Assembly: GCA_029582155.1 (NCBI GenBank)
Contig: CM055906.1
Location: 11,217,101 to 11,281,100, forward strand
DNA: 64,000 nucleotides
Source of the DNA: Panopea generosa
Lineage: Eukaryota; Mollusca; Bivalvia; Adapedonta; Hiatellidae
Reading direction: 5' to 3'
In this document: positions 1 to 64,000 of the stretch, piece after piece
How the letters are laid out: each line of letters begins with the position of its first letter
How positions within the stretch are numbered: the stretch's first letter is position 1
Notes under the pieces: generated by a model
The model's input: only the letters and a program-made list of their open reading frames with translations
What the model was told of the DNA's origin: nothing
Databases searched by the model: none
Made by a program: the position numbers and the translations under genes

Positions 1-27
1 CGTAACTTGTGCATAGGCGTAGGAGCC

Positions 28-62
28 GGGGGAGGGGGGGGGGGCAAGCCGCCCCCGCCCCC
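28..62. other. G-run/C-run inverted pair
   Basis: A run of G with one A is followed after a short AAGC spacer by C-rich sequence, so the two halves can pair as a GC hairpin, and the G-run alone could form a quadruplex. No gene is visible in the surrounding 600 bases. Confidence 0.5.
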
Positions 63-659
63 AATATTCAGGTTCAGCATATACTTTGGGCCTGGAAGTA
101 CATCCTCATACACTCTTTCCTCAGGTTTCCCCTCCTCAATAATTGAAACACTCATACGCCCATGTTGTGTGGTTCCGGGTAAGAATAAGGTCATGTCAAT
201 CTCTGCAAATGGACAGGATCCGCAAAATGGGTATCATATCCATTTTATCATTTTGCTATGTACATCCTTGTGGCTAAGATATCAACTCCTGTATGGTTCC
301 GGGATAACAAGAATATGGCCTTTAGATCATGCATGTTGCTAGAGGCAACGCCTGAGTGTTGAATATAACTTGTTGGAATTATGCAGTCCTGCAGGTACCA
401 GGATGCAGGTTCAATTTGAATATCCTTTGTTGTTGTTTGAATTTAATTTGTATGTGAAACTGTTGTTTTGTAGATTAGTTCCCCTCTCTGATAGAGCGTC
501 TGTGCTGATGCCTACAGAACGCTACTATTCAACATACTTTGTCATCAACTTGTTTCCATATGTTTTACAAAAAAGATACTTTGGTATGCATAATAAAGAT
601 TTCATTCTTTTTTTAGTCCGCATATGCCTACTTCCTTTTAACATTGTACATTCAAGAGA

Positions 660-835
660 TATGAAAACGCAACGCATACCGTAAAGAGATAACGCAATGC
701 ATGCCTTGAAGATATATGAAAACGCAACACATGAAAAGATGTGAAAACGCAACACATGAAAAGATGTGAAAACGCAAGACAGGAAGAGATATGAAAACGC
801 AACACAGGAAGAGATATGAAAACGCACCATGTTTA
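660..835. repeat. Tandem repeat, about 24 bp, GAAAACGCAACACATG core
   Basis: About seven imperfect copies of a roughly 24-bp unit with the core GAAAACGCAACACATG. The reverse-strand reading frame across it is repetitive and is not taken as coding. An inverted copy lies downstream at 970-990. Confidence 0.8.
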
Positions 836-969
836 GCACCAGTTATATCCATATCCTACAGTAATTATTGTCTGTTGATATTATTTGTTGTTTACTTGCG
901 ATGTTACTGAGTATCTTGATACCGTTTGCATTATTGTCACTTTTTTTTCGAAGTAAGTCCCCTTTAAAC

Positions 970-990
970 CATGTGTTGCGTTTTCACATC
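970..990. repeat. Inverted partner of the 24-bp array
   Basis: These 21 bases are the exact reverse complement of 738-758 within the upstream array, so the two arms could fold into a long stem around a loop of about 210 bases. It may be the other end of a small inverted-repeat element. Confidence 0.65.
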
Positions 991-1264
991 TATATAATCT
1001 TTTTATTTCTTTTTTACATCTCTTGAGCGTGTAGCCATTTTTTACATTGTTTTTTCTTATACGGAAATGTACTGTGTACATACGAGTCCATATTGTTGCC
1101 ACATATTCCCATTGTTAGACTATAGGAGGTATCTGCGCCATCTCCCTGGCAACAGCAGCATTTTGGTGTATATTTCCCAGCACCAAAAAAATAACTTAAA
1201 TGCCCTATTATGTTTATGTTATTTTAATTTGTATAGTGCTTTTATAGTAACTATGAGGGGTAAC

Positions 1265-1610
1265 AATAGAATTATCCATGCTAAAACTGATGGACACCAT
1301 TTCTCCATGCTTAAACTGCGGGGCACCATTTCTCTATGCTAAAACTGCAGGATACCATTTCTCTATGCTTAAACTGCGGGGCACCATTTCTCCATGCTAA
1401 AACTGCGGGGCACCATTTCTTTATGCGTAAACTGCGGGGCACCATTTCTCCATGCTAAAACTGCGGGGCACCATTGCTCTATGCTAAAACTACGGGGCAC
1501 CATTTCTCTATGCTTAAACTACGGGGCACCATTTCTCCATGCTAAAACTGCGGGACACAATTTCTCTATGCTTAAACTGCGGGGCACCATTTCTCCATGC
1601 GGGGCACTAA
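1265..1610. repeat. 29-bp minisatellite, about 11 copies
   Basis: Repeats of AAACTGCGGGGCACCATTTC with a spacing of 29 bases, measured between successive GGGCACC cores. The open frame across it is a by-product of the period and shows no protein character. Confidence 0.9.
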
Positions 1611-1824
1611 TATTAGGTACCAACAAGTAAAACTTGCAAATAGCGATATGTTTCTCATCTCTTTTTTTACCTTTTCATGTGGGTCTAGGATATAAGTTTT
1701 AATTTAATTTAAGCCCGACTTTTTTGTCCGCGAAGTTTAAAAAATGTTTGAGTATGGTCAATCAATATATTGTGAGTATGCAGGGAACGCAATGGTGACT
1801 GACATTTATTTGGATTAATTGCAG

Positions 1825-1926
1825 GTACCTCGAGTCTTCATTAACGGGAAGAGTGTTGGCGGATGTAACGACACACATAGGCTGCACGAACAAGGCAAAC
1901 TCAAAGATATGATTAAAATGGATTGA
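1825..1926 (+). CDS. Glutaredoxin, terminal exon of an upstream paralogue
   Basis: A splice acceptor (TTAATTGCAG) precedes an open 33-codon exon that begins VPRVFINGKSVGG and ends HEQGKLKDMIKMD before TGA. VP-[KR]-VFINGK-x-[IV]-GG is the glutathione-binding part of the thioredoxin fold in glutaredoxins: the cis-proline lies in VP, and the GG-x-D region follows. Here the second motif reads GGCND. The exon matches, in phase (0) and position, the second exon of the complete gene at 3717-4615, so the two are tandem duplicates. The first exon with the CxxC active site is not in the window and should lie to the left. A possible poly(A) signal follows at 2082-2087. Family is clear; which glutaredoxin subclass is not. 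Confidence 0.85.
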   Translation, partial: VPRVFINGKSVGGCNDTHRLHEQGKLKDMIKMD

Positions 1927-2081
1927 CCAATAACTACATCAAACGGACCCGGAATAATTGTCAACGATTTTCTTTTTGATTACCAGACATGCGTCAACTT
2001 TTGAAATTCACTTTGACTATCTATTTTATTATTATGTTACTAATGGAATTTGAAATATGCATATACATGAGACATCAACTG

Positions 2082-2087
2082 AATAAA
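2082..2087 (+). promoter_or_regulatory. Possible poly(A) signal of upstream glutaredoxin
   Basis: AATAAA lies 156 bases after the TGA of the upstream glutaredoxin exon, a plausible 3' UTR length. Confidence 0.4.
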
Positions 2088-3716
2088 AAAATTGTTGTGT
2101 GTGGTATTTACATAAATACACGTGTTATTTTTTATAAATATACTTTAATCTCTAATTCTTTCTCTTGCTCTCGTCCATTAATAATGACCTTGATTTCATT
2201 CATTATTTGACAAGAATTAAACCATTTAAGTGGCCATTTGTGTTAAAATGTCCTTTGTTATATGAATGTAGTGGTCCGGTGTATAGACGATAAGCGGTCC
2301 CATTGAACTATGTATATAATCTTATATATATTATGGTACAAAATATAGATATTTCACTGTTCGGTAACTGTTTTTGTTATAAACTGTGAACACATCCGCA
2401 TGCATATTGCATTCTAGCTTTACTTCGGGATTTCCACCCTAGCGAATGTAATAAATTAAGCGAATGAAAGATTATTGCAGATCTACTACACTTAAAAGAA
2501 ATGATTACATGTTCAATCTTCATTCCGCACACATTTATGAATTTAAAACAAATTGTTTCCATTGAAAGATAAATAATTTACTCTAACAGTGTCAACAATA
2601 AATGTGGGGCGACGTTTTAACATATATTCCATCATTTTTGATAAGAACTCACATCTGCGATACCAAGAAATGGAATTTTATATAAAAATCAGGTTAGTTT
2701 CACATACGAATTTTAATCCTAGCGATGAAATCTAAACGTTAACTGTGGCAAACTCACCCAACCCAGTGCTATGGAGCGGTGTAAAAATCGGAAGAAAAGT
2801 GCGATTCAGCTAATATTTTGGCAGATTACTTTCTTAATATTTGATGAATATTCGCAAAACAAAGACGAACCCGTCTCTATATAGATATGAACCATCGGTG
2901 CTATCAAGTGGCCATTACAAACTCGTATATTTTTTAAGAAAATGCGCAACGGCGTATTTTTATAATTTGCACCACTCCATACTATAATCTTTTCAACAGG
3001 GCAAAATACGCGGTGACGCAGTCTTTGTTACATGTATTTTCATGAAATATAGAGAAAGTTATCTGCAAACTGTTACCTGAAGCGGGCACATTTCTTCCAA
3101 TGTTTACACCACTCAATAGAATTAGGTCACGTGGGTTCGCCACCGTGAACGTTAACGGCATGCCCATTTTAATAATGAATATATCACGAGTGCAGTGCTT
3201 GGCCCAGTGGGCTTCGCGTCATCATTAACTATGGTAGATAATGCGGACACTAACCAATCTGTAAAATTATCTTGCATTGATTACTTCTCAAACAGAGAGA
3301 AATATGAATTATTAATAATCTCAAACACTTGAAAAGTCAATACTTGCCAGCCATTTATCTTAACTTTTGTTTGCGACAATAACGGACTTTCGATCCAGAG
3401 AGTGGTTTGTGGTCAAATTGCAAAACAAATCAATAGACTGTAACATTTTCAATACCCGTTTATAGACAAACGGCCTATACAAGCCATACAGTGTGCGCAT
3501 TAGCCGTGTTAAAGGTCAAGGTAAAATCAAAGAATTTTTTTTAAAAAACAGTAATTCTGACATTTAATAAATTTGCATCGGAATACGACGCATTGCTCGA
3601 TAAAGCACAAAGCATGAGTCAATACCAACTAATAAAGTGCATCTTAAATAGAGGAAATAAAAAATACTAAGATTGTCTGTCATTGGAATATATACAATAA
3701 AAACGATAAGTGCAAA
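2088..3716. other. Intergenic region between tandem glutaredoxins
   Basis: No protein-like reading frame on either strand. It must hold the promoter of the downstream glutaredoxin, but I can point to no definite TATA box or initiator. Confidence 0.5.
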
Positions 3717-4025
3717 ATGGAGAATTCTGACATGATGATTGCATGGGGAGTTGGTGAGAATAGTCTGCAAAAAAGGGAACCAAAACTTCCAGCAAATACG
3801 GGAACGTCGAACGTTACAGAAATCCTCAACTCGATGATTGCCACAAACAAGGTTGTGGTATTCTCCAACAGCGGCTGCGTTTATTGTTTGGGCGCCAAGA
3901 ACGCCATACGGAAACATTTTGGGAGAGACTTCACAAAGGCAGATGTGTCATTTCTGGAAGTAGATAGAGAGGAAGACAAGACGGATATACAACGTTATCT
4001 GAAAGATGTCACCGGGGGCATATCT
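3717..4025 (+). CDS. Glutaredoxin, exon 1 (CVYC active site)
   Basis: First coding exon of a 140-residue glutaredoxin; continues at 4502. Glutaredoxins reduce protein-glutathione mixed disulfides with glutathione as electron donor. Residues 1-35 are a leader-like N-terminal stretch without a recognised motif. The fold then begins with KVVVFSNSGCVYC, where C54 and C57 are the active-site pair. CVYC replaces the classic CPYC and is closer to the CSYC type of vertebrate GLRX2. An LEVDREEDKTDIQ stretch (second strand and helix) follows, and the exon ends ...TGGIS at a good donor (GTAAGT), phase 0. The start is the first in-frame ATG, in the context AAAATGG. The order Cxx[15 protein letters not shown] and the length fit a dithiol glutaredoxin. 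Mitochondrial, cytosolic or nuclear location cannot be read from this sequence. The gene sits next to a tandem paralogue. Confidence 0.92.
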
Positions 4026-4292
4026 GTAAGTAAATACACAATTAATTGATTTGTTTTATTTTCTTATAAATCGTGTGTTGCAGTAGCGAGATTTCCTTAA
4101 TACTTAAAAGGGTACATATTCTATATAGGTCAGGCGCGCTGATCAGATTATAATGTGTTGTTGTTTTTGACAAAATAAAAGCTAAAAACAACACACTAAA
4201 AACATCCACAGGACACCAAGTAACGACAAAGTTGTCTGGTTATGTAGATCTGGTATGTTTATATTGTGTTAATGTTTTTGTTACAATTAAAT

Positions 4293-4330
4293 GCGTGCGT
4301 GCGTGCGTGCGCGTGTGTGCGTGCGTGTGC
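4293..4330. repeat. GCGT/GT microsatellite in glutaredoxin intron
   Basis: Alternating purine-pyrimidine GCGT and GTGC repeats lie in the single intron (4026-4501). This composition can adopt Z-DNA. It has no coding role. Confidence 0.85.
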
Positions 4331-4501
4331 TATAGACTGATCGCCTGCTGTGTTGTTTGGGTCATCTGTAAAATATTCAAGTCGTCTACCTGTGTACTTG
4401 GGGCGGAGTTGTGGTGGTGATACAGTGACTTTGTTTTTATATATTTTTTTATCTCATCGCGGTTCATTGTAACACAACAGCTGCATTGTTTTACGTTTCA
4501 G

Positions 4502-4615
4502 GTACCAAAAGTATTTATAAATGGTAAATTTGTCGGTGGCATGGACGCAACTACCAGACTTCACAAGAGCGGAGAACTAACTCAGATGCTAACGGGGAAA
4601 ACGGAGAACAGATGA
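4502..4615 (+). CDS. Glutaredoxin, exon 2
   Basis: Follows an acceptor (TTACGTTTCAG) and joins exon 1 in phase 0 to give ...[17 protein letters not shown]. It then reads [17 protein letters not shown] and ends KTENR before TGA at 4613-4615. The cis-proline of VPK and the GG-x-D region bind glutathione. The usual residue before VP is threonine; here the exon junction gives SVP. The sequence is about half identical to the terminal exon at 1825-1926. An AATAAA at 4627-4632 follows the stop by only 11 bases and is probably too close to be the main poly(A) signal. Confidence 0.92.
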
Positions 4616-5318
4616 TGAGGATGGGAAATAAACCTGGGTTCAACATCCACGATATTGCAACCCGCCGTTAATGTATTACAAACCACTATCACAACAGTGC
4701 GACGCACAGCATTTTTTGCTGTCGTTTTTTTACCATCATAAAATGACCATACATTACATATTGTGTACGGACATCTGTGAACTTACAAACGTTCTTATTT
4801 AAGCTGTTTAGGGACGCTCCCCTTTAGTCTTGGGCAATCTGATTTCCCATTCTAATGTACCACATGCACCTTAAAGCTGTTACAACTTCATGAAAAAGCA
4901 CCTGTGGTAATCCAAACCTGGCAGAATACATAAGCAGACGCCTAAGTTGTCACCTGTAGACAGAGATATGATGAATATAAGCCATCTGTAAAACAATGAC
5001 TAACGACCTAATTTAAAACAATTATTAGATGGTCACCGCTTGAAATATTTATTTGCAGATATTGTCACACACTCGAGTTGTTGTATACATGAAAAGTATA
5101 AATGAGTTTTAAGTCCTAGCATTTAAACTCAATTTACATACGAACATTATCTTGACACCAAGGAATTATCTATACAAGTCCTTGTTGACATGTAGTGCGA
5201 CATATTGCTCGCCTCTATGGAGTTTTTTTATTTTGCGTCTCCCGAGTCGCCGTTATGGACAGCAGATAATAAAAAAGCTGTCTATTCACGTATTATTTAA
5301 TCAGGCTATATTGACATG
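4616..5318. other. Sequence between glutaredoxin and the Tc1 element
   Basis: 3' UTR and flank of the glutaredoxin gene. No second gene, structured RNA or repeat is evident. Confidence 0.4.
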
Positions 5319-5320
5319 TA

Positions 5321-6898
5321 TACTTAGCAAAAATAGAAACGTCCCTCCATATTTCAGGAAAGATTTATCGAAAACCAAAAGGGTTACTTTTATGAATCAA
5401 AATAGAAAAACAAGTTCATTCATTTCTGTATCAAAACCAATTAATAACGTCTGGCTATCTTGTTAAGTTTTCGAGAGATAACCGGTCAAGAGAGGTAGGT
5501 GTCAAAATCAAAAATCCCAAAAACTCAGAAAGGTGTTATTGAATGTTTAGAGATGGAATTTCAATAAGAAATGTGGCACATCCAGTAAATCTCGTTAGTA
5601 CCGAGTGTGGCCACCATTTGCATGAATGCATACAATGATCCTACGCCGCATCAACGTAACGTAACGCAATACCAGTGCGTTGGGCAAATTCCTCCATTCC
5701 TGTTGTAACGCCTATGTAAGATCGCGAACATTGTCAATCTGATCGTTAGCTCGTGCTTTGCGGCCCAGCTGATCCCATATGTGCACAATGGGGTTGAGAT
5801 CCGGGAAAACCGCGCGCCATGGCATGACGTTGACATTGTTTTGCTGCAAGAATTGAGTGGTACCCTGGCTACATGTGGACGGGCATTGTCCTGCATCAAT
5901 GTTATACCAGGACCATGCTGACGAATAAATGGTAAGTCATATGCATTTAGCACGTCTGCAACATAACGCTGTGCATTAATGTTGCCCTGTACAACAACCA
6001 AATCTGTCTTCCGGTTTCCCATGATCCTACCCCAGACCATTACGCTCCCTCCCCCAAACCTGTTCTTCTCAACAATGCAACAATCGGCGAATCTTTCATT
6101 TTTACGCCTGTATACCCGTAATCTTCCGTCAGCATGACTAACTTTGAACCGAGATAAATCGGTGAACAAAACTCGGTTCCAGTCAGCCCTTCTCCAAATC
6201 AGATGACGTCGCGCCAATAACAGCCTGGCAGCACGGTGACGTTGGGTCATCATCTGACCAGTGTACGGGCGGCGTGCCCTGATTGGTTGGGCGTTACGAC
6301 GCAACCGGTTGCGAATGGTCTGCCCTGAGACACCGTATTGCCTAGCAGTGACTGTGGCTGCCAATTGACGTTGACGTAAGTGCGTCAACGTAATGAAACT
6401 ATCGGCTCTAGCCGTCGTTACACGAGGTCTACCAGGTCGCTGCCGGTCGTGAACAGCCCCAGTCTGCTGGTACCGGGATGCAAGACGATCAATCGTCTTC
6501 CGACAGCACCCGAACCGACGCGCGACTACCCTGGCGGACATCCCACCCGCAAGCATCCCAATTGCCTGATTTCGCTCGTTTTCGGAAAGCCGTGGCATAT
6601 CGAAAACAGTGAAAATTAAAGAAAAAAATTTAATTTTCAGAATAGCCCCTATCGTATGAATGGTACGACATGAACTGAATCAACATATGGATGACATGTA
6701 TAGCGTGCACGTGCAAAACGTGCAAATGACCGTTCCGGCTACTGGCCGATATGTAAACCGTGCGTATCGGGTAAACTGTACACGATCGTATTCTGAACAT
6801 CGCCAGGGTTTAAAATACATGTACATTGAACATGTAGCAACTACACAGACAAAGCTTCACCGGCTTTAAAACAGGGACGTTTCTAGTTTTCCTGAGTA
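5321..6898 (-). mobile_element. Tc1/mariner-type transposon, complete ends, 1578 bp
   Basis: The 26 bases at 5321-5346 and the reverse complement of 6873-6898 match at 23 positions; both end inward in GAAACGTCCCT. Each end is flanked by TA (5319-5320, 6899-6900), the target duplication of the IS630-Tc1-mariner superfamily. The single minus-strand transposase is broken, so this copy should not move itself. The 5' leader holds an 11-bp inverted repeat (6610-6620 with 6629-6639). Confidence 0.93.
5595..6598 (-). pseudogene. Tc1-like transposase, frameshifted
   Basis: Cut-and-paste transposase of the DDE/D family. The N-terminus (MPRLSENERNQAIGML) opens a paired helix-turn-helix region for binding the terminal repeats, with GRPR between the two halves (about residues 55-58). 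The catalytic core shows LFTDLSRF (first Asp; the residue after it is usually Glu) and LMQDNARPH (second Asp). After ...RPHVARV the frame is lost around 5859-5863. The expected FPDLNPI...HIWDQL block, with the third acidic residue, continues in another frame. That continuation holds a further in-frame TAG (minus strand of 5712-5714) where the family has Gln, then runs to TAA at 5595-5597. With one frameshift and one nonsense codon this is a decayed copy. The start is the ATG opening the conserved N-terminus. Confidence 0.92.
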
Positions 6899-6904
6899 TA
6901 CATT

Positions 6905-7110
6905 ATAATGAGGGAGCGCGTGGTCCAGTGATAGAACATCCGAGGGTTATGACTTCAGTCCTCCAGGGTCATGACTTCAGTCCTCCACCAAGGTTGTGTG
7001 TACTGTCCGCATATGCTTAGTGCTTGTTTTACCAAGAAATACTTTGAGCGTGACTTGTATAAGCTGTAATTACTTGTTTCACATTCGAAATGGAATAAAT
7101 AAGTTTAAAC
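6905..7110 (+). repeat. tRNA-derived SINE-like repeat, family B, copy 1
   Basis: GTGGTCCAGTGATAGAACATC resembles a tRNA A-box region. A duplicated GACTTCAGTCCTCC follows in the B-box position, then a tail including GGAATAAATAAG. It shares head and tail with 7975-8105. No functional tRNA fold is claimed. Confidence 0.55.
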
Positions 7111-7499
7111 TAAATGCATATATGTCTATATTAAGACTCACTACACACATTCTTTGAATTCAAAGAGGTGCTGTTATGCTATAACTGAAATGAGAGTGTG
7201 TACACTTTGCAATCCTTCAGATGTAGAAGACAACTTCCATTTTGTTTGTGTTTTTTCCTGTTACAGTGATAGTATTACATAAAACATATGAAGGCATTCT
7301 GTTATGCGAGGCCGTCCGTGTTTTAATATTAGGTGAAATATTCTATGATAGATTTATACAGATCAGCAAGGAACCTTAGATTAGTGACTTAATAACAATT
7401 AGCTATCTAAAAGAATGAATTTGTTGAATACCTAACAATTTAAATAGAGTGGTTCATCCTCTAATATGAAAGTAATGTAACATGATATAATAACCACAC

Positions 7500-7521
7500 A
7501 CATATATATATATATATATAG
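7500..7521. repeat. (TA)n microsatellite
   Basis: Short alternating TA run. Confidence 0.9.
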
Positions 7522-7619
7522 TTAATATGTATTGTTAGATGATGCACTATATACAAATCTAAATAAAATTCATATTCTGTTCATTTGTTCTGATAAAATC
7601 AATTACCTGTCATTTAAAT

Positions 7620-7912
7620 CATTGATTGATTGATTGAATATTTAGCGTCATTTTTATGTCATCGAGGGCTAACAGACGATCAGTTAACCTAACCACTGTT
7701 TCCTGGGATTAATCAGTACTCGAGCACACCCCATTTTCGCAAGTAACTAATAACTTTCCCACTTGAATCAGTTGTGAGAGACGAATGATAATGAGACACA
7801 ATGTCGTATATCAATCATCACGGAGACTGTTGCCGGGAGGGGGATTCGAACTCACTACCCCTGGATTGATAGTCAGAAGCGTAACTGAATGAGCTAATCC
7901 GACCCGGCGTCA
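7620..7912 (-). repeat. tRNA-derived SINE, family A, copy 1
   Basis: Read on the minus strand it starts with a tRNA-like head: an A-box-like TTAGCTCATTCAGTTACG, then a B box GAGTTCGAATCC. A conserved body with GGAAACAGTGGTTAGGTTAA follows, then GAGGGC(T)...TGACG and a short TGATTGATTGA tail. Further copies lie at 13880-14140 (plus), 28985-29275 (minus) and 49085-49275 (minus, headless). Confidence 0.8.
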
Positions 7913-7974
7913 TTAAAACATCAAAACCATGTAATTGTACTAACATTTTATCAGTTTTTATCACATCGACTCAC

Positions 7975-8105
7975 TGAAGCATGGTCCAGTGATGCAGCAC
8001 CACTAACAGTCTCGGAGGGTCGTGAGTTCGATCCTCCGGCACGGCTTTGTGTGGTGTCATTTAGCAAGATTTATAATAACTTGTTACACAATTGAAGTAA
8101 ATAAA
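7975..8105 (+). repeat. tRNA-derived SINE-like repeat, family B, copy 2
   Basis: GCATGGTCCAGTGATGCAGC, then GAGTTCGATCCTCCGGC, gives A- and B-box-like sequences; the tail is AATTGAAGTAAATAAATA. Related to 6905-7110. Confidence 0.65.
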
Positions 8106-8160
8106 TAGTTAAAGACGTGCACTCTTATTCCACTAGGGCAAATTTGTATAATTTAGTGTA

Positions 8161-8313
8161 CCCAAATACAATGGGAAAGAGAACGTAACCTTCTTTTACA
8201 GTGCAATCAATGATTGGAATGCATTGCCTGCTGACATTAAGAAAATTAATAAAATTAGTCACTTTAAAATTTCTGTCAAGACCCATTTATTAGACAGAGC
8301 TAGGAAAGCATAG
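8161..8313 (+). pseudogene. 3' tail of a non-LTR retrotransposon reverse transcriptase ORF
   Basis: The frame reads PKYNGKENVTFFYSAINDWN, then ALPADIKKINK, HFKISVKTHLL and DRARKA before TAG. The pattern F-x-Y-x-A-I-x-x-WN-x-LP-x-x-IK...FK-x-x-x-K-x-HL is the usual C-terminus of reverse transcriptase ORFs in jockey/CR1-type non-LTR elements. The polymerase and endonuclease are missing and the sequence just upstream has stops, as in a 5'-truncated insertion. Confidence 0.75.
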
Positions 8314-8930
8314 TTTATTTATTGCACTTGTTGACTAGATATGCTCAATGTTTTTAATTGTAATATTTTTATACAAAATTTGTGATAAAAATAATATATT
8401 TGTAAACGGCAAATATATTATGGAAACATTCCATGTGGTAACTTCCAAATTCCAAAGTATTCAACTTTATATTATGTTTATTTAATTTAATTGCAATTTT
8501 GTAATGTATACTCCTAGTAAGTATAGTACTAAGGACCTCATTGGAAATAAGCCTTCGGGCTTTATGGGCAATGCAAGGGTATTACACACTATCATGTATG
8601 TCCAATGTTGCATTAATAGAATACTTCTTTGAGATTTGCCATTCATTTCATTTAAGTTACCATAGTTTTCTATAGAATATTTTATTGTGATAGATCAACT
8701 TTTTACACTGGATTTTGCCAAAACAGAAGTATATAATTACGTTCTGTGATACTTTATATTAAATAAGTTGCAATACTTAATTAATTTTATGTAATATGGT
8801 TGATAGTTATAAAATAACCTTTCACTAATGAATTTATTTTTTTCATTTGTAATTGAGTATGTATATTTAATGAAATTGTATATATGTGTTTTAACCTAAA
8901 TAAATATCAATCAATCGATCAATACAACAA
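8314..8930 (+). mobile_element. 3' UTR of the truncated non-LTR element
   Basis: AT-rich sequence after the ORF tail, ending around CCTAAATAAATATCAATCAATCGATCAATA. The end is placed at the short ATCA repeats and is approximate. Confidence 0.5.
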
Positions 8931-8934
8931 AGGT

Positions 8935-9105
8935 TATTGGACAGAATTCCTATAATGAATGAATGACTGAATAGGGTTTTACGGCGTACCAACACATTAT
9001 AGGTTATTTGAGGCCAACAGGAAGATTCCAGGTTCACTCTACATGTACAAAAACAACATATTAACAACAAATGAATATGCAGAATGAACGTAGAACTCAC
9101 TCATG
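8935..9105. repeat. Dispersed repeat, shared with 18313-18440
   Basis: Shares GGGTTTTACGGCGTACCAAC, then ACAGGAAGATTCCAGG and TCACTCTACATG, with an intronic copy at 18313-18440. Likely SINE-related. Confidence 0.6.
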
Positions 9106-9313
9106 GCTCCCTGGAACCACACAGGGGTTGATAATTTAACTACAATAGTGAATATGACAAAAAATGATAAAATGAACATGACACCCATTCAGAGGATTCC
9201 TACCCCTCTGCAGAGATCGACAGTGATTCTATTCATAGCCGGAACCACACAGGCTGAATTCCTATAAATTACCGTATCTTAAACAAATATGCACTTCTAT
9301 TACTATATGTAAA

Positions 9314-9360
9314 ACAAGAGCACCACGTGCTGGTGCAGATGCTCACCTGTTACTGCAAGT
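9314..9360 (+). mobile_element. 5' end of a terminal-hairpin element (GCACCA stem)
   Basis: ACAAGA is followed by a perfect 6-bp stem, GCACCA/TGGTGC (9320-9325 with 9331-9336, loop CGTGC), then ATGCTCACCTG. The layout is that of the elements at 34571, 38385, 41464, 44571 and 62275. No matching 3' end is evident nearby. Confidence 0.55.
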
Positions 9361-10769
9361 AATATAATATAAAGTGTAGAAGTATGGCAATGTACATCTC
9401 ATCTTCAGTAAACCATCTATATATGCCAAAGGCCTAATTCCTTGTATATACTAAAACATGGGCTGTCCCAAACAATTATAATTGGTATGGTGAACTAATA
9501 AACATCACAACTATTAAATTTTCAATTTATTTCATTCACGTTTATTATATTTACGATTTTACATAAATTATATAAATAAGAACATTTACTCACATTTCTA
9601 ATTACAGGAAGTTGATTTACAGGAAATATGGAAAATTATAATAGCAATAAAATATCTTTAATAACAATAACACAGGTGTGCATGATAAAATAATCACATC
9701 TTGTAAACAAACAACTGCAAATTAAGCTTATAAACTTATCACACCTAACAGTATTGGAGCTTTTACTCTTAACTCATTCAGTGCGTAACAGTTTAACCAC
9801 AGTGATCTATTTTATCACTCTGGCAGAACATCAGCACTGTTCCACACATAAATGGTTACCTGTATACGTTTCTGGATATGCTTAAGTAACATATCAATCC
9901 TAGCTATATTAGTATGTCATTAGAGTATACCCTTAGGGTTGATAGTCCTGCAAACTTGTAAAGAATTGAATTGGAAGAAATCACCTGCTACTAAGAAAAT
10001 CTACTGATTCACAAAATTTAAAAATACAACAGAAATTTCCTAATATTTGTAGTCAATGTCTACTCGATATTAACTGTGCACTAGTTTTGATATTTACGAT
10101 ATTGTCAATCGTTGTTAGGTGATGTTACATGGTAGAGGTCAATTTATTAACCTTTTTGTAAACTTCTTCTAAATGATCATAGGTGGCTAGTAAGACTGAA
10201 TTATTGTATGGTGGCATAGTTCTGCCAGCCTGATAGTCAGGTAGTCTATTTATTATGTGGACATCAGAAACGTATGATGTCTACATCTAACTCATTGTGT
10301 TGACGTCCTCATCTTTATTACGGTAAGCCAACTATTCAAATGATTATGACATGTGTGACTTACTGGCTAAAAAAGCTTATTAATTACTGATGGTGACACA
10401 TCACTGATAATCAACTTGGAAATCAACTTGTTTAGTATGGATTTACCTGTATCAAACCCTGGTGGCATCAGTAACTCAGAAGTTGGTGGCAGGACAGGGC
10501 ACTTATACTGTTTTTTTCAGCCAGTTAATCACTTACTGATGTTACAGTAACTATTATACGAAGACTATGTTTCTATAATGAGTGGACATCATATGTTCCT
10601 ACTGTTACTTAATGAAGTGGTTGTGTAACCATTACAGTATGCCACCATACAATTGCTGTGAATTTTGATGGGTAGATATTGAAACATTTGATTTTTTTTT
10701 TATTTATTGAGGATATTGGTATAATTAGTTACCTATAATGGAATGATAGATACCATAAATTGGATTAGG

Positions 10770-10831
10770 TAGGTTGGTAGGCAGGCAAGCGGGCAGGTAG
10801 ACAGTCGGACAGGCAGGCAGGCAGGCAGGTA
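10770..10831. repeat. GGCA/GGTA microsatellite
   Basis: Tetranucleotide repeats of GGCA with GGTA and CGGG variants. A second tract of the same type is at 11157-11262. Confidence 0.85.
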
Positions 10832-11156
10832 CCGGTATATTTGTTCAATAGTCAGGTCTTTAATACAATAATTTATTGATGTTATGGTGTCCATGTAACT
10901 TTCTTAAATATACCAGACAATGATAACTGCCACTTTACCCATGAGAGATATTTCTATCTCACCTTAAGGTCAAGATAAAATTCACATGCCTACAAAATGC
11001 CCGACATCTCATAAAAACAAAACTTTAGTGACTTGCCAGAGAAAGAAATAATCATGAGTATACGCTTGCATTACTAGATTTCAATTTTTCAAACTAGTAC
11101 CCATGAAAAATCTTATAACCTGTGATCACCATATTGAACTATAGTCTCGATACCAG

Positions 11157-11262
11157 TCAGTAGGTAGGTAAGTAGATAGGTAGGTAGGGGTAGGTAAGCA
11201 GGTGGATGGTTGGGTGGATAGGCAGGCAGGCAGGCAGGCAGGCAAGTAGGCAGACAAGTATG
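11157..11262. repeat. GGTA/GGCA microsatellite
   Basis: Tetranucleotide repeat starting as GGTA and passing into GGCA. The minus-strand ORF over it (PACLPAC-like) is an artefact. Confidence 0.85.
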
Positions 11263-12348
11263 GTATATTTGCTCAACATCAACGCTATAGTGTAAATTGT
11301 TACCACTGATAAATTATCTTGGATTATATTGTATATACCGGTAAGTTGATTGTTTAAGACAAAAGTAAATATGTCACTATGGTGAGAAACTAAAGTTCTA
11401 TAGAAATTAAGAAAATGTGTACATGAAACATTGGTGACACATTTCCACATTGTCAACCCAATAGTTTTTAAAAAATAAAGTGTCATATAATACCAATATC
11501 ATAGGAAATTTTTGTCTAAAAATTTATATTCTAAAATTCTTTTACATTGAAAGTTTTTTAAATGTTACTTAACAATTTAGGGTTTGAATGAAAAACACCT
11601 TGAATGTATAAAAACAACAACTTAATGCAGATAGGTCAAGATAAATTTCAGATATAAAGATCCCTTCTAATTTATTTTTTTAATCAAATTTTGTGAATGA
11701 GCTCTGTGATCTATGTCCATGATGTTTTCCTGATAAACATTTGTGAAAAACCAGTCAGTAGTTTAATCCAAGTCTCAAATGAACATAAACTTTTCTGTAA
11801 ATTTTCTATATTTGGGGATGAGGGTGCAAGTGGGTGATTTATGTGCACCACAAACTAATTTTTAAATCCCAAAACTTTCAAAGGGTTACACATCCTCCTC
11901 TCACAAAAAAACAAAACAATTTTTAATAGAAAACTACTACATTCAGGAATGAATACATATTAAAAGAAAATAACAGTATTTTAACACAAAAAGTTTAGAA
12001 AACCACATTTCACATCCATAATGCTAAGTTAAATGAATTGTACAGTTATGATTACTTTATAGAGAATAATAACCAATTACAACTGGTCAAGTCATTCATA
12101 CATTAATTTACTTGCAAAATCATCCAAAAATGCTTCAAATAATCATCAAGTAAAATAACAAATAATAGCTGAATAAACACATCTGTATACTCTGAATCTT
12201 TAATAATGACAATAAACTGCATGTATGTACAGTCGTTCTGTTACAATCTAAAGTACAATGTTAATTCATATAAACTATAGTGTACCTCGACTTATAAAGT
12301 AAATATCAGTATTATCTGAAACACTATAGTACAACAAGCAACACCTAG

Positions 12349-12467
12349 CCCAGGTTTCACAAAATTACTTGAGTACATACTAAGCTCAATATTGTGTTTA
12401 ATTTCATACTCAAATTGAGCACACTATTTGAGTTTATGTAAAAATATGAATTTTTGTGAAACCTGGG
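12349..12467. mobile_element. 119-bp MITE-like element with 16-bp perfect ends
   Basis: CCCAGGTTTCACAAAA at 12349-12364 is repeated in reverse complement at 12452-12467. The interior has further TTGAG/CTCAA inverted motifs. No coding capacity. Confidence 0.8.
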
Positions 12468-12704
12468 TCAGATTTTAAAATCTACATCTAATACATAAGG
12501 AATGAGTTTAGAATAATTTCAGGTACTAAAGCCACAAGACTGTATCATACTTAATAAATGTACTATACAGGACTTCCTTGTGGCTTTTACACCGTTCTCT
12601 AGTAGTATTTTATTATATATCACAATATTTATAATAAACAGTAAAGATACAAAAATGAATGTAAAAATTAAACACTTTGAAGAAACATTCAATCAGAAAA
12701 AACT

Positions 12705-12943
12705 GGGGCCAGTTTTATTAACATTTGTAAGTTTATGAACTTTGTAGTGTTAAATTTGAAGATGCGATAAAAGTTATGAAATTCATTGAGTAATTCACCA
12801 TCGTAATAATAAGCACTTTCAAAAGTCTTTATAATAAATTCCTCTCATAAATTCATAATAACTTTGCGTTATTAAAATATCTGTATGTCACAATTTTTCT
12901 CACGAAAATCTTACGACTTACAAAGGTCAGTGAAACTGGCCCC
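12705..12943. mobile_element. 239-bp MITE-like element, GGGGCCAGTTT ends
   Basis: GGGGCCAGTTTTATTAACAT at the left matches the reverse complement of the right end (GGGGCCAGTTTCACTGACC), followed on both sides by TTTGTAAGT. Non-coding. Confidence 0.8.
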
Positions 12944-13653
12944 TGGTTCCCAGCTGTATATAACAATAAAATTCTACACTAAAAATCAATGGCAGATTCA
13001 TGATTTATGTTAGGGTGGACATATCTGTAGGATTTCATCAAATTTTCAAAATGTGTATGGGGTGTGGGGGGAGCAAGTGTAAATGATTTTAGGGAGAGCA
13101 AATAAATTTTAAGGTGGCATTGTATATATATTTTGCAGTTTCAGGAAGTGTGCATGCAGGTTCTAGTACTGGATTTTCAGTAAATTTTACTATACTTCAA
13201 AACTTTTTAGGGGCTGGGATGGCAGGAGGATGGTAACAATACACGTAGTGTAGAAGGGATATAATCTGAATTGCCATCCGATAGGTATTAAACAATAGCA
13301 TACTTTAATGTTTTCACTTTGTAAACACAATTTTAATCACTCAGCAAATCAGAATATCAGGCACATTCATACAAAAAGCCAGCAGTGTTTTCAATATTTT
13401 ACACCCCGTGACCAAAATTTGGTCATCTGTTACAAAAAGTAACATAAATATGTTTTAATTTCATTACTTGGAAAGTTTAAATCAGTTGGATTTAAACAAT
13501 TACGTATTTACTCATATTTTAAAACTAGTGTGACACCATTTCAGATTTATTTAAGATATAATTTTGTTTAAGACTTAGTCAAATTTAACTGTTAAATAAT
13601 TACTGTAGTAAAATAAATTGCTGTAATTACTGTACGCTCCTTTCAGTCATATT

Positions 13654-13877
13654 TGTCAGAATCATTGAAACTTATCATTCATTTATGCTATAATGTTGTA
13701 ATTATTTTGTCAGAATCACTGAAATTGATCGCTCATTTTTGCCATAATTGTCAAAATCACTGTAACTAATCATTCATTTCTGCTATTATTGTCAGAATCA
13801 CTGAAACTAATCATTCATTTCTGCTGTAATGTTGTAATTATCTTGTCATAAACATTGAAACTGACCACTCATTTCAT
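13654..13877. repeat. Irregular tandem repeat, about 50-60 bp
   Basis: Four diverged units of GTCAGAATCACTGAAACT, then ATCATTCATTTCTGC; length varies because TAATGTTGTAATT is present in some units only. Confidence 0.75.
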
Positions 13878-13879
13878 AA

Positions 13880-14140
13880 TGATTTAGCCTAGCTTGATTA
13901 GGTCAGTCAGTAGCACTTCTGACTGTCAATCCACAAGCTGCTAGTTCGAATCCCTATATGGCCACAGTCTTTGTAATGAATAATATACAACATTGCATCT
14001 CATTGTCATTCGACACTCACCACTAATTCAAGTGAGAAAGTTATTAGTTATTTGCGGAGATAGGTGTGCTAGAGTACTGGTTAACCTTCCAGGTAAGAGT
14101 AGTAGATTAACTGATTGGCTGTAAACCTTTGATGGCATAA
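13880..14140 (+). repeat. tRNA-derived SINE, family A, copy 2
   Basis: Plus-strand copy of the 7620-7912 family: TAGCTTGATTAGGTCAGTC head, CTAGTTCGAATCCC B box, AAGTGAGAAAGTTATTAGTT body and a GATGGCATAAAATGAGGC end. Confidence 0.75.
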
Positions 14141-14794
14141 AATGAGGCTAATATTCAGACAAACAAAACAAACATAATGATTTATATACTGGTGCTATGT
14201 GAGCAGACATTTACGAAGAAACAATCATTCAACAACAGCTCACTTACAAGCCTGTTGTTAAGGAAGGTTTAGTAAAACATGTATGATGGCATATTATTTG
14301 AAATGTTTTCAAATAACAAGTCTGGAATAATATGAATTACCAATACATAGGCACTGATCCTACTTGTTTTATCAAACATAGAACATTAACTAACTTCTTG
14401 ACTAGGTTTATACAAGGACTTGTAGAAATAAATCAAACTCATTCCCAGTTTGTGAAAGCTTGCGTATTAATGCTAACTCTCACGAAATCTCATTTTCAAT
14501 TATCTTACCTTACTTTAATTTCAGGAATACAAATAATTTTATTTATCTAATCACTCATGTGCTAATTTATCATCATTTAGTCGGGAGATCTAAGTTTCCT
14601 ATCTTCTCTATATAAGTCCTTGGTTTATATAATAATTAATTAAAAAGTTCTATCACAGATTTCTGTATGTATTACTCTGAAGTCTTCCTGTTAACAACTC
14701 ATGAATTACGTTATTCTCAAATGTTTGAGATACACCAATTCCATTTCAAAATCTATTTTAACCATGATTATCTAATTTTTGTAAAATAAGATCT

Positions 14795-15036
14795 CCAGAA
14801 CCTCAGTTCTGCTGTTGAACTCTAGACCTTCACATTCTCTACAGAACCTCAGTTCCACTGTTGAACTCTAGACGCTAAAATTCTCTACAGACTCTCAGTT
14901 CCACTGTTGAACTCTAGACCCTCACATTCTCTACAGACTCTCAGTTCCACTGTTGAACTCTAGACCCTCACATTCTCTACAGACCCTCAGTTCCACTGTT
15001 GAACTTTAGACCATCACATTCTCTACAGACCCTCAT
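14795..15036. repeat. 46-bp tandem repeat, about 5 copies
   Basis: CAGTTCCACTGTTGAACTC, then TAGACCCTCACATTCTCTAC; GTTGAAC recurs at 14814, 14860, 14906, 14952 and 14998, an exact 46-base period. Confidence 0.92.
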
Positions 15037-16025
15037 TTTGTAAAATTACATTAAAACAGCAACCTCAGAAGAAGATGAGAAAATGAAATTATAAGATGGT
15101 TACCATGTGCAAATATCCGTATGTGACAGTGTAACAATAGGAAATATCACTGCTTCATCAATATTTAACAGAACATGTATAATAACTGGGTGATTCCTTT
15201 ATTGATATTAAAATGTTGATTATGTCGTAATGGTATGAATTATTACACCGGTACAAAATAATGCAAACATTTGCACACAAAACTGTGGCAAAGCAACCAT
15301 ACAAAATCATTGGGATTTTTTTTTCATCAACTTATTAAAAGCTATAATATGGATTCAACTCATCAATAAAAAAATGTTTTGATTGTGATATAAAATTAAA
15401 AAAGTAATACAGAGTCTCTAGGTTATTGTATGTCTGTGAGTATGATGCATATAAAAAACTTTTAGCAACCAAATAATAACGCAGCTGAAAATTAAACAAT
15501 TTATCCACGGACCATTATAGCTTTTATTTTAAACCTGCTCTCACGAACACTTCTTATGACTAGACATCCTTAACAACACGCAAGTTGAATCCATGAACTC
15601 ATCTATTTCTACAGCAATTGTTCTGAGTTACAGACTTAATTTCAGTTCTAAGGGAGAATGTTTTCTCGCATCTGTGAAAGAATCTAATTTATACTAAAAT
15701 TGTGATAAATATATATCCTCACATGTGAGACCATTTAAATTTCAATCTGAAGTTGTACAACATTTGATGCTTGTTAACCCTACAATGTTTAACATGTGTT
15801 AATTATACAATATCTAAAACTTGTTAATAAATTATATACACATGATAGTGTCTATATATTAAATATACTTATAATTAAATGACACCATACATGTGTAAAA
15901 TATCAGACAAATAACTAATTTCTGACTTGTTCATTAACATTCACAGATTTTTGTAAATACAATATATTCCATATGAATGATTTAACTATGGCATTCATAT
16001 TTTCTGTTTCTGATTTTAGCCTTAT

Positions 16026-16028
16026 ATA

Positions 16029-16062
<34 letters not shown>
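16026..16062. repeat. (TA)n microsatellite
   Basis: Alternating TA run. Confidence 0.9.
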
Positions 16063-16065
<3 letters not shown>

Positions 16066-16313
16066 ATCTTCATATAACTATATATCTAATATAAATAATA
16101 TACCAAACATTGTAATAATTAACAATCAATTAAATTTTTTACTGTTTCTTGCTGTTTGTAATCATTAAAAAATATCATTCATTCAATCTCCACTTGTAAC
16201 ACTATTTTAGCTCTGTAACTTAATAATACATGCAGATATTTGAACATTTATATATCATAAAATATGAATACAATATTTATCACTCATTCATAACCAGTTA
16301 CTTTACAACACCC

Positions 16314-16319
16314 TTTATT
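16314..16319 (-). promoter_or_regulatory. Possible poly(A) signal of rabconnectin-3
   Basis: TTTATT on the plus strand is AATAAA on the transcript, 358 bases past the stop codon at 16678-16680. It is one of several in this AT-rich region, so the assignment is weak. Confidence 0.3.
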
Positions 16320-16558
16320 TTGTAACATTTAAAACGTTTGAATCCGCCGAAAAAATTTATAAAACATAATATGTCTTGTTATTTGTTGAAGACAACTGAC
16401 TAACAAACATTTAACTTTCTGGGTTGGTGATGTGACAATCTTCCCTTGGTGAAAATGATTGCCCATGTCCCAAGATGGGAGTAACCCATTTTTTTGTTTT
16501 CTGACGTTTTCTATCCTGCATTTACAGTTTCAGTATTTTTTTAATTATTGATTTCTAC

Positions 16559-16632
16559 ACCTGTATAACACATGTATACCAACTGTATAACATCTGTATA
16601 ACACCTGTATAACACCAGTATAACATCTTTAC
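16559..16632. repeat. Short tandem repeat in rabconnectin 3' UTR
   Basis: Imperfect 10-12-bp units of CTGTATAACA just downstream of the stop codon in transcript terms. Confidence 0.75.
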
Positions 16633-16677
16633 TACTCCTGTAGAACAATGTAGAACATCTCTGTAATTCTACAACAT

Positions 16678-16893
16678 TTAGTTATTGTTCCAATATCTGA
16701 CTATAGACTCGCGTTCTGGTAGAGCCCGGAATTTCATGGAGCCATCAACCCCACAGGAGAAGAGGTGATGTTTTGGACCGATGGCAACCTGTGTGACTCC
16801 CGTTGCTGAACCAACACTACGGAAAAAAGTGTTACTTCGTGTGTGTTCACCAGGAAACCCGACTACCAACTGATGTACACCGAGACTCCACAC
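16678..16893 (-). CDS. DMXL: DMXL exon 19 (last): final WD40 blade and stop
   Basis: Acceptor TTTTGCACTTGCAG, phase 0. It reads VWSLGVHQLVVGFPGEHTRS, later HHLFSCGVDGSMKFRALPER, and ends RYWNNN before TAA. The FPGEH-x-R and LFSCG-x-DGSMK-x-R-x-LP segments match the C-terminus of DMXL proteins (SEHSK..., LFSCGADGTLK in vertebrates, as I recall them). Confidence 0.93.
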   Translation of the reverse strand: MWSLGVHQLVVGFPGEHTRSNTFFRSVGSATGVTQVAIGPKHHLFSCGVDGSMKFRALPERESIVRYWNNN

Positions 16894-19800
16894 CTGCAAG
16901 TGCAAAACAAAAACTGTGATATTCAATCTTCTTCAATTATTTACTTACAGTTCTGACATAAGTTACACTTGTAAAGATTCACTAACATATACAAGTATGG
17001 CAAATAGAAACTGACTTATTAACTTAAGACAGAACAATGACTGGTTTAATGTATGTACATATTGGTGGTATTAATTCATAGCATAGCAGAAGCCCCAGTG
17101 ATTTATACATTTAAAATTTGCTTCTTGTTGCCAGATGCCATCCTGAATCAGGTCAAAAGTAGAATAAAAATTAATAAACTGTAGTTTTAAGTCTACTTTA
17201 CTACATATATATATATGCATGTATAGACATCACAAAAAGCCATCCTAACCCAGACAGAGAGGACAGAAAAACTGACAAGTGTCTGTCTACGAGACTGACC
17301 ATAATTTAAGTAAAAAAGTGTGCCATTACTCTGTAAAATTTTACCTCAGTTATTAATCGGAAAATATATTTTTACCAGACAGGGGCATAAAAAGAACTTT
17401 TAATAATACTTACAATTTACCAGCTTAATTATTTTATGCGCTAAAATCAAAACTTTTCATAAAAGTACTGTTAGATCAACATTCATTGTGGATGTACCAG
17501 TCAATGCTGATATTGGGTGTTTCTCCTTACCTTCACATCTCCGTCAGCAGATCCCGTAACAAAGTATTCCTCCTCTGGGTCGATAGCCAGACAGCGTATC
17601 AGCGACTCGTGAGCTTGGAATGTGTGTCTCATCTGTCGTTGACGGATGTCAAATATACCTGTACAACTGTCAAGGATTTGTCATGCAAATGAAATTTATT
17701 AAAAAAAAAATGTTCGAGTCCTCAATGGCACCAATATATCAAAATCTCTAACCTAACACTCACTGACAGGGTTATGAGTTCAAGCTCAGCTGGAGCTTAA
17801 AAAAACCTTATGAGAGAAGTTTGCCAGTTACTTGTGGTAAGACAGCGATTCTATTCAGATTTTTTCTTAGGTCTTCCTCCACCAATAAAACTGTATGCTA
17901 TAGGTAAATATCTGTAATCTGTTGAAAATAGCTTTTAACTCATTTACCAATACTGGCACCTAAGGCATCACCTATAGTGCCTTGTCACAAAACATGTATC
18001 AATAGTCAATGTTCTAGCTAATAACAAGCGATTCTTTACTAAATGACTTTGTCACACAAATTTGACACTTAAATAAATGGCATGACAAGCAACACTTTTA
18101 TCTTCTTTTATTTCATACGATTGTACTTGATAACTTTATTTACAGCTCAGAGCTTTTAATTAAACTTATACAAACACTTTGCCAATTCAAACTCCAAGTA
18201 TTCCTCGGTAGAACCAGTACAACTAAGTATATGTGGACACAGACTGTAATACATTCCATGTAATACTGTAGCTTCCATCAATTACAGACAGGGAGGAGGC
18301 ACCATACATGAACTATATGGGTTTACGACATACTAACACATGATGGTTATATGATACAAACAGGAAGATTCCAGGCTCACTCTCCATGAACAAAGTAACA
18401 TACAGATTGACAAAAAAACTCCACAAACTAATATGCACAAGTTTGTGAACCTTGATCCCAAATATTGGTAAAATGTAACTGTGCCAAGTTTTGAACAACC
18501 TGTATGGTATAACTGATCATGGATACATATTTCTCCCTTGCGTCCTCCGCTGATCAGCAACTGATGATGTGGGGCGTAATACCAGGGCCGGACTGCCGTG
18601 TTCATGACATGTGAATGCTGCAATGTAATTAACATTGTGTAATACGCTAGACAATCATGTGATGTAACAAACTAGACAATTAAATGTCACATACTAGACA
18701 ATTATGTCAGAAACTAGACAATTATATGTCACATACTAGATAATAATATGTCACATACTAGACAATAATATGTCACATACTAGACAATCATGTCACAAAC
18801 TAGGCAATTATATGTCACATACTAGACAATTATGTCACAAACTAGACAATTATATGTCACATACTAGATAATAATATATCACATACTAGATAATTATATG
18901 TTATATACTAGACAATTATATGTCGCTTACTAAACAATTATATGTAACATACTAGACAATTATATGTCACATACTAGACAACTATATGTCACATACTAGA
19001 CAATTATGTCACAAACTAGACAATTATGTCACATACTAGATAATAATATATCACATACTAGATAATTATAGTGTTACATACTAGACAATTATATGTCGCT
19101 TACTTAACAATTATATGTAACATACTAGACAATTATATGTAACATACTAGACAATTATATATCACATACTAGACAATTAAATGTAACATACTAGACAATT
19201 ATATGTATCATACTAGACAATTATATATCACATACTAGACAATTATATATTACATACTAGACAATTATATGTAACATTCTAGACAATTATATATAACATA
19301 CTAGACAATTATATGTCACATACTAGACAATTATATGTCAATTACTAGACTAACTATATGTAACATACTAGACAATTATATGTCACATACTAGACAATTA
19401 TATATCGCATACTAGACAATTATATGTATCATACTAGACAATTATATATGACATACTAGACAATTATACATCGCATACTAGACAATTATATGTATCATAC
19501 TAGACAATTATATATCGCATACTAGACAATTACACTGCGGTCCCGTTATAACGCGGTCCGATATAACGCGAATTCCGTTATAACGCGGTTTTTGCTTGGC
19601 TCCCATTTTTTTGGCAGGGGGAAAAAGTCGTATTATAAAACTTGAAAATCTGCGCTAATGATCAAATGACAACCAAACAATAGATCATCGCCATGTTTTG
19701 ATTTGACAATCGCTCATCTTCTACTCACCAATAAGCCTTGATTATAACAAACTATTATAACCATTACCTCATGGTGGTTTAAAGGATAGTTTAAGGGATT

Positions 19801-22800
19801 GATTCATGCCAGCATTGACAATTAAGTTTGTAATAATCCCGAGTGCTTCAATAAATGCTGACACACGCCAAACACGGAAGCCATATGCAAAACTTTGTTA
19901 TTATCGAGTGATCACGTGATCAAGCAACGAAGCGGTTGACAGGTATAAATATATCGCGGGTATCTTATCGGATCATAAACACAAACTTATTTTTATAATT
20001 TTATTGTAGTGAATACTTCAGATTTATATTTTTAATATTTTTATACTAACAGCGCTGAGTTCAAATTGAAGCGCGATTTTTTATATAGACACCGTTTTTT
20101 CTCCTTCTGGGTTAAACGGAAATGGCTGCCACTTTTAGTATAATCAAAACACGAAAATGTTTTTCTTCTTTCCTTTATTTGTATTAATATTATACTTATC
20201 TAAGTGTATCTGTTGTAACCAAATACGCGTTGTATCGTATTACAATGCAAACAATACCATTCACTAAGTGTCGGACAGCACGATAGGTGTGCAATAACCG
20301 ACATCGATTTTTTTCCAGGTAATTATCGCTATAACGAGGTCCGCTTATAACGCAGGTTTCGTTTTGTGGACCCCAAGAACCTGTGTTATAACGGGACCCG
20401 AGTGTATATGGCGTTATATAAAAGAAGATTATATGATGTAACATACTAGACAATTTTTTCCCATCTTACCTACAGTATTAAAGAAAACTATTTCACTTGT
20501 CGCTAACTAATAGCCAGGTCCAGTATTCACAAACCATCTCAACTTGAGATGGAGATATAATAAATATAACAACATTACCATGAACACAAGCACTTCTAGG
20601 AGGTAGCAATGTATCCCAGAGACAGACATTGCGGCTCTCTGAAGAGTGACCCGCTGTTGCAATCAGACTGGATGATCCCACAAACACAAAGTCACTTGTT
20701 GTCTTATTATGGCAGGATAGACTCTGAAATGGAAAGATTTAAGTTTTATCAATTACTGGGTTATTGTTTTGAATATGAAGTATGTAACTGTTGATAACTA
20801 TAGCCTGTTGATTGCTGTTATGCTATATCAATCTCTGTATGATTGTATCATCATTTTATGATATTCATTTCTTAAATACCGTATATTCCCTAATTAACGC
20901 CCCCCGGGGCGTTACATTTTACAAGGTGGGGGCATTTATAAAAGATAAAAAAAAGCAAATTTAACAACAGTTAAAAATACAATAAAACCATGGAAAAAAA
21001 ACTTAAATCCGGTTTAAATCCCCGAAAAAGTGGATTCAGAATTATTATAGAGTGAATGAAATAATCGACATAGGATGAAAAAAAGCATGAAAATCTATGA
21101 AATTACTAGCCTGCGTACTGGAATATCCGAATTTATGGTCATTGTACTCTTCACTTTAAATCACGTTTTGGGATGTTTTAATTGGCAGATGGCATTTTTA
21201 TTAGTATTAAACAGCAAATATGGGGAAGTATTTGTTTAACCAAAAGTGGTTAAGTGGTCACCCAAAATATAAACAATGGGTTAAAGAGTCCAAAGGTAAT
21301 AAACACTTCGTTAATTGTTGACTGTGTAACAAAATAATCGATCAGGGAAAGATGGGCGAATACGCACTCAAATCGCATATAAGTTTTGTTTTTTAATTTT
21401 CCAGAAAAATAGGTGGGGGCGTTTATTAAAGTGGGGGCGTTTATAAGGGTTAGGGTTAGGTTAGTATTTTTACATTTTTTGCTGAGGTTGCAGGTTCGAG
21501 TCCCGTTAGGTAAAAAAGAAAGAGTGAAAGTGTTACCAGTTTCTTGCATAAGGACGATGGCTCTACTCAAGATTCATTCAGAGGTTTTCCTCCACCATTA
21601 TATCTGGATAAACCATACATAACCCATCATGACTTTGTGTTCAAAATGGTTTTAAACGTTTAAAGGGAATTTATCAAGATTTTTGAAATTGGCTAAAAAC
21701 ATTTTTTCTTTTCAATATATCATGCCTATATATACTCACTGATCCCGTATTGCCAAAAGGATAGCTATTTAAACATGCCAAAATATTAAAATGAAAAGGG
21801 ATTTCCTAACTTCGGCGATGCACGTAGGTTAGATTAAAATAGATTTCCTGCTTAAAAGTGCAACATATTTTGTGATGCAATAAGCGAGTCGTGCGATTTC
21901 ATTTTGATTTCAATTAGATCTGTTTTGCAGATGTACATATAGTAAAAAATGCCAACTTTGAAAGAGTTTGACTGATGTCAAGCAGTATTTAAGTGCTGTC
22001 TATTTTCAGAACTGGAATTTCTTTTTTAAGTTTACTACTCCCGACTTAAATATCGTTTTAGTGGATTTGCCATACAAAACCATTTGTTTTTGTTTTATTA
22101 ATGGTAATAAGATATTTAATTTCTATTCATTTTAATAATTATTTTATTTTTTTAGACATTTATATATTATTTTTTTAATATATTTATTTCCTATAATGAA
22201 TTAATTTGCCTTTTGAGGTCACCATTGTAATAACTTAAAAATATAACAACAGACCACAGACTCACCATTATAGGTTTGTTAAAGTTGCTGCCGTGCCCCA
22301 CCTGCCACAGACATATCTGACCTTCTGTATCACTCACACAGCACTGTAATAGACAACACAGTAGAGGACCTCAACACAGAATAAGTTGGAATATATTATC
22401 TTCTTAACTATCATTATACCCATTCTATACATATACTTAACACCTTTCAAAAATGCAATTTTTTAAATAATAAATATATTTTTATCCCAGATCTGCAATC
22501 ATTTTCATTGGTTCATTGTTGACCTAAGTTTATTTTTTAAATTTGGGATTTAAAGTGATGAAATTGTGGAAATGAAAAAAAAAAACAGGTAAAAAAGTTT
22601 TGTCTGGTTTATCATTCATGTCATATCAAGAATCCACACCATGCCAATACTTGCATCTTCAAAGGTATAACACACATTAATAGTGTTACACACCTTAACT
22701 GGTGTACAGTAGTAGGTGGGCTCCTGAGTATCAATTCTGACAGTATTGTTAAACAAAAGGTTTTACGTGGAAATGTTAAATGGAACATACATGTATGCTG

Positions 22801-25800
22801 GGTTAGACATACCTGTGTGCACATACATGTCACTGAACAACTGTTTTAAAGGGACACACAGCAATGTTAAAATGCAACTTTACTCCTACTCACACATCAA
22901 ATCAATGATAAATCCATGAACACACGACCATAATAAAGTTTTCAATTTCCAAATATTACAATCTGAAACCATATTATCAAGAAATAATTAATTAATTTTT
23001 GGATTGACTTTTAACCATTTAGCAGAGATATACCCCTTTCTGAGTGAGGGTCTATATCACATTATGGTGAATCAAAGTTATGCCCCTTTCCAAAAGAGGG
23101 TCTCTATTACATTATGCTGTATCAAAGTTATGCCCCTTTCCGAGTGAGGGTCTGTATGACATTATGGTGTATAAGAGTTATGCCCCTTTCCAAGTGAGGG
23201 TCTATATCACATTATGGTGTATCAAAGTTATGCCCCTTTCCATTAGAGGGTCTCTATTACATTATGCTGTATCAAAGTTATGCCCCTTTCTGAGTGAGGG
23301 TCTATATGACATTATGGTGTATCAGAGTTATGCCCCTTTCTGAGTGAGGGTCTATATTACATTATGGTGTATCAGAGTTATGCCCCTTTCTGAGTGAGGG
23401 TCTATATTACATTATGGTGTATCTTAAATTCATAGTTGCATCACACAGAAACGTAACATTTTTTTTAGAAATAGTGTAACTTAACAGAAATTTATTGCTG
23501 TGTTTGTCCCTTTAACCAGAAATACAAGAGCCCCAACTGATTCCATCCTCAGAAACAAGGCTGTCCATAATACTCAAGAGATTGTGTAGCAATGCAGATT
23601 GTGAGAGTGATTAACCGACCGACCGACCGACCGACCGACCGACCAACCGACCGACATTGTGTTTCAAAATCATTATTTTGGATTTACTCTCTTACCTTAA
23701 AATACAAGTGTAAATTATTCATTCTTTAATACATACTAGTATCTTAAACTCATACTTTACTTTAACTTACCTTGTTACCATGGGAATTAAATAGAACCTT
23801 TGTGACCTTTGGAAAGGTGCCGGGTGCTCGCAGCATAGCAAGGGGCTGAGAATGTCCCCATTCCCATAATCTAACTGATCCGTCCGTGTTACCAGTCAGG
23901 TCTAGAAATCACAAAATATAGCTAAACATGTATTTGCAATGACAATATATCATAAGTTTTGTATTTTTCATATATGCAGATAATAACCACAATTGAAATT
24001 TCTGTCTCGTGTTAAAAGTGAGAAAGTAGTGTCATCCAGTCTGGTACTTTTTCTGGAATGTAATCAGACACTGAGACCACATTAACATGTTTGAAACCAC
24101 TATCAAAGGTGTTTTCATAAAGTGTTCTATAAAACTGATGCTAAATGATTAAAGCAACTAACCATATCTCTGTCTACTGATGCTAAATGATTCAAACAGC
24201 TAACCATATCTCTGTCTACTGATGCTAAATGATTAAAGCAGCTAACCATATCTCTGTCTACTGATGCTAAATGATTAAAGCAGCTAACCATATCTCTGTC
24301 TACTGATGCTAAATGATTAAAGCAGCTAACCATATCTCTGTCTACTGATGCTAAATGATTCAAGCAACTAACCATATCTCTGTCAACTGATGCTAAATGA
24401 TTAAAGCAGCTAACCATATCTCTGTCTACTGATGCTAAATGATTAAAGCAGCTAACCATATCTCTGTCTACTGATGTTAAATGATTAAAGCAGCTAACCA
24501 TATCTCTGTCTACTGATGCTAAATGATTCAAACAACTAACCATATCTCTGTCTACTGATGCTAAATGATTGAAGCAGCTAACCATATCTCTGTCTACTGA
24601 TGCTAAATGATTAAAGCAGCTAACCATATCTTTGTCTACTGATGCTAAATGATTCAAACAACTAACCATATCTCTGTCTACTGATGCTAAATGATTAAAG
24701 CAGCTAACCATATCTCTGTCTACTGATGCTAAATGATTCAAGCAACTAACCATATCTCTGTCAACTGATGCTAAATGATTAAAGCAGCTAACCATATCTC
24801 TGTCTACTGATGCTAAATGATTAAAGCAGCTAACCATATCTCTGTCTACTGATGCTAAATGATTCAAACAACTAACCATATCTCTGTCTGCTGATGCTAA
24901 ATGATTAAAGCAGCTAACCATATCTCTGTCTGCTGATGCTAAATGATTCAAGCAACTAACCATATCTTTGTCTACTGATGTTAAATGATTAAAGCAGCTA
25001 ACCATATCTCTGTCTACTGATGCTAAATGATTAAAGCAACTAACCATATCTCTGTCTACTGATGCTAAATGATTCAAGCAGCTTACCATATCTCTGTCTG
25101 TTGATGCTAAATGATTAAAGCAAATAACCATATTTCTGTCTACTGATGCTAAATGATTAAAGCAACTAACCATATCTCTGTCTACTGATGCTAAATGATT
25201 AAAGCAACTAACCATATCTCTGTCTACTGATGCTAAATGATTCAAACAACTAACTATATCTCTGTCTACTGATGCTGAATGATTAAAGCAACTAACCATA
25301 TCTCTGTCTACTGATGCTAAATGATTAAAGCAGCTAACCATATCTCTGTCTACTGATGCTAAATGATTAAAGCAGCTAACCATATCTCTGTCTACTGATG
25401 CTGAATGATTCAAGCAACTAATCATATCTCTGTCTACTGATGGTAAATGATTCAAGCAGCTAACCATATCTCTGTCTACTGATGCTTAATGATTCAAGCA
25501 GCTAACCATATCTCTTTCTACTGATGCTAAATGATTCAAACAGCTAACCATATCTCTGTCTACTGATGCTAAATGATTCAAGCAGCTAACCATATCTCTG
25601 TCTACTGATGCTAAATGATTAAAGCAGCTAACCATATCTCTGTCTACTGATGCTAAATGATTCAAGCAGCTAACCATATCTCTGTCTACTGATGCTAAAT
25701 GATTAAAGCAACTAACCATATCTCTGTCTACTGATGCTAAATGATTAAAGCAGCTAAATGATTAAAGCAACTAACCATATCTCTGTCTATTGATGCTCAA

Positions 25801-28800
25801 TGATTCAAGCAACTAGCCATTTCTCTGTTTACTGATGCTAAATGATTCAAGCAACTAACCATATTTCTGTCTACCGATGCTAAATGATTCAAGCAACTAA
25901 CCATATATTTGTCTTCTTATGCTAAATGATTAAAGCAGCTAACCATATCTCTGTCTACTGATGCTAAATGATTCAAGCAACTAACCATATCTCTGTCTAC
26001 TGATGCTAAATGATTAAAGCAGCTAACCATATCTCTGTCTACTGATGCTAAATGATTAAAGCAGCTAACCATATCTCTGTCTACTGATGCTAAATGATTC
26101 AAGCAGCTAACCATATCTCTGTCTACTGATGCTAAATGATTAAAGCAGCTAACCATATCTCTGTCTACTGATGCTAAATGATTCAAGCAGCTAACCATAT
26201 CTCTGTCTACTGATGCTTAATGATTAAAGCAGCTAACCATATCTCTGTGTACTGATGCTAAATGATTCAACCAACTAACCATATCTTTGTATACTGATGC
26301 TTGATGATTCAAGCAACTAACAGTCACATTGTAAACATGTTATTATCAGGCTGTCTAAGTTGAATGCTTGCAGCTTCCTGCTAAAGGAACTATATAAGAA
26401 TTTTTCATTGGGATTACAAATCATTTCTAATTACCTCTCTGTTTCACCTATAACTAAATGTAAAGGGAGGTAATGATACTAATATATTTTAAACAAAAGG
26501 AGATAAATCTGTATGACTAAATGGGAGATAACTCCATATATTTTAATATTTTTGTGACTCACAGTGTGGCAACATTGGATGGGAACTGATTCTTCTCACA
26601 CCAGCCATTGGTCGTCTAGATACCTGCAACAGAACATTTGCATATATCATAATGTTGTCACTACATTCTTAAGTAAGATTCTACAAAATGTGAACACTAT
26701 TTAGTACCATGTTTGCTACGTTCCAGTTGGACATTTTTCATGCCAGGAATATAATGTTCTTTAACATGCTTTTTTGAAAACTTTAATTGTGTCAGTTGTA
26801 GATGAGATTCAAACCAAACTAAAGTTGATTGATTTTCAAACTAAACATTATGTAAAATTATAATAGGTCCTGAACTATCCCACAAAATTTACTCTACTCA
26901 TTGGCCATCACCCATACTGGAAATCAATGATGACGACAAATACAATAAATTACATAAAATGACAGTTTACAATGAAAACATGTGTCCACTTTACAAAATG
27001 TAAACATGTCACATGATGTGTCTGTAAACATGACTGTCTTAACTGCATGCTTCAAGATAAGGTTTATGACTGTAACACAACTTAAATTCCTTAAAGGATC
27101 GCAATGTGTGAAGAAAAAATAGAATTAATGTACTCCACAATCCAGTGTTTTGTTCTGAGTTTATGAAATAAATGTACACTACCCAGAGAACCTTTAATAT
27201 TCCAAGTGATTGAAAACCGTGGTGAAAATGTCACATAGAAATGTTAAGGGAACGCAACCCTGTGTATAAAACAGGATAATATGAATAGCTATGAGTTCAG
27301 CTTTCTATTAATAGTATTTTTATGCATAAATTCGAGTCCATAAAGATAAATCAGCTCGTTTTGTAACGGTCATTTTCGCACATCGACTTTGTGGTGGAAG
27401 TCGCCATATTGGATACCTGCGTGACGTCATAACTGCACTTCCGGTTAAAACATAATTGATTTATACGCTATAGCAGATATAGAAACGTGCAATTATAGTC
27501 ACCGGCAAAAGTACTCGCAAGAATGATAAAATGGATTTTAGTAACGGAGAAGTACTTGTGGCCTACAACTTTGAACCAGAATTTTCGGAAGCAGAGTTAA
27601 ATGAATTAGAAAACGAGAGAAATAGTGAGACGGCACAGTTGTTCACATATGTGAAAGATTTTTGCAGCTGCAAAAACTGTGTAAGGATGCTTTCGTCCGA
27701 CGAAAATACGTGCTGCAGATGCAATGACCATACTAATGGAAATTTAGAAGATTTAGAATGTATCACAGAAATAATACAGAGAAACACAGAAATGTCTTAT
27801 GAATATTTCACCCAAAAAGATGATAACTGTTAAACAGTCACACCGATCATGAACCAGAGATCAAACCCGAAACTTATCAATCACGACTCTGACTCTTATC
27901 ATGTAGCCTGACATTGATGATTGAATTTTTCAAAATAGTAAAATTACCCTTAGTTTGATAAAAAAAAGTAATTATTGCCGTCAGTGATGATGAAGATCCA
28001 GACGAGCCTGCACATTCATGCTGTACTATCAGGGTATATACTGTTTGCTACTCAGTCAATACATTATCAAAAAAACAAAAACACTATTTAGACCAGGAAT
28101 GAAATTTAAGGGAAAATGTTTGTTACATATATTTACCTGTCTAAGAGTGAATAAGAAATAATATTATATCTCTTTTCTTATCGTGTTTAGCTGGTGCGGC
28201 CATTGTTGCGTACTGAGAAATGGTTGATAAAATTTTGATTTCATACCCATTTTAGTAAATTTATATGAAGCATGAATGAGTTGGGGGTTTTTTTGTGTTG
28301 TTTTACATAACTGGCACTGTCTTTTGGTTATTCAAATGGTGTTACTACCTAATTTGATATTTGATGATTATCTATTCTACCAGTTCCCTGAACATGTATG
28401 AATGTTGTTCCTTATAGGGAGTGTCATATGGAATATAATGTCTACAGGCATATTGCACAAAGTGTATGTTACTGTCCAGCTACTGGCACCCTGCTGAGCT
28501 TTCATAATTCACCAACACCACATTCACACCATGTGGTAATGAGAAATACCCTGCCACAGTGTGCATATTGTACCCTAATAAGCGTAATCACCCCAGGTTT
28601 AATGACCCCAGGGTTTATGACAGGATGTTATATCACATAGTATTATGCCTTACTACCGATTAAAACATTTTCAGTTAATTAGGGTTTCAATATCAATGCA
28701 AACTTACAAGACTAGTAATAAAATTATGTTATATGATTTTATGAATATTTTTCATAAATTGTATACCAGAACACTTTTTTAACAGTAAAAAAAAACTTTT

Positions 28801-31800
28801 CATGAATTTTTGAATAAATAAAGGAACAAAGGTTTTACTTTATCTTTTTTCATTACGAAGTAGAGGTAGTTCAAATGTCTATTCACGAATAATGACCTTG
28901 TTGACTGTGAAAAAGCCATATATCAATAAACTAAATTGCCTATTAATTATAAAATTAATAAAATGATTTTATGACCAATTAAATGTTGACTGAATATTAA
29001 GCATCATTTTTTGCCATCGAGGGCTTACTGTACAGATGTTCAGTTAACCTAACCACTGTTTCCTGAAAAGTTAACCAGTACTCGAGCACACCCAACAACC
29101 GCAAGTAACTGATAATTTTCCCACTCGAATCAGCAGTGCGAGACAAATGATATTGAGACACAATTTTGTATGTCAATCATCACAGAGACTGTTGCCGGGT
29201 GGGGATTCAAACTCGAGACACCTGGATTGATTGTTAGACACTTAACTGACTGAGCTAATCGGGCCTGTCACAATTAATTAGCCTTAATTTGTATTTTAAT
29301 AATAACTTTTAGATACCATGTCGTTTTCACACCTTATGTTTTGGCATTAACCTCTTGTTTTTATTGTTAATTGGTTTATTACACCTGTTCAAACAGCCTG
29401 CAATTTTAAGATTGTGAAAGTTTGCTATATCAATTTCGCAATATTTTGGAAGAGTATATAAAATTACAAATTAAATTTCAGAAATCAGTTGAGCTATATG
29501 TTATTAGCACATTTTTAAGAGCTTCCCACTGGATAATATACACTTAGTCTATATGTATGTCGCATATGGTCATCTTCGTACTGAAATCATCAGAAATTGC
29601 AGCTTGGATAGTAGTACGCCAAGGCATTGGTACGCTTCATTCTGCAATCTTAAGTCCTACCCCAAAGTATAAAGGCGTTTTGCGCGTGATGTCACCAGAA
29701 GCTTGACACTGAGGCAATGTGAAATCACATATTAGGAAAACAAAAAACAATGCTGCCCACAAAACATATCGCATTACTCCACCCACTTATTCCGCTGGAG
29801 AAAACAATGTTTAATGGGTTAAGTCCTTCAATTCAGAATCGTTTTCGCGTTTAATTGTCTACCTTCGATGTTCACTAATGCACTGTATATCTGTATATAA
29901 ACTGATTACGTATATTAGTGTATATACATAAGAGTTTCAGTAGAGAGCAGTCACTAACGACACAATACAATTTGCGCGATAACTAGAACGGAAGTGCAGT
30001 TATGACGTCACCGAATACCTCCATCACAAAAGAGCTACAAAATGGCGGCGCCCATAGCATTTAGGAAACGCTTGAAATCATGATATTTAATGTCATTTTT
30101 CTCATTTGATAAATTTCGTACAATTAAAATTTGTTGATTTTTGTGTTATTTACATGTCTATTTAACGATAAATAGCCATTTATATTCTGACGTGCGGTAC
30201 CCTTTAAGCAAGCAATATCTAAAGGGGTACGCAGAAGCTCTGTTATAAAGCATGTCAGTTTATACACCAGCCCTGGCTTCTGCTTCGCCATTTTTTTCAT
30301 ACTAAAAAACTGTTAAATCATTTGAAATACAAAAGTTGAAGGAACTTATTTAAAAAATTTTGTAAATTAATGTAACAATGGTGCAGCGGCCATATCAGTA
30401 GGAAATCAGTAATATCATACCACAGCTGATGATTGATTAACATTTAATAATACAACTACAACAGTTAAAATACTGACAAGATGACTAACTCTTGCAACAG
30501 AAACTATCAAAACTATAAATTATCTCCAAACAAAGATAATACAGTGGCACAATCATCTGGTCATGTAACCTACAAAAAAATTCAAATATTTGAAAAATAA
30601 ATTTTATATAATTATAACCGAAGAAAATAAGTCACTACTACACACCACATGAACAGACAACAATACATGACAGTTCCAGAACTAGAAATAACACTAAAGG
30701 TGATGAATACTCCCAGACAGCACCTTGACATGGTTATTGCACCCTTTTGCTGCCCACTTTGACACAGTGAACCAATAAGAGTAACAGATGTTGGTGTTTA
30801 ACACTCGATTGTGGGGTCACAAGAAAGGTGAAAGTTTAACACTTTACACATGAAAGACACTACGTGTATTATAATTTTGAACTTTATTAGGGCTAAGGAT
30901 TATTGTCTGCAGAGAAATGAAGCATACAAAGGGCCATAACTCATTAAAAAAAAAATAACTGAGCAGAACATGCTGACGATATGCACACCTACGCTTAGTA
31001 CCAATCACTTTTGTGAAGTGTCATTGAATTCCAGCCAATGGTTGCTGAGAAACAGAAGCCACAAAAAAAAGGTCTGAAAAATTTAAAGGGCCATAACTTA
31101 TTGAAAAATTGTTCGCATGCAACATGCCGACGATATACACAACTTGGTACCAATCACTCTGGTGAGTTTCATTTAATTCAAGCCAATGGTTGCCGAGAAA
31201 TAGTGACCACAAAAAAATATGTATGAAAAATTCAAAGGGCCATAACTCATTGAAAAATTATTCTTGTGCAAATGCCAACAATATGCACAACTAGGCTTGG
31301 TACCTGTCACCCCTGTGAAGTTTCATTGAATTCCGGCCAATGGTTGCTGTGAAAAAGGGATCATAAAAATTGTCCACAGACCGACGGACGGATGAGCATA
31401 ACTCCTATATAACCCCAATATACTTTGTATCTGGGGGTATAATTATGTACATGCATAACTTAAACTGAGAGGCACCTTAATGAAACAACTCCTATAAAAA
31501 TCTACTATTACAGACATGAAATTCATCAAACTTTTGCACACTATGTTCAGACAAACATGGTATTCAAAACCTTTCTGTATAGAGCCAACAAAAGACGCCA
31601 GCAATAATTTCATTAATTTGCCAGGCAGTATTTTGACATTGAGGCATTTCCGTGTTGCTGCACATTTTGCTGCGTGTTAACATTCTGTATTACAAGATGC
31701 ACAAAGTTGGCAAACACCTGACAGCTCAAATGACTGAACGTGCCAGTTTAAATTTTAATTTTTTTTATGTTAGGTACATTCTACATATTAAGTTGGAAAT

Positions 31801-34800
31801 TAGATTACTGTTTGTCAACATATTTACCTTCGCTAGGGCCTAGTTGTTCAAAACTTGGTTAGCTGAACTCTGAATTAGGTAAAATTTTAAATCACGATAT
31901 TTTGAGATTAACAGCATTTTAGGTTAATTTTTTTTTGAAAATAAGAAAATATGCCATTTTGTTTCTTAAAATGCATTTAAACTGCCATAAAGTCATTAAG
32001 TATAGAAAATACTAAGGTTACAAAAATTCACTTAACCGTGGTTAAGTTGACAGAGCTTTGAACAACTGGGAAACATTCAGTAACATAAACATTTTTATGT
32101 AATGGCTAACAAATGACAACACAAAAGAAATTTGTTTGCATTACAAATGTCTACTAATATTATTCACAATCTAAGTTTCATGTTCAAATGTTTGATGAAT
32201 TTTAGCCTGCATGACACAGACAGGCAACCGTACGACAGATTTACCGTCTTCACTAAGCGTCTGCTTCGATCCACAATCAGATATGAGTGGAACGGATTTG
32301 ATACACCATGAATGTGAAATCCTTTTCCCTGTTAAGCGATTATCACATTCCAAGCAGCAGGAGAGAGAAATATTAATCACACAGTAGAAAAAAGTTCAAG
32401 TAAGCAAACAAATGATACTAAACAGTTTTATAATGTCCAATAAATGTATTCATTAGATGTATTTTGTATGTTCAATTTAAAGATCAGCTAAAAATTACAG
32501 GAGAAGGAATCATGTTACTTTTACAGATGTGCAAACTCCAGCAAACTGCTTTAATATGGTTAAAAATGTCATATCATTATTCAATGGCCAAAATATACAG
32601 AATTTGAAATGTACTGAATGAGGAAAACTGCACTGAATCAGAAAATATTGATATTATCAACTCTGTGAGCAGTTAATAAAATTAATTTCAAAATGAGTTG
32701 TAGTTGTATGGTGTTTAGCAGTGGTTCTAGCATTTTTCAGTCATGTCACAGCATTGTCTACTTGAGACAGAATTCTGAGTGCTGCCTCATTGGAGTATCA
32801 TGCCGCAGACACAGTCTACTGACACCGGGCCACCAGACCTAGAACTTACTATTATCTTAATGCTGAGCGCCAATCAAGGAAGCTTCTAGTACCAATTTTT
32901 AAAAGATAATCTCACAAAACATGCATAAAGGTTAAATATGAAAACATAACATAAATCCATTATACTAGAAACTTTATTAACATTTAAAATACAAAATTAT
33001 ACAGTAAACCAGTCCAGATTTTGTAACTTGATAATTAATCAAAATTCTTTCACTTTTGTCAGGATTTCAAACAATTTCATGCTGGCAGATACAAGCCTTT
33101 TTTTTTTTAACAAATTTGGTTTCAAATTCATGGTTATGGTAGTCACCTATTCAGTACATTTTCCTCAATTTACAGATTTAAATTTGGAGATAAAAGAAAA
33201 ATTGATAAAGAAAGATGTTATTGGGATGTGCACACTCATTGATAATGGTCACATGACTCCTGTCCTGGAATTAAGAACCAAACCACATGATATTTATTAC
33301 ATTAGACTTCTGTTTCGCCAACATTTTCTTCAATACTTAAAGAACTTTAATAAAAGGGTTATATTGGCAATCTACATATTCAAGTTGCAAATGGATACTT
33401 TCTCTATATATTATGCACATAAAATAGTGTGTGTGTACCGATTCAATGTCACCTAAAAGTATTGTCACTATTTACATCTATGTCTGTGAACATTCTGAAC
33501 ATAGCTTCGTATTTCCAAAAAAATCTGTGCATGCACCTGATCAGTAATAAACTATGCATTTGTACACAGTTATTTACACCGTCGCAGTGTGCAATGGTTG
33601 ATCGGAATACCAAAGGCAGTCTGTTCAAAATGGAAAGCTAAACACATCAAATGATTTTATGCATCTGAAAGACAATGCATACTAAAGCGATAATATATAA
33701 TTACATACCTTGCATTCATAAATATGTAAGTTTTATGTATATTTTTTTATTTGTAATTTTTTCATGATACCATGTTGAGAGTTAAATGCCAATATACTCT
33801 GATTATCTCAATTTTGACTGGTATCTTTAAAATTCTTTAATAAATGTCAGTGAAACCAAATGCAGTTTTTCTAGAGTCAGTCTAAAATCATGATGCTTTT
33901 CTTTCATTTAAGTTTTTAAGCATTGAGTATATATTTAAATATGTTGGTGAAACAAAGATCAGAAAAACTGTACTATCCATGCACACAAGATCATTGGCTT
34001 TATGTAGTTAGCAATTCATAAGAATAAGAATGCAATAAGTACCTCAACATGGCTGCCACTCTAAATTGTTCATAATTTGTTTCTGTTTTTTCTTCCCACT
34101 TTTTGTTTGTTTATCATAAATTATTCAATTTATCCCCGATTTTGTTTTCCATCATTACCTTGTCATATCTATTTTCTTGTTTTATCAAATATACCTGTCT
34201 TTCCCCACTTTTGTTATTTTTCCAAAAAAAATTCTCAAGGAACCTTTTTTTCAAAGCTCAACATTTCTTTCTGTTTATTTCATATTAAAACACAAAATTC
34301 CTCAACTCCTCCTATGTTGAGCCTGACAACCTTATGTTGAGTGTTGAGCCTGGCAACCATGTGTTTTGCCTGGCAACCAGGTGATGAGCCTAACAATCAT
34401 GTCTTTAGCCTGGCAACCATGTCCTTGACGGCACATTTCTAAGACATAACTAACTGTAATTACCGGCTCCGCGAGGTAAGGACATCCATCCTGAGGTAAG
34501 TATTCATTCACACATTTAATTTATATCAACTTAAAATAAAAATTTTGGGGAATTAAATGTGTAGCAAATAAAAAAAGAGTTGTCAGAAGACAATAAAGCT
34601 CACCAATGGGATACAACTCACCACCCATGTAAAGATTGAGATTGGAGGCAAACACCAAAACTTAAACGCAACTAAACGCAAAAGTTTAATCTGGGTGTCT
34701 ACAGACGAAAAATTAAGTCCAAAAGGGCCATAACTCTGCCATAATGCAACCATGAGTTATGGTTCTTGTCTGTGTGTGTTCCATTGATGATGGTGAACAC

Positions 34801-37800
34801 ACATGCGAAGTTTCATTTATATCCAATGAGTGGTTGCATAGTATCTTACCTGATAAAAAATTTTAACCAGAAAAAATAAGTCCAAAAAGGGCCATTACTG
34901 TGCCAAAATACAACCCAGAGTTATGGTTCTTGTCTCTGTGTGTTCCACGATTGTGAACACACATGCCAAGTTTCATCCATATCCAATGATTTGTTGCTTA
35001 GATTTCTTTAACTTAAACGCAACTAAATGCAAAAGTTTAACCTGGGTGTCTAAATCCAACACTGGGTCATGGCAATAGCTTTCATTGGACTTCGTCCCAG
35101 CGAGCTAATAAAAAAACAACACAAATAAAAATCATATACCAATTTCACCCATGAAAAGCTTAACTTTGAATACAAGCTGTTTTTTTTCTAGACATATCAA
35201 CAAAGTAAATGTTACAGTATTAGTAGTCACTTATTTATTAAAGAGCAAACATTAATGTAAAGGCAAAAAAAGTCACTATGTGGATACATTGTATAAGTAA
35301 GTATGCATTCAATGAACAAAAAACACCAAATGTGTCTCGGTGAAGATTGAATAAATAAACTTCTATGTTCGTAAATAAAACAAAAATGATACAAATTGTA
35401 AAACCTCTTTTTCTAAAATTGTATTTTATTCCTGATTATAGGTGCATTGCACTGACTCTATTTATCTAGAAACTTTTCACAAAATTTCATTTAAAGATTT
35501 AAAAGGAAACTATAATTATTCATCATAGAATGAAGATTTGATGATAAATATTTCTACCCACCACATTTGTTCCACGGCCGGTCTGCGCCAATGCTTGCTG
35601 TCCAGGGGCAAGGTTCACGGTTGGGGTCGAGGCTGCTGATGACTGATTGGTCAATGGGGTATTAGAACCACTCCCACCATAGTTTAGGGACATGTCTGAG
35701 GGTGTTTGCACCACCAGAAAATCAACATTTTCAGCTGGATTCCCTGGGCCTGGGCTAAATTGAACATTAACATAATCAGAAGTGTGGCGCATAATCTTTC
35801 AACTATAAGACAAAGACTTATTGTCACAGAACATACAGAACAGTGTGTGTGAATATCAAATAGAAAGTATGGGTTATATATATATACACACAAACAAATT
35901 GAAAGTACGGATTTACTGAAAGGAATTTATTGGAACAGCAAATTGATTAAACAATTTTTATATGCATGAAGGCAAGAATTATTGTTAAATTTGTATATGA
36001 TTTTCAAAAATACTTATTAACATTACATGTATATTATATAATTTTTTAATTGATGCTTCAAAATAATAATGATATAATCAGAAGCTGATCATCTAACAAC
36101 AGTCACTGTAAACATTGTTTGTACCTACTAATTCTTGGGGAAACCCAATGTGACAAACTTTATCTATTACTGTTTCGCTTCATAATTATGTTCTAATAAA
36201 ATGAACATTGATCATGACTCACACGGGACCCCACTCCCACTCCCCAACAAAGAAACAATGATTAAATCTTAATTCTATCAATTAATTAATTAATAGTCAT
36301 GTGATTTAGAAATATGAAAGTAAACATATTTAATTTCTAGGGTGAAATTGGGGAGGCAACTATCATAGAAAGAATTACATAAACTTCAGCATGATATCAG
36401 GGCATGTACAGATTATGTCTAAGCTAATGAGTAGTATGTTTGATGGCAAAGGTTTTATACTTATTTATCTTAACTTGATTGTGAAGTAAGCTCACAGCTT
36501 ATTAAACTGCTCTTGATTCCATTTCCTGGGAAAAAATACAGTACTGAGCGTCGCTTTTTGAGAGACCATCAGGTTGAGCTGGGGGGGTCTAACCTACAAC
36601 CTTTAACGAGAGCGGCCAGCACATTATCCACCACGCTACTGCCCCCGTTGAAAGCAATGCTTAGAAAACTCTAAAGAGAAGTTGTGGAAACACAACTTAT
36701 ATGGAAGCCCGTATTTACGGATGAATGGACAAGCACAAAGCCATATGCCATCCATTTAATATATAATCATGTATGAGAAGATGAGTAATTACTTGTTAAA
36801 TGACTCAATGTCCATCTCATTTTCATCATCGAGCCACACTGGAGGGTTAAGTAGATGATGAATATCCAACTCGATCAATTCCTTCTGCGTGGCCAGCGTC
36901 AAGCAGCTCGCATTTGCCTGTAAAACAGCATATAATGTCAATATGTATAACCTGTCCTCCCAACATATATAGTATACATAGTAACGTATGGTATATTATA
37001 GGGTGTAAGTTACTTGTCTGAAACATGCACCCTGAACCCAGGTGCATGTAACACTTAATTGCAAATAAATATGATATTTATTATTAAATATATTTTTATA
37101 TATTTTTGTGCACAATCACAAACCTAACATAGATTGATTATCATTTCCTGCCTTACAAACTCCTTGACATCCGGTAAAACTTCTCAACTTCCTATAACCA
37201 ATAAACACTGCCAGTACTCTGGAATATTGTCATTATAAAGGTGCAAGAGAAAAACTATGACAGCCTAGTTTGTGTGGATTACAGAATAGTAACTCAGTAT
37301 GAGTGATATTATCTTACATGTGACACCTCTCATCCAACAAAAACACTCCAAACACATTGTGATGATTAAGAAAAATCAAGTAAGTCTATTATTTAAAACT
37401 TGTACAGAAAAGTATAACGATAATTACTAGTATGTTAATTAAAACTGTTAAATAAACACTAACATACCATATAGCACCCGTTAAGTACTCCATATGTTTT
37501 AATTACCATAAAGTGTCTTCTCATTGACATTTAAACATATAAAGAAAATACACTGTTTACTTCAGCGGTTTTAAATTTGACTTGCTAGATGGCAAGTATT
37601 GTTGCATTAATCAATACATATAATTTCTTTCTTTTCTTTTTTTACAAGTGTGGTACCTTTTGTGTTTATATACAAAAGGTTATGCACAAAACTAGACTAT
37701 CTATCTTCTTTGTCTATCTTGAGTTAGAATGATTTTGCACAAATACCTCAAATTATATGGCCCTGTGTTTTATTGGAGGAGCCAATGATTGCCACATTTT

Positions 37801-40800
37801 CAAAAAATGTTTTCTTTCTTTTTTACAAAATGAATTTTAATTTACTTTTTTTTTAAAAAAAAAATTCACAAAAAAAACAGAGATGAAACTAAATGTCAAT
37901 TTAAGGTGCAATTAATGGCACAGATACGGTACGAAACATAAAATATGATAAACAATGGATAAAACAATAAATACAATTAGCGTATATATTTGTGTTAAGT
38001 AAGCAGATACAAATGAAGCTTAAGCTATAGAACACAGTAAAAGCAATAAAATAAAATAGGACTTAAGGCTATAATAAATTAATTGCTAGATTATCATCCC
38101 CACCCACCCCCTAATTTTCATGTATCCCTGACCCTTATGAGTTTCATAAAAAAAATAATAATAAAATCCTCCCCACATCTCCCCCTTTTTAAATCAAAAT
38201 TGAATGATAATCTGGCAATTGAATTATAATGGCCTAAAGTTAGTATATGAGAAAAAAACGCTATAAATGTCTTAAAATAATAATAAAATAATAATTCAAA
38301 TGGATAAAAAGCATCTCACTTTCATTAATAAATAAAAGCCAAATGGTTTACATGTAAACCTGTATAACAAATCAAACTGAAATAACAAGAGTTGTCAGAA
38401 GACAACAAAGCTCGCCTATGGGATAAAATTCACCCCCCATGCAAAGATTGAGATTGGTGGTAAACACCAAAACTTAAATGCAACTAAACGCAAAAGTTTA
38501 TCTGGGTGTCTACAGACGACGCGGGAGTCATGGCAATAGCTCTCATTGACATTCATCCCCATGAGCTAAAAATGAAATCATGTGACTCATTTAATACATC
38601 ACAAAATATGTTGCAATTTAAGCGGAAAATCTAGTTTAGTTTAATCTAGGTGTGAAGTCCAAGTTAGGAAATTCCTTTTTAATATATTTCTTTTGCACAT
38701 TTAAATAGATATTCTTTAAGCAATAATGGGGTCAGTGATATATTGGGAAAAAATTTTTTTTTTTTAGCCATTTCTAAAATTTGAAAAACCCCTGGTATAT
38801 TCCGTTTAATACTGACATTTCAGCCATTGTTTAATTTCTCTGTATTAGTGAACAATTTATCAAATACGTAAAAATCTCTTGAAATGAAGTGATTTCTTTT
38901 GGCATATTTCATAATATTTACTTAAAATTTAGGAGATTTCGGAAGGACAGTATTTTCCACAATTTGAAAATCTGACATAAAGAAGTTAACCGCCAATACA
39001 TGCATGTAGTTTACCAGATATCAAGGCTGTATATAGAACCGGTAACAGCAATTACAATTGCTGCCTAGTTTGAATCACATTGTACCAGCACCACCATGCT
39101 TCAACCACACTTACTACAACTAATCGTTATATATGGCAGTACCTACAACTAGCTCTGACTTTCATGCAAGTAATCTACTGATACCATTATACAAGTGTTT
39201 GGTAAGACTTGGTTAGTCTTTGGTAAGATTTGGGTAGTTTTTGATAAGACTTGGTTAGTCTTTGGTAAGTGGTAAGACTTGGTTAGTCTTTGGTAAGTGG
39301 TAGGACTTGGTTAGTCTTTGATAAGACTTGGTTAATCTTTGATAAGTGGTAAGACTTTAGGGGTAGTCTTTAGTAAGACTTTAGTAAGACTTGGTTATTT
39401 TTTTTGTAAGTGGTAATGTTTGGTTAATCTTTGGTAAGACTTGGTTAGTCTTTGGTAAGACTTGGTTAGTCTTTGATAAGTGGTAAGACTTGGGTAGTCT
39501 TTAGTAAGACTTGGTTATTTTTTTTGTAAGTGGTAATATTTGGTTAATCTTTGGTAAGACTTGGTTACTCTTGGTAAGTGGTAAGACTTGGTTAGTCTTT
39601 GGTAAGTGGTAGGACTTGGTTAGTCTTTGATAAGTGGTAAGACTTGGTTAGTCTTTGGTAAGACTTGGTAAGTCTTTGATAAGTGGTAAGACTTGGTAGT
39701 CTTTAGTAAGACTTGGTTATTTTTTTTGTAAGTGGTAATATTTGGTTAATCTTTGGTAAGACTTGGTTACTCTTGGTAAGTGGTAAGACTTGGTTAGTCT
39801 TTGGTAAGTGGTAGGACTTGGTTAGTCTTTGGTAAGACTTGGTTAGTCTTTGATAAGTGGTAAGACTTGGGTAGTCTTTGGTAAGACTTGGTAAGTCTTT
39901 GATAAGTGGTAAGACTTGGGTAGTCTTTAGTAAGACTTGGTTATTTTTTTTGTAAGTGGTAATATTTGGTTAATCTTTGGTAAGACTTGGTTACTCTTGG
40001 TAAGTGGTAAGACTTGGTAAGTCTTTGGTAAGTGGTAAGACTTGGTTACTCTTGGTAAGTGGTAAGACTTGGTTAGTCTTTGATAAGTGGTAAGACTTGG
40101 GTAGTCTTTGGTAACACTTGGTAAGTCTTTGATAAGTGGTAAGACTTGGGTAGTCTTTAGTAAGACTTGGTTAGTTTTTTGTAAGTGGTAATATTTGGTT
40201 AATCTTTGGTAAGACTTGGTTACTCTTTGGTAAGTGGTAAGAACTTGGCCATTATTTGATAAGTGGTAAGACTTGGTTAGTCTTTGGTAAGTGGTAAGAC
40301 TTGGTAAATCTTTGGAAAGTGAAGTGGTAAGACTAGGTTAGTCTTTGGTAAGTGGTAAGACTTTGTTAGTCTTTGGTAAGACTTGGTTAGTCTTTGGTAA
40401 GAAATCAAATCATATTTCAATTATTGATTCATTGAACTATATTTTCTTTGTCATCTAATTCTATAGTATAAATTTATTATAAGCATGAACTGAGAATGAG
40501 TTTAGTGAGAATGGATTTCAATCTTCCACACATGGAGGACTGAATATGGGGCTAATAAATGAGATGATGATGATATCTAGATATTAATTCATGGACTGAC
40601 ATATACAAACTGAAGTGTCATATTTAAAAACAATCACAGTCTACAATTGTTTACTTAGCTTAACCCATTACTCCATATGCATTTTCTTGGATTCTTCAAA
40701 ATTGAATGCATTATTTCACCACTTATCAGCAATGATGTTGTTGTATGGTGTTTAAGCGTCACTTTCAAAAATTGTTCAGTCATATCGCGACGGTGTCTAC

Positions 40801-43800
40801 TTGAGACAGTATTCTAAGCGCTGTCACACTGGAGTATCATGCCGCAGACACATGGTATGATACCCACTCAGTCACATTATACTGACACCGGGCCGACCAG
40901 ACCTAGAACTCTCCTCTAAATGCTGAGCGTCAAGCGAGGAAGCTTCTAGTACCATTTTTAAAGTCTTTGGTATGACCCGGCCGGTATCAGCAATGAGTGA
41001 ATTATGTTTATATTTACTGACAGAGTGGAAAACAGTGCAGGAAGTGCATTGTTTTCGCGCAATCTGAGCTCTTCCTGCACTGTTTTCAAAGGCTTTCTGT
41101 AATTGGTGTGGGAAAATGTGTATCTATGGGGTAAAGGGTTAAAGCTGTAGTAACTCCAGCAAAAGTTATCTGATTTGGCCATTTTACAAACTTATCCCGA
41201 GATTTTTTGGTTATATGTGTTAACTTGTGACGATCCAATGATCCACTACAGAGTGCACTCATGAGGCCAACTAATGCAAATTAGTTCAAGAACTTGTCCA
41301 AAATATTATCATTATGCAACTGCAGTGTTAGTGCAGGGAAGATCCATTAAAACTGCTGGGACTATCAGGTATAAATTATTAAGTTAACAGACGGATGGCT
41401 AATGGGCATAGAGTGATCAGAAAAGCTCACCTTGAGCTAAAAAGATTGCAAAACTACACAAAAACAAGAGGCCCAAGAGGGCCTGAGGACGCTCTACTGA
41501 CTCATAGTGGCCATAGCACTTTTTGAAATTCTACTATGGAATAGAAACATCGGCCATCTTGAATTTTAGATAGACAAAAATAAATCTTTTGTATAGTCTC
41601 CTATGCAATAGAAACATCCATGTGAAGTTTAATTGGCATAGTGGTTTCAAAATAAATTTAAAAAAAAAGAGAATTTTCTGTTTTCCCACAGTATCCCTAT
41701 GTAAAATTCTAAGTCCCCTTACAGGGCCCCTTTAAATTTTACCCCTTAAATTCTTATCTGCAATCAAACCCCTACACATAGGGATAATTTATGCAAAATA
41801 TGAACAAATTTGACATACCGGTTCTTAAGAAAACAAATTTAGTAATTCCCAATTTGTATCCTTTTGGGGCCCCTCCTGACCCCTTAAGACAGTGGAACCC
41901 AGTCATTTTTACAAATCTGAACCTCCTTCACCAAACAATGCTTCTGTGAAGATATAGGCAAAATCATTTCCATTTTAAAAAAAAATATATAAAAAATTTT
42001 TATAATGACATGTGTCCCCTAATTGAACCCTTCGGGGCGGGGTCATATTTAACCCTAGGGACACCATTTGAACAAATCTAACAAAACTATAGCTGGTCAT
42101 CATTATTTCATAAACATTTTGAAAATCTGTTGGGCCGTTATGAGAAGAAGATTTTTTAAGTTTTGGACTATTTTTAGTAATGGCGACCATCTTGAATTTC
42201 AGAGCGAAAAAAAACATCTTTGGTAAATTCTCCTTTGCAATAGAAACACCCATGTGAAGTTTCAGTTTAATTGGTCTAGTGGCTTCAGAGAAAGTGCTGC
42301 TAACAGAGGACAGACGACAGACAACGCGCCATCGCATAAGCACTTCTGGCCTTTGACCAGTAGAGCTAACAATATATGGGACTAGTTAGCAAATTAATTC
42401 ATTACAAAAGCCATACTCCAAAAAACAGTATAAATATTGCCACACATTCCAGAAAATATGCGTTCAGGCAGATACAGAGTTGTACCAAAATTGTCCCATA
42501 TCTGAAGTTGACTTTTTGCCACAAAAAAAACTTCAAATCCCAATTTGAAGTAAACTTCCACTTGTAATTTCAAGTTAACAATTGTTTCCAATATGTGATA
42601 TTCATTAATTCCGACATATATTTTGTTAATTATTAAGAGTAAAATCAAAATTAACCCTCCTCCCAATCTTCAAGTTAACCCTCCTCCCAGTCTTCAAGTT
42701 AACCCTCCTCCCAATCTTCAAGTTAACCCTCCTCCCAATCTTTAAGTTATTTCTCCTCCCAATCTTTAAGTTAACCCTCCTCCCAATCTTCAAGTTAACC
42801 CTCCTCCCGATCTTTAAGTTAACCCTCCTCCCGATCTTCAAGTTAACCCTCCTCCCAATCTTCAAGTTAACCCTCCTCCCAATCTTTAAGTTATTTCTCC
42901 TCCCAATCTTTAAGTTAACCCTCCTCCCAATCTTCAAGTTAACCCTCCTCCCGATCTTTAAGTTAACCCTCCTCCCAATCTTCAAGTTAACCCTCCTCCG
43001 GATCTTTAAGTTAACCCTTCTCCCGATCTTCAAGTTAACCCTCCTCCCAGTCTTCAAGTTAATCCTCCTCCCAATCTTCAAGTTAACCCTCCTCCCAATC
43101 TTTAAGTTATTTCTCCTCCCAATCTTTAAGTTAACCCTCCTCTCAATCTTCAAGTTAACCCTCCTCCCGATCTTTAAGTTAACCCTCCTCCCGATCTTCA
43201 AGTTAACCCTCCTCCCGATCTTCAAGTTAACCCTCCTCCCAATCTTTAAGTTATTTCTCCTCCCAATCTTTAAGTTAACCCTCCTCCCAATATTCAAGTT
43301 AACCCTCCTCCCGATCTTTAAGTTAACCCTCCTCCCAATCTTCAAGTTAACCCTCCTCCCGATCTTCAAGTTAACCCTCCTCCCGATCTTTAAGTTAACC
43401 CTCCTCCCAATCTTCAAGTTAACCCTCCTCCCAATCTTCAAGTTAACCCTCCTCCCAATCTTCAAGTTAACCCTCCTCCCGATCTTTAAGTTAACCCTCC
43501 TCCCAATCTTCAAGTTAACTCTTCTCCCAATCTTTAAGTTAACCCTCCTCCCAATCTTCAAGTTAACCCTCCTCCCAATCTTCAAGTTAACCCTCCTCCC
43601 GATCTTTAAGTTAACTCTTCTCCCAATCTTCAAATTTAAAAATTTGACCCCCACCTCCTAATAAGATAAGAATAATGGCATTTTTTATATACTAAGTTTT
43701 CAGTCGTGTTTTCTCCCCACATACATGAACACACATTTTCATACTATACAGGCATATTGGTTAATGTCTTTAAATACAAAAAACTCACCTCATTAAAAAC

Positions 43801-46800
43801 TATCACCTTTCATTTTGCAAATAGACAAAAAGGTTTTAGTATTTCGATGATATTCATTCCTGTTAAATAATTATCTAATTCCAATTTTCAATAAAATAAA
43901 AAAAATGCATGCACAATTTTTTTTTAAACTAAAAGGACCCAAACTGCCAAAAACTCTTTTTTTCAACCAACAAAAAATATTTGAAATTTGTCGACATACC
44001 ACATAAAGACACTGACAAAAATGAGAGTAAAACTACAGTTTTGCAAATAAATTGAAACATTTGTTTTTGATAGTCTTTTGTTTATTACAATAAACTAGTG
44101 ACAGTAGCTAAGGTGTTATTAATAGCATAATCCAATACATGAAGGTGATTTGAACCATACTCATGTCTTTGCACAATCTGGTCATCTAGTCAATAAGTTG
44201 AGCATGGACAAGAACATGTTCATTATAAAAATGGGTAATATTGATTTTATAAATTCTGTTTTTAATTGGTTCCACATTATTTATTTTTTTAATTAATGGA
44301 GGTTTAACACCTTTTCCAACAGCAGTTCAGGCTATATATGGCATCCACTTTTAAAGAAGAAACATCTCAGATAAATATAAATCTGGGCAGAACCACCACT
44401 GTCCTTTCTAAAAAAACAACTTTCTTGCATAAATGTATGAACCCATGACCGATAAGCACAATTAAGTATTTACATATCGTAATATCGTATGAACCCATGA
44501 CCCGTAAACACAATTAAGTATTTACATATCGTATATACCCCCATATAAATGCTCCCTTAGTATACCTAAAACAAGAGGGCCAAGATGGCCCTATATCGCT
44601 CACCTGACTGACATTGAGTCACCCAACTTAAGTAGGTTATATAATACATGAACACTTAAAATTCCAGAAAAACGTGATGGTCAAGTAGTTAGAATTTTGA
44701 TTTGTTTTGAAGATGTAACAGATAGGTAGAGGTTGGCCCATGGTAAATGTCAGTGAAATTACATTGAAATCAGGTCAGTAGATTCTGACAAAAAGGCTTT
44801 TGAAGTTCTTATCATAACAGCCTATATAGTAATCTAGCACCTCACCGTGAGGTCATGTTTTTTAAAAAATCACAACGGCTTGAACAAACTTGGTAAAGGG
44901 TCACCCAAAGAACATTTCTGCGAAATTTTTTTAAAACTGATTAGGTGCTTTCTGACAAGAAGATTTTTTAAGTTTTAACTTTAGCTTATATAGTAAACTA
45001 ATCCCACCCCCTAGCCGCCATGTTTTTTTGACAAATCACTACAGGTTTGAGAAACTTGGTGAAGGATCCTCCAAGGAACATTTCTGTGGAATTATTTTAA
45101 AATTGAGCCAGTAGTTTGTGACAAGAAGATTTTTTAAGTTTTTATTAATTATAACTGCCCCACCCCCTGGCGGCCATGTTTTTTGACAAATCAAGATGGC
45201 TTGAACAAACTTGGTAGAGGGTCACCCAATGATTATTTCTGTGAAATTATTTTGAAATCGAGCCAGTAGTTTCCGACAAGAAGATTTTTTAAGTTTTTAC
45301 TATAGCTTATATAGTAAACAAACCCCACCCCCTGGCTGCCATGTTTTTTTACCAATCAAGGTGGCTTAAACAAACTTGTTAGAGGGTCACCCATGGAACA
45401 TTTCTGTGAAATTATTTTAAAATCAAGCCAGTAGTTTCTGACAAGAAGATTTTTTAAGTTTTTTACTAATCAAACTTGCCCCGCCCTCTGGCAGCCATGT
45501 TTATTAACGAATCAAGATGGCTTGAACAAACTTGGTAGAGGGTCACCCAAGGAACATTTCTGTGAAATTATTTTAAAATCGAGCCAGTAGTTTCTGACAA
45601 GAAGATTTTTAAAATTTTTACTAATCAAACTTGCCCCGCCCCCTGGCGGCCATGTTTTTTGACGAATCAAGATGGCTTGAACAAACTTAGTAGACAGTCA
45701 CCCAAGGAACATTTCTGTGAAATTATTTTAAAATCGAGCCAGTAGTTTCTGACAAGAAGATTTTTAAATTTTTTACTAATCAAACTTGCCCCGCCCCCTG
45801 GCGGCCATGTTTTTTGACGAATCAAGATGGCTTGAACAAACTTAGTAGACAGTCACCCAAGGAACATTTCTGTGAAATTATTTTAAAATCTAGCTATTGG
45901 TTTCTGACAAGAAGATTTTTTAAGTTTTTACTAATTAAACTTGCCCCACCCCCTGGCTGCCATGTTTTTTTACGAATGAAGCTGGCTTGAACAAACTTGG
46001 TAGAGGGTCACCCAAGGAACATTTCTGTGAAGTTATATCAAAATTGGCCCAGTGGTTTCAGAGGAGAAGTTGTTAGAAGGTAAAAGTTAATGACGGACGA
46101 CAGATGACGGCTGGCAGACGACAGACGATGGACACGAGGCGATCACGAAAGCTCACCTGTGAGCCTTTGGCTCAGGTGAGCTAAAAATGCCTTCCTCAAT
46201 TTCATGAAAAATAAAAGGAGTTAACCATCTTGAAGATTTTCATTATTAAAATGTTTATTTCAAGTCTGGTTTAAATAATTTAAATTGAATAAATGTTTCA
46301 TTGTTAATAATTTATACGGCATTTAACATCATTTCAAACAAAACATAAATCCTGAAATAAATAAACACCCCCTTTTAACAAAACATAAATCCTGAAATAA
46401 ATAAACACCCCTTTTTAACAAAATGCATCACCTTCAAAGGCATTTATTCAGGGGTTAAAAGGTAGATGGGTAAATACTGATGAAGCTCGACCCAGTTAAG
46501 TTGACCTTATTCTAACTGCTCTATTGGTAACCTTGGAAACAGACTGAAACTTCACCAATCACTTGCAGGTTATGGCCAGCATTATTATTTTTTTAATGTA
46601 AAACAGCAAACTAGCATAGCAGAATAGTTCCTTAATACTTTAGATTTATTGAAAAGCGCATTAAAATCTAGCTCAAAAGTGCAAAATGCTCAGTTTGAAT
46701 CAACCAAATTTCACAAAAATTGACAAAACTACTTGCATGCATTCTACAGGGAGTGTATTTCACAGACTTTGGAAATCACAGAATACTCAAACTTTTTCAT

Positions 46801-49800
46801 TTCAAATTGGCGGAGATTTTTATTCTCAAATGTTTGGTAAATATATAAATTACTATGATTTATTACCATCAAAATGACCAGACTACAATTTCTAAGAATG
46901 GTCTAAAAACTAATTTAGCCTAAACAACTTCACTGAACACTTTAATCTAGAGCAGAAGTCCTAGGAATATCATAATTTAAGACTGGTTCCAGCACAAAGT
47001 TATATATTAGTATTTTATTGATACAGTTTTCAGAACCAGTCACAATTTTAAATACATTAGAAAATGTTAATGACATTTTTAAAGAAAGAAATCAACACCA
47101 GGATATGTGTTTAATATAATTTAAATAATGATATTGTAAACAATTTTTAGTAAACACAGAATGAGAAAACAGAAAGTAAATTAAAAATCTTTTTACCAAT
47201 CAATATAAAGGACAAAATAAACGACAGTTTTATGAATTTAAACATAACAACTGTTTAAAATTTTCAAAAATCTCATTTCTTTTATATTTATAATACCATT
47301 ACTTGTTTCATGTTTCTATATATTTATTGGCTAATTTCATTTATCTAATTTGAATAATAAACAGAGCTAAGCTAGAGCAACATTTGACTTCTGGCATCCA
47401 TATTATCAAATATAGCGCTACAATGAAAAAAATTTATCTAACTAGCTGCAACTGCAGGACATTGGAGCATTGCAAGACCTGACATCGAACAGATGAAATG
47501 ACATCATTGCAAGACCTGACATCGAACATGAAATGACATCATTGCAATACCTGACATCAAACAGATGAAGATGACATCAATGCAAGACCTGACATCAAAA
47601 CAGATGAGAAGACATCATTAGCAAGATCTGACATAAAGACAGATGAGAATGACATCATTGCAAGATATGACATAAAGACAGATGAAATGACATCATTTCA
47701 AGACATGACATCAAAACAGATGAGAAGACATCATTGCAAGACCTGACATCAAACAGATGAGAAGACATCATTGCAAGATTTGACATAAAGACAAATGAAT
47801 TGACATCATTGCAAGATCTGACATAAAGACAGATGAAATGACATCATTGCAAGACCTGACATCAAAAGAGATGAGATGATATCATTGCAAGATCTGACCT
47901 CAAAACAGATGAGAAGACATCATTGCAAGACCTGACATCAAACAAATGAAAAGACATTATTGCAAGACCTGACACCAAATAGATGAGAAGACATCATTGC
48001 AGGATCTGACATCAAAACAGATAAGATGATATCATTGCAAGATCTGACATCAAACAGATGAGAAGACATCATTGCAAGACATTATATCAAAACAGATGAG
48101 TAGACATCATTGCAAGACATTATATCAAAACAGATGAGTAGACATCATTTCAAGACCTGACGTCAAACAGATGAGATGACATAATTGCAGGACCTGACAT
48201 CAAACAGATGAGAAGACATCATTGCAAGATCTGACATCAAAACAGATGAAACAACATCATTGCAAGATCTACCACAAAACAGATGAAATGACATCATTGC
48301 AAGATCTACCATCGAAACAGATGCGATGACATCATTGCAAGATCTGACATCAAAACAAATGAGATGACATATAGGAAGTTGCAGATCTCAAACTTGAGCA
48401 AAGAAACTCTTTTTTATGAATTAATCAAATGATAATCTAGAATTCATGATTGATTTTTGTACTAAATGTTTTATATTCTTAATAAAAACTTGAACAAAAA
48501 TTTATAACCTATCTTACTTGGAAACTGGAATTATACTCGTAATTATTTCAGGTCCCAAACAAATCAAATCAAATATTACAGTGAGTTCCCAATCATGAAC
48601 AAGACATCAAGACTGTTTTAACACTACACACTCAAACTATGGAGTAACACACAGTGAGGGGAAGCACTGCATCTGAGTAACATGATAAAAAGATCATTGT
48701 TTCATTCCGACAAACCTCTAAGTCGTCCAGACTGACAACCTACGTGAGAATAGACGCAGTATTGTTAATTAAGTTATTTAGCTGGGTCTCAAAGTCCACA
48801 GAGCAACAAATAATTTGACAAATGACAAACAATTAGTTCAATTAAAATTTTTACAATATGTTTTTCGACAAATTTGAAATTTGATTTAAAAATTATTTCA
48901 TTTCAGTATACATCTGCTGTTATCAGTGATCATTTTTAACTTTTACAAAATGTCCTTTATTTCAGGTTGTGGGATGGTGTGAATATATCTGGTTTTATTT
49001 TTTACAATAGGAAGTCTAATATACATATATTTTCTTCTTTAGTATAACAGGTACTGAAAATCATCAACATCAAGTTTGTTGGATTGCATATTTAGCATAA
49101 TTTCTATGCCAACCAGGGTTAACAGATGATCATTAAGTTAACCTAACTGTTCTTTTCTGGGATCCTGAAAGGTTAACCTGCACAACCATCTCAGTAAGTA
49201 ACTGATAACTTTTTCACTTTAATCAGCTGTGGTAGACGAATGACAATCAGATGCAATGTCATATCAACATTAAGTAAGTCAGAAAATTAGGTTTGGAATT
49301 ATCATTATCAAACCATTCAATATAAAAATTAATCAAAATGTTAATACTTTACAAATGAGTCATTCCACAAAAATCTATTGACTTTGTTTTTGTCAAACAA
49401 CAAACTGTATAACTGTATAACCCCCCCCCCCCCCAACAAATCATTTGTCAATTAACAAAATGTATTTATCTCTTGCTTTGTTGATTTCCTTGACCTCACA
49501 CATTGTACATGTTTATTATACATAAATGTCATGATAGGTGAGTTTACCATCTCTATGTCTTGAATGCTAAAACTCTGGTGGAATACAAGTACATGTATAC
49601 ACAGATGTCATATTTAATACATTGGTTATTTATATTGTTTTACTATTTTACATCAGGTAGTGACACAATTGATGAGGAACGTTTTTATTATATTTCCAAT
49701 GAATTACCTAGATATCTTCATTCAATGACTTTAGTACATATTTTTGTCTACTCAGAGTTTAATGTTACTAATAATGTTGCAAACCTGTCTTAAGCAGCCG

Positions 49801-52800
49801 GTAAAGGGAAGGTCAGCAACAGTGGTATTTTAAGACCAAATGTTTCTTAATACAGGTTAATTTGCTCTGAAAGCATGGAAATGTAAAATAGTAAATGTGG
49901 CTGCTTAAGACAAGTGGCAGCTTAATATAGAGGTGACAATTCACACAGGTTTGAAAAAGTGGAACAATTATTACTATATGATTTGTATTATGCATTGAAC
50001 TTGCTATTGACATCTTATGTATGATTGTATTGTAACATGTGTTCGGATAGGCCTTTTAGTTTTTTGTATTAAATAATAAATCATATCATTATGAAGATAT
50101 ATATCAATTGTATAGTACTAATACAAATGACACTAATACATTTTACATTAGTTTTAATACAGGTGATGATGAATTCCATGTGACTTTAAGTAACTACTGA
50201 GTAGTGTTAAGATCCCCATCTCTACATGAGTAAATACACGTGCATTAGAACAGGCCCCGAGTATTTACATCTCTACATGAGTATATACACATGCATTAGA
50301 ACAGGCCCCGAGTATATACATCTTTACATGAGTATATACACATGCATTAGAACATGCCCTGAGTATATACACATGCATTAGAACAGGCCAGAGTATACAC
50401 ATCTCTACATGAGTATATACACATGCATTAGAACAGGTCCCGAGTATATGCATCTCTACATGAATATATACACATGCATTAGAACATGCCCTGAGTATAT
50501 ACACATGCATTAGAACATGCCCTGAGTATATACACATGCATTAGAGCAGACCCCAAGTATATACATCTCTACATGAGTATATACACGTGCATTAGAACAG
50601 GCCCCGAGTATATACACATGCATAAGAAGAGGTCCCGAGTATATACACATGCATTAGAACAGGCTCTGAGGTTATACAACTTTGTTACTCAACTCTAGAG
50701 TTCAAGCTCAACCCAAAAACGAATGAACTCATCATAACAAAATAAATGTATAATAAAATATAAATACATGTACTTTAATTTTCGAGGCTGAGTCAAGTAT
50801 TGGTGCTTTAATTCGAGATTTTTTATGAATCCTTGAAACTGTTTAAAGTATGACTTTGAGCTGAGTTTGATACAAGTTTGATAACCTTAGGGCCAAAAAC
50901 ACTGTACTGTTATAGATGTATACAGGCAGATACTGCAGTGATGTCCTGATAATTTCTCAAACACCTACATCCTAGTGTAATGATATGTAGTTTTTGGGTA
51001 ATTGACATAATCACACCAACATAACAAATACAGATACTGTTCCTGCCATTCATGTCTGCAGGAAGGTAAAACCTGTATCTCACCATCAGTAACAAGTCAC
51101 AGTCTAGACGATGTATGGTGAGAAACATTTAATTGAAACTATAAAACTGAATCTATACCAATGTAACATTATGGATAAGGAAACCACACCTGTGGGGTAA
51201 GGTAGAGCCTCGATCTTTGTGGGTACCTTGGCCTGAGGGTTAAATTTCTTTACACACAATTCATAAGTGTTATAAATTTATTTCCTAGAATTCACAGAGT
51301 CTACATTTGATTTCATGATGTCTTTTTTACCAGTCAAGCTGGCATGGATGAAGTCTTACACCCTCTTCAGTAGGCAAGAATAGAAAATTAAATTTACCTC
51401 TTTGAAGCAATTTCAATGAATACACTGTCAGGAAATCAGATCACAGAAGATTAATGAAGAAATGAGAATCTTAACATGTCAAGTCACTGGAAAAATGAGG
51501 TAAGTATCCTGAATGTCTATCTCTCCCCTGCACAAGTGCTCACCTGATTTATGGCAAACGCTGTAATTATATCTTGCTCTTTGTGGATAATTTTGAATGG
51601 CTCAGGTACTTTAGGACTTTCAACACCATCTAGTGATGAATCCTGCAAATATAATATTGGGAGTTTTTTAATTATTGCACACTGAGACTGTGAGTGATCC
51701 CAGAATTGTCCATAAACTTTTATATGAGAAAGGATTGTGCACTAGATTCATTCCGAGGTTTTTCTCCACAAACAAAACTGGATGTGCCATATATAACCTG
51801 TCATAAGTTACCAGTAGTATAAACCCCACTTATAAAAACACACATATGATATATCATATTACATGTAACAGCAATATAGTTTTTATGGTGTGGAGAAAAA
51901 CTTTAGATGATAGTAACCTCAGTGATTTGAATCTGACAGTACTATCACAATAAGTCTAGACCTATTTATTTCACATCTACTGCAAAAAAACATTCTTACA
52001 ACCTAACAAAATGTGCATGGCGTAAAAAGTTTGAAATAGCGTATGTCTAATTAACATATAATATATGTCTGGTTTACATATAATATATGTCTTGTTTACA
52101 TATAATACATGTCTAGTTTACATATATTATATTGTCTAATTAACATATAATATATGTCTAATTTACATATATTTTCTTCAGCAGCCATGTGATTTAAATA
52201 GTGAATCTGGAAATCACACCATTCACTGCTGTGGTTGTGACATTTTATACAAGTATATTTACTAGTCACTAGAATTGTGTTCTCAGAGTGCTTTGGTCAA
52301 GTGGTAGAACATCGGACTAGAGGAACCTTAGCATGCAACAAATCCTTACTTATTATCATAAAAACAATATTAAAGGGAAACACTGTTAGCCCATGTTAAA
52401 AGATTAAAATTGTTCGCACTAAATGTTTTGGTCTGAAATAAGTCTCTGCCTTCTTAAATATAATGCCCCTAAGGGCATTCAACTTTTTTTAAAATTTTCT
52501 GTACCTCTCGATCTAATGGATCTATTTTCTGTTTACGGAAGACATAGCGTACAAACACATCCCGTAACTTGTCCTGCTTTATCAGGTGAAACCACAGTCT
52601 CTTGATGGGAAGTGTGGCGTGGCTCTCACTGAAATATATGTTACAACATGATGAGGGTGACCACAATAATAGGTTAGCTAAGTCAGTAGTGCATCAGACT
52701 GTCAATCTAGGGGCCAGGAATTCCAATCCACACTCAGTAACACTCTCAGTGATGACTGATATACATATGGCATAAGAATGAAGCTAATTTTTAAAATCAA

Positions 52801-55800
52801 TATATATATATTTACCGCTATGATACAGTATAACTGAATGTTAATATTAAATCAATAAATAATAATCCTGAGACTAACCATCTTTAAAACAAGCAATACT
52901 GATATTCATGAAACAACAAAGTGTTCATTTGTGAAAGTCCACAAGTCCTAATTAGACAATATTATTATTTATTTTAAACTTCACATACATTTTTAGCTGA
53001 GCTCTATGCCGAAGGCAGAGCCCACTTACATGTATGTTGTGGTGATGCAGCTCTGCAGTGTTAATCACCACCAAAATGATCATATGCGACAAGTATTACT
53101 TTTTATTCCTCAAATTTATTTTTATTTTTAAAATACACTCGGGTCCCGTTATAACGAGGTCTGATATAACACGAAACTTGTTATAATGGGTTTTTTCTAT
53201 GGCTCCCAAATTTAAAATTTATATTTTCAATCAGATTTATAAAAAAACCCACAGTATAATGATTGATGAATTGATTGAAAACCTCAACTAAATCTCTAAC
53301 CGTTCGCTAACTCTTTATGTTTTTTCAAATTGTGACGATGTATTTGTGCATCAATTACACCTTGATAATTTAGATTGACATCAAAACAACTTCTTATTGT
53401 TATAAACAACATCGCTTTTAATTGATTTATGCTGACAAACAATGGTCAGTCAAATTTATCACACATTGTCTTGTGTTTGTTTACAATACTTTGACCGAAA
53501 CTATTATTACCAAATAGTGTAGCACAGTGCACCTTGGGATATTTATAACGCGGTTCCACATGTATTGCATTTCATTCCATGGATCCCAGCAATAGCTTTA
53601 TAATGGGACCCGAGTGTATTTCATATAAGCAAGCAGAAACAAATCACATGCAGAAGATAAGATAATATCTTCAAAAATATTGCATAAAAGAAACCAAATG
53701 CTACAATAATGTCTATCAAATCAGGGAGGCATGTGGATATTTATTAAATATTTGCTATCAAAACTTTGAAGTACTTTGATATATACTGATATTTCAATAC
53801 CAAAACTAATTTTAAATGTACAACAGTTTAAAATACGTTATACTGGACCAGTGTCAACAGTACTGTGACGCAATTTTATAAAGATGTAATACATCTCAAT
53901 GGTGAATTTGTATTTACACAACGACAATAAAAAAATATCTAAATAAATAAACAATATGGCATGTGTGCAAATTTGACAATATTTACATGAAGGGACTGTT
54001 GCTTTTATCCATCAGTGCCTTATACTTGGTGCTCGGCATGCCTGGTACAACCTGAAACTCAAGCCCTGGTATGAAGTTATCCGGGGGTGCGGCAAACAGT
54101 TCCAATTTACCCAGAAGTACTTCCTCCCACTGTTCTATGATGCGTAACACCGCGTGGAGGAGTGGTGAACACACAGGTAATTCTGCAACAAAACAAATGG
54201 TAGTTATTTAACTTTTGAGTAAAAAGTAAAAAGAATGAATGAAATTTATAAGAAAAAGTCACAACTTGGAATATAAACTAACCAGGCATAAGATTTAGTC
54301 GGTGAACTTTGAAGCTGTAATAAATGAATTGGTGTGTGAGGACAAAAAATAACATAAATTTACATATATTAAAGAATTATCCACAAAATTACTTTTCAAT
54401 TATATTACAGGAAACCAAACTGAAATATTTAAACTTATTTGTTGTACATCAATTGTTCAAAAGTTCTAACAACTTAGACAAAACACGCTCAAAGTCTTCA
54501 TGGGTAGAACTAATGATTAATGATATGTGGATAAAGTGTCTTGCTCAAGGACACTACACATAGCCACGACAGAGGATCAACTGAATGTGTAAATGACAAC
54601 ATCAACATCTGAAAATGGATTAAGTAATCACTATGTGTCAGACAAGCATGCAGGGGCATCATTCATGGATGAAATAGTTTGCATATATTTCAAGGATTGA
54701 AGTCATTCTGCTTTATATACAGTAACCTTAAATATGTATTTAAAAATGCCAACACTACTAAAGTGAAAGAACATGAAGCAGAAATCAGACTACTTACACA
54801 TTGTCCCCCATTTCACTTCAACACGCCGCTCAATAGCCCATGATAGAACATACGCTTATACATGAAATATATGACATTACTAAATGTAGCAATATTGAGT
54901 AAGTAGGTAGGAACACAAAAAACAATATATTTTTTAATGGTGGCCTCAGATGTAAATGTTCACCTATCACGTCAATTCACACTCACCCTGTACTTCACGT
55001 CAACTCGCATTCTCCCTGTATTATATTCATGTCAACTTGTACTCTCCCTGTATTATATTCATGTCAACTTGCACTCTCCCTGTATTATATTCATGTCAAC
55101 TTGCACTCTCCCTGTATTATATTCATGTCAACTTGCACTCTCCCTGTATTGTATTCATGTCAACTTGTACTCTCCCTGTATTATATTCATGTCAACTTGC
55201 ACTCTCCCTGTATTATACTCATGTCAACTTGTACTCTCCCTGTATTATATTCATGTCAACTTGTACTCTCCCTGTATTATATTCATGTCAACTTGCACTC
55301 TCCCTGTATTATACTCATGTCAACTTGTACTCTCCCTGTATTATACTCATGTCAACTTGTACTGTCAACTTGCACTCTCCCTGTATTATATTCATGTCAA
55401 CTTGCACTCTCCCTGTATTATATTCATGTCAACTTGTACTCTCCCTATATTATATTCATGTCAACTTGCACTCTCCCTGTATTATATTCATGTCAACGTG
55501 TACTCTCCCTGTATTATATTCATGTCAACTTGTACTCTCCCTGTATTATACTCATGTCAACTTGTACTCTCCCTGTATTATACTCATGTCAACTTGTACT
55601 GTCAACTTCCACTCTCCCTGTATTATATTCATGTCAACTTGCACTCTCCCTGTATTATATTCATGTCAACTTGTACTCTCCCTGTATTATATTCATGTCA
55701 TTGTACTCTCCCTGTATTATATTCATGTCAACTTGCACTCTCCCTGTATTATATTCATGTCAACGTGTACTCTCCCTGTATTATATTCATGTCAACTTGT

Positions 55801-58800
55801 ACTCTCCCTGTATTATATTCATGTCAACTTGCACTCTCCCTGTATTATACTCATGTCAACTTGTACTGTCAACTTGTACTCTCCCTGTATTATACTCATG
55901 TCAACTTGTACTGTCAACTTGCACTCTCCCTGTATTATATTCATGTCAACTTGCACTCTCCCTGTATTATATTCATGTCAACTTGTACTCTCCCTGTATT
56001 ATATTCATGTCAACTTGCACTCTCCCTGTATTATATTCATGTCAACGTGTACTCTCCCTGTATTATATTCATGTCAACTTGTACTCTCCCTGTATTATAC
56101 TCATGTCAACTTGTACTCTCCCTGTATTATACTCATGTCAACTTGTACTGTCAACTTGCACTCTCCCTGTATTATATTCATGTCAACTTGCACTCTCCCT
56201 GTATTATATTTATGTCAACTTGTACTCTCCCTGTATTATATTCATGTCAACTTGCACTCTCCCTGTATTATATTCATGTCAACGTGTACTCTCCCTGTAT
56301 TATACTCATGTCAACTTGTACTCTCCCTGTATTATATTCATGTCAACTTGTACTCTCCCTGTATTATATTCATGTCAACTTGTACTCTCCCTGTATTATA
56401 TTCATGTCAACTTGTACTCTCCCTGTATTATACTCATGTCAACTTGTACTCTCCCTGTATTATATTCATGTCAACTTGCACTCTCCCTGTATTATATTCA
56501 TGTCAACTTGTACTCTCTCTGTATTATACTCATGTCAACTTGTACTCTCCCTGTATTATACTCATGTCAACTTGTACTGTCAACTTGCACTCTCCCTGTA
56601 TTATATTCATGTCAACTTGCACTCTCCCTGTATTATATTCATGTCAACTTGTACTCTCCCTGTATTATATTCATGTCAACTTGCACTCTCCCTGTATTAT
56701 ATTCATGTCAACTTGTACTCTCCCTGTATTATATTCATGTCAACTTGCACTCTCCCTGTATTATATTCATGTCAACGTGTACTCTCCCTGTATTATATTC
56801 ATGTCAACTTGTACTTTCCCTGTTTTATACTCATGTCAACTTGTACTGTCAACTTGCACTCTCCCTGTATTATATTCATGTCAACTTGCACTCTCCCTGT
56901 ATTATATTCATGTCAACTTGTACTCTCCCTGTATTATATTCATGTCAACTTGTACTCTCCCTGTATTATATTTATGTCAACTTGTACTGTCAACTTGTAC
57001 TCTCCCTGTATTATATTCATGTCAACTTGCACTCTCCCTGTATTATATTCATGTCAACTTGTACTCTCCCTGTATTATATTCATGTCAACTTGCACTCTC
57101 CCTGTATTATATTCATGTCAACTTGTACTGTCAACTTGCACTCTCCCTGTATTATATTCATGTCAACTTGTTCTCTCCCTGTATTGTATTCATGTCAACT
57201 TGCACTCTCCCTGTATTATATACATGTCAACTTGCACTCTCCCTGTATTATATTCATGTCAACTTGTACTCTCCCTGTATTATATTCATGGCAACTTGCA
57301 CTCTCCCTGTATTATATTCATGTCAACTTGCACTCTCCCTGTATTACATTCATATCAACTTTGCACTCACCTTGTAATTCTATGCCAATATGTGGTAAGA
57401 ATGTGGATAGATTATGCAACACCAGTTTGACAATCGCGTACCGTAGCAGACACCAGGCATAAGAGTTGGGATCCGTATGTTGGTGAACATTTGCTAGAGA
57501 TCTACAATACACAGAACAAATGAATATCTTCCAATAGACTTACATTTACTCCAGAATTGGAGTCAAATATATACAAACAATTTTAACTGTTTTAATTTTG
57601 ACACATTTAGACCTGACAAAATCATATTTTCTGCACGAGTAATCTTCAATATTAAGCTATGTCACCTTTCCTGTTTGTATTGAAATATCTGGACAGACAA
57701 GCTCTTGATATCATCTATTTCAATGTATAAAGAGAAGCTGTAACCGCATTAACTCAAAATATTTAAATTGAAAATGCAGACTGATCCAAACAAATCTCTT
57801 GGAAAAAAAACCAAATACGATTATATTGTATTTAATTTTGGAATAAAGGGATGGAGTCGAGTTGAACACATTACAGGTTCTATATGGCATCCAGTTTTAT
57901 TGGTGGTGGTATAATTTAAAATCAGTCTGAGTAGAACCATTGTCTTCTGCAAGTTACTGGTAAACTTACTCAAATAAAGTAAGCTGAGTGAGCTGGACAG
58001 GACTATAAACCTAGCGGTAAAAGGTAAGCGACCTTGAGAGGGCACCTTAAATAGTGAAGTCACAGAGGACATTAATAAACGATGGGTGATGCATCATTCA
58101 AGTTATAAACTGATGCACTATTAAATAAAAAATTGACAGAATATTTATATGAATGACATTGTCAGATTTTCTCTTTTTATGTCAACTTGTTTTTTATCTT
58201 GCTCATAATGCTATGAAATGTTCATTTTTTTTATATTGGGGTACTCCTTGGCTCAGATATGGCCAAGAAAAAGGACGTACACTTGGGTTGCATTATAATG
58301 CAATGCTGGGATACACAGAATAAAACCATGTCATACACGGTATCACGTTATAAATATCCCAAGGTGCACTGCGTTGCACTATTTGGCAATACTTTATCCA
58401 GTCAAAGTACTGTAAACAAACACATGAAATGTGTGATAAATATCACAGACCAGTTTGTCAGCGTAAATCAATTAAAAGCAATGTTGTTTATAACAATAAC
58501 AAGTTGTTATAATGTCAGTCTGAATTATCAAGGTGTAATTTATGCAAAAATACATGGTTACAGTTTTGAAAAACAACACAAGCTCGTAAACACTTAGCCA
58601 CTTAGTGGAGATTTTCAATCAAATCATCAATCATTATATGGTGAGTTATAAATTTGATTGAAAATATAAATTTTAAATTTGGGACCCACTGAAAAATAGC
58701 GTTATAACGAGTTTCATGTTAAATGGACCCGAGTGTAAATGTAGTACAGAGCAGTTCAACATTAATATCAACTTTAAAAAAATAGAATCTTAGAAACAAC

Positions 58801-61800
58801 CATTAAAAAACATTGCATACCACACGTACATCATAATTTTGCCAACCTCATTGTAATGAATAGCTGCTCATTGTTTCAAATAAAAACACACATTAAACAT
58901 TGGACTTCCCCCCCCCCCCCCACACACACACACAGTTGTTGTAAAAGCATTCTGTCATTGTACTTAACCTGATTACATCAAGATATCAATAATCAGTACA
59001 AAATTCCAGTTTACTCACAGCAATTTTGGTCGGAGGTCATCATCATCCTCGTCACTCACTTCCTCCTCTTCCTCTGATGACATAGAATCGTCCGAGTCAT
59101 AACTGAACACCGTGTCGCTGTTCTCAACAAATGGTTTGGTCATAAAGTATGTGATCATACTGAGCTCAGGTGGGACAAACTTCTCCTTGTACGTCTTCTT
59201 ACTCTCAGAACGACCTTGACCCATTATCTTCATGTTTAATCTCACACGTTTGTTATACATGTCATCTTTACCTGTGTCATAATTATAATTAATGAGGTAA
59301 ATTACTGCCTTATAATAAATAGATAATATCTATTCAATATATATTTCATATTTTAGCTAATGAATATTGTCAACTGACATTCAATCATCGCCTGGTGGTG
59401 TCAGTATATCTTAGCACTCGTACGTAAGCCACATAATACCACGCTACTTCCTAACTTCACCGACCATCCAAATGACATAAGTTAACCTATGTTAATATTT
59501 GTAAATGATGTTGTCCTGAGATGTTTGTGTTATATGATTCACAACAAAAATATGAATATACACTCTTATTTATTGCATCTTGGAAAACAGATTTTTTCCG
59601 AGTTATTCTTCCATAAATTAGATATTCCATTTGTACTCATTTATTACCATTTACAATACATAAATCTCGTGACAGCTGAACTGATATCAAAACAAACTGG
59701 TTTAATCAATTTAATAATAAATGAGCATTCATGTAAGCTTCTGTATGTTTGATAGAAAGGGATTTAATATCATTATTAACATATTAAACAATGCATGTAG
59801 TTTTTACTGGTGTACGGTGACCTTAACAATATACAATGGGATATATGATTCCAAAAGTAAGGTAAACTACTTACGTCCAAGTTCATGTGATGGGTTTCCG
59901 AGCCTCACAATGGATTTGACCCCTCCCCCAAACAAGGAGGACCATAACTGTTGATCAAACTTGTGTGCAGTAAGTCTGTACAACATAAAACAATCAAATG
60001 TTGCCAGCGAGTTTATCAACAGACTAACGTATACGGCCACAAGAGACTCGGTCAACAAGATGTTCAGCTTCGGAGAGTCCTCATCCTTCTCTCGCGCTAG
60101 CAAAACACGTAATGAGGTAACACCTGAAAGTAAGAATAATTTTGATTGGTAACAAGCAGTCATTTAACTCAGACTTCTGTTTCACCAATATTTTCTTAAG
60201 TTTACATAAATACTTAAAATCTTAAGTAAATTTTGGCTTCAATATTTTTTAATAAATGTCAGGGAAATCATATGCAATTTTATTACAGCCAGCCTAAAGT
60301 CATGATCAAATGCATGCTTTTCTTAGACTTAAATATTTTTTTCATGTCAACTGTCGTCCCAATCACTGACTCCATCCCTCAGTATTGTCCTTATAACTCG
60401 GCTGTTTTATGTACAATATAAAATTAATTTCAAACTATACTAAATATCAAAATTATGTCAACTGGCAATGTCTTGAGACGTTGACATCATGCAATGAATG
60501 ACAGGAAATAATATTTGCACAGTGTTATTAATAGTGTCTCGGAAAAATTATATCATGTCAAGGGATAAAAAGAACCTTAAATTCATGCTCATTTGATATT
60601 AAGTTTATCAAACTCGTTGGCAAAAGTTTGAAAACTGATGTAATGCTTGGCAAAAACCTCACTAATATATTTCATCATAAAATCATTTAATAAATTCAAT
60701 AAGAAATGAGCACTGGTGTAAGATCCTTTATTTACTCCTGTAATAGACAAGTTTACTATGCATAGTTAGATGTGTTTAATGCACTGACCTGGCCATTTTC
60801 CAGGCGGAGTGTTGATGATGTCATCACTTGTTGCCGAGTTTCCTGAACGAGTTCGCGTCTTCCGCACTCCTGCCATCAAGTGACTGGCATCACGGAAAAA
60901 GTTGTTACTAAAAAAAAAATATATATATTTAACATACCCGTACATACATACCACACTACTTTATTTAACACAGCATTGTTCTATTGGTAGAGCTTTTGCC
61001 TGGCATGCAGAACACCATTGCATTCGATCCCCAACTTGAGCATACCAAAGAATTGATAAATGATACTAGAAACTTCTTCACTTGGCGTAATTTAAGGATA
61101 GTTCTAGAAATGGTTGGCCCAGCGTCAGTATAATGTGACTTGCAAGGGTATCCTATCATATGTCTGCAGCATGACATTCCACTGTGGCAGCATTTATGAT
61201 ACAGTCTCAAGTAGACACCATTGGGATATGAATGAAAACTTATTGGAAGCAATGCTGAATTTTCTCACATAAAGTTTTTGGTCTAAGCGGGGCTCAAACC
61301 CATGGCCTTAGCAGTGAGAAAATGAATCACGAGACTACCCAGAAATATTTCCATTACAGTTTATATGTGTTCAGTTGTTAACTGTTAGTGTTTATAAGCA
61401 CTGTTAACTGTTTTGTCATAGCTGAAATGAAACCTACCTATTATAAAAACCTTCGAATCCCACGTCCATGTTGTTTTCATTGAGGGCCACAACAAAGCTA
61501 TCACTATCACACAAACACTGGTACACACACGAAGCCAATGCTATACTTAGATTCCGCATAACTAACACCGTATGTAACGGCCCACCTAAAGATGGCGGTG
61601 TGGTAAATTCTATCACAGAATGCAAGAGATCCTGACACAAACATTGTATATGCTGTATGGGATCCGCGGTCACAGTTTTTGAACTGGCAATACTCGCCGA
61701 CAACAAGGGTAAGGTAGTGGGGAATGGAAGAGGAGATAATAACTGTTGTTGAGGTTTCTCCTGCTGTAGTTCCTGCAGTAACAGTAACAACTCCATCTGC

Positions 61801-63778
61801 ACAGAGGCTATACCTCCCCCTCCTGCCCCCTGTAACACACAATACGCTATCAATGTCCGCAACAACTGCTGGTTCTGCCTCAGCCACTGCTTTCTGTGAC
61901 CCATTCTCTCCATTTTCGCATCCAAATCCATTTTCTCAGCCAGGATGGTCTCGTGAAGTGTTGGTTTGCTAGCGTCTGATCGTGAGAAGCCCCTATGCTG
62001 AAGTGTTAACGGAGAGTCTGCTCGTACCTCATCATCATCAAACGGTCCTGGAAGTAAAAAGATTTATTTATTATAATAAGGTGTAACGTCCAATGTCTTA
62101 ACCGTTCATGTTATCTTGACAGCCAGACCTCAAGAGTTCAACAAAAAGCAGCTAATGGAAGCCTGGCTTTGTAAAAGAACTCTGGATTGGTTATGTGTGA
62201 ACATCTTTGCTATAAGCTGAGAATCAGTATTTTTGGTAATCAGAGAAAGACATCAGACACATGTGTATGCACAAACAAGAGGGCCAAGATGGCCCTATAT
62301 CGCTCACCTAAGTGACCTTGAGTCACCCAACTTAAGTAGATTATATAATACATGTACACTCAAAATTCAAGAAAAAACGAGATGGGCGAGTAGTTAGAAT
62401 TTTGAATTGTTTTGAAGATGTAACAGATGCGCAGAAGAGTTGTGTGATAACAATAGTATCCTTGTGCAGATATCTGGATATCAGATATTGAAAAAAAGTT
62501 TTCACTATATATCCATATAAAGAAAACCAGCCTCCCCTCCTGGCGACTATGTTTTTCGACGAATCACAATGGCTTGAACAAACTTGGTAGAGGTTCACCC
62601 AAGGTAAATGTCAGTGAAATTACATCGAAATCAGGTCAGTAGATTCTGACAAGAAGGCTTTTAAAATTTTTACTATAGCTGCCTATACAGTAAAATAGCA
62701 CCTCACTGTTCACAACGGCTTGAACAAACTTGGTAAAGGGTCACCTAAGGAACATTTCTGCAAAATTGTTTTAAAATTGATTTGGTGGTTTGTGACAAGA
62801 AGATTTTTTTACTATAGCTTATATAGTAAACTAACCCCAACCCCTGGCTGCCATGTTTTTTGACGAATCACTACGTTTTGAACAAACTTGGTAAAAGGGC
62901 CACTAAGAAAAATTTCTGTGAAATTATTTTAAAATCGAGCCAGTAGTTTCTGACAAGAAGATTATTTAAGTTTTTACTAATTAAACTTGCCCAGCCCCCT
63001 GGCGGCCATGTTTTTAAACCAATCAAGATGGCTTGAAAAAACTTGGTAGAGAGTCACCCAAGGATCATTTCCTTTAAGTTATATCGAAATTGGCCCAGTT
63101 GTTTCTGACAAGAAGATTTTTTAAGTTTTTACTATAGCTTATATAATAAACAAACCCCACCCCCTAGCCGCCATGTTTTTTGACGAATCACTACGGTTTG
63201 AACAAACTTGGTGAAAGGTCCTCCAAGGAACATTTCAGTGAAATTATTTTAAAATCGAGCCAGTAGTTTCTGACAAGAAGATTTTTAAAGTTTTTACTTA
63301 TTAAACTTGCCCCACCCCCTGGCGGCCATATTTTTTGACGAATCAAGATAGCTTGAACAAACTTGGTAGAGGGTCACCCAAGGATATTTCTGTAAAGTTA
63401 TATCAAAATTGGCCCAGTGGTTTCAGAGGAGAAGTCGTTGGAAGCTTAAAGTTAACGACGAACGACAGAGCTGACGACGGAAAAACGGACGACAGACAAC
63501 GGACACCAGGCGATCACAAAAGCTCACCTGTGGCTCAGGGAGCTAACAAGTAAAACATGACCACCATCTACCTTAAACCCAACGACCAGGGAATGCATTT
63601 CCCTATCTTCACTTTAAGATAAGCAATATACTTGTTATATATGATTACTAATCTATTCTAAATAAAAAATTTTAAACAATACATAAGCAGAGTTGAAATT
63701 TAAATTCAATACCTGATAACGGAGGTGATATTGAGACAGTGGTTTGCGCCACATGGTCATGAAGCCACTTAGCATAGT
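16678..63778 (-). CDS. DMXL: Rabconnectin-3alpha (DMXL1/2 family), C-terminal third, 19 exons
   Basis: Gene overview; exons are listed singly. DMXL proteins are very large WD40 scaffolds of about 3000 residues. With the WDR7 partner they promote assembly of the V1 and V0 parts of the vacuolar ATPase, like yeast Rav1, and act on endosomes and synaptic vesicles. The 19 exons here encode about 1030 residues. In order they give: a basic helical segment with WLRQNQQLLRTL; a leucine-rich MELLLLLQELQQE region; conserved EKFVPPE, FMTKPFVENSD and YDSDDS segments with an acidic tail; the KRLWFHLIKQDKLRD and EPFKIIHKEQDIITAFAIN blocks; and a C-terminal WD40 propeller of about six repeats ending LFSCGVDGSMK-like. 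Phases agree at all 18 junctions. The 5' two thirds lie beyond the right edge. Exon 17 carries a one-base insertion. I cannot tell DMXL1 from DMXL2; invertebrates usually have one gene. Confidence 0.93.
17531..17658 (-). CDS. DMXL: DMXL exon 18: WD40 repeat
   Basis: Starts with two bases completing a codon, then IFDIRQRQMRHTFQAHESL, IRCLAIDPEEEYFVTGSADG and DVK; donor GTAAGG, ending phase 0. IFDIRQRQ...FQAH is a hallmark of the family. Confidence 0.95.
17758..17910. repeat. SINE-like dispersed repeat, family D
   Basis: GGGTTATGAGTTCAAGCTC (B-box-like), then CTTCCTCCACCAATAAAACT. Shared segments occur at 21467-21625, 44330-44420, 51690-51800 and 57880-57990. Confidence 0.5.
18313..18440. repeat. 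Dispersed repeat, second copy
   Basis: Matches 8935-9105 in GGGTTTACGACATACTAACA, then ACAGGAAGATTCCAGGCTCA. It lies in the intron between exons 17 and 18. Confidence 0.6.
18527..18617 (-). CDS. DMXL: DMXL exon 17: WD40 repeat with a +1 frameshift
   Basis: Acceptor ATTACATTGCAG; the first frame reads (A)FTCHEHGSPALV. One extra T then breaks the frame, and YAPHHQLLISGGRKGEI resumes in the next one, ending at a T|GTATCC donor that joins exon 18 as ...GEICIFDIRQRQ. The family reads FTCH-x-HG...YAP-x-QQLLISGGRKG without interruption. Without the extra base the exon would be 90 nt and every phase would fit; with it, the reading hits TGA a few codons into exon 18. Probably an assembly or read error, but a real null allele is possible. 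Confidence 0.88.
18640..19532. repeat. 22-bp minisatellite, left block
   Basis: About 40 copies of ACATACTAGACAATTATATGTC with shorter and TCGC/ATATC variants. It fills most of the intron upstream of exon 17 and begins about 25 bases from that exon's acceptor. Remnants continue after the inserted element, around 20405-20455. Confidence 0.95.
19533..20404. mobile_element. pogo/Tigger-type element, 872 bp, inside the satellite
   Basis: Ends CACTGCGGTCCCGTTATAAC and, in reverse complement, CACTCGGGTCCCGTTATAAC, flanked by TA (19531-19532, 20405-20406). Further TATAACGCG subterminal repeats occur at both ends. No transposase frame is intact. Relatives are at 53136-53616 and 58280-58735. Removing it restores a satellite unit (ACAAT-TA-TATG). 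Confidence 0.9.
20579..20723 (-). CDS. DMXL: DMXL exon 16: WD40 repeat
   Basis: Acceptor CCATTTCAG, phase 0 start. It reads SLSCHNKTTSDFVFVGSSS, then LIATAGHSSESRNVCLWDTL and CVH; the last base G joins exon 17 to make Ala. CHNKT...SSSLIAT-x-G...RNVCLWDTL is near-invariant in DMXL proteins. Confidence 0.96.
20878..21446. mobile_element. Small element with TTAACGCCCCC-type ends
   Basis: TAATTAACGCCCCCCGGGGC near the left and GGTGGGGGCGTTTATTAAAG near the right are inverted versions of one sequence, with ACCGTATATTCCC outside the left copy. The boundaries are approximate. No coding capacity. Confidence 0.6.
21447..21466. repeat. Short TTAGGG-like tract
   Basis: GGGTTAGGGTTAGG, about two and a half copies of the metazoan telomere unit, directly after the element above. 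Too short to mean much alone. Confidence 0.6.
21467..21625 (+). repeat. SINE-like repeat, family D
   Basis: GAGGTTGCAGGTTCGAGTCCC is a good tRNA B-box sequence; the body has GTTACCAGTTTCTTGC and the end AGGTTTTCCTCCACC, then ATATCTGGATAAACC. The A-box end is missing or diverged. Confidence 0.6.
22266..22343 (-). CDS. DMXL: DMXL exon 15: WD40 repeat end
   Basis: Acceptor TCTATTACAG, 26 codons, phase 0 both ends: CCVSDTEGQICLWQVGHGSN, then FNKPIM; donor GTGAGT. D-x-EG-x-x-x-LWQV is the strand-d tryptophan motif of a WD blade. Confidence 0.94.
22850..23511. mobile_element. 662-bp TTAA-flanked MITE carrying a tandem repeat
   Basis: The left end AGGGACACACAGCAATG and the reverse complement of the right end (AGGGACAAACACAGCAATA) match apart from a small gap. 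Both are flanked by TTAA (22846-22849, 23512-23515), the target site of piggyBac- and Kolobok-type elements. It contains the 50-bp array 23020-23430. Confidence 0.82.
23020..23430. repeat. 50-bp tandem repeat, 8 copies
   Basis: TATGCCCCTTTC recurs exactly every 50 bases from about 23031 to 23381, with GAGTGAGGGTCTATAT and CATTATGGTGTATC in each unit. It is internal to the TTAA element. Confidence 0.95.
23613..23655. repeat. (GACC)n microsatellite
   Basis: About ten GACC units with one CAAC variant. Confidence 0.92.
23771..23901 (-). CDS. DMXL: DMXL exon 14: WD40 repeat
   Basis: Acceptor GATTTCTAG; two bases complete Tyr with exon 13. It then reads LTGNTDGSVRLWEWGHSQPL, AMLRAPGTFPKVTKV and LFNSHGNK; donor GTAAGT, phase 0. 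YLTG-x-x-DGSVR-x-x-EW and FNS-x-GNK are conserved in the family. Confidence 0.96.
24127..26320. repeat. 42-bp minisatellite, about 52 copies
   Basis: Unit core GATGCTAAATGATTAAAGCA, then GCTAACCATATCTCTGTCTACT. Because 42 is a multiple of three, the minus strand stays open for 446 codons as a 14-residue repeat (MVSCFNHLASVDRD). It sits within the intron between DMXL exons 13 and 14. A partial unit duplication lies near 25750. Not taken as protein-coding. Confidence 0.96.
26563..26623 (-). CDS. DMXL: DMXL exon 13: entry to the WD40 propeller
   Basis: Acceptor CTGTTGCAG, 61 nt: VSRRPMAGVRRISSHPMLPH, then one base T; donor GTGAGT. RR-x-x-SHP-x-x-PHYLTG across the junction with exon 14 matches the family. 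Confidence 0.95.
27531..27833 (+). CDS. P2X7 intracellular (ballast) domain-like ORF, N-terminal part
   Basis: A 100-residue ORF. The acidic N-terminus (SEAELNELENERNSE) precedes a cysteine cluster FCSCKNCVRM...NTCCRCNDH (C45, C47, C50, C61, C62, C64), then LEDLECITEIIQ. The order CxC-x2-C, CC and CIT is that of the zinc-binding cytoplasmic domain of P2X7 receptors, which in molluscs and cnidarians also occurs in many orphan or transposon-linked proteins. The later conserved part is absent or decayed; only a YRHIA stretch at 28443-28457 recalls it. It lies on the strand opposite to rabconnectin, inside its intron and inside a TTAA-flanked element, so it is probably element cargo. Zinc binding is inferred from cysteine spacing only. 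Confidence 0.6.
   Translation: MDFSNGEVLVAYNFEPEFSEAELNELENERNSETAQLFTYVKDFCSCKNCVRMLSSDENTCCRCNDHTNGNLEDLECITEIIQRNTEMSYEYFTQKDDNC
28985..29275 (-). repeat. tRNA-derived SINE, family A, copy 3
   Basis: Best-preserved copy. On the minus strand the head reads GCCCGATTAGCTCAGTCAG, then TTAAGTGTCTAACAATC and a B-box GAGTTTGAATCCCC, followed by ACCCGGCAACAGTCTC. The far end reads CCCTCGATGGCAAAAAATGA. Confidence 0.85.
30926..31435. repeat. About 153-bp tandem units with GGGCCATAACTCATTGA
   Basis: Three units, each opening AAAGGGCCATAACTCATTGA and containing AATTCCAGCCAATGGTTGCT. GACCGACGGACGGAT follows, then TATCTGGGGGTATAA. This is the body of a non-autonomous dispersed element; the same GGGCCATAACTC phrase occurs in 34571-35108. 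Confidence 0.75.
31839..32069. mobile_element. 231-bp MITE-like element, CCTAGTTGTTCAAA ends
   Basis: CCTAGTTGTTCAAAACTTGG at the left matches the reverse complement of the right end (CCCAGTTGTTCAAAGCTCTG). Non-coding. It ends about 175 bases from DMXL exon 12. Confidence 0.78.
32245..32328 (-). CDS. DMXL: DMXL exon 12 (short exon)
   Basis: Too short to stand out as an open frame. Acceptor TCGCTTAACAG and donor ACG|GTAAAT bound 84 nt with phase 0 at both ends. Translation GKGFHIHGVSNPFHSYLIVD, then RSRRLVKT. This puts a basic segment directly before VSRRPMAGVRR in exon 13. The stretch is richer in G+C than its surroundings and shows protein character. I cannot align it residue by residue from memory, so it is less certain than its neighbours. 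Confidence 0.75.
32700..32905 (-). repeat. SINE, family C
   Basis: Shares TACTTGAGACAG, ATCATGCCGCAGACAC, CTGACACCGGGCC, CCAGACCTAGAACT and GAAGCTTCTAGTACCA with the bounded copy at 40736-40984. Confidence 0.75.
33835..33960. repeat. Dispersed repeat shared with 60236-60340
   Basis: Both copies contain TTTAATAAATGTCAG, then CATGAT and GCATGC/TGATGC with CTTTTCTT. The flanks carry TTCTGTTTCACCAA or its complement. Probably a degraded small element. Confidence 0.5.
34571..35108 (+). mobile_element. Terminal-hairpin element (GTTGTC stem), copy 1
   Basis: 5' end AAAAGAG with stem GTTGTC/GACAAT (34579-34594, loop AGAA), then AAGCTCACC. The 3' end is GCGAGCTAATA (GAGCTAA at 35102-35108). Inside are two units with GGGCCATAACTCTGCC and GAGTTATGGTTCTTGTC. 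A shorter relative is at 38385-38569. Confidence 0.75.
35562..35754 (-). CDS. DMXL: DMXL exon 11: linker before the WD40 propeller
   Basis: Acceptor TTCAATTTAG; one base completes Asn with exon 10. It reads PGPGNPAENVDFLVVQTPSD, then a Ser/Thr/Gly/Asn-rich low-complexity stretch and LAPGQQALAQTGRGTNV. The donor is chosen as GTG|GTGGGT because only this keeps phase 0 into exon 12. A second candidate four bases away (G|GTAGAA) would break the phase. Probably a disordered linker. Confidence 0.85.
36536..36660 (-). repeat. tRNA-like repeat head
   Basis: On the minus strand GGGGGCAGTAGCGTGGTGGA, later GGTTGTAGGTTAGACCCC, gives A/B-box-like sequences. It is likely a SINE fragment, not a tRNA gene: the arms do not pair well. 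Confidence 0.45.
36793..36917 (-). CDS. DMXL: DMXL exon 10
   Basis: Acceptor GTTTTACAG, 125 nt: ANASCLTLATQKELIELDIH, then HLLNPPVWLDDENEMDIESF; donor GTAATT after two bases. A-N-x-x-C-x-x-LA-x-x-x-E-x-x-ELD continues the AFAIN motif of exon 9 as in vertebrate DMXL. Confidence 0.92.
38385..38569 (+). mobile_element. Terminal-hairpin element (GTTGTC stem), 185 bp
   Basis: ACAAGA, then perfect stem GTTGTC/GACAAC (38391-38406, loop AGAA), then AAGCTCGCC; ends ATGAGCTAAAAA (GAGCTAA at 38563-38569). The shortest complete-looking member, apparently an internally deleted form of 34571-35108. Confidence 0.78.
39195..40400. repeat. Irregular GGTAAGACTTGGTTAGTCTTT array
   Basis: Many 20-30-bp units of TGGTAAGACTTGGTTAGTCT with GTGGTAAG inserts. 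A longer unit with GTTATTTTTTTTGTAAGTGG recurs near 39396, 39515, 39715 and 39941, showing higher-order duplication. Confidence 0.92.
40736..40984 (-). repeat. SINE, family C, with 12-bp target duplication
   Basis: TATCAGCAATGA occurs directly on both sides (40724-40735 and 40985-40996). Minus-strand head CCGGCCGGGTCATACC, then AAAGACTTTAAAAATGGTA; the tail runs out in ACAACAACA. Relatives at 32700-32905, 60970-61255 and 63836-63900. Confidence 0.88.
41028..41087. repeat. 17-bp perfect inverted repeat
   Basis: GAAAACAGTGCAGGAAG at 41028-41044 pairs with 41071-41087 around a 26-base loop. It lies inside the TTAA MITE. Confidence 0.9.
41340..41440 (+). mobile_element. 3' fragment of a terminal-hairpin element
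   Basis: ATCAGAAAAGCTCACCTTGA, ending in GAGCTAA (41434-41440), has AGCTCA/TGAGCT pairing. It lies 23 bases before the 5' end of the next element of the same class. Its own 5' end is not identified. Confidence 0.55.
41464..42369 (+). mobile_element. Terminal-hairpin element (AGGCCC stem)
   Basis: ACAAG, then stem AGGCCC/GGGCCT with loop AAGA (41469-41484), then GACGCTCTAC. Ends CAGTAGAGCTAAC (GAGCTAA at 42363-42369) after GGCCTTTGACCAG. The interior repeats CCATGTGAAGTTT and GGCGACCATCTTGAATTT phrases. No coding. Confidence 0.75.
42655..43635. repeat. 24-bp minisatellite, about 41 copies
   Basis: Unit TCAAGTTAACCCTCCTCCCA plus ATCT. The period is a multiple of three, so the minus strand is open for 342 codons as NLKIGRRV repeats. 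Some units read TTATTTCTCC instead of TTAACCCTCC. It is in a DMXL intron and not taken as coding. Confidence 0.96.
44330..44420 (-). repeat. SINE-like repeat, family D fragment
   Basis: GGCTATATATGGCATCCACTT, later GCAGAACCACCACTGTCCTT, matches 57880-57990. Confidence 0.45.
44571..46184 (+). mobile_element. Terminal-hairpin element (AGGGCCA stem), copy 1
   Basis: ACAAG, then 7-bp stem AGGGCCA/TGGCCCT with a 3-base loop (44576-44592), then ATATCGCTCACCT. The body is about seven diverged units of roughly 155 bp with GGCGGCCATGTTTTTTGACG, AACAAACTTGGTAGAGGGTC and CAGTAGTTTCTGACAAGAAG. The 3' end is a strong hairpin: 46150-46165 pairs with 46169-46182 across TTT, followed by AA so that it closes in GAGCTAA. 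A second copy is at 62275-63546. Confidence 0.85.
47450..48370. repeat. About 37-bp tandem repeat, about 25 copies
   Basis: GACATCATTGCAAGACCTGAC, then ATCAAACAGATGAGA, with single-base length changes between units. Confidence 0.93.
49085..49275 (-). repeat. SINE family A fragment
   Basis: Body of the family (GGTTAACCTGCACAACC, AGTAAGTAACTGATAACTTT, GTAGACGAATGACAAT) without the tRNA-like head. Confidence 0.65.
49420..49434. repeat. Poly-C tract
   Basis: An uninterrupted C run of at least 14 bases. Confidence 0.9.
50215..50670. repeat. About 30-bp tandem repeat
   Basis: GAGTATATACACATGCATTA, then GAACAGGCCCC, alternating with longer units that add ATCTCTACAT. Confidence 0.93.
51544..51642 (-). 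CDS. DMXL: DMXL exon 9
   Basis: Acceptor ATATTTGCAG, 33 codons, phase 0 both ends: DSSLDGVESPKVPEPFK, then IIHKEQDIITAFAINQ; donor GTGAGC. PEPFKIIHKE-x-DIITAFAIN is among the most conserved DMXL segments. Confidence 0.97.
51690..51800. repeat. SINE-like repeat, family D fragment
   Basis: TTCATTCCGAGGTTTTTCTCC, then CAAACAAAACTGGATGTGCC and ATATATAACC. Confidence 0.45.
52030..52168. repeat. About 25-bp tandem repeat
   Basis: About five units of ACATATAATATATGTCTAAT with TGGTTT and TAGTTT variants. Confidence 0.85.
52505..52628 (-). CDS. DMXL: DMXL exon 8
   Basis: Acceptor ATATATTTCAG; one base joins exon 7. It reads ESHATLPIKRLWFHLIKQ, then DKLRDVFVRYVFRKQK and IDPLDRE; donor GTACAG, phase 0. 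KRLW-x-x-LI/VK/RQ...F-x-RY-x-F is the family pattern. Confidence 0.94.
52993..53025 (-). mobile_element. 3' end hairpin fragment of a terminal-hairpin element
   Basis: On the minus strand GGGCTCTGCC pairs with GGCATAGAGCTC across TTC, followed by AGCTAAAAAT, as in the 3' ends at 41434 and 46178. No 5' end found. Confidence 0.5.
53136..53616. mobile_element. pogo/Tigger-type MITE, 481 bp
   Basis: CACTCGGGTCCCGTTATAAC at the left and its inverted form at the right (TTATAATGGGACCCGAGTG), flanked by TA (53134-53135, 53617-53618). The interior is the inverse of 58280-58735 (e.g. GTGCACCTTGGGATATTTAT). Confidence 0.92.
53987..54182 (-). CDS. DMXL: DMXL exon 7
   Basis: Acceptor TTTTGTTGCAG; two bases complete Glu with exon 6. 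It reads LPVCSPLLHAVLRIIEQWEE, VLLGKLELFAAPPDNFIPGL and KYKALMDKSNSPF. The donor AT|GTAAAT is chosen because it keeps the phase into exon 8 and the family's conserved KY-x-ALL...PF end. An earlier AA|GTATAAG donor also keeps phase but would delete that end. Confidence 0.9.
54963..57370. repeat. 32-bp minisatellite, about 75 copies
   Basis: Unit ATGTCAACTTGCACTCTCCC, then TGTATTATATTC, with occasional short units that repeat only GTCAACTTGTACT. The period is not a multiple of three and lacks stops, so all three plus frames stay open for 782-841 codons and read the same peptide cycle. It fills the DMXL intron up to the exon 6 donor at 57370. Not taken as coding. Confidence 0.97.
57371..57501 (-). 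CDS. DMXL: DMXL exon 6
   Basis: Acceptor TGTATTGTAG, one base completing Leu with exon 5. It reads SLANVHQHTDPNSYAWCLLR, YAIVKLVLHNLSTFL and PHIGIELQ; donor GTGAGT after one base. FLP-x-IGIE-x-x-ELPV...SPL across the junction with exon 7 matches DMXL proteins. Confidence 0.95.
57880..57990 (-). repeat. SINE-like repeat, family D fragment
   Basis: TTCTATATGGCATCCAGTTT, then TATTGGTGGTGG and AGTAGAACCATTGTCTTC. Confidence 0.45.
58280..58735. mobile_element. pogo/Tigger-type MITE, 456 bp, inverted relative to 53136-53616
   Basis: Left end CACTTGGGTTGCATTATAAT, right end GGACCCGAGTG, TA flanks at 58278-58279 and 58736-58737. The 112-codon plus-strand frame over it is not a gene. Confidence 0.88.
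58908..58934. repeat. Poly-C then (CA)n
   Basis: C run followed by about seven CA units. Confidence 0.9.
59019..59271 (-). CDS. DMXL: DMXL exon 5
   Basis: Acceptor TATGACACAG, 253 nt: KDDMYNKRVRLNMKIMGQ, TYKEKFVPPELSMITYFMTK, PFVENSDTVFSYDSDDSMSS, then an acidic E/D tract and LRPKLL; donor GTGAGT after two bases. KEKFVPPE-x-SMI-x-x-FMTKPF and the following SYDSD plus acidic tail are diagnostic of rabconnectin-3alpha. The acidic tail is shorter than the vertebrate one. Confidence 0.97.
59875..60123 (-). CDS. DMXL: DMXL exon 4
   Basis: Acceptor TTACTTTCAG; two bases complete Gly with exon 3. It reads VTSLRVLLAREKDEDSPK, LNILLTESLVAVYVSLLINS, LATFDCFMLYRLTAHKFDQ and LWSSLFGGGVKSIV; donor GTAAGT after one base. 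Helical, hydrophobic segments; LW-x-x-LFGGG is conserved in DMXL. Confidence 0.95.
60236..60340. repeat. Dispersed repeat shared with 33835-33960
   Basis: TTTTTTAATAAATGTCAGGG, later AAAGTCATGATCAAATGC. TTCTGTTTCACCAATATTTT just upstream (60177) may belong to it. Confidence 0.5.
60789..60907 (-). CDS. DMXL: DMXL exon 3
   Basis: Acceptor TTTTTTTTTTAG; one base completes Ser with exon 2. It reads NNFFRDASHLMAGVRKTR, TRSGNSATSDDIINTPP and GKWP; donor GTCAGT after one base. The basic stretch, then TPP-x-KWPG, introduces the helical exon 4 as in other DMXL proteins. Confidence 0.93.
60970..61255 (+). repeat. SINE, family C, with tRNA-like head
   Basis: Head TCTATTGGTAGAGCTTTTGC, then GCATTCGATCCCC (A- and B-box-like). 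The body AGTTCTAGAAATGGTTGGCC, then CAGCATGACATTCC and CTCAAGTAGACACC, matches 40736-40984 in the opposite orientation. Confidence 0.75.
61285..61345 (-). repeat. tRNA-like fragment
   Basis: Minus strand CTGGGTAGTCTCGTGATTC, later ATGGGTTTGAGCCCCGC (B-box-like). Probably a SINE head remnant. Confidence 0.4.
61438..62047 (-). CDS. DMXL: DMXL exon 2 (largest in window)
   Basis: Acceptor TTTTACTTCCAG, 610 nt. It reads PFDDDEVRADSPLTLQ, ETILAEKMDLDAKMERMGHR, KQWLRQNQQLLRTLIAYCVL, QGAGGGGIASVQMELLLLLQ and ELQQEKPQQQLLSPLPFPTT. LPLLSASIASSKTV, a helical DPIQHIQCLCQDLLHSVIEF, and VGFEGFYN follow; donor GTAGGT after two bases. QWL-x-x-NQ-x-LLRTL, G-x-GGG-ASV-x-MELLLLL and LLSPLPFPTTLPLLSA are near-invariant in DMXL. 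Some overlapping frames on both strands look open but lack this conservation. Confidence 0.97.
62275..63546 (+). mobile_element. Terminal-hairpin element (AGGGCCA stem), copy 2
   Basis: Same 5' end as 44571 (stem AGGGCCA/TGGCCCT, then ATATCGCTCACCT), same roughly 155-bp internal units, and a 3' end AGCTCACCTGTGGCTCAGGG ending GAGCTAA at 63540-63546. The 3' hairpin has lost part of its stem compared with copy 1. It sits in the intron between DMXL exons 1 and 2. Confidence 0.85.
63713..63778 (-). CDS. DMXL: DMXL exon 1 of those in the window
   Basis: 66 nt: two bases, then YAKWLHDHVAQTTVSISPPL and S; donor GTATTG after one base, joining exon 2 as SGPFDDD. The acceptor is ATAGTAAG; the earlier AAATAG would bring an in-frame TAA. 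The pyrimidine tract is weak. KWL-x-x-H is found before the SDPFD-type segment in the family. Upstream exons are outside the window. Confidence 0.82.
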
Positions 63779-63835
63779 CTTACTATTTAAGAATACAACA
63801 AAATAATAATGACAGTAATATTTGATACATTGTTG

Positions 63836-63900
63836 TTGTTGTTGTATAGTGTTAAGCGTCCCTTTCAACAATTTTCCAGTCATATCTCGAGTGTTTTTTT
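63836..63900 (-). repeat. SINE family C fragment at window edge
   Basis: TTGTTGTATAGTGTTAAGCG, then CAGTCATATCTCGAGTG matches the tail end of 40736-40984. Confidence 0.65.
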
Positions 63901-64000
63901 TCCCCTTTTTTAATTTAAACGTATTTGTTTTACTTTGATTGTGAAACAAGTTCTTATAACTTAGACAAATCACACTCAAAGTCTTCCTGGATAGAACCAG

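Follow-up and report, generated by a model that had tools for sequence, protein, structure and literature searches.

Hairpin-ended repeats in the genome of Panopea generosa are most likely non-autonomous Helentrons with a 3' terminator palindrome

The window analysed in this study, a 64-kb stretch of the 1.47-Gb assembly of Panopea generosa, carries on its minus strand six elements that can, with little doubt, be classed as non-autonomous Helentrons (HINEs; Helitron2-type, DINE-1-like), with a hairpin as their 3' terminator. The hairpins most likely represent the 3' terminator palindromes, i.e. the stop signals, of rolling-circle transposons. The preliminary description of this DNA had taken them for transposon ends, which the Helentron-type anatomy of the minus strand bears out. 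Their placement at the 5' terminus was not upheld: a minus-strand end had been viewed from the plus strand, so the orientation was reversed, and it is the 3' end that bears the hairpin. Thousands of repeats in this genome can be assigned to a known mechanism with their orientation corrected; the finding itself alters no general view.

All six hairpin stems, reported to follow similar starting sequences, were found in the window at the expected positions. A strict scan (CAAGA, an exact stem of at least 5 pairs, a loop of 3–8 and GCTC close behind) gave five matches, far above the number produced by chance in 100 dinucleotide shuffles (mean 0.06, maximum 1). In the sixth hairpin (34579–34594), the flank has decayed to AAAAGAG and one pair is G.T. 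A palindrome stands behind the 3' subTIR in 6/6 elements. When the six 3' ends were folded as single-stranded DNA, the z-scores ranged from −1.2 (element F, which folds only weakly above its shuffles) to −3.8 (element E). The loops, read on the minus strand, are composed solely of T and C in three of the four stem types of the window (TCT, TCTT and TTCT), and that of F is GCACG. Since the D-type loop varies genome-wide, any loop rule is only a guess.

The order of features on the minus strand is a T-run, the 5' subTIR, a matching 3' subTIR, the hairpin and CTCTTGT within T-rich DNA. Elements A–E open with AGCTC after the T-run, and in C, D and E a complementary arm (IR) comes next, together with a GTC-rich stretch that was recognised by reading as a microsatellite. 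In A–E a second copy of the start motif, inverted or eroded, is present and is followed by the hairpin, beyond which lie CTCTTGT and further T residues, with the decayed element A as the exception. At least two T residues adjoin the 5' ends in 6/6 cases (A–E and a lone 5' end) and the 3' ends in 6/6 cases (A–F).

Both ends are present in element D (44571–46182, minus strand; 5' end at 46182, 3' end at 44571), which contains (i) a 5' subTIR with its complementary IR, forming a 5' hairpin (46150–46182; fold z −5.1), (ii) central tandem repeats with a period of 155 bp (44854–46059), (iii) the 3' subTIR CAGGTGAGC (44598–44606) and (iv) the terminator palindrome AGGGCCA-TCT-TGGCCCT (44576–44592). 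Element E (62275–63544, minus strand) belongs to the same family (the last 60 bp are 95% identical) and has an identical palindrome (62280–62296), a mutated 5' subTIR with an IR hairpin (63521–63544; z −3.5) and central repeats of the same 155-bp period (62715–63424); a tandem core of approximately this length (~155 bp) is confined to D and E. Element C (41464–42367, minus strand), also with both ends, carries the palindrome AGGCCC-TCTT-GGGCCT (41469–41484), the 3' subTIR CAGTAGAGC (41491–41499) and a 5' subTIR with an imperfect IR (42339–42367; z −2.3). It is adjoined by the lone 5' end (41424–41438, minus strand), whose hairpin is AGCTCA-AGG-TGAGCT (z −2.2). The remaining minus-strand elements are the short HINE B (38385–38567; palindrome GTTGTC-TTCT-GACAAC at 38391–38406), element A of the same group (34576–35106), with a decayed 3' tip and one G.T pair in its palindrome (34579–34594), and F, represented by its 3' end only (9314–9349; palindrome 9320–9336, subTIR 9341–9349), for which a 5' partner may possibly lie near position 9673. 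A 5' hairpin fold was not detected in A (z −0.1) or B (z 0.3).

The motif previously noted a few bases from the stem (GCTC-R-CC or GCTCTAC) proved to be the 3' subTIR, which agrees with the opposite end of its element; it occurs in two forms because each matches the other end of the element that carries it. Thus, GCTCTACTG is present at both ends of C, and GCTCACCTG at both ends of D. The subTIRs are exact over 9–10 bp in C and D, gapped or eroded in A and B, and mutated in the 5' copy of E. Nine exact bases were reached by random pieces of the window in 0.2% of 20,000 draws. The lengths in C and D fall below the 11 bp by which Thomas et al. define one family.

Collecting the genomic copies, as the preliminary description had advised, revealed 9,064 matches (4523+4541) to the 3'-end pattern ACAAGA-N21-GCTCNNCT, compared with 46 (27+19) for a reversed-pattern control; for the 5'-end pattern there were 7,786 matches genome-wide and 11 in controls. 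Among the first 100 3'-end matches listed, the endings were TACT (49), ACCT (37), GTCT (9) and others (5). Scans of IMG/VR with the end pattern gave 8 matches, which are attributed to chance, as none carries the stem when inspected by eye; the palindrome pattern of the 5' end had no matches in IMG/VR, and scans of GTDB gave none either.

The agreement between the two ends was then analysed in C1:0-28.8 Mb by linking 3' and 5' ends within 4 kb. The input comprised 100 listed 3' ends, a list that stops at 28.814 Mb, and the first 82 of 100 listed 5' ends, the 18 lying beyond 28.815 Mb being left out. Among these listed matches, 35 raw rows had the right orientation (2 of them crossed), 4 the wrong direction and none the wrong strand, and only 35/100 3' ends had a 5' partner within 4 kb. 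When each listed 5' end was assigned to its nearest 3' end, 31 pairs were obtained in this region, none of them crossed: TACT with TA (23), TACT with TT (1) and ACCT with GT (7). The ends agree across the 30 pairs that fall into the TACT–TA or the ACCT–GT type (Fisher p = 5e-7), and the TACT–TT pair, with a one-base difference between its ends, is the sole such case among the 31. Each of the crossed rows (C1:24880069 and C1:26039804) represents a C element within a D-like element, and the two places are near-identical; this nesting led us to reject a chimera formed by terminator read-through. The ten listed 3' ends with GTCT or CTCT had no 5' partner among the matches listed, and the AC form that would match them was absent from the 100 listed 5' ends.

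These data leave some room for the idea, which we consider rather unlikely, that several Helentron end-codes, linked to separate 3' stems, coexist (GCTCACCTG, GCTCTACTG, ATGCGGATG and perhaps GCTCGTCT) and are kept separate by an obligatory pairing of the 5' and 3' subTIRs within an element, which would set the end point; the GCTCGTCT group is represented by its 3' side only. If true, this would turn the pairing of the two subTIRs, as proposed in the consulted text of Bao and Jurka (PMC3627910), into a testable rule of orthogonal codes. Families with different, internally agreeing ends provide good material for testing whether pairing between the 5' and 3' subTIRs determines where Helentron transposition ends.

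The stems had been described as unrelated between families and as covarying, and each of these statements holds in part. In the window, the outer six positions of the two arms are paired at 6/6 within an element (5/6 for A), compared with 24/72 when arms are combined across families. However, the stems of D/E and C agree in 5/6 outer arm bases, so these two are not unrelated. The stems of D and E are identical, and the difference between those of A and B is uncompensated. Wholesale replacement of the stem between families, instead of pairwise change, may have taken place. When the 100 listed 3' ends were grouped by subTIR (a typing that put one F-type row in the D group), standard pairs occupied 271/294 cells in the C type, 255/287 in the D type and 46/50 in the F type, whereas the slid controls reached at most 182, 147 and 28, respectively. 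The stem was fully paired in 33/49 C-type, 22/41 D-type and 6/10 F-type copies of this list.

Compensation within the D family was counted genome-wide for pairs 10-18 and 9-19, using a strict pattern with the remainder of the end unchanged. Pair 10-18 is C-G in 1207 copies; the right base alone was changed in 71 (C.A in 58 of them) and the left base in 124. Among the 100 of these 124 that were listed, we found T.G (56), T-A (20), A.G (17) and G.G (4), as well as single cases of A-T, T.T and A.A. Under independence, T-A would be expected in about 3.5 of the 77 listed rows with T. However, the 20 T-A rows fall in 7 places, five of which are groups with a spacing of 0.93–0.97 kb, and since they lie mostly in such satellite-like groups they are not independent events. 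At pair 9-19 the left base was changed in 58 copies, only 2 of which were compensated. Compensation within the D family was thus not established at these two pairs, and the mostly uncompensated, one-sided changes are as expected of dead copies. Covariation therefore applies between families, as the pairing of each arm with its own partner indicates, and was not established among copies of the D family. Source lineages thus share a kept fold whose sequence is not fixed.

Genes of the type needed for rolling-circle transposition are present in the same genome: Pfam Helitron_like_N gave 81 matches, compared with none in 14 control genomes. A young Helentron of 19.4 kb (C1:23303666-23323116) has copies on C2, C5 and C9, with 99.8% identity among three places and 97–99% for the C2 copies. 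Its 2,097-aa frame combines a herpes-tegument-like deubiquitinase domain with Helitron_like_N, PIF1 and, at the C-terminus, an endonuclease (Exo_endo_phos), a set reported as the Helentron combination in the consulted text of PMC9741609. At its 5' end there is a hairpin behind a T-run, and at its 3' end the subTIR CATCCGCAT, which matches ATGCGGATG at the 5' end, is followed by the palindrome AGTACT-GTT-AGTACT and TTGATT. The empty site GCAGTTTTTCTTC, revealed by a nested insertion, is a T-run without duplication beyond T and was seen just for this Helentron, whose subTIR family is other than those of the window. The 19.4-kb Helentron and the window elements share a common end plan. The preliminary description had called for an autonomous Rep/helicase partner; Helentron genes were indeed found, but the ends of the one family that were read differ from those of the window. 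The 19.4-kb element was therefore rejected as the partner of the window families and, because its subTIR (ATGCGGATG) is unlike theirs, it shows the class of mechanism rather than a demonstrated partner. An autonomous element with the ends of the window families was not found where ends were read, i.e. in one Helentron family; most of the other Helitron_like_N loci were examined over ~3.5 kb, which is too short for ends to show. A degenerate HINE 3' end (CTCTTGT) lies inside the 19.4-kb Helentron, in each of the four copies for which this part was read; this internal end is a passenger copy.

Among the mechanisms suggested earlier for the folded strand, rolling-circle transposition is best supported, given the Helentron anatomy and the Helentron genes of this genome, a Helentron of which would presumably have moved the window families. 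In such a model, a Rep/helicase encoded elsewhere in the genome would nick the 5' end within the T-run, one strand would be unwound up to a pause at the 3' palindrome, and the CTCTTGT tip would be cut. The freed single strand could then enter another T-run, directly or as a circle, with no target-site duplication beyond T. The helicase would be stopped by a paired fold with a loop, which would leave the letters of the stem free to change, and the required match between the 5' and 3' subTIRs would make both ends of a family change together. In Helraiser, according to the consulted text of PMC4778049, transposition is terminated by the 3' hairpin: exchange of the stem alone retained ~90% of activity, and ~35% of colonies remained when the hairpin was deleted. 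Altering the loop, or using an entirely foreign hairpin, did as much harm as deletion. The tolerated exchange would account for stems that change freely while pairing persists, and the effects of loop change and foreign hairpins indicate that in Helraiser the fold alone is insufficient.

Non-coding repeats that are short and carry an inverted repeat at either end might also be MITE-like cut-and-paste elements, mobilised by a DDE transposase acting via terminal inverted repeats. The T residues on both flanks would, taken by themselves, be compatible with a TT duplication, and DINE-1 was once filed as a MITE, as stated in the consulted text of PMC2374699. Against this very improbable origin, the repeat sits at the tip of the element on one side but well inside it on the other, where the hairpin lies outside the repeat, so that the symmetric terminal inverted repeats of a MITE are not what is observed; moreover, the Helentron genes of the genome are associated with a matching end plan. 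A canonical Helitron (Helitron1; 5' TC, 3' CTRR, A–T insertion) was likewise rejected, as AGCTC and CTCTTGT, set in T-runs, form the ends here.

A fold that is conserved while its sequence changes would also suit a structured RNA or a SINE-like retroelement with a 5' hairpin recognised as RNA, one of the readings offered at the outset. Nothing pointed to RNA, however: no Rfam match was present in the window, and inverted repeats that agree at both ends, with a hairpin at the 3' tip, form a Helentron-like layout, which makes this interpretation scarcely credible. We assign a similarly negligible probability to IS200/IS605-like peel-and-paste elements. Their subterminal hairpins at both ends and their single-strand logic resemble the situation described here, but agreeing subTIRs, a GTC-rich microsatellite and flanking T-runs are in keeping with Helentrons, a judgement that rests on fit.

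Several known systems are similar to the non-autonomous Helentrons proposed here. Cg_HINE of the Pacific oyster (Vojvoda Zeljko 2020, PMC7492417), likened by its description in the consulted text, has a 5' subTIR, a complementary IR, a GTCY-type microsatellite, central satellite-like tandem repeats and a 3' subTIR followed by a palindrome, and its elements differ among themselves in subTIR, stem and loop. The layout of DINE-1 of Drosophila, as given in the consulted text of Yang and Barbash (2008, PMC2374699), is also shared, with a reported preference for TT insertion; its stem varies in sequence between species with the structure kept, a terminator role was proposed for it, and the subTIR of DINE-1, at 13 bp, has a sequence unlike those of the window elements. 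Helitron2 (Bao and Jurka 2013, PMC3627910; consulted text) has asymmetric terminal inverted repeats of 8–15 bp, hairpins at both ends and T-run insertion, and compensatory base mutations were noted at its ends; in contrast, window-type ends were seen here on no coding copy. Helraiser, a Helitron1 (Grabundzija 2016, PMC4778049), shares the 3' hairpin, the stem of which is exchangeable when the loop is kept, but is presented in the consulted text with TC/CTAG ends and AT insertion, and without a subTIR or 5' hairpin. Changing stems with kept pairing have thus already been reported, for DINE-1 in 2008 (PMC2374699) and Helitron2 in 2013 (PMC3627910). Literature text searches for four end motifs returned no paper on repeats, judged by title, and in no paper did helitron, HLE2, stem-loop and terminal inverted occur all together.

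A satellite-like array was observed at C10:3312900-3320900, composed of 940–973-bp units, each of which contains flanking DNA and a HINE 3' end whose stem has the compensated T-A pair; groups with a similar spacing are present on C6, C12, C13 and C17. Within the window, another HINE family is perhaps represented at positions 30979–31430 by a tandem repeat of 149 bp, behind which come a GACGGACGG stretch and an inverted repeat (CCCC/GGGG) noted by eye. Long minisatellites were found at positions 24134–26321 (42-bp unit), 42651–43633 (24-bp unit) and 54994–57376 (32-bp unit). A 342-residue stop-to-stop frame on the minus strand (5651–6679) resembles a Tc1/mariner transposase, with several HTH Pfam matches and HTH_Tnp_Tc3_2 below the cut-off, and a frame at 27483–27833 weakly matches the intracellular domain of the P2X7 receptor (E 3e-4, below the cut-off).
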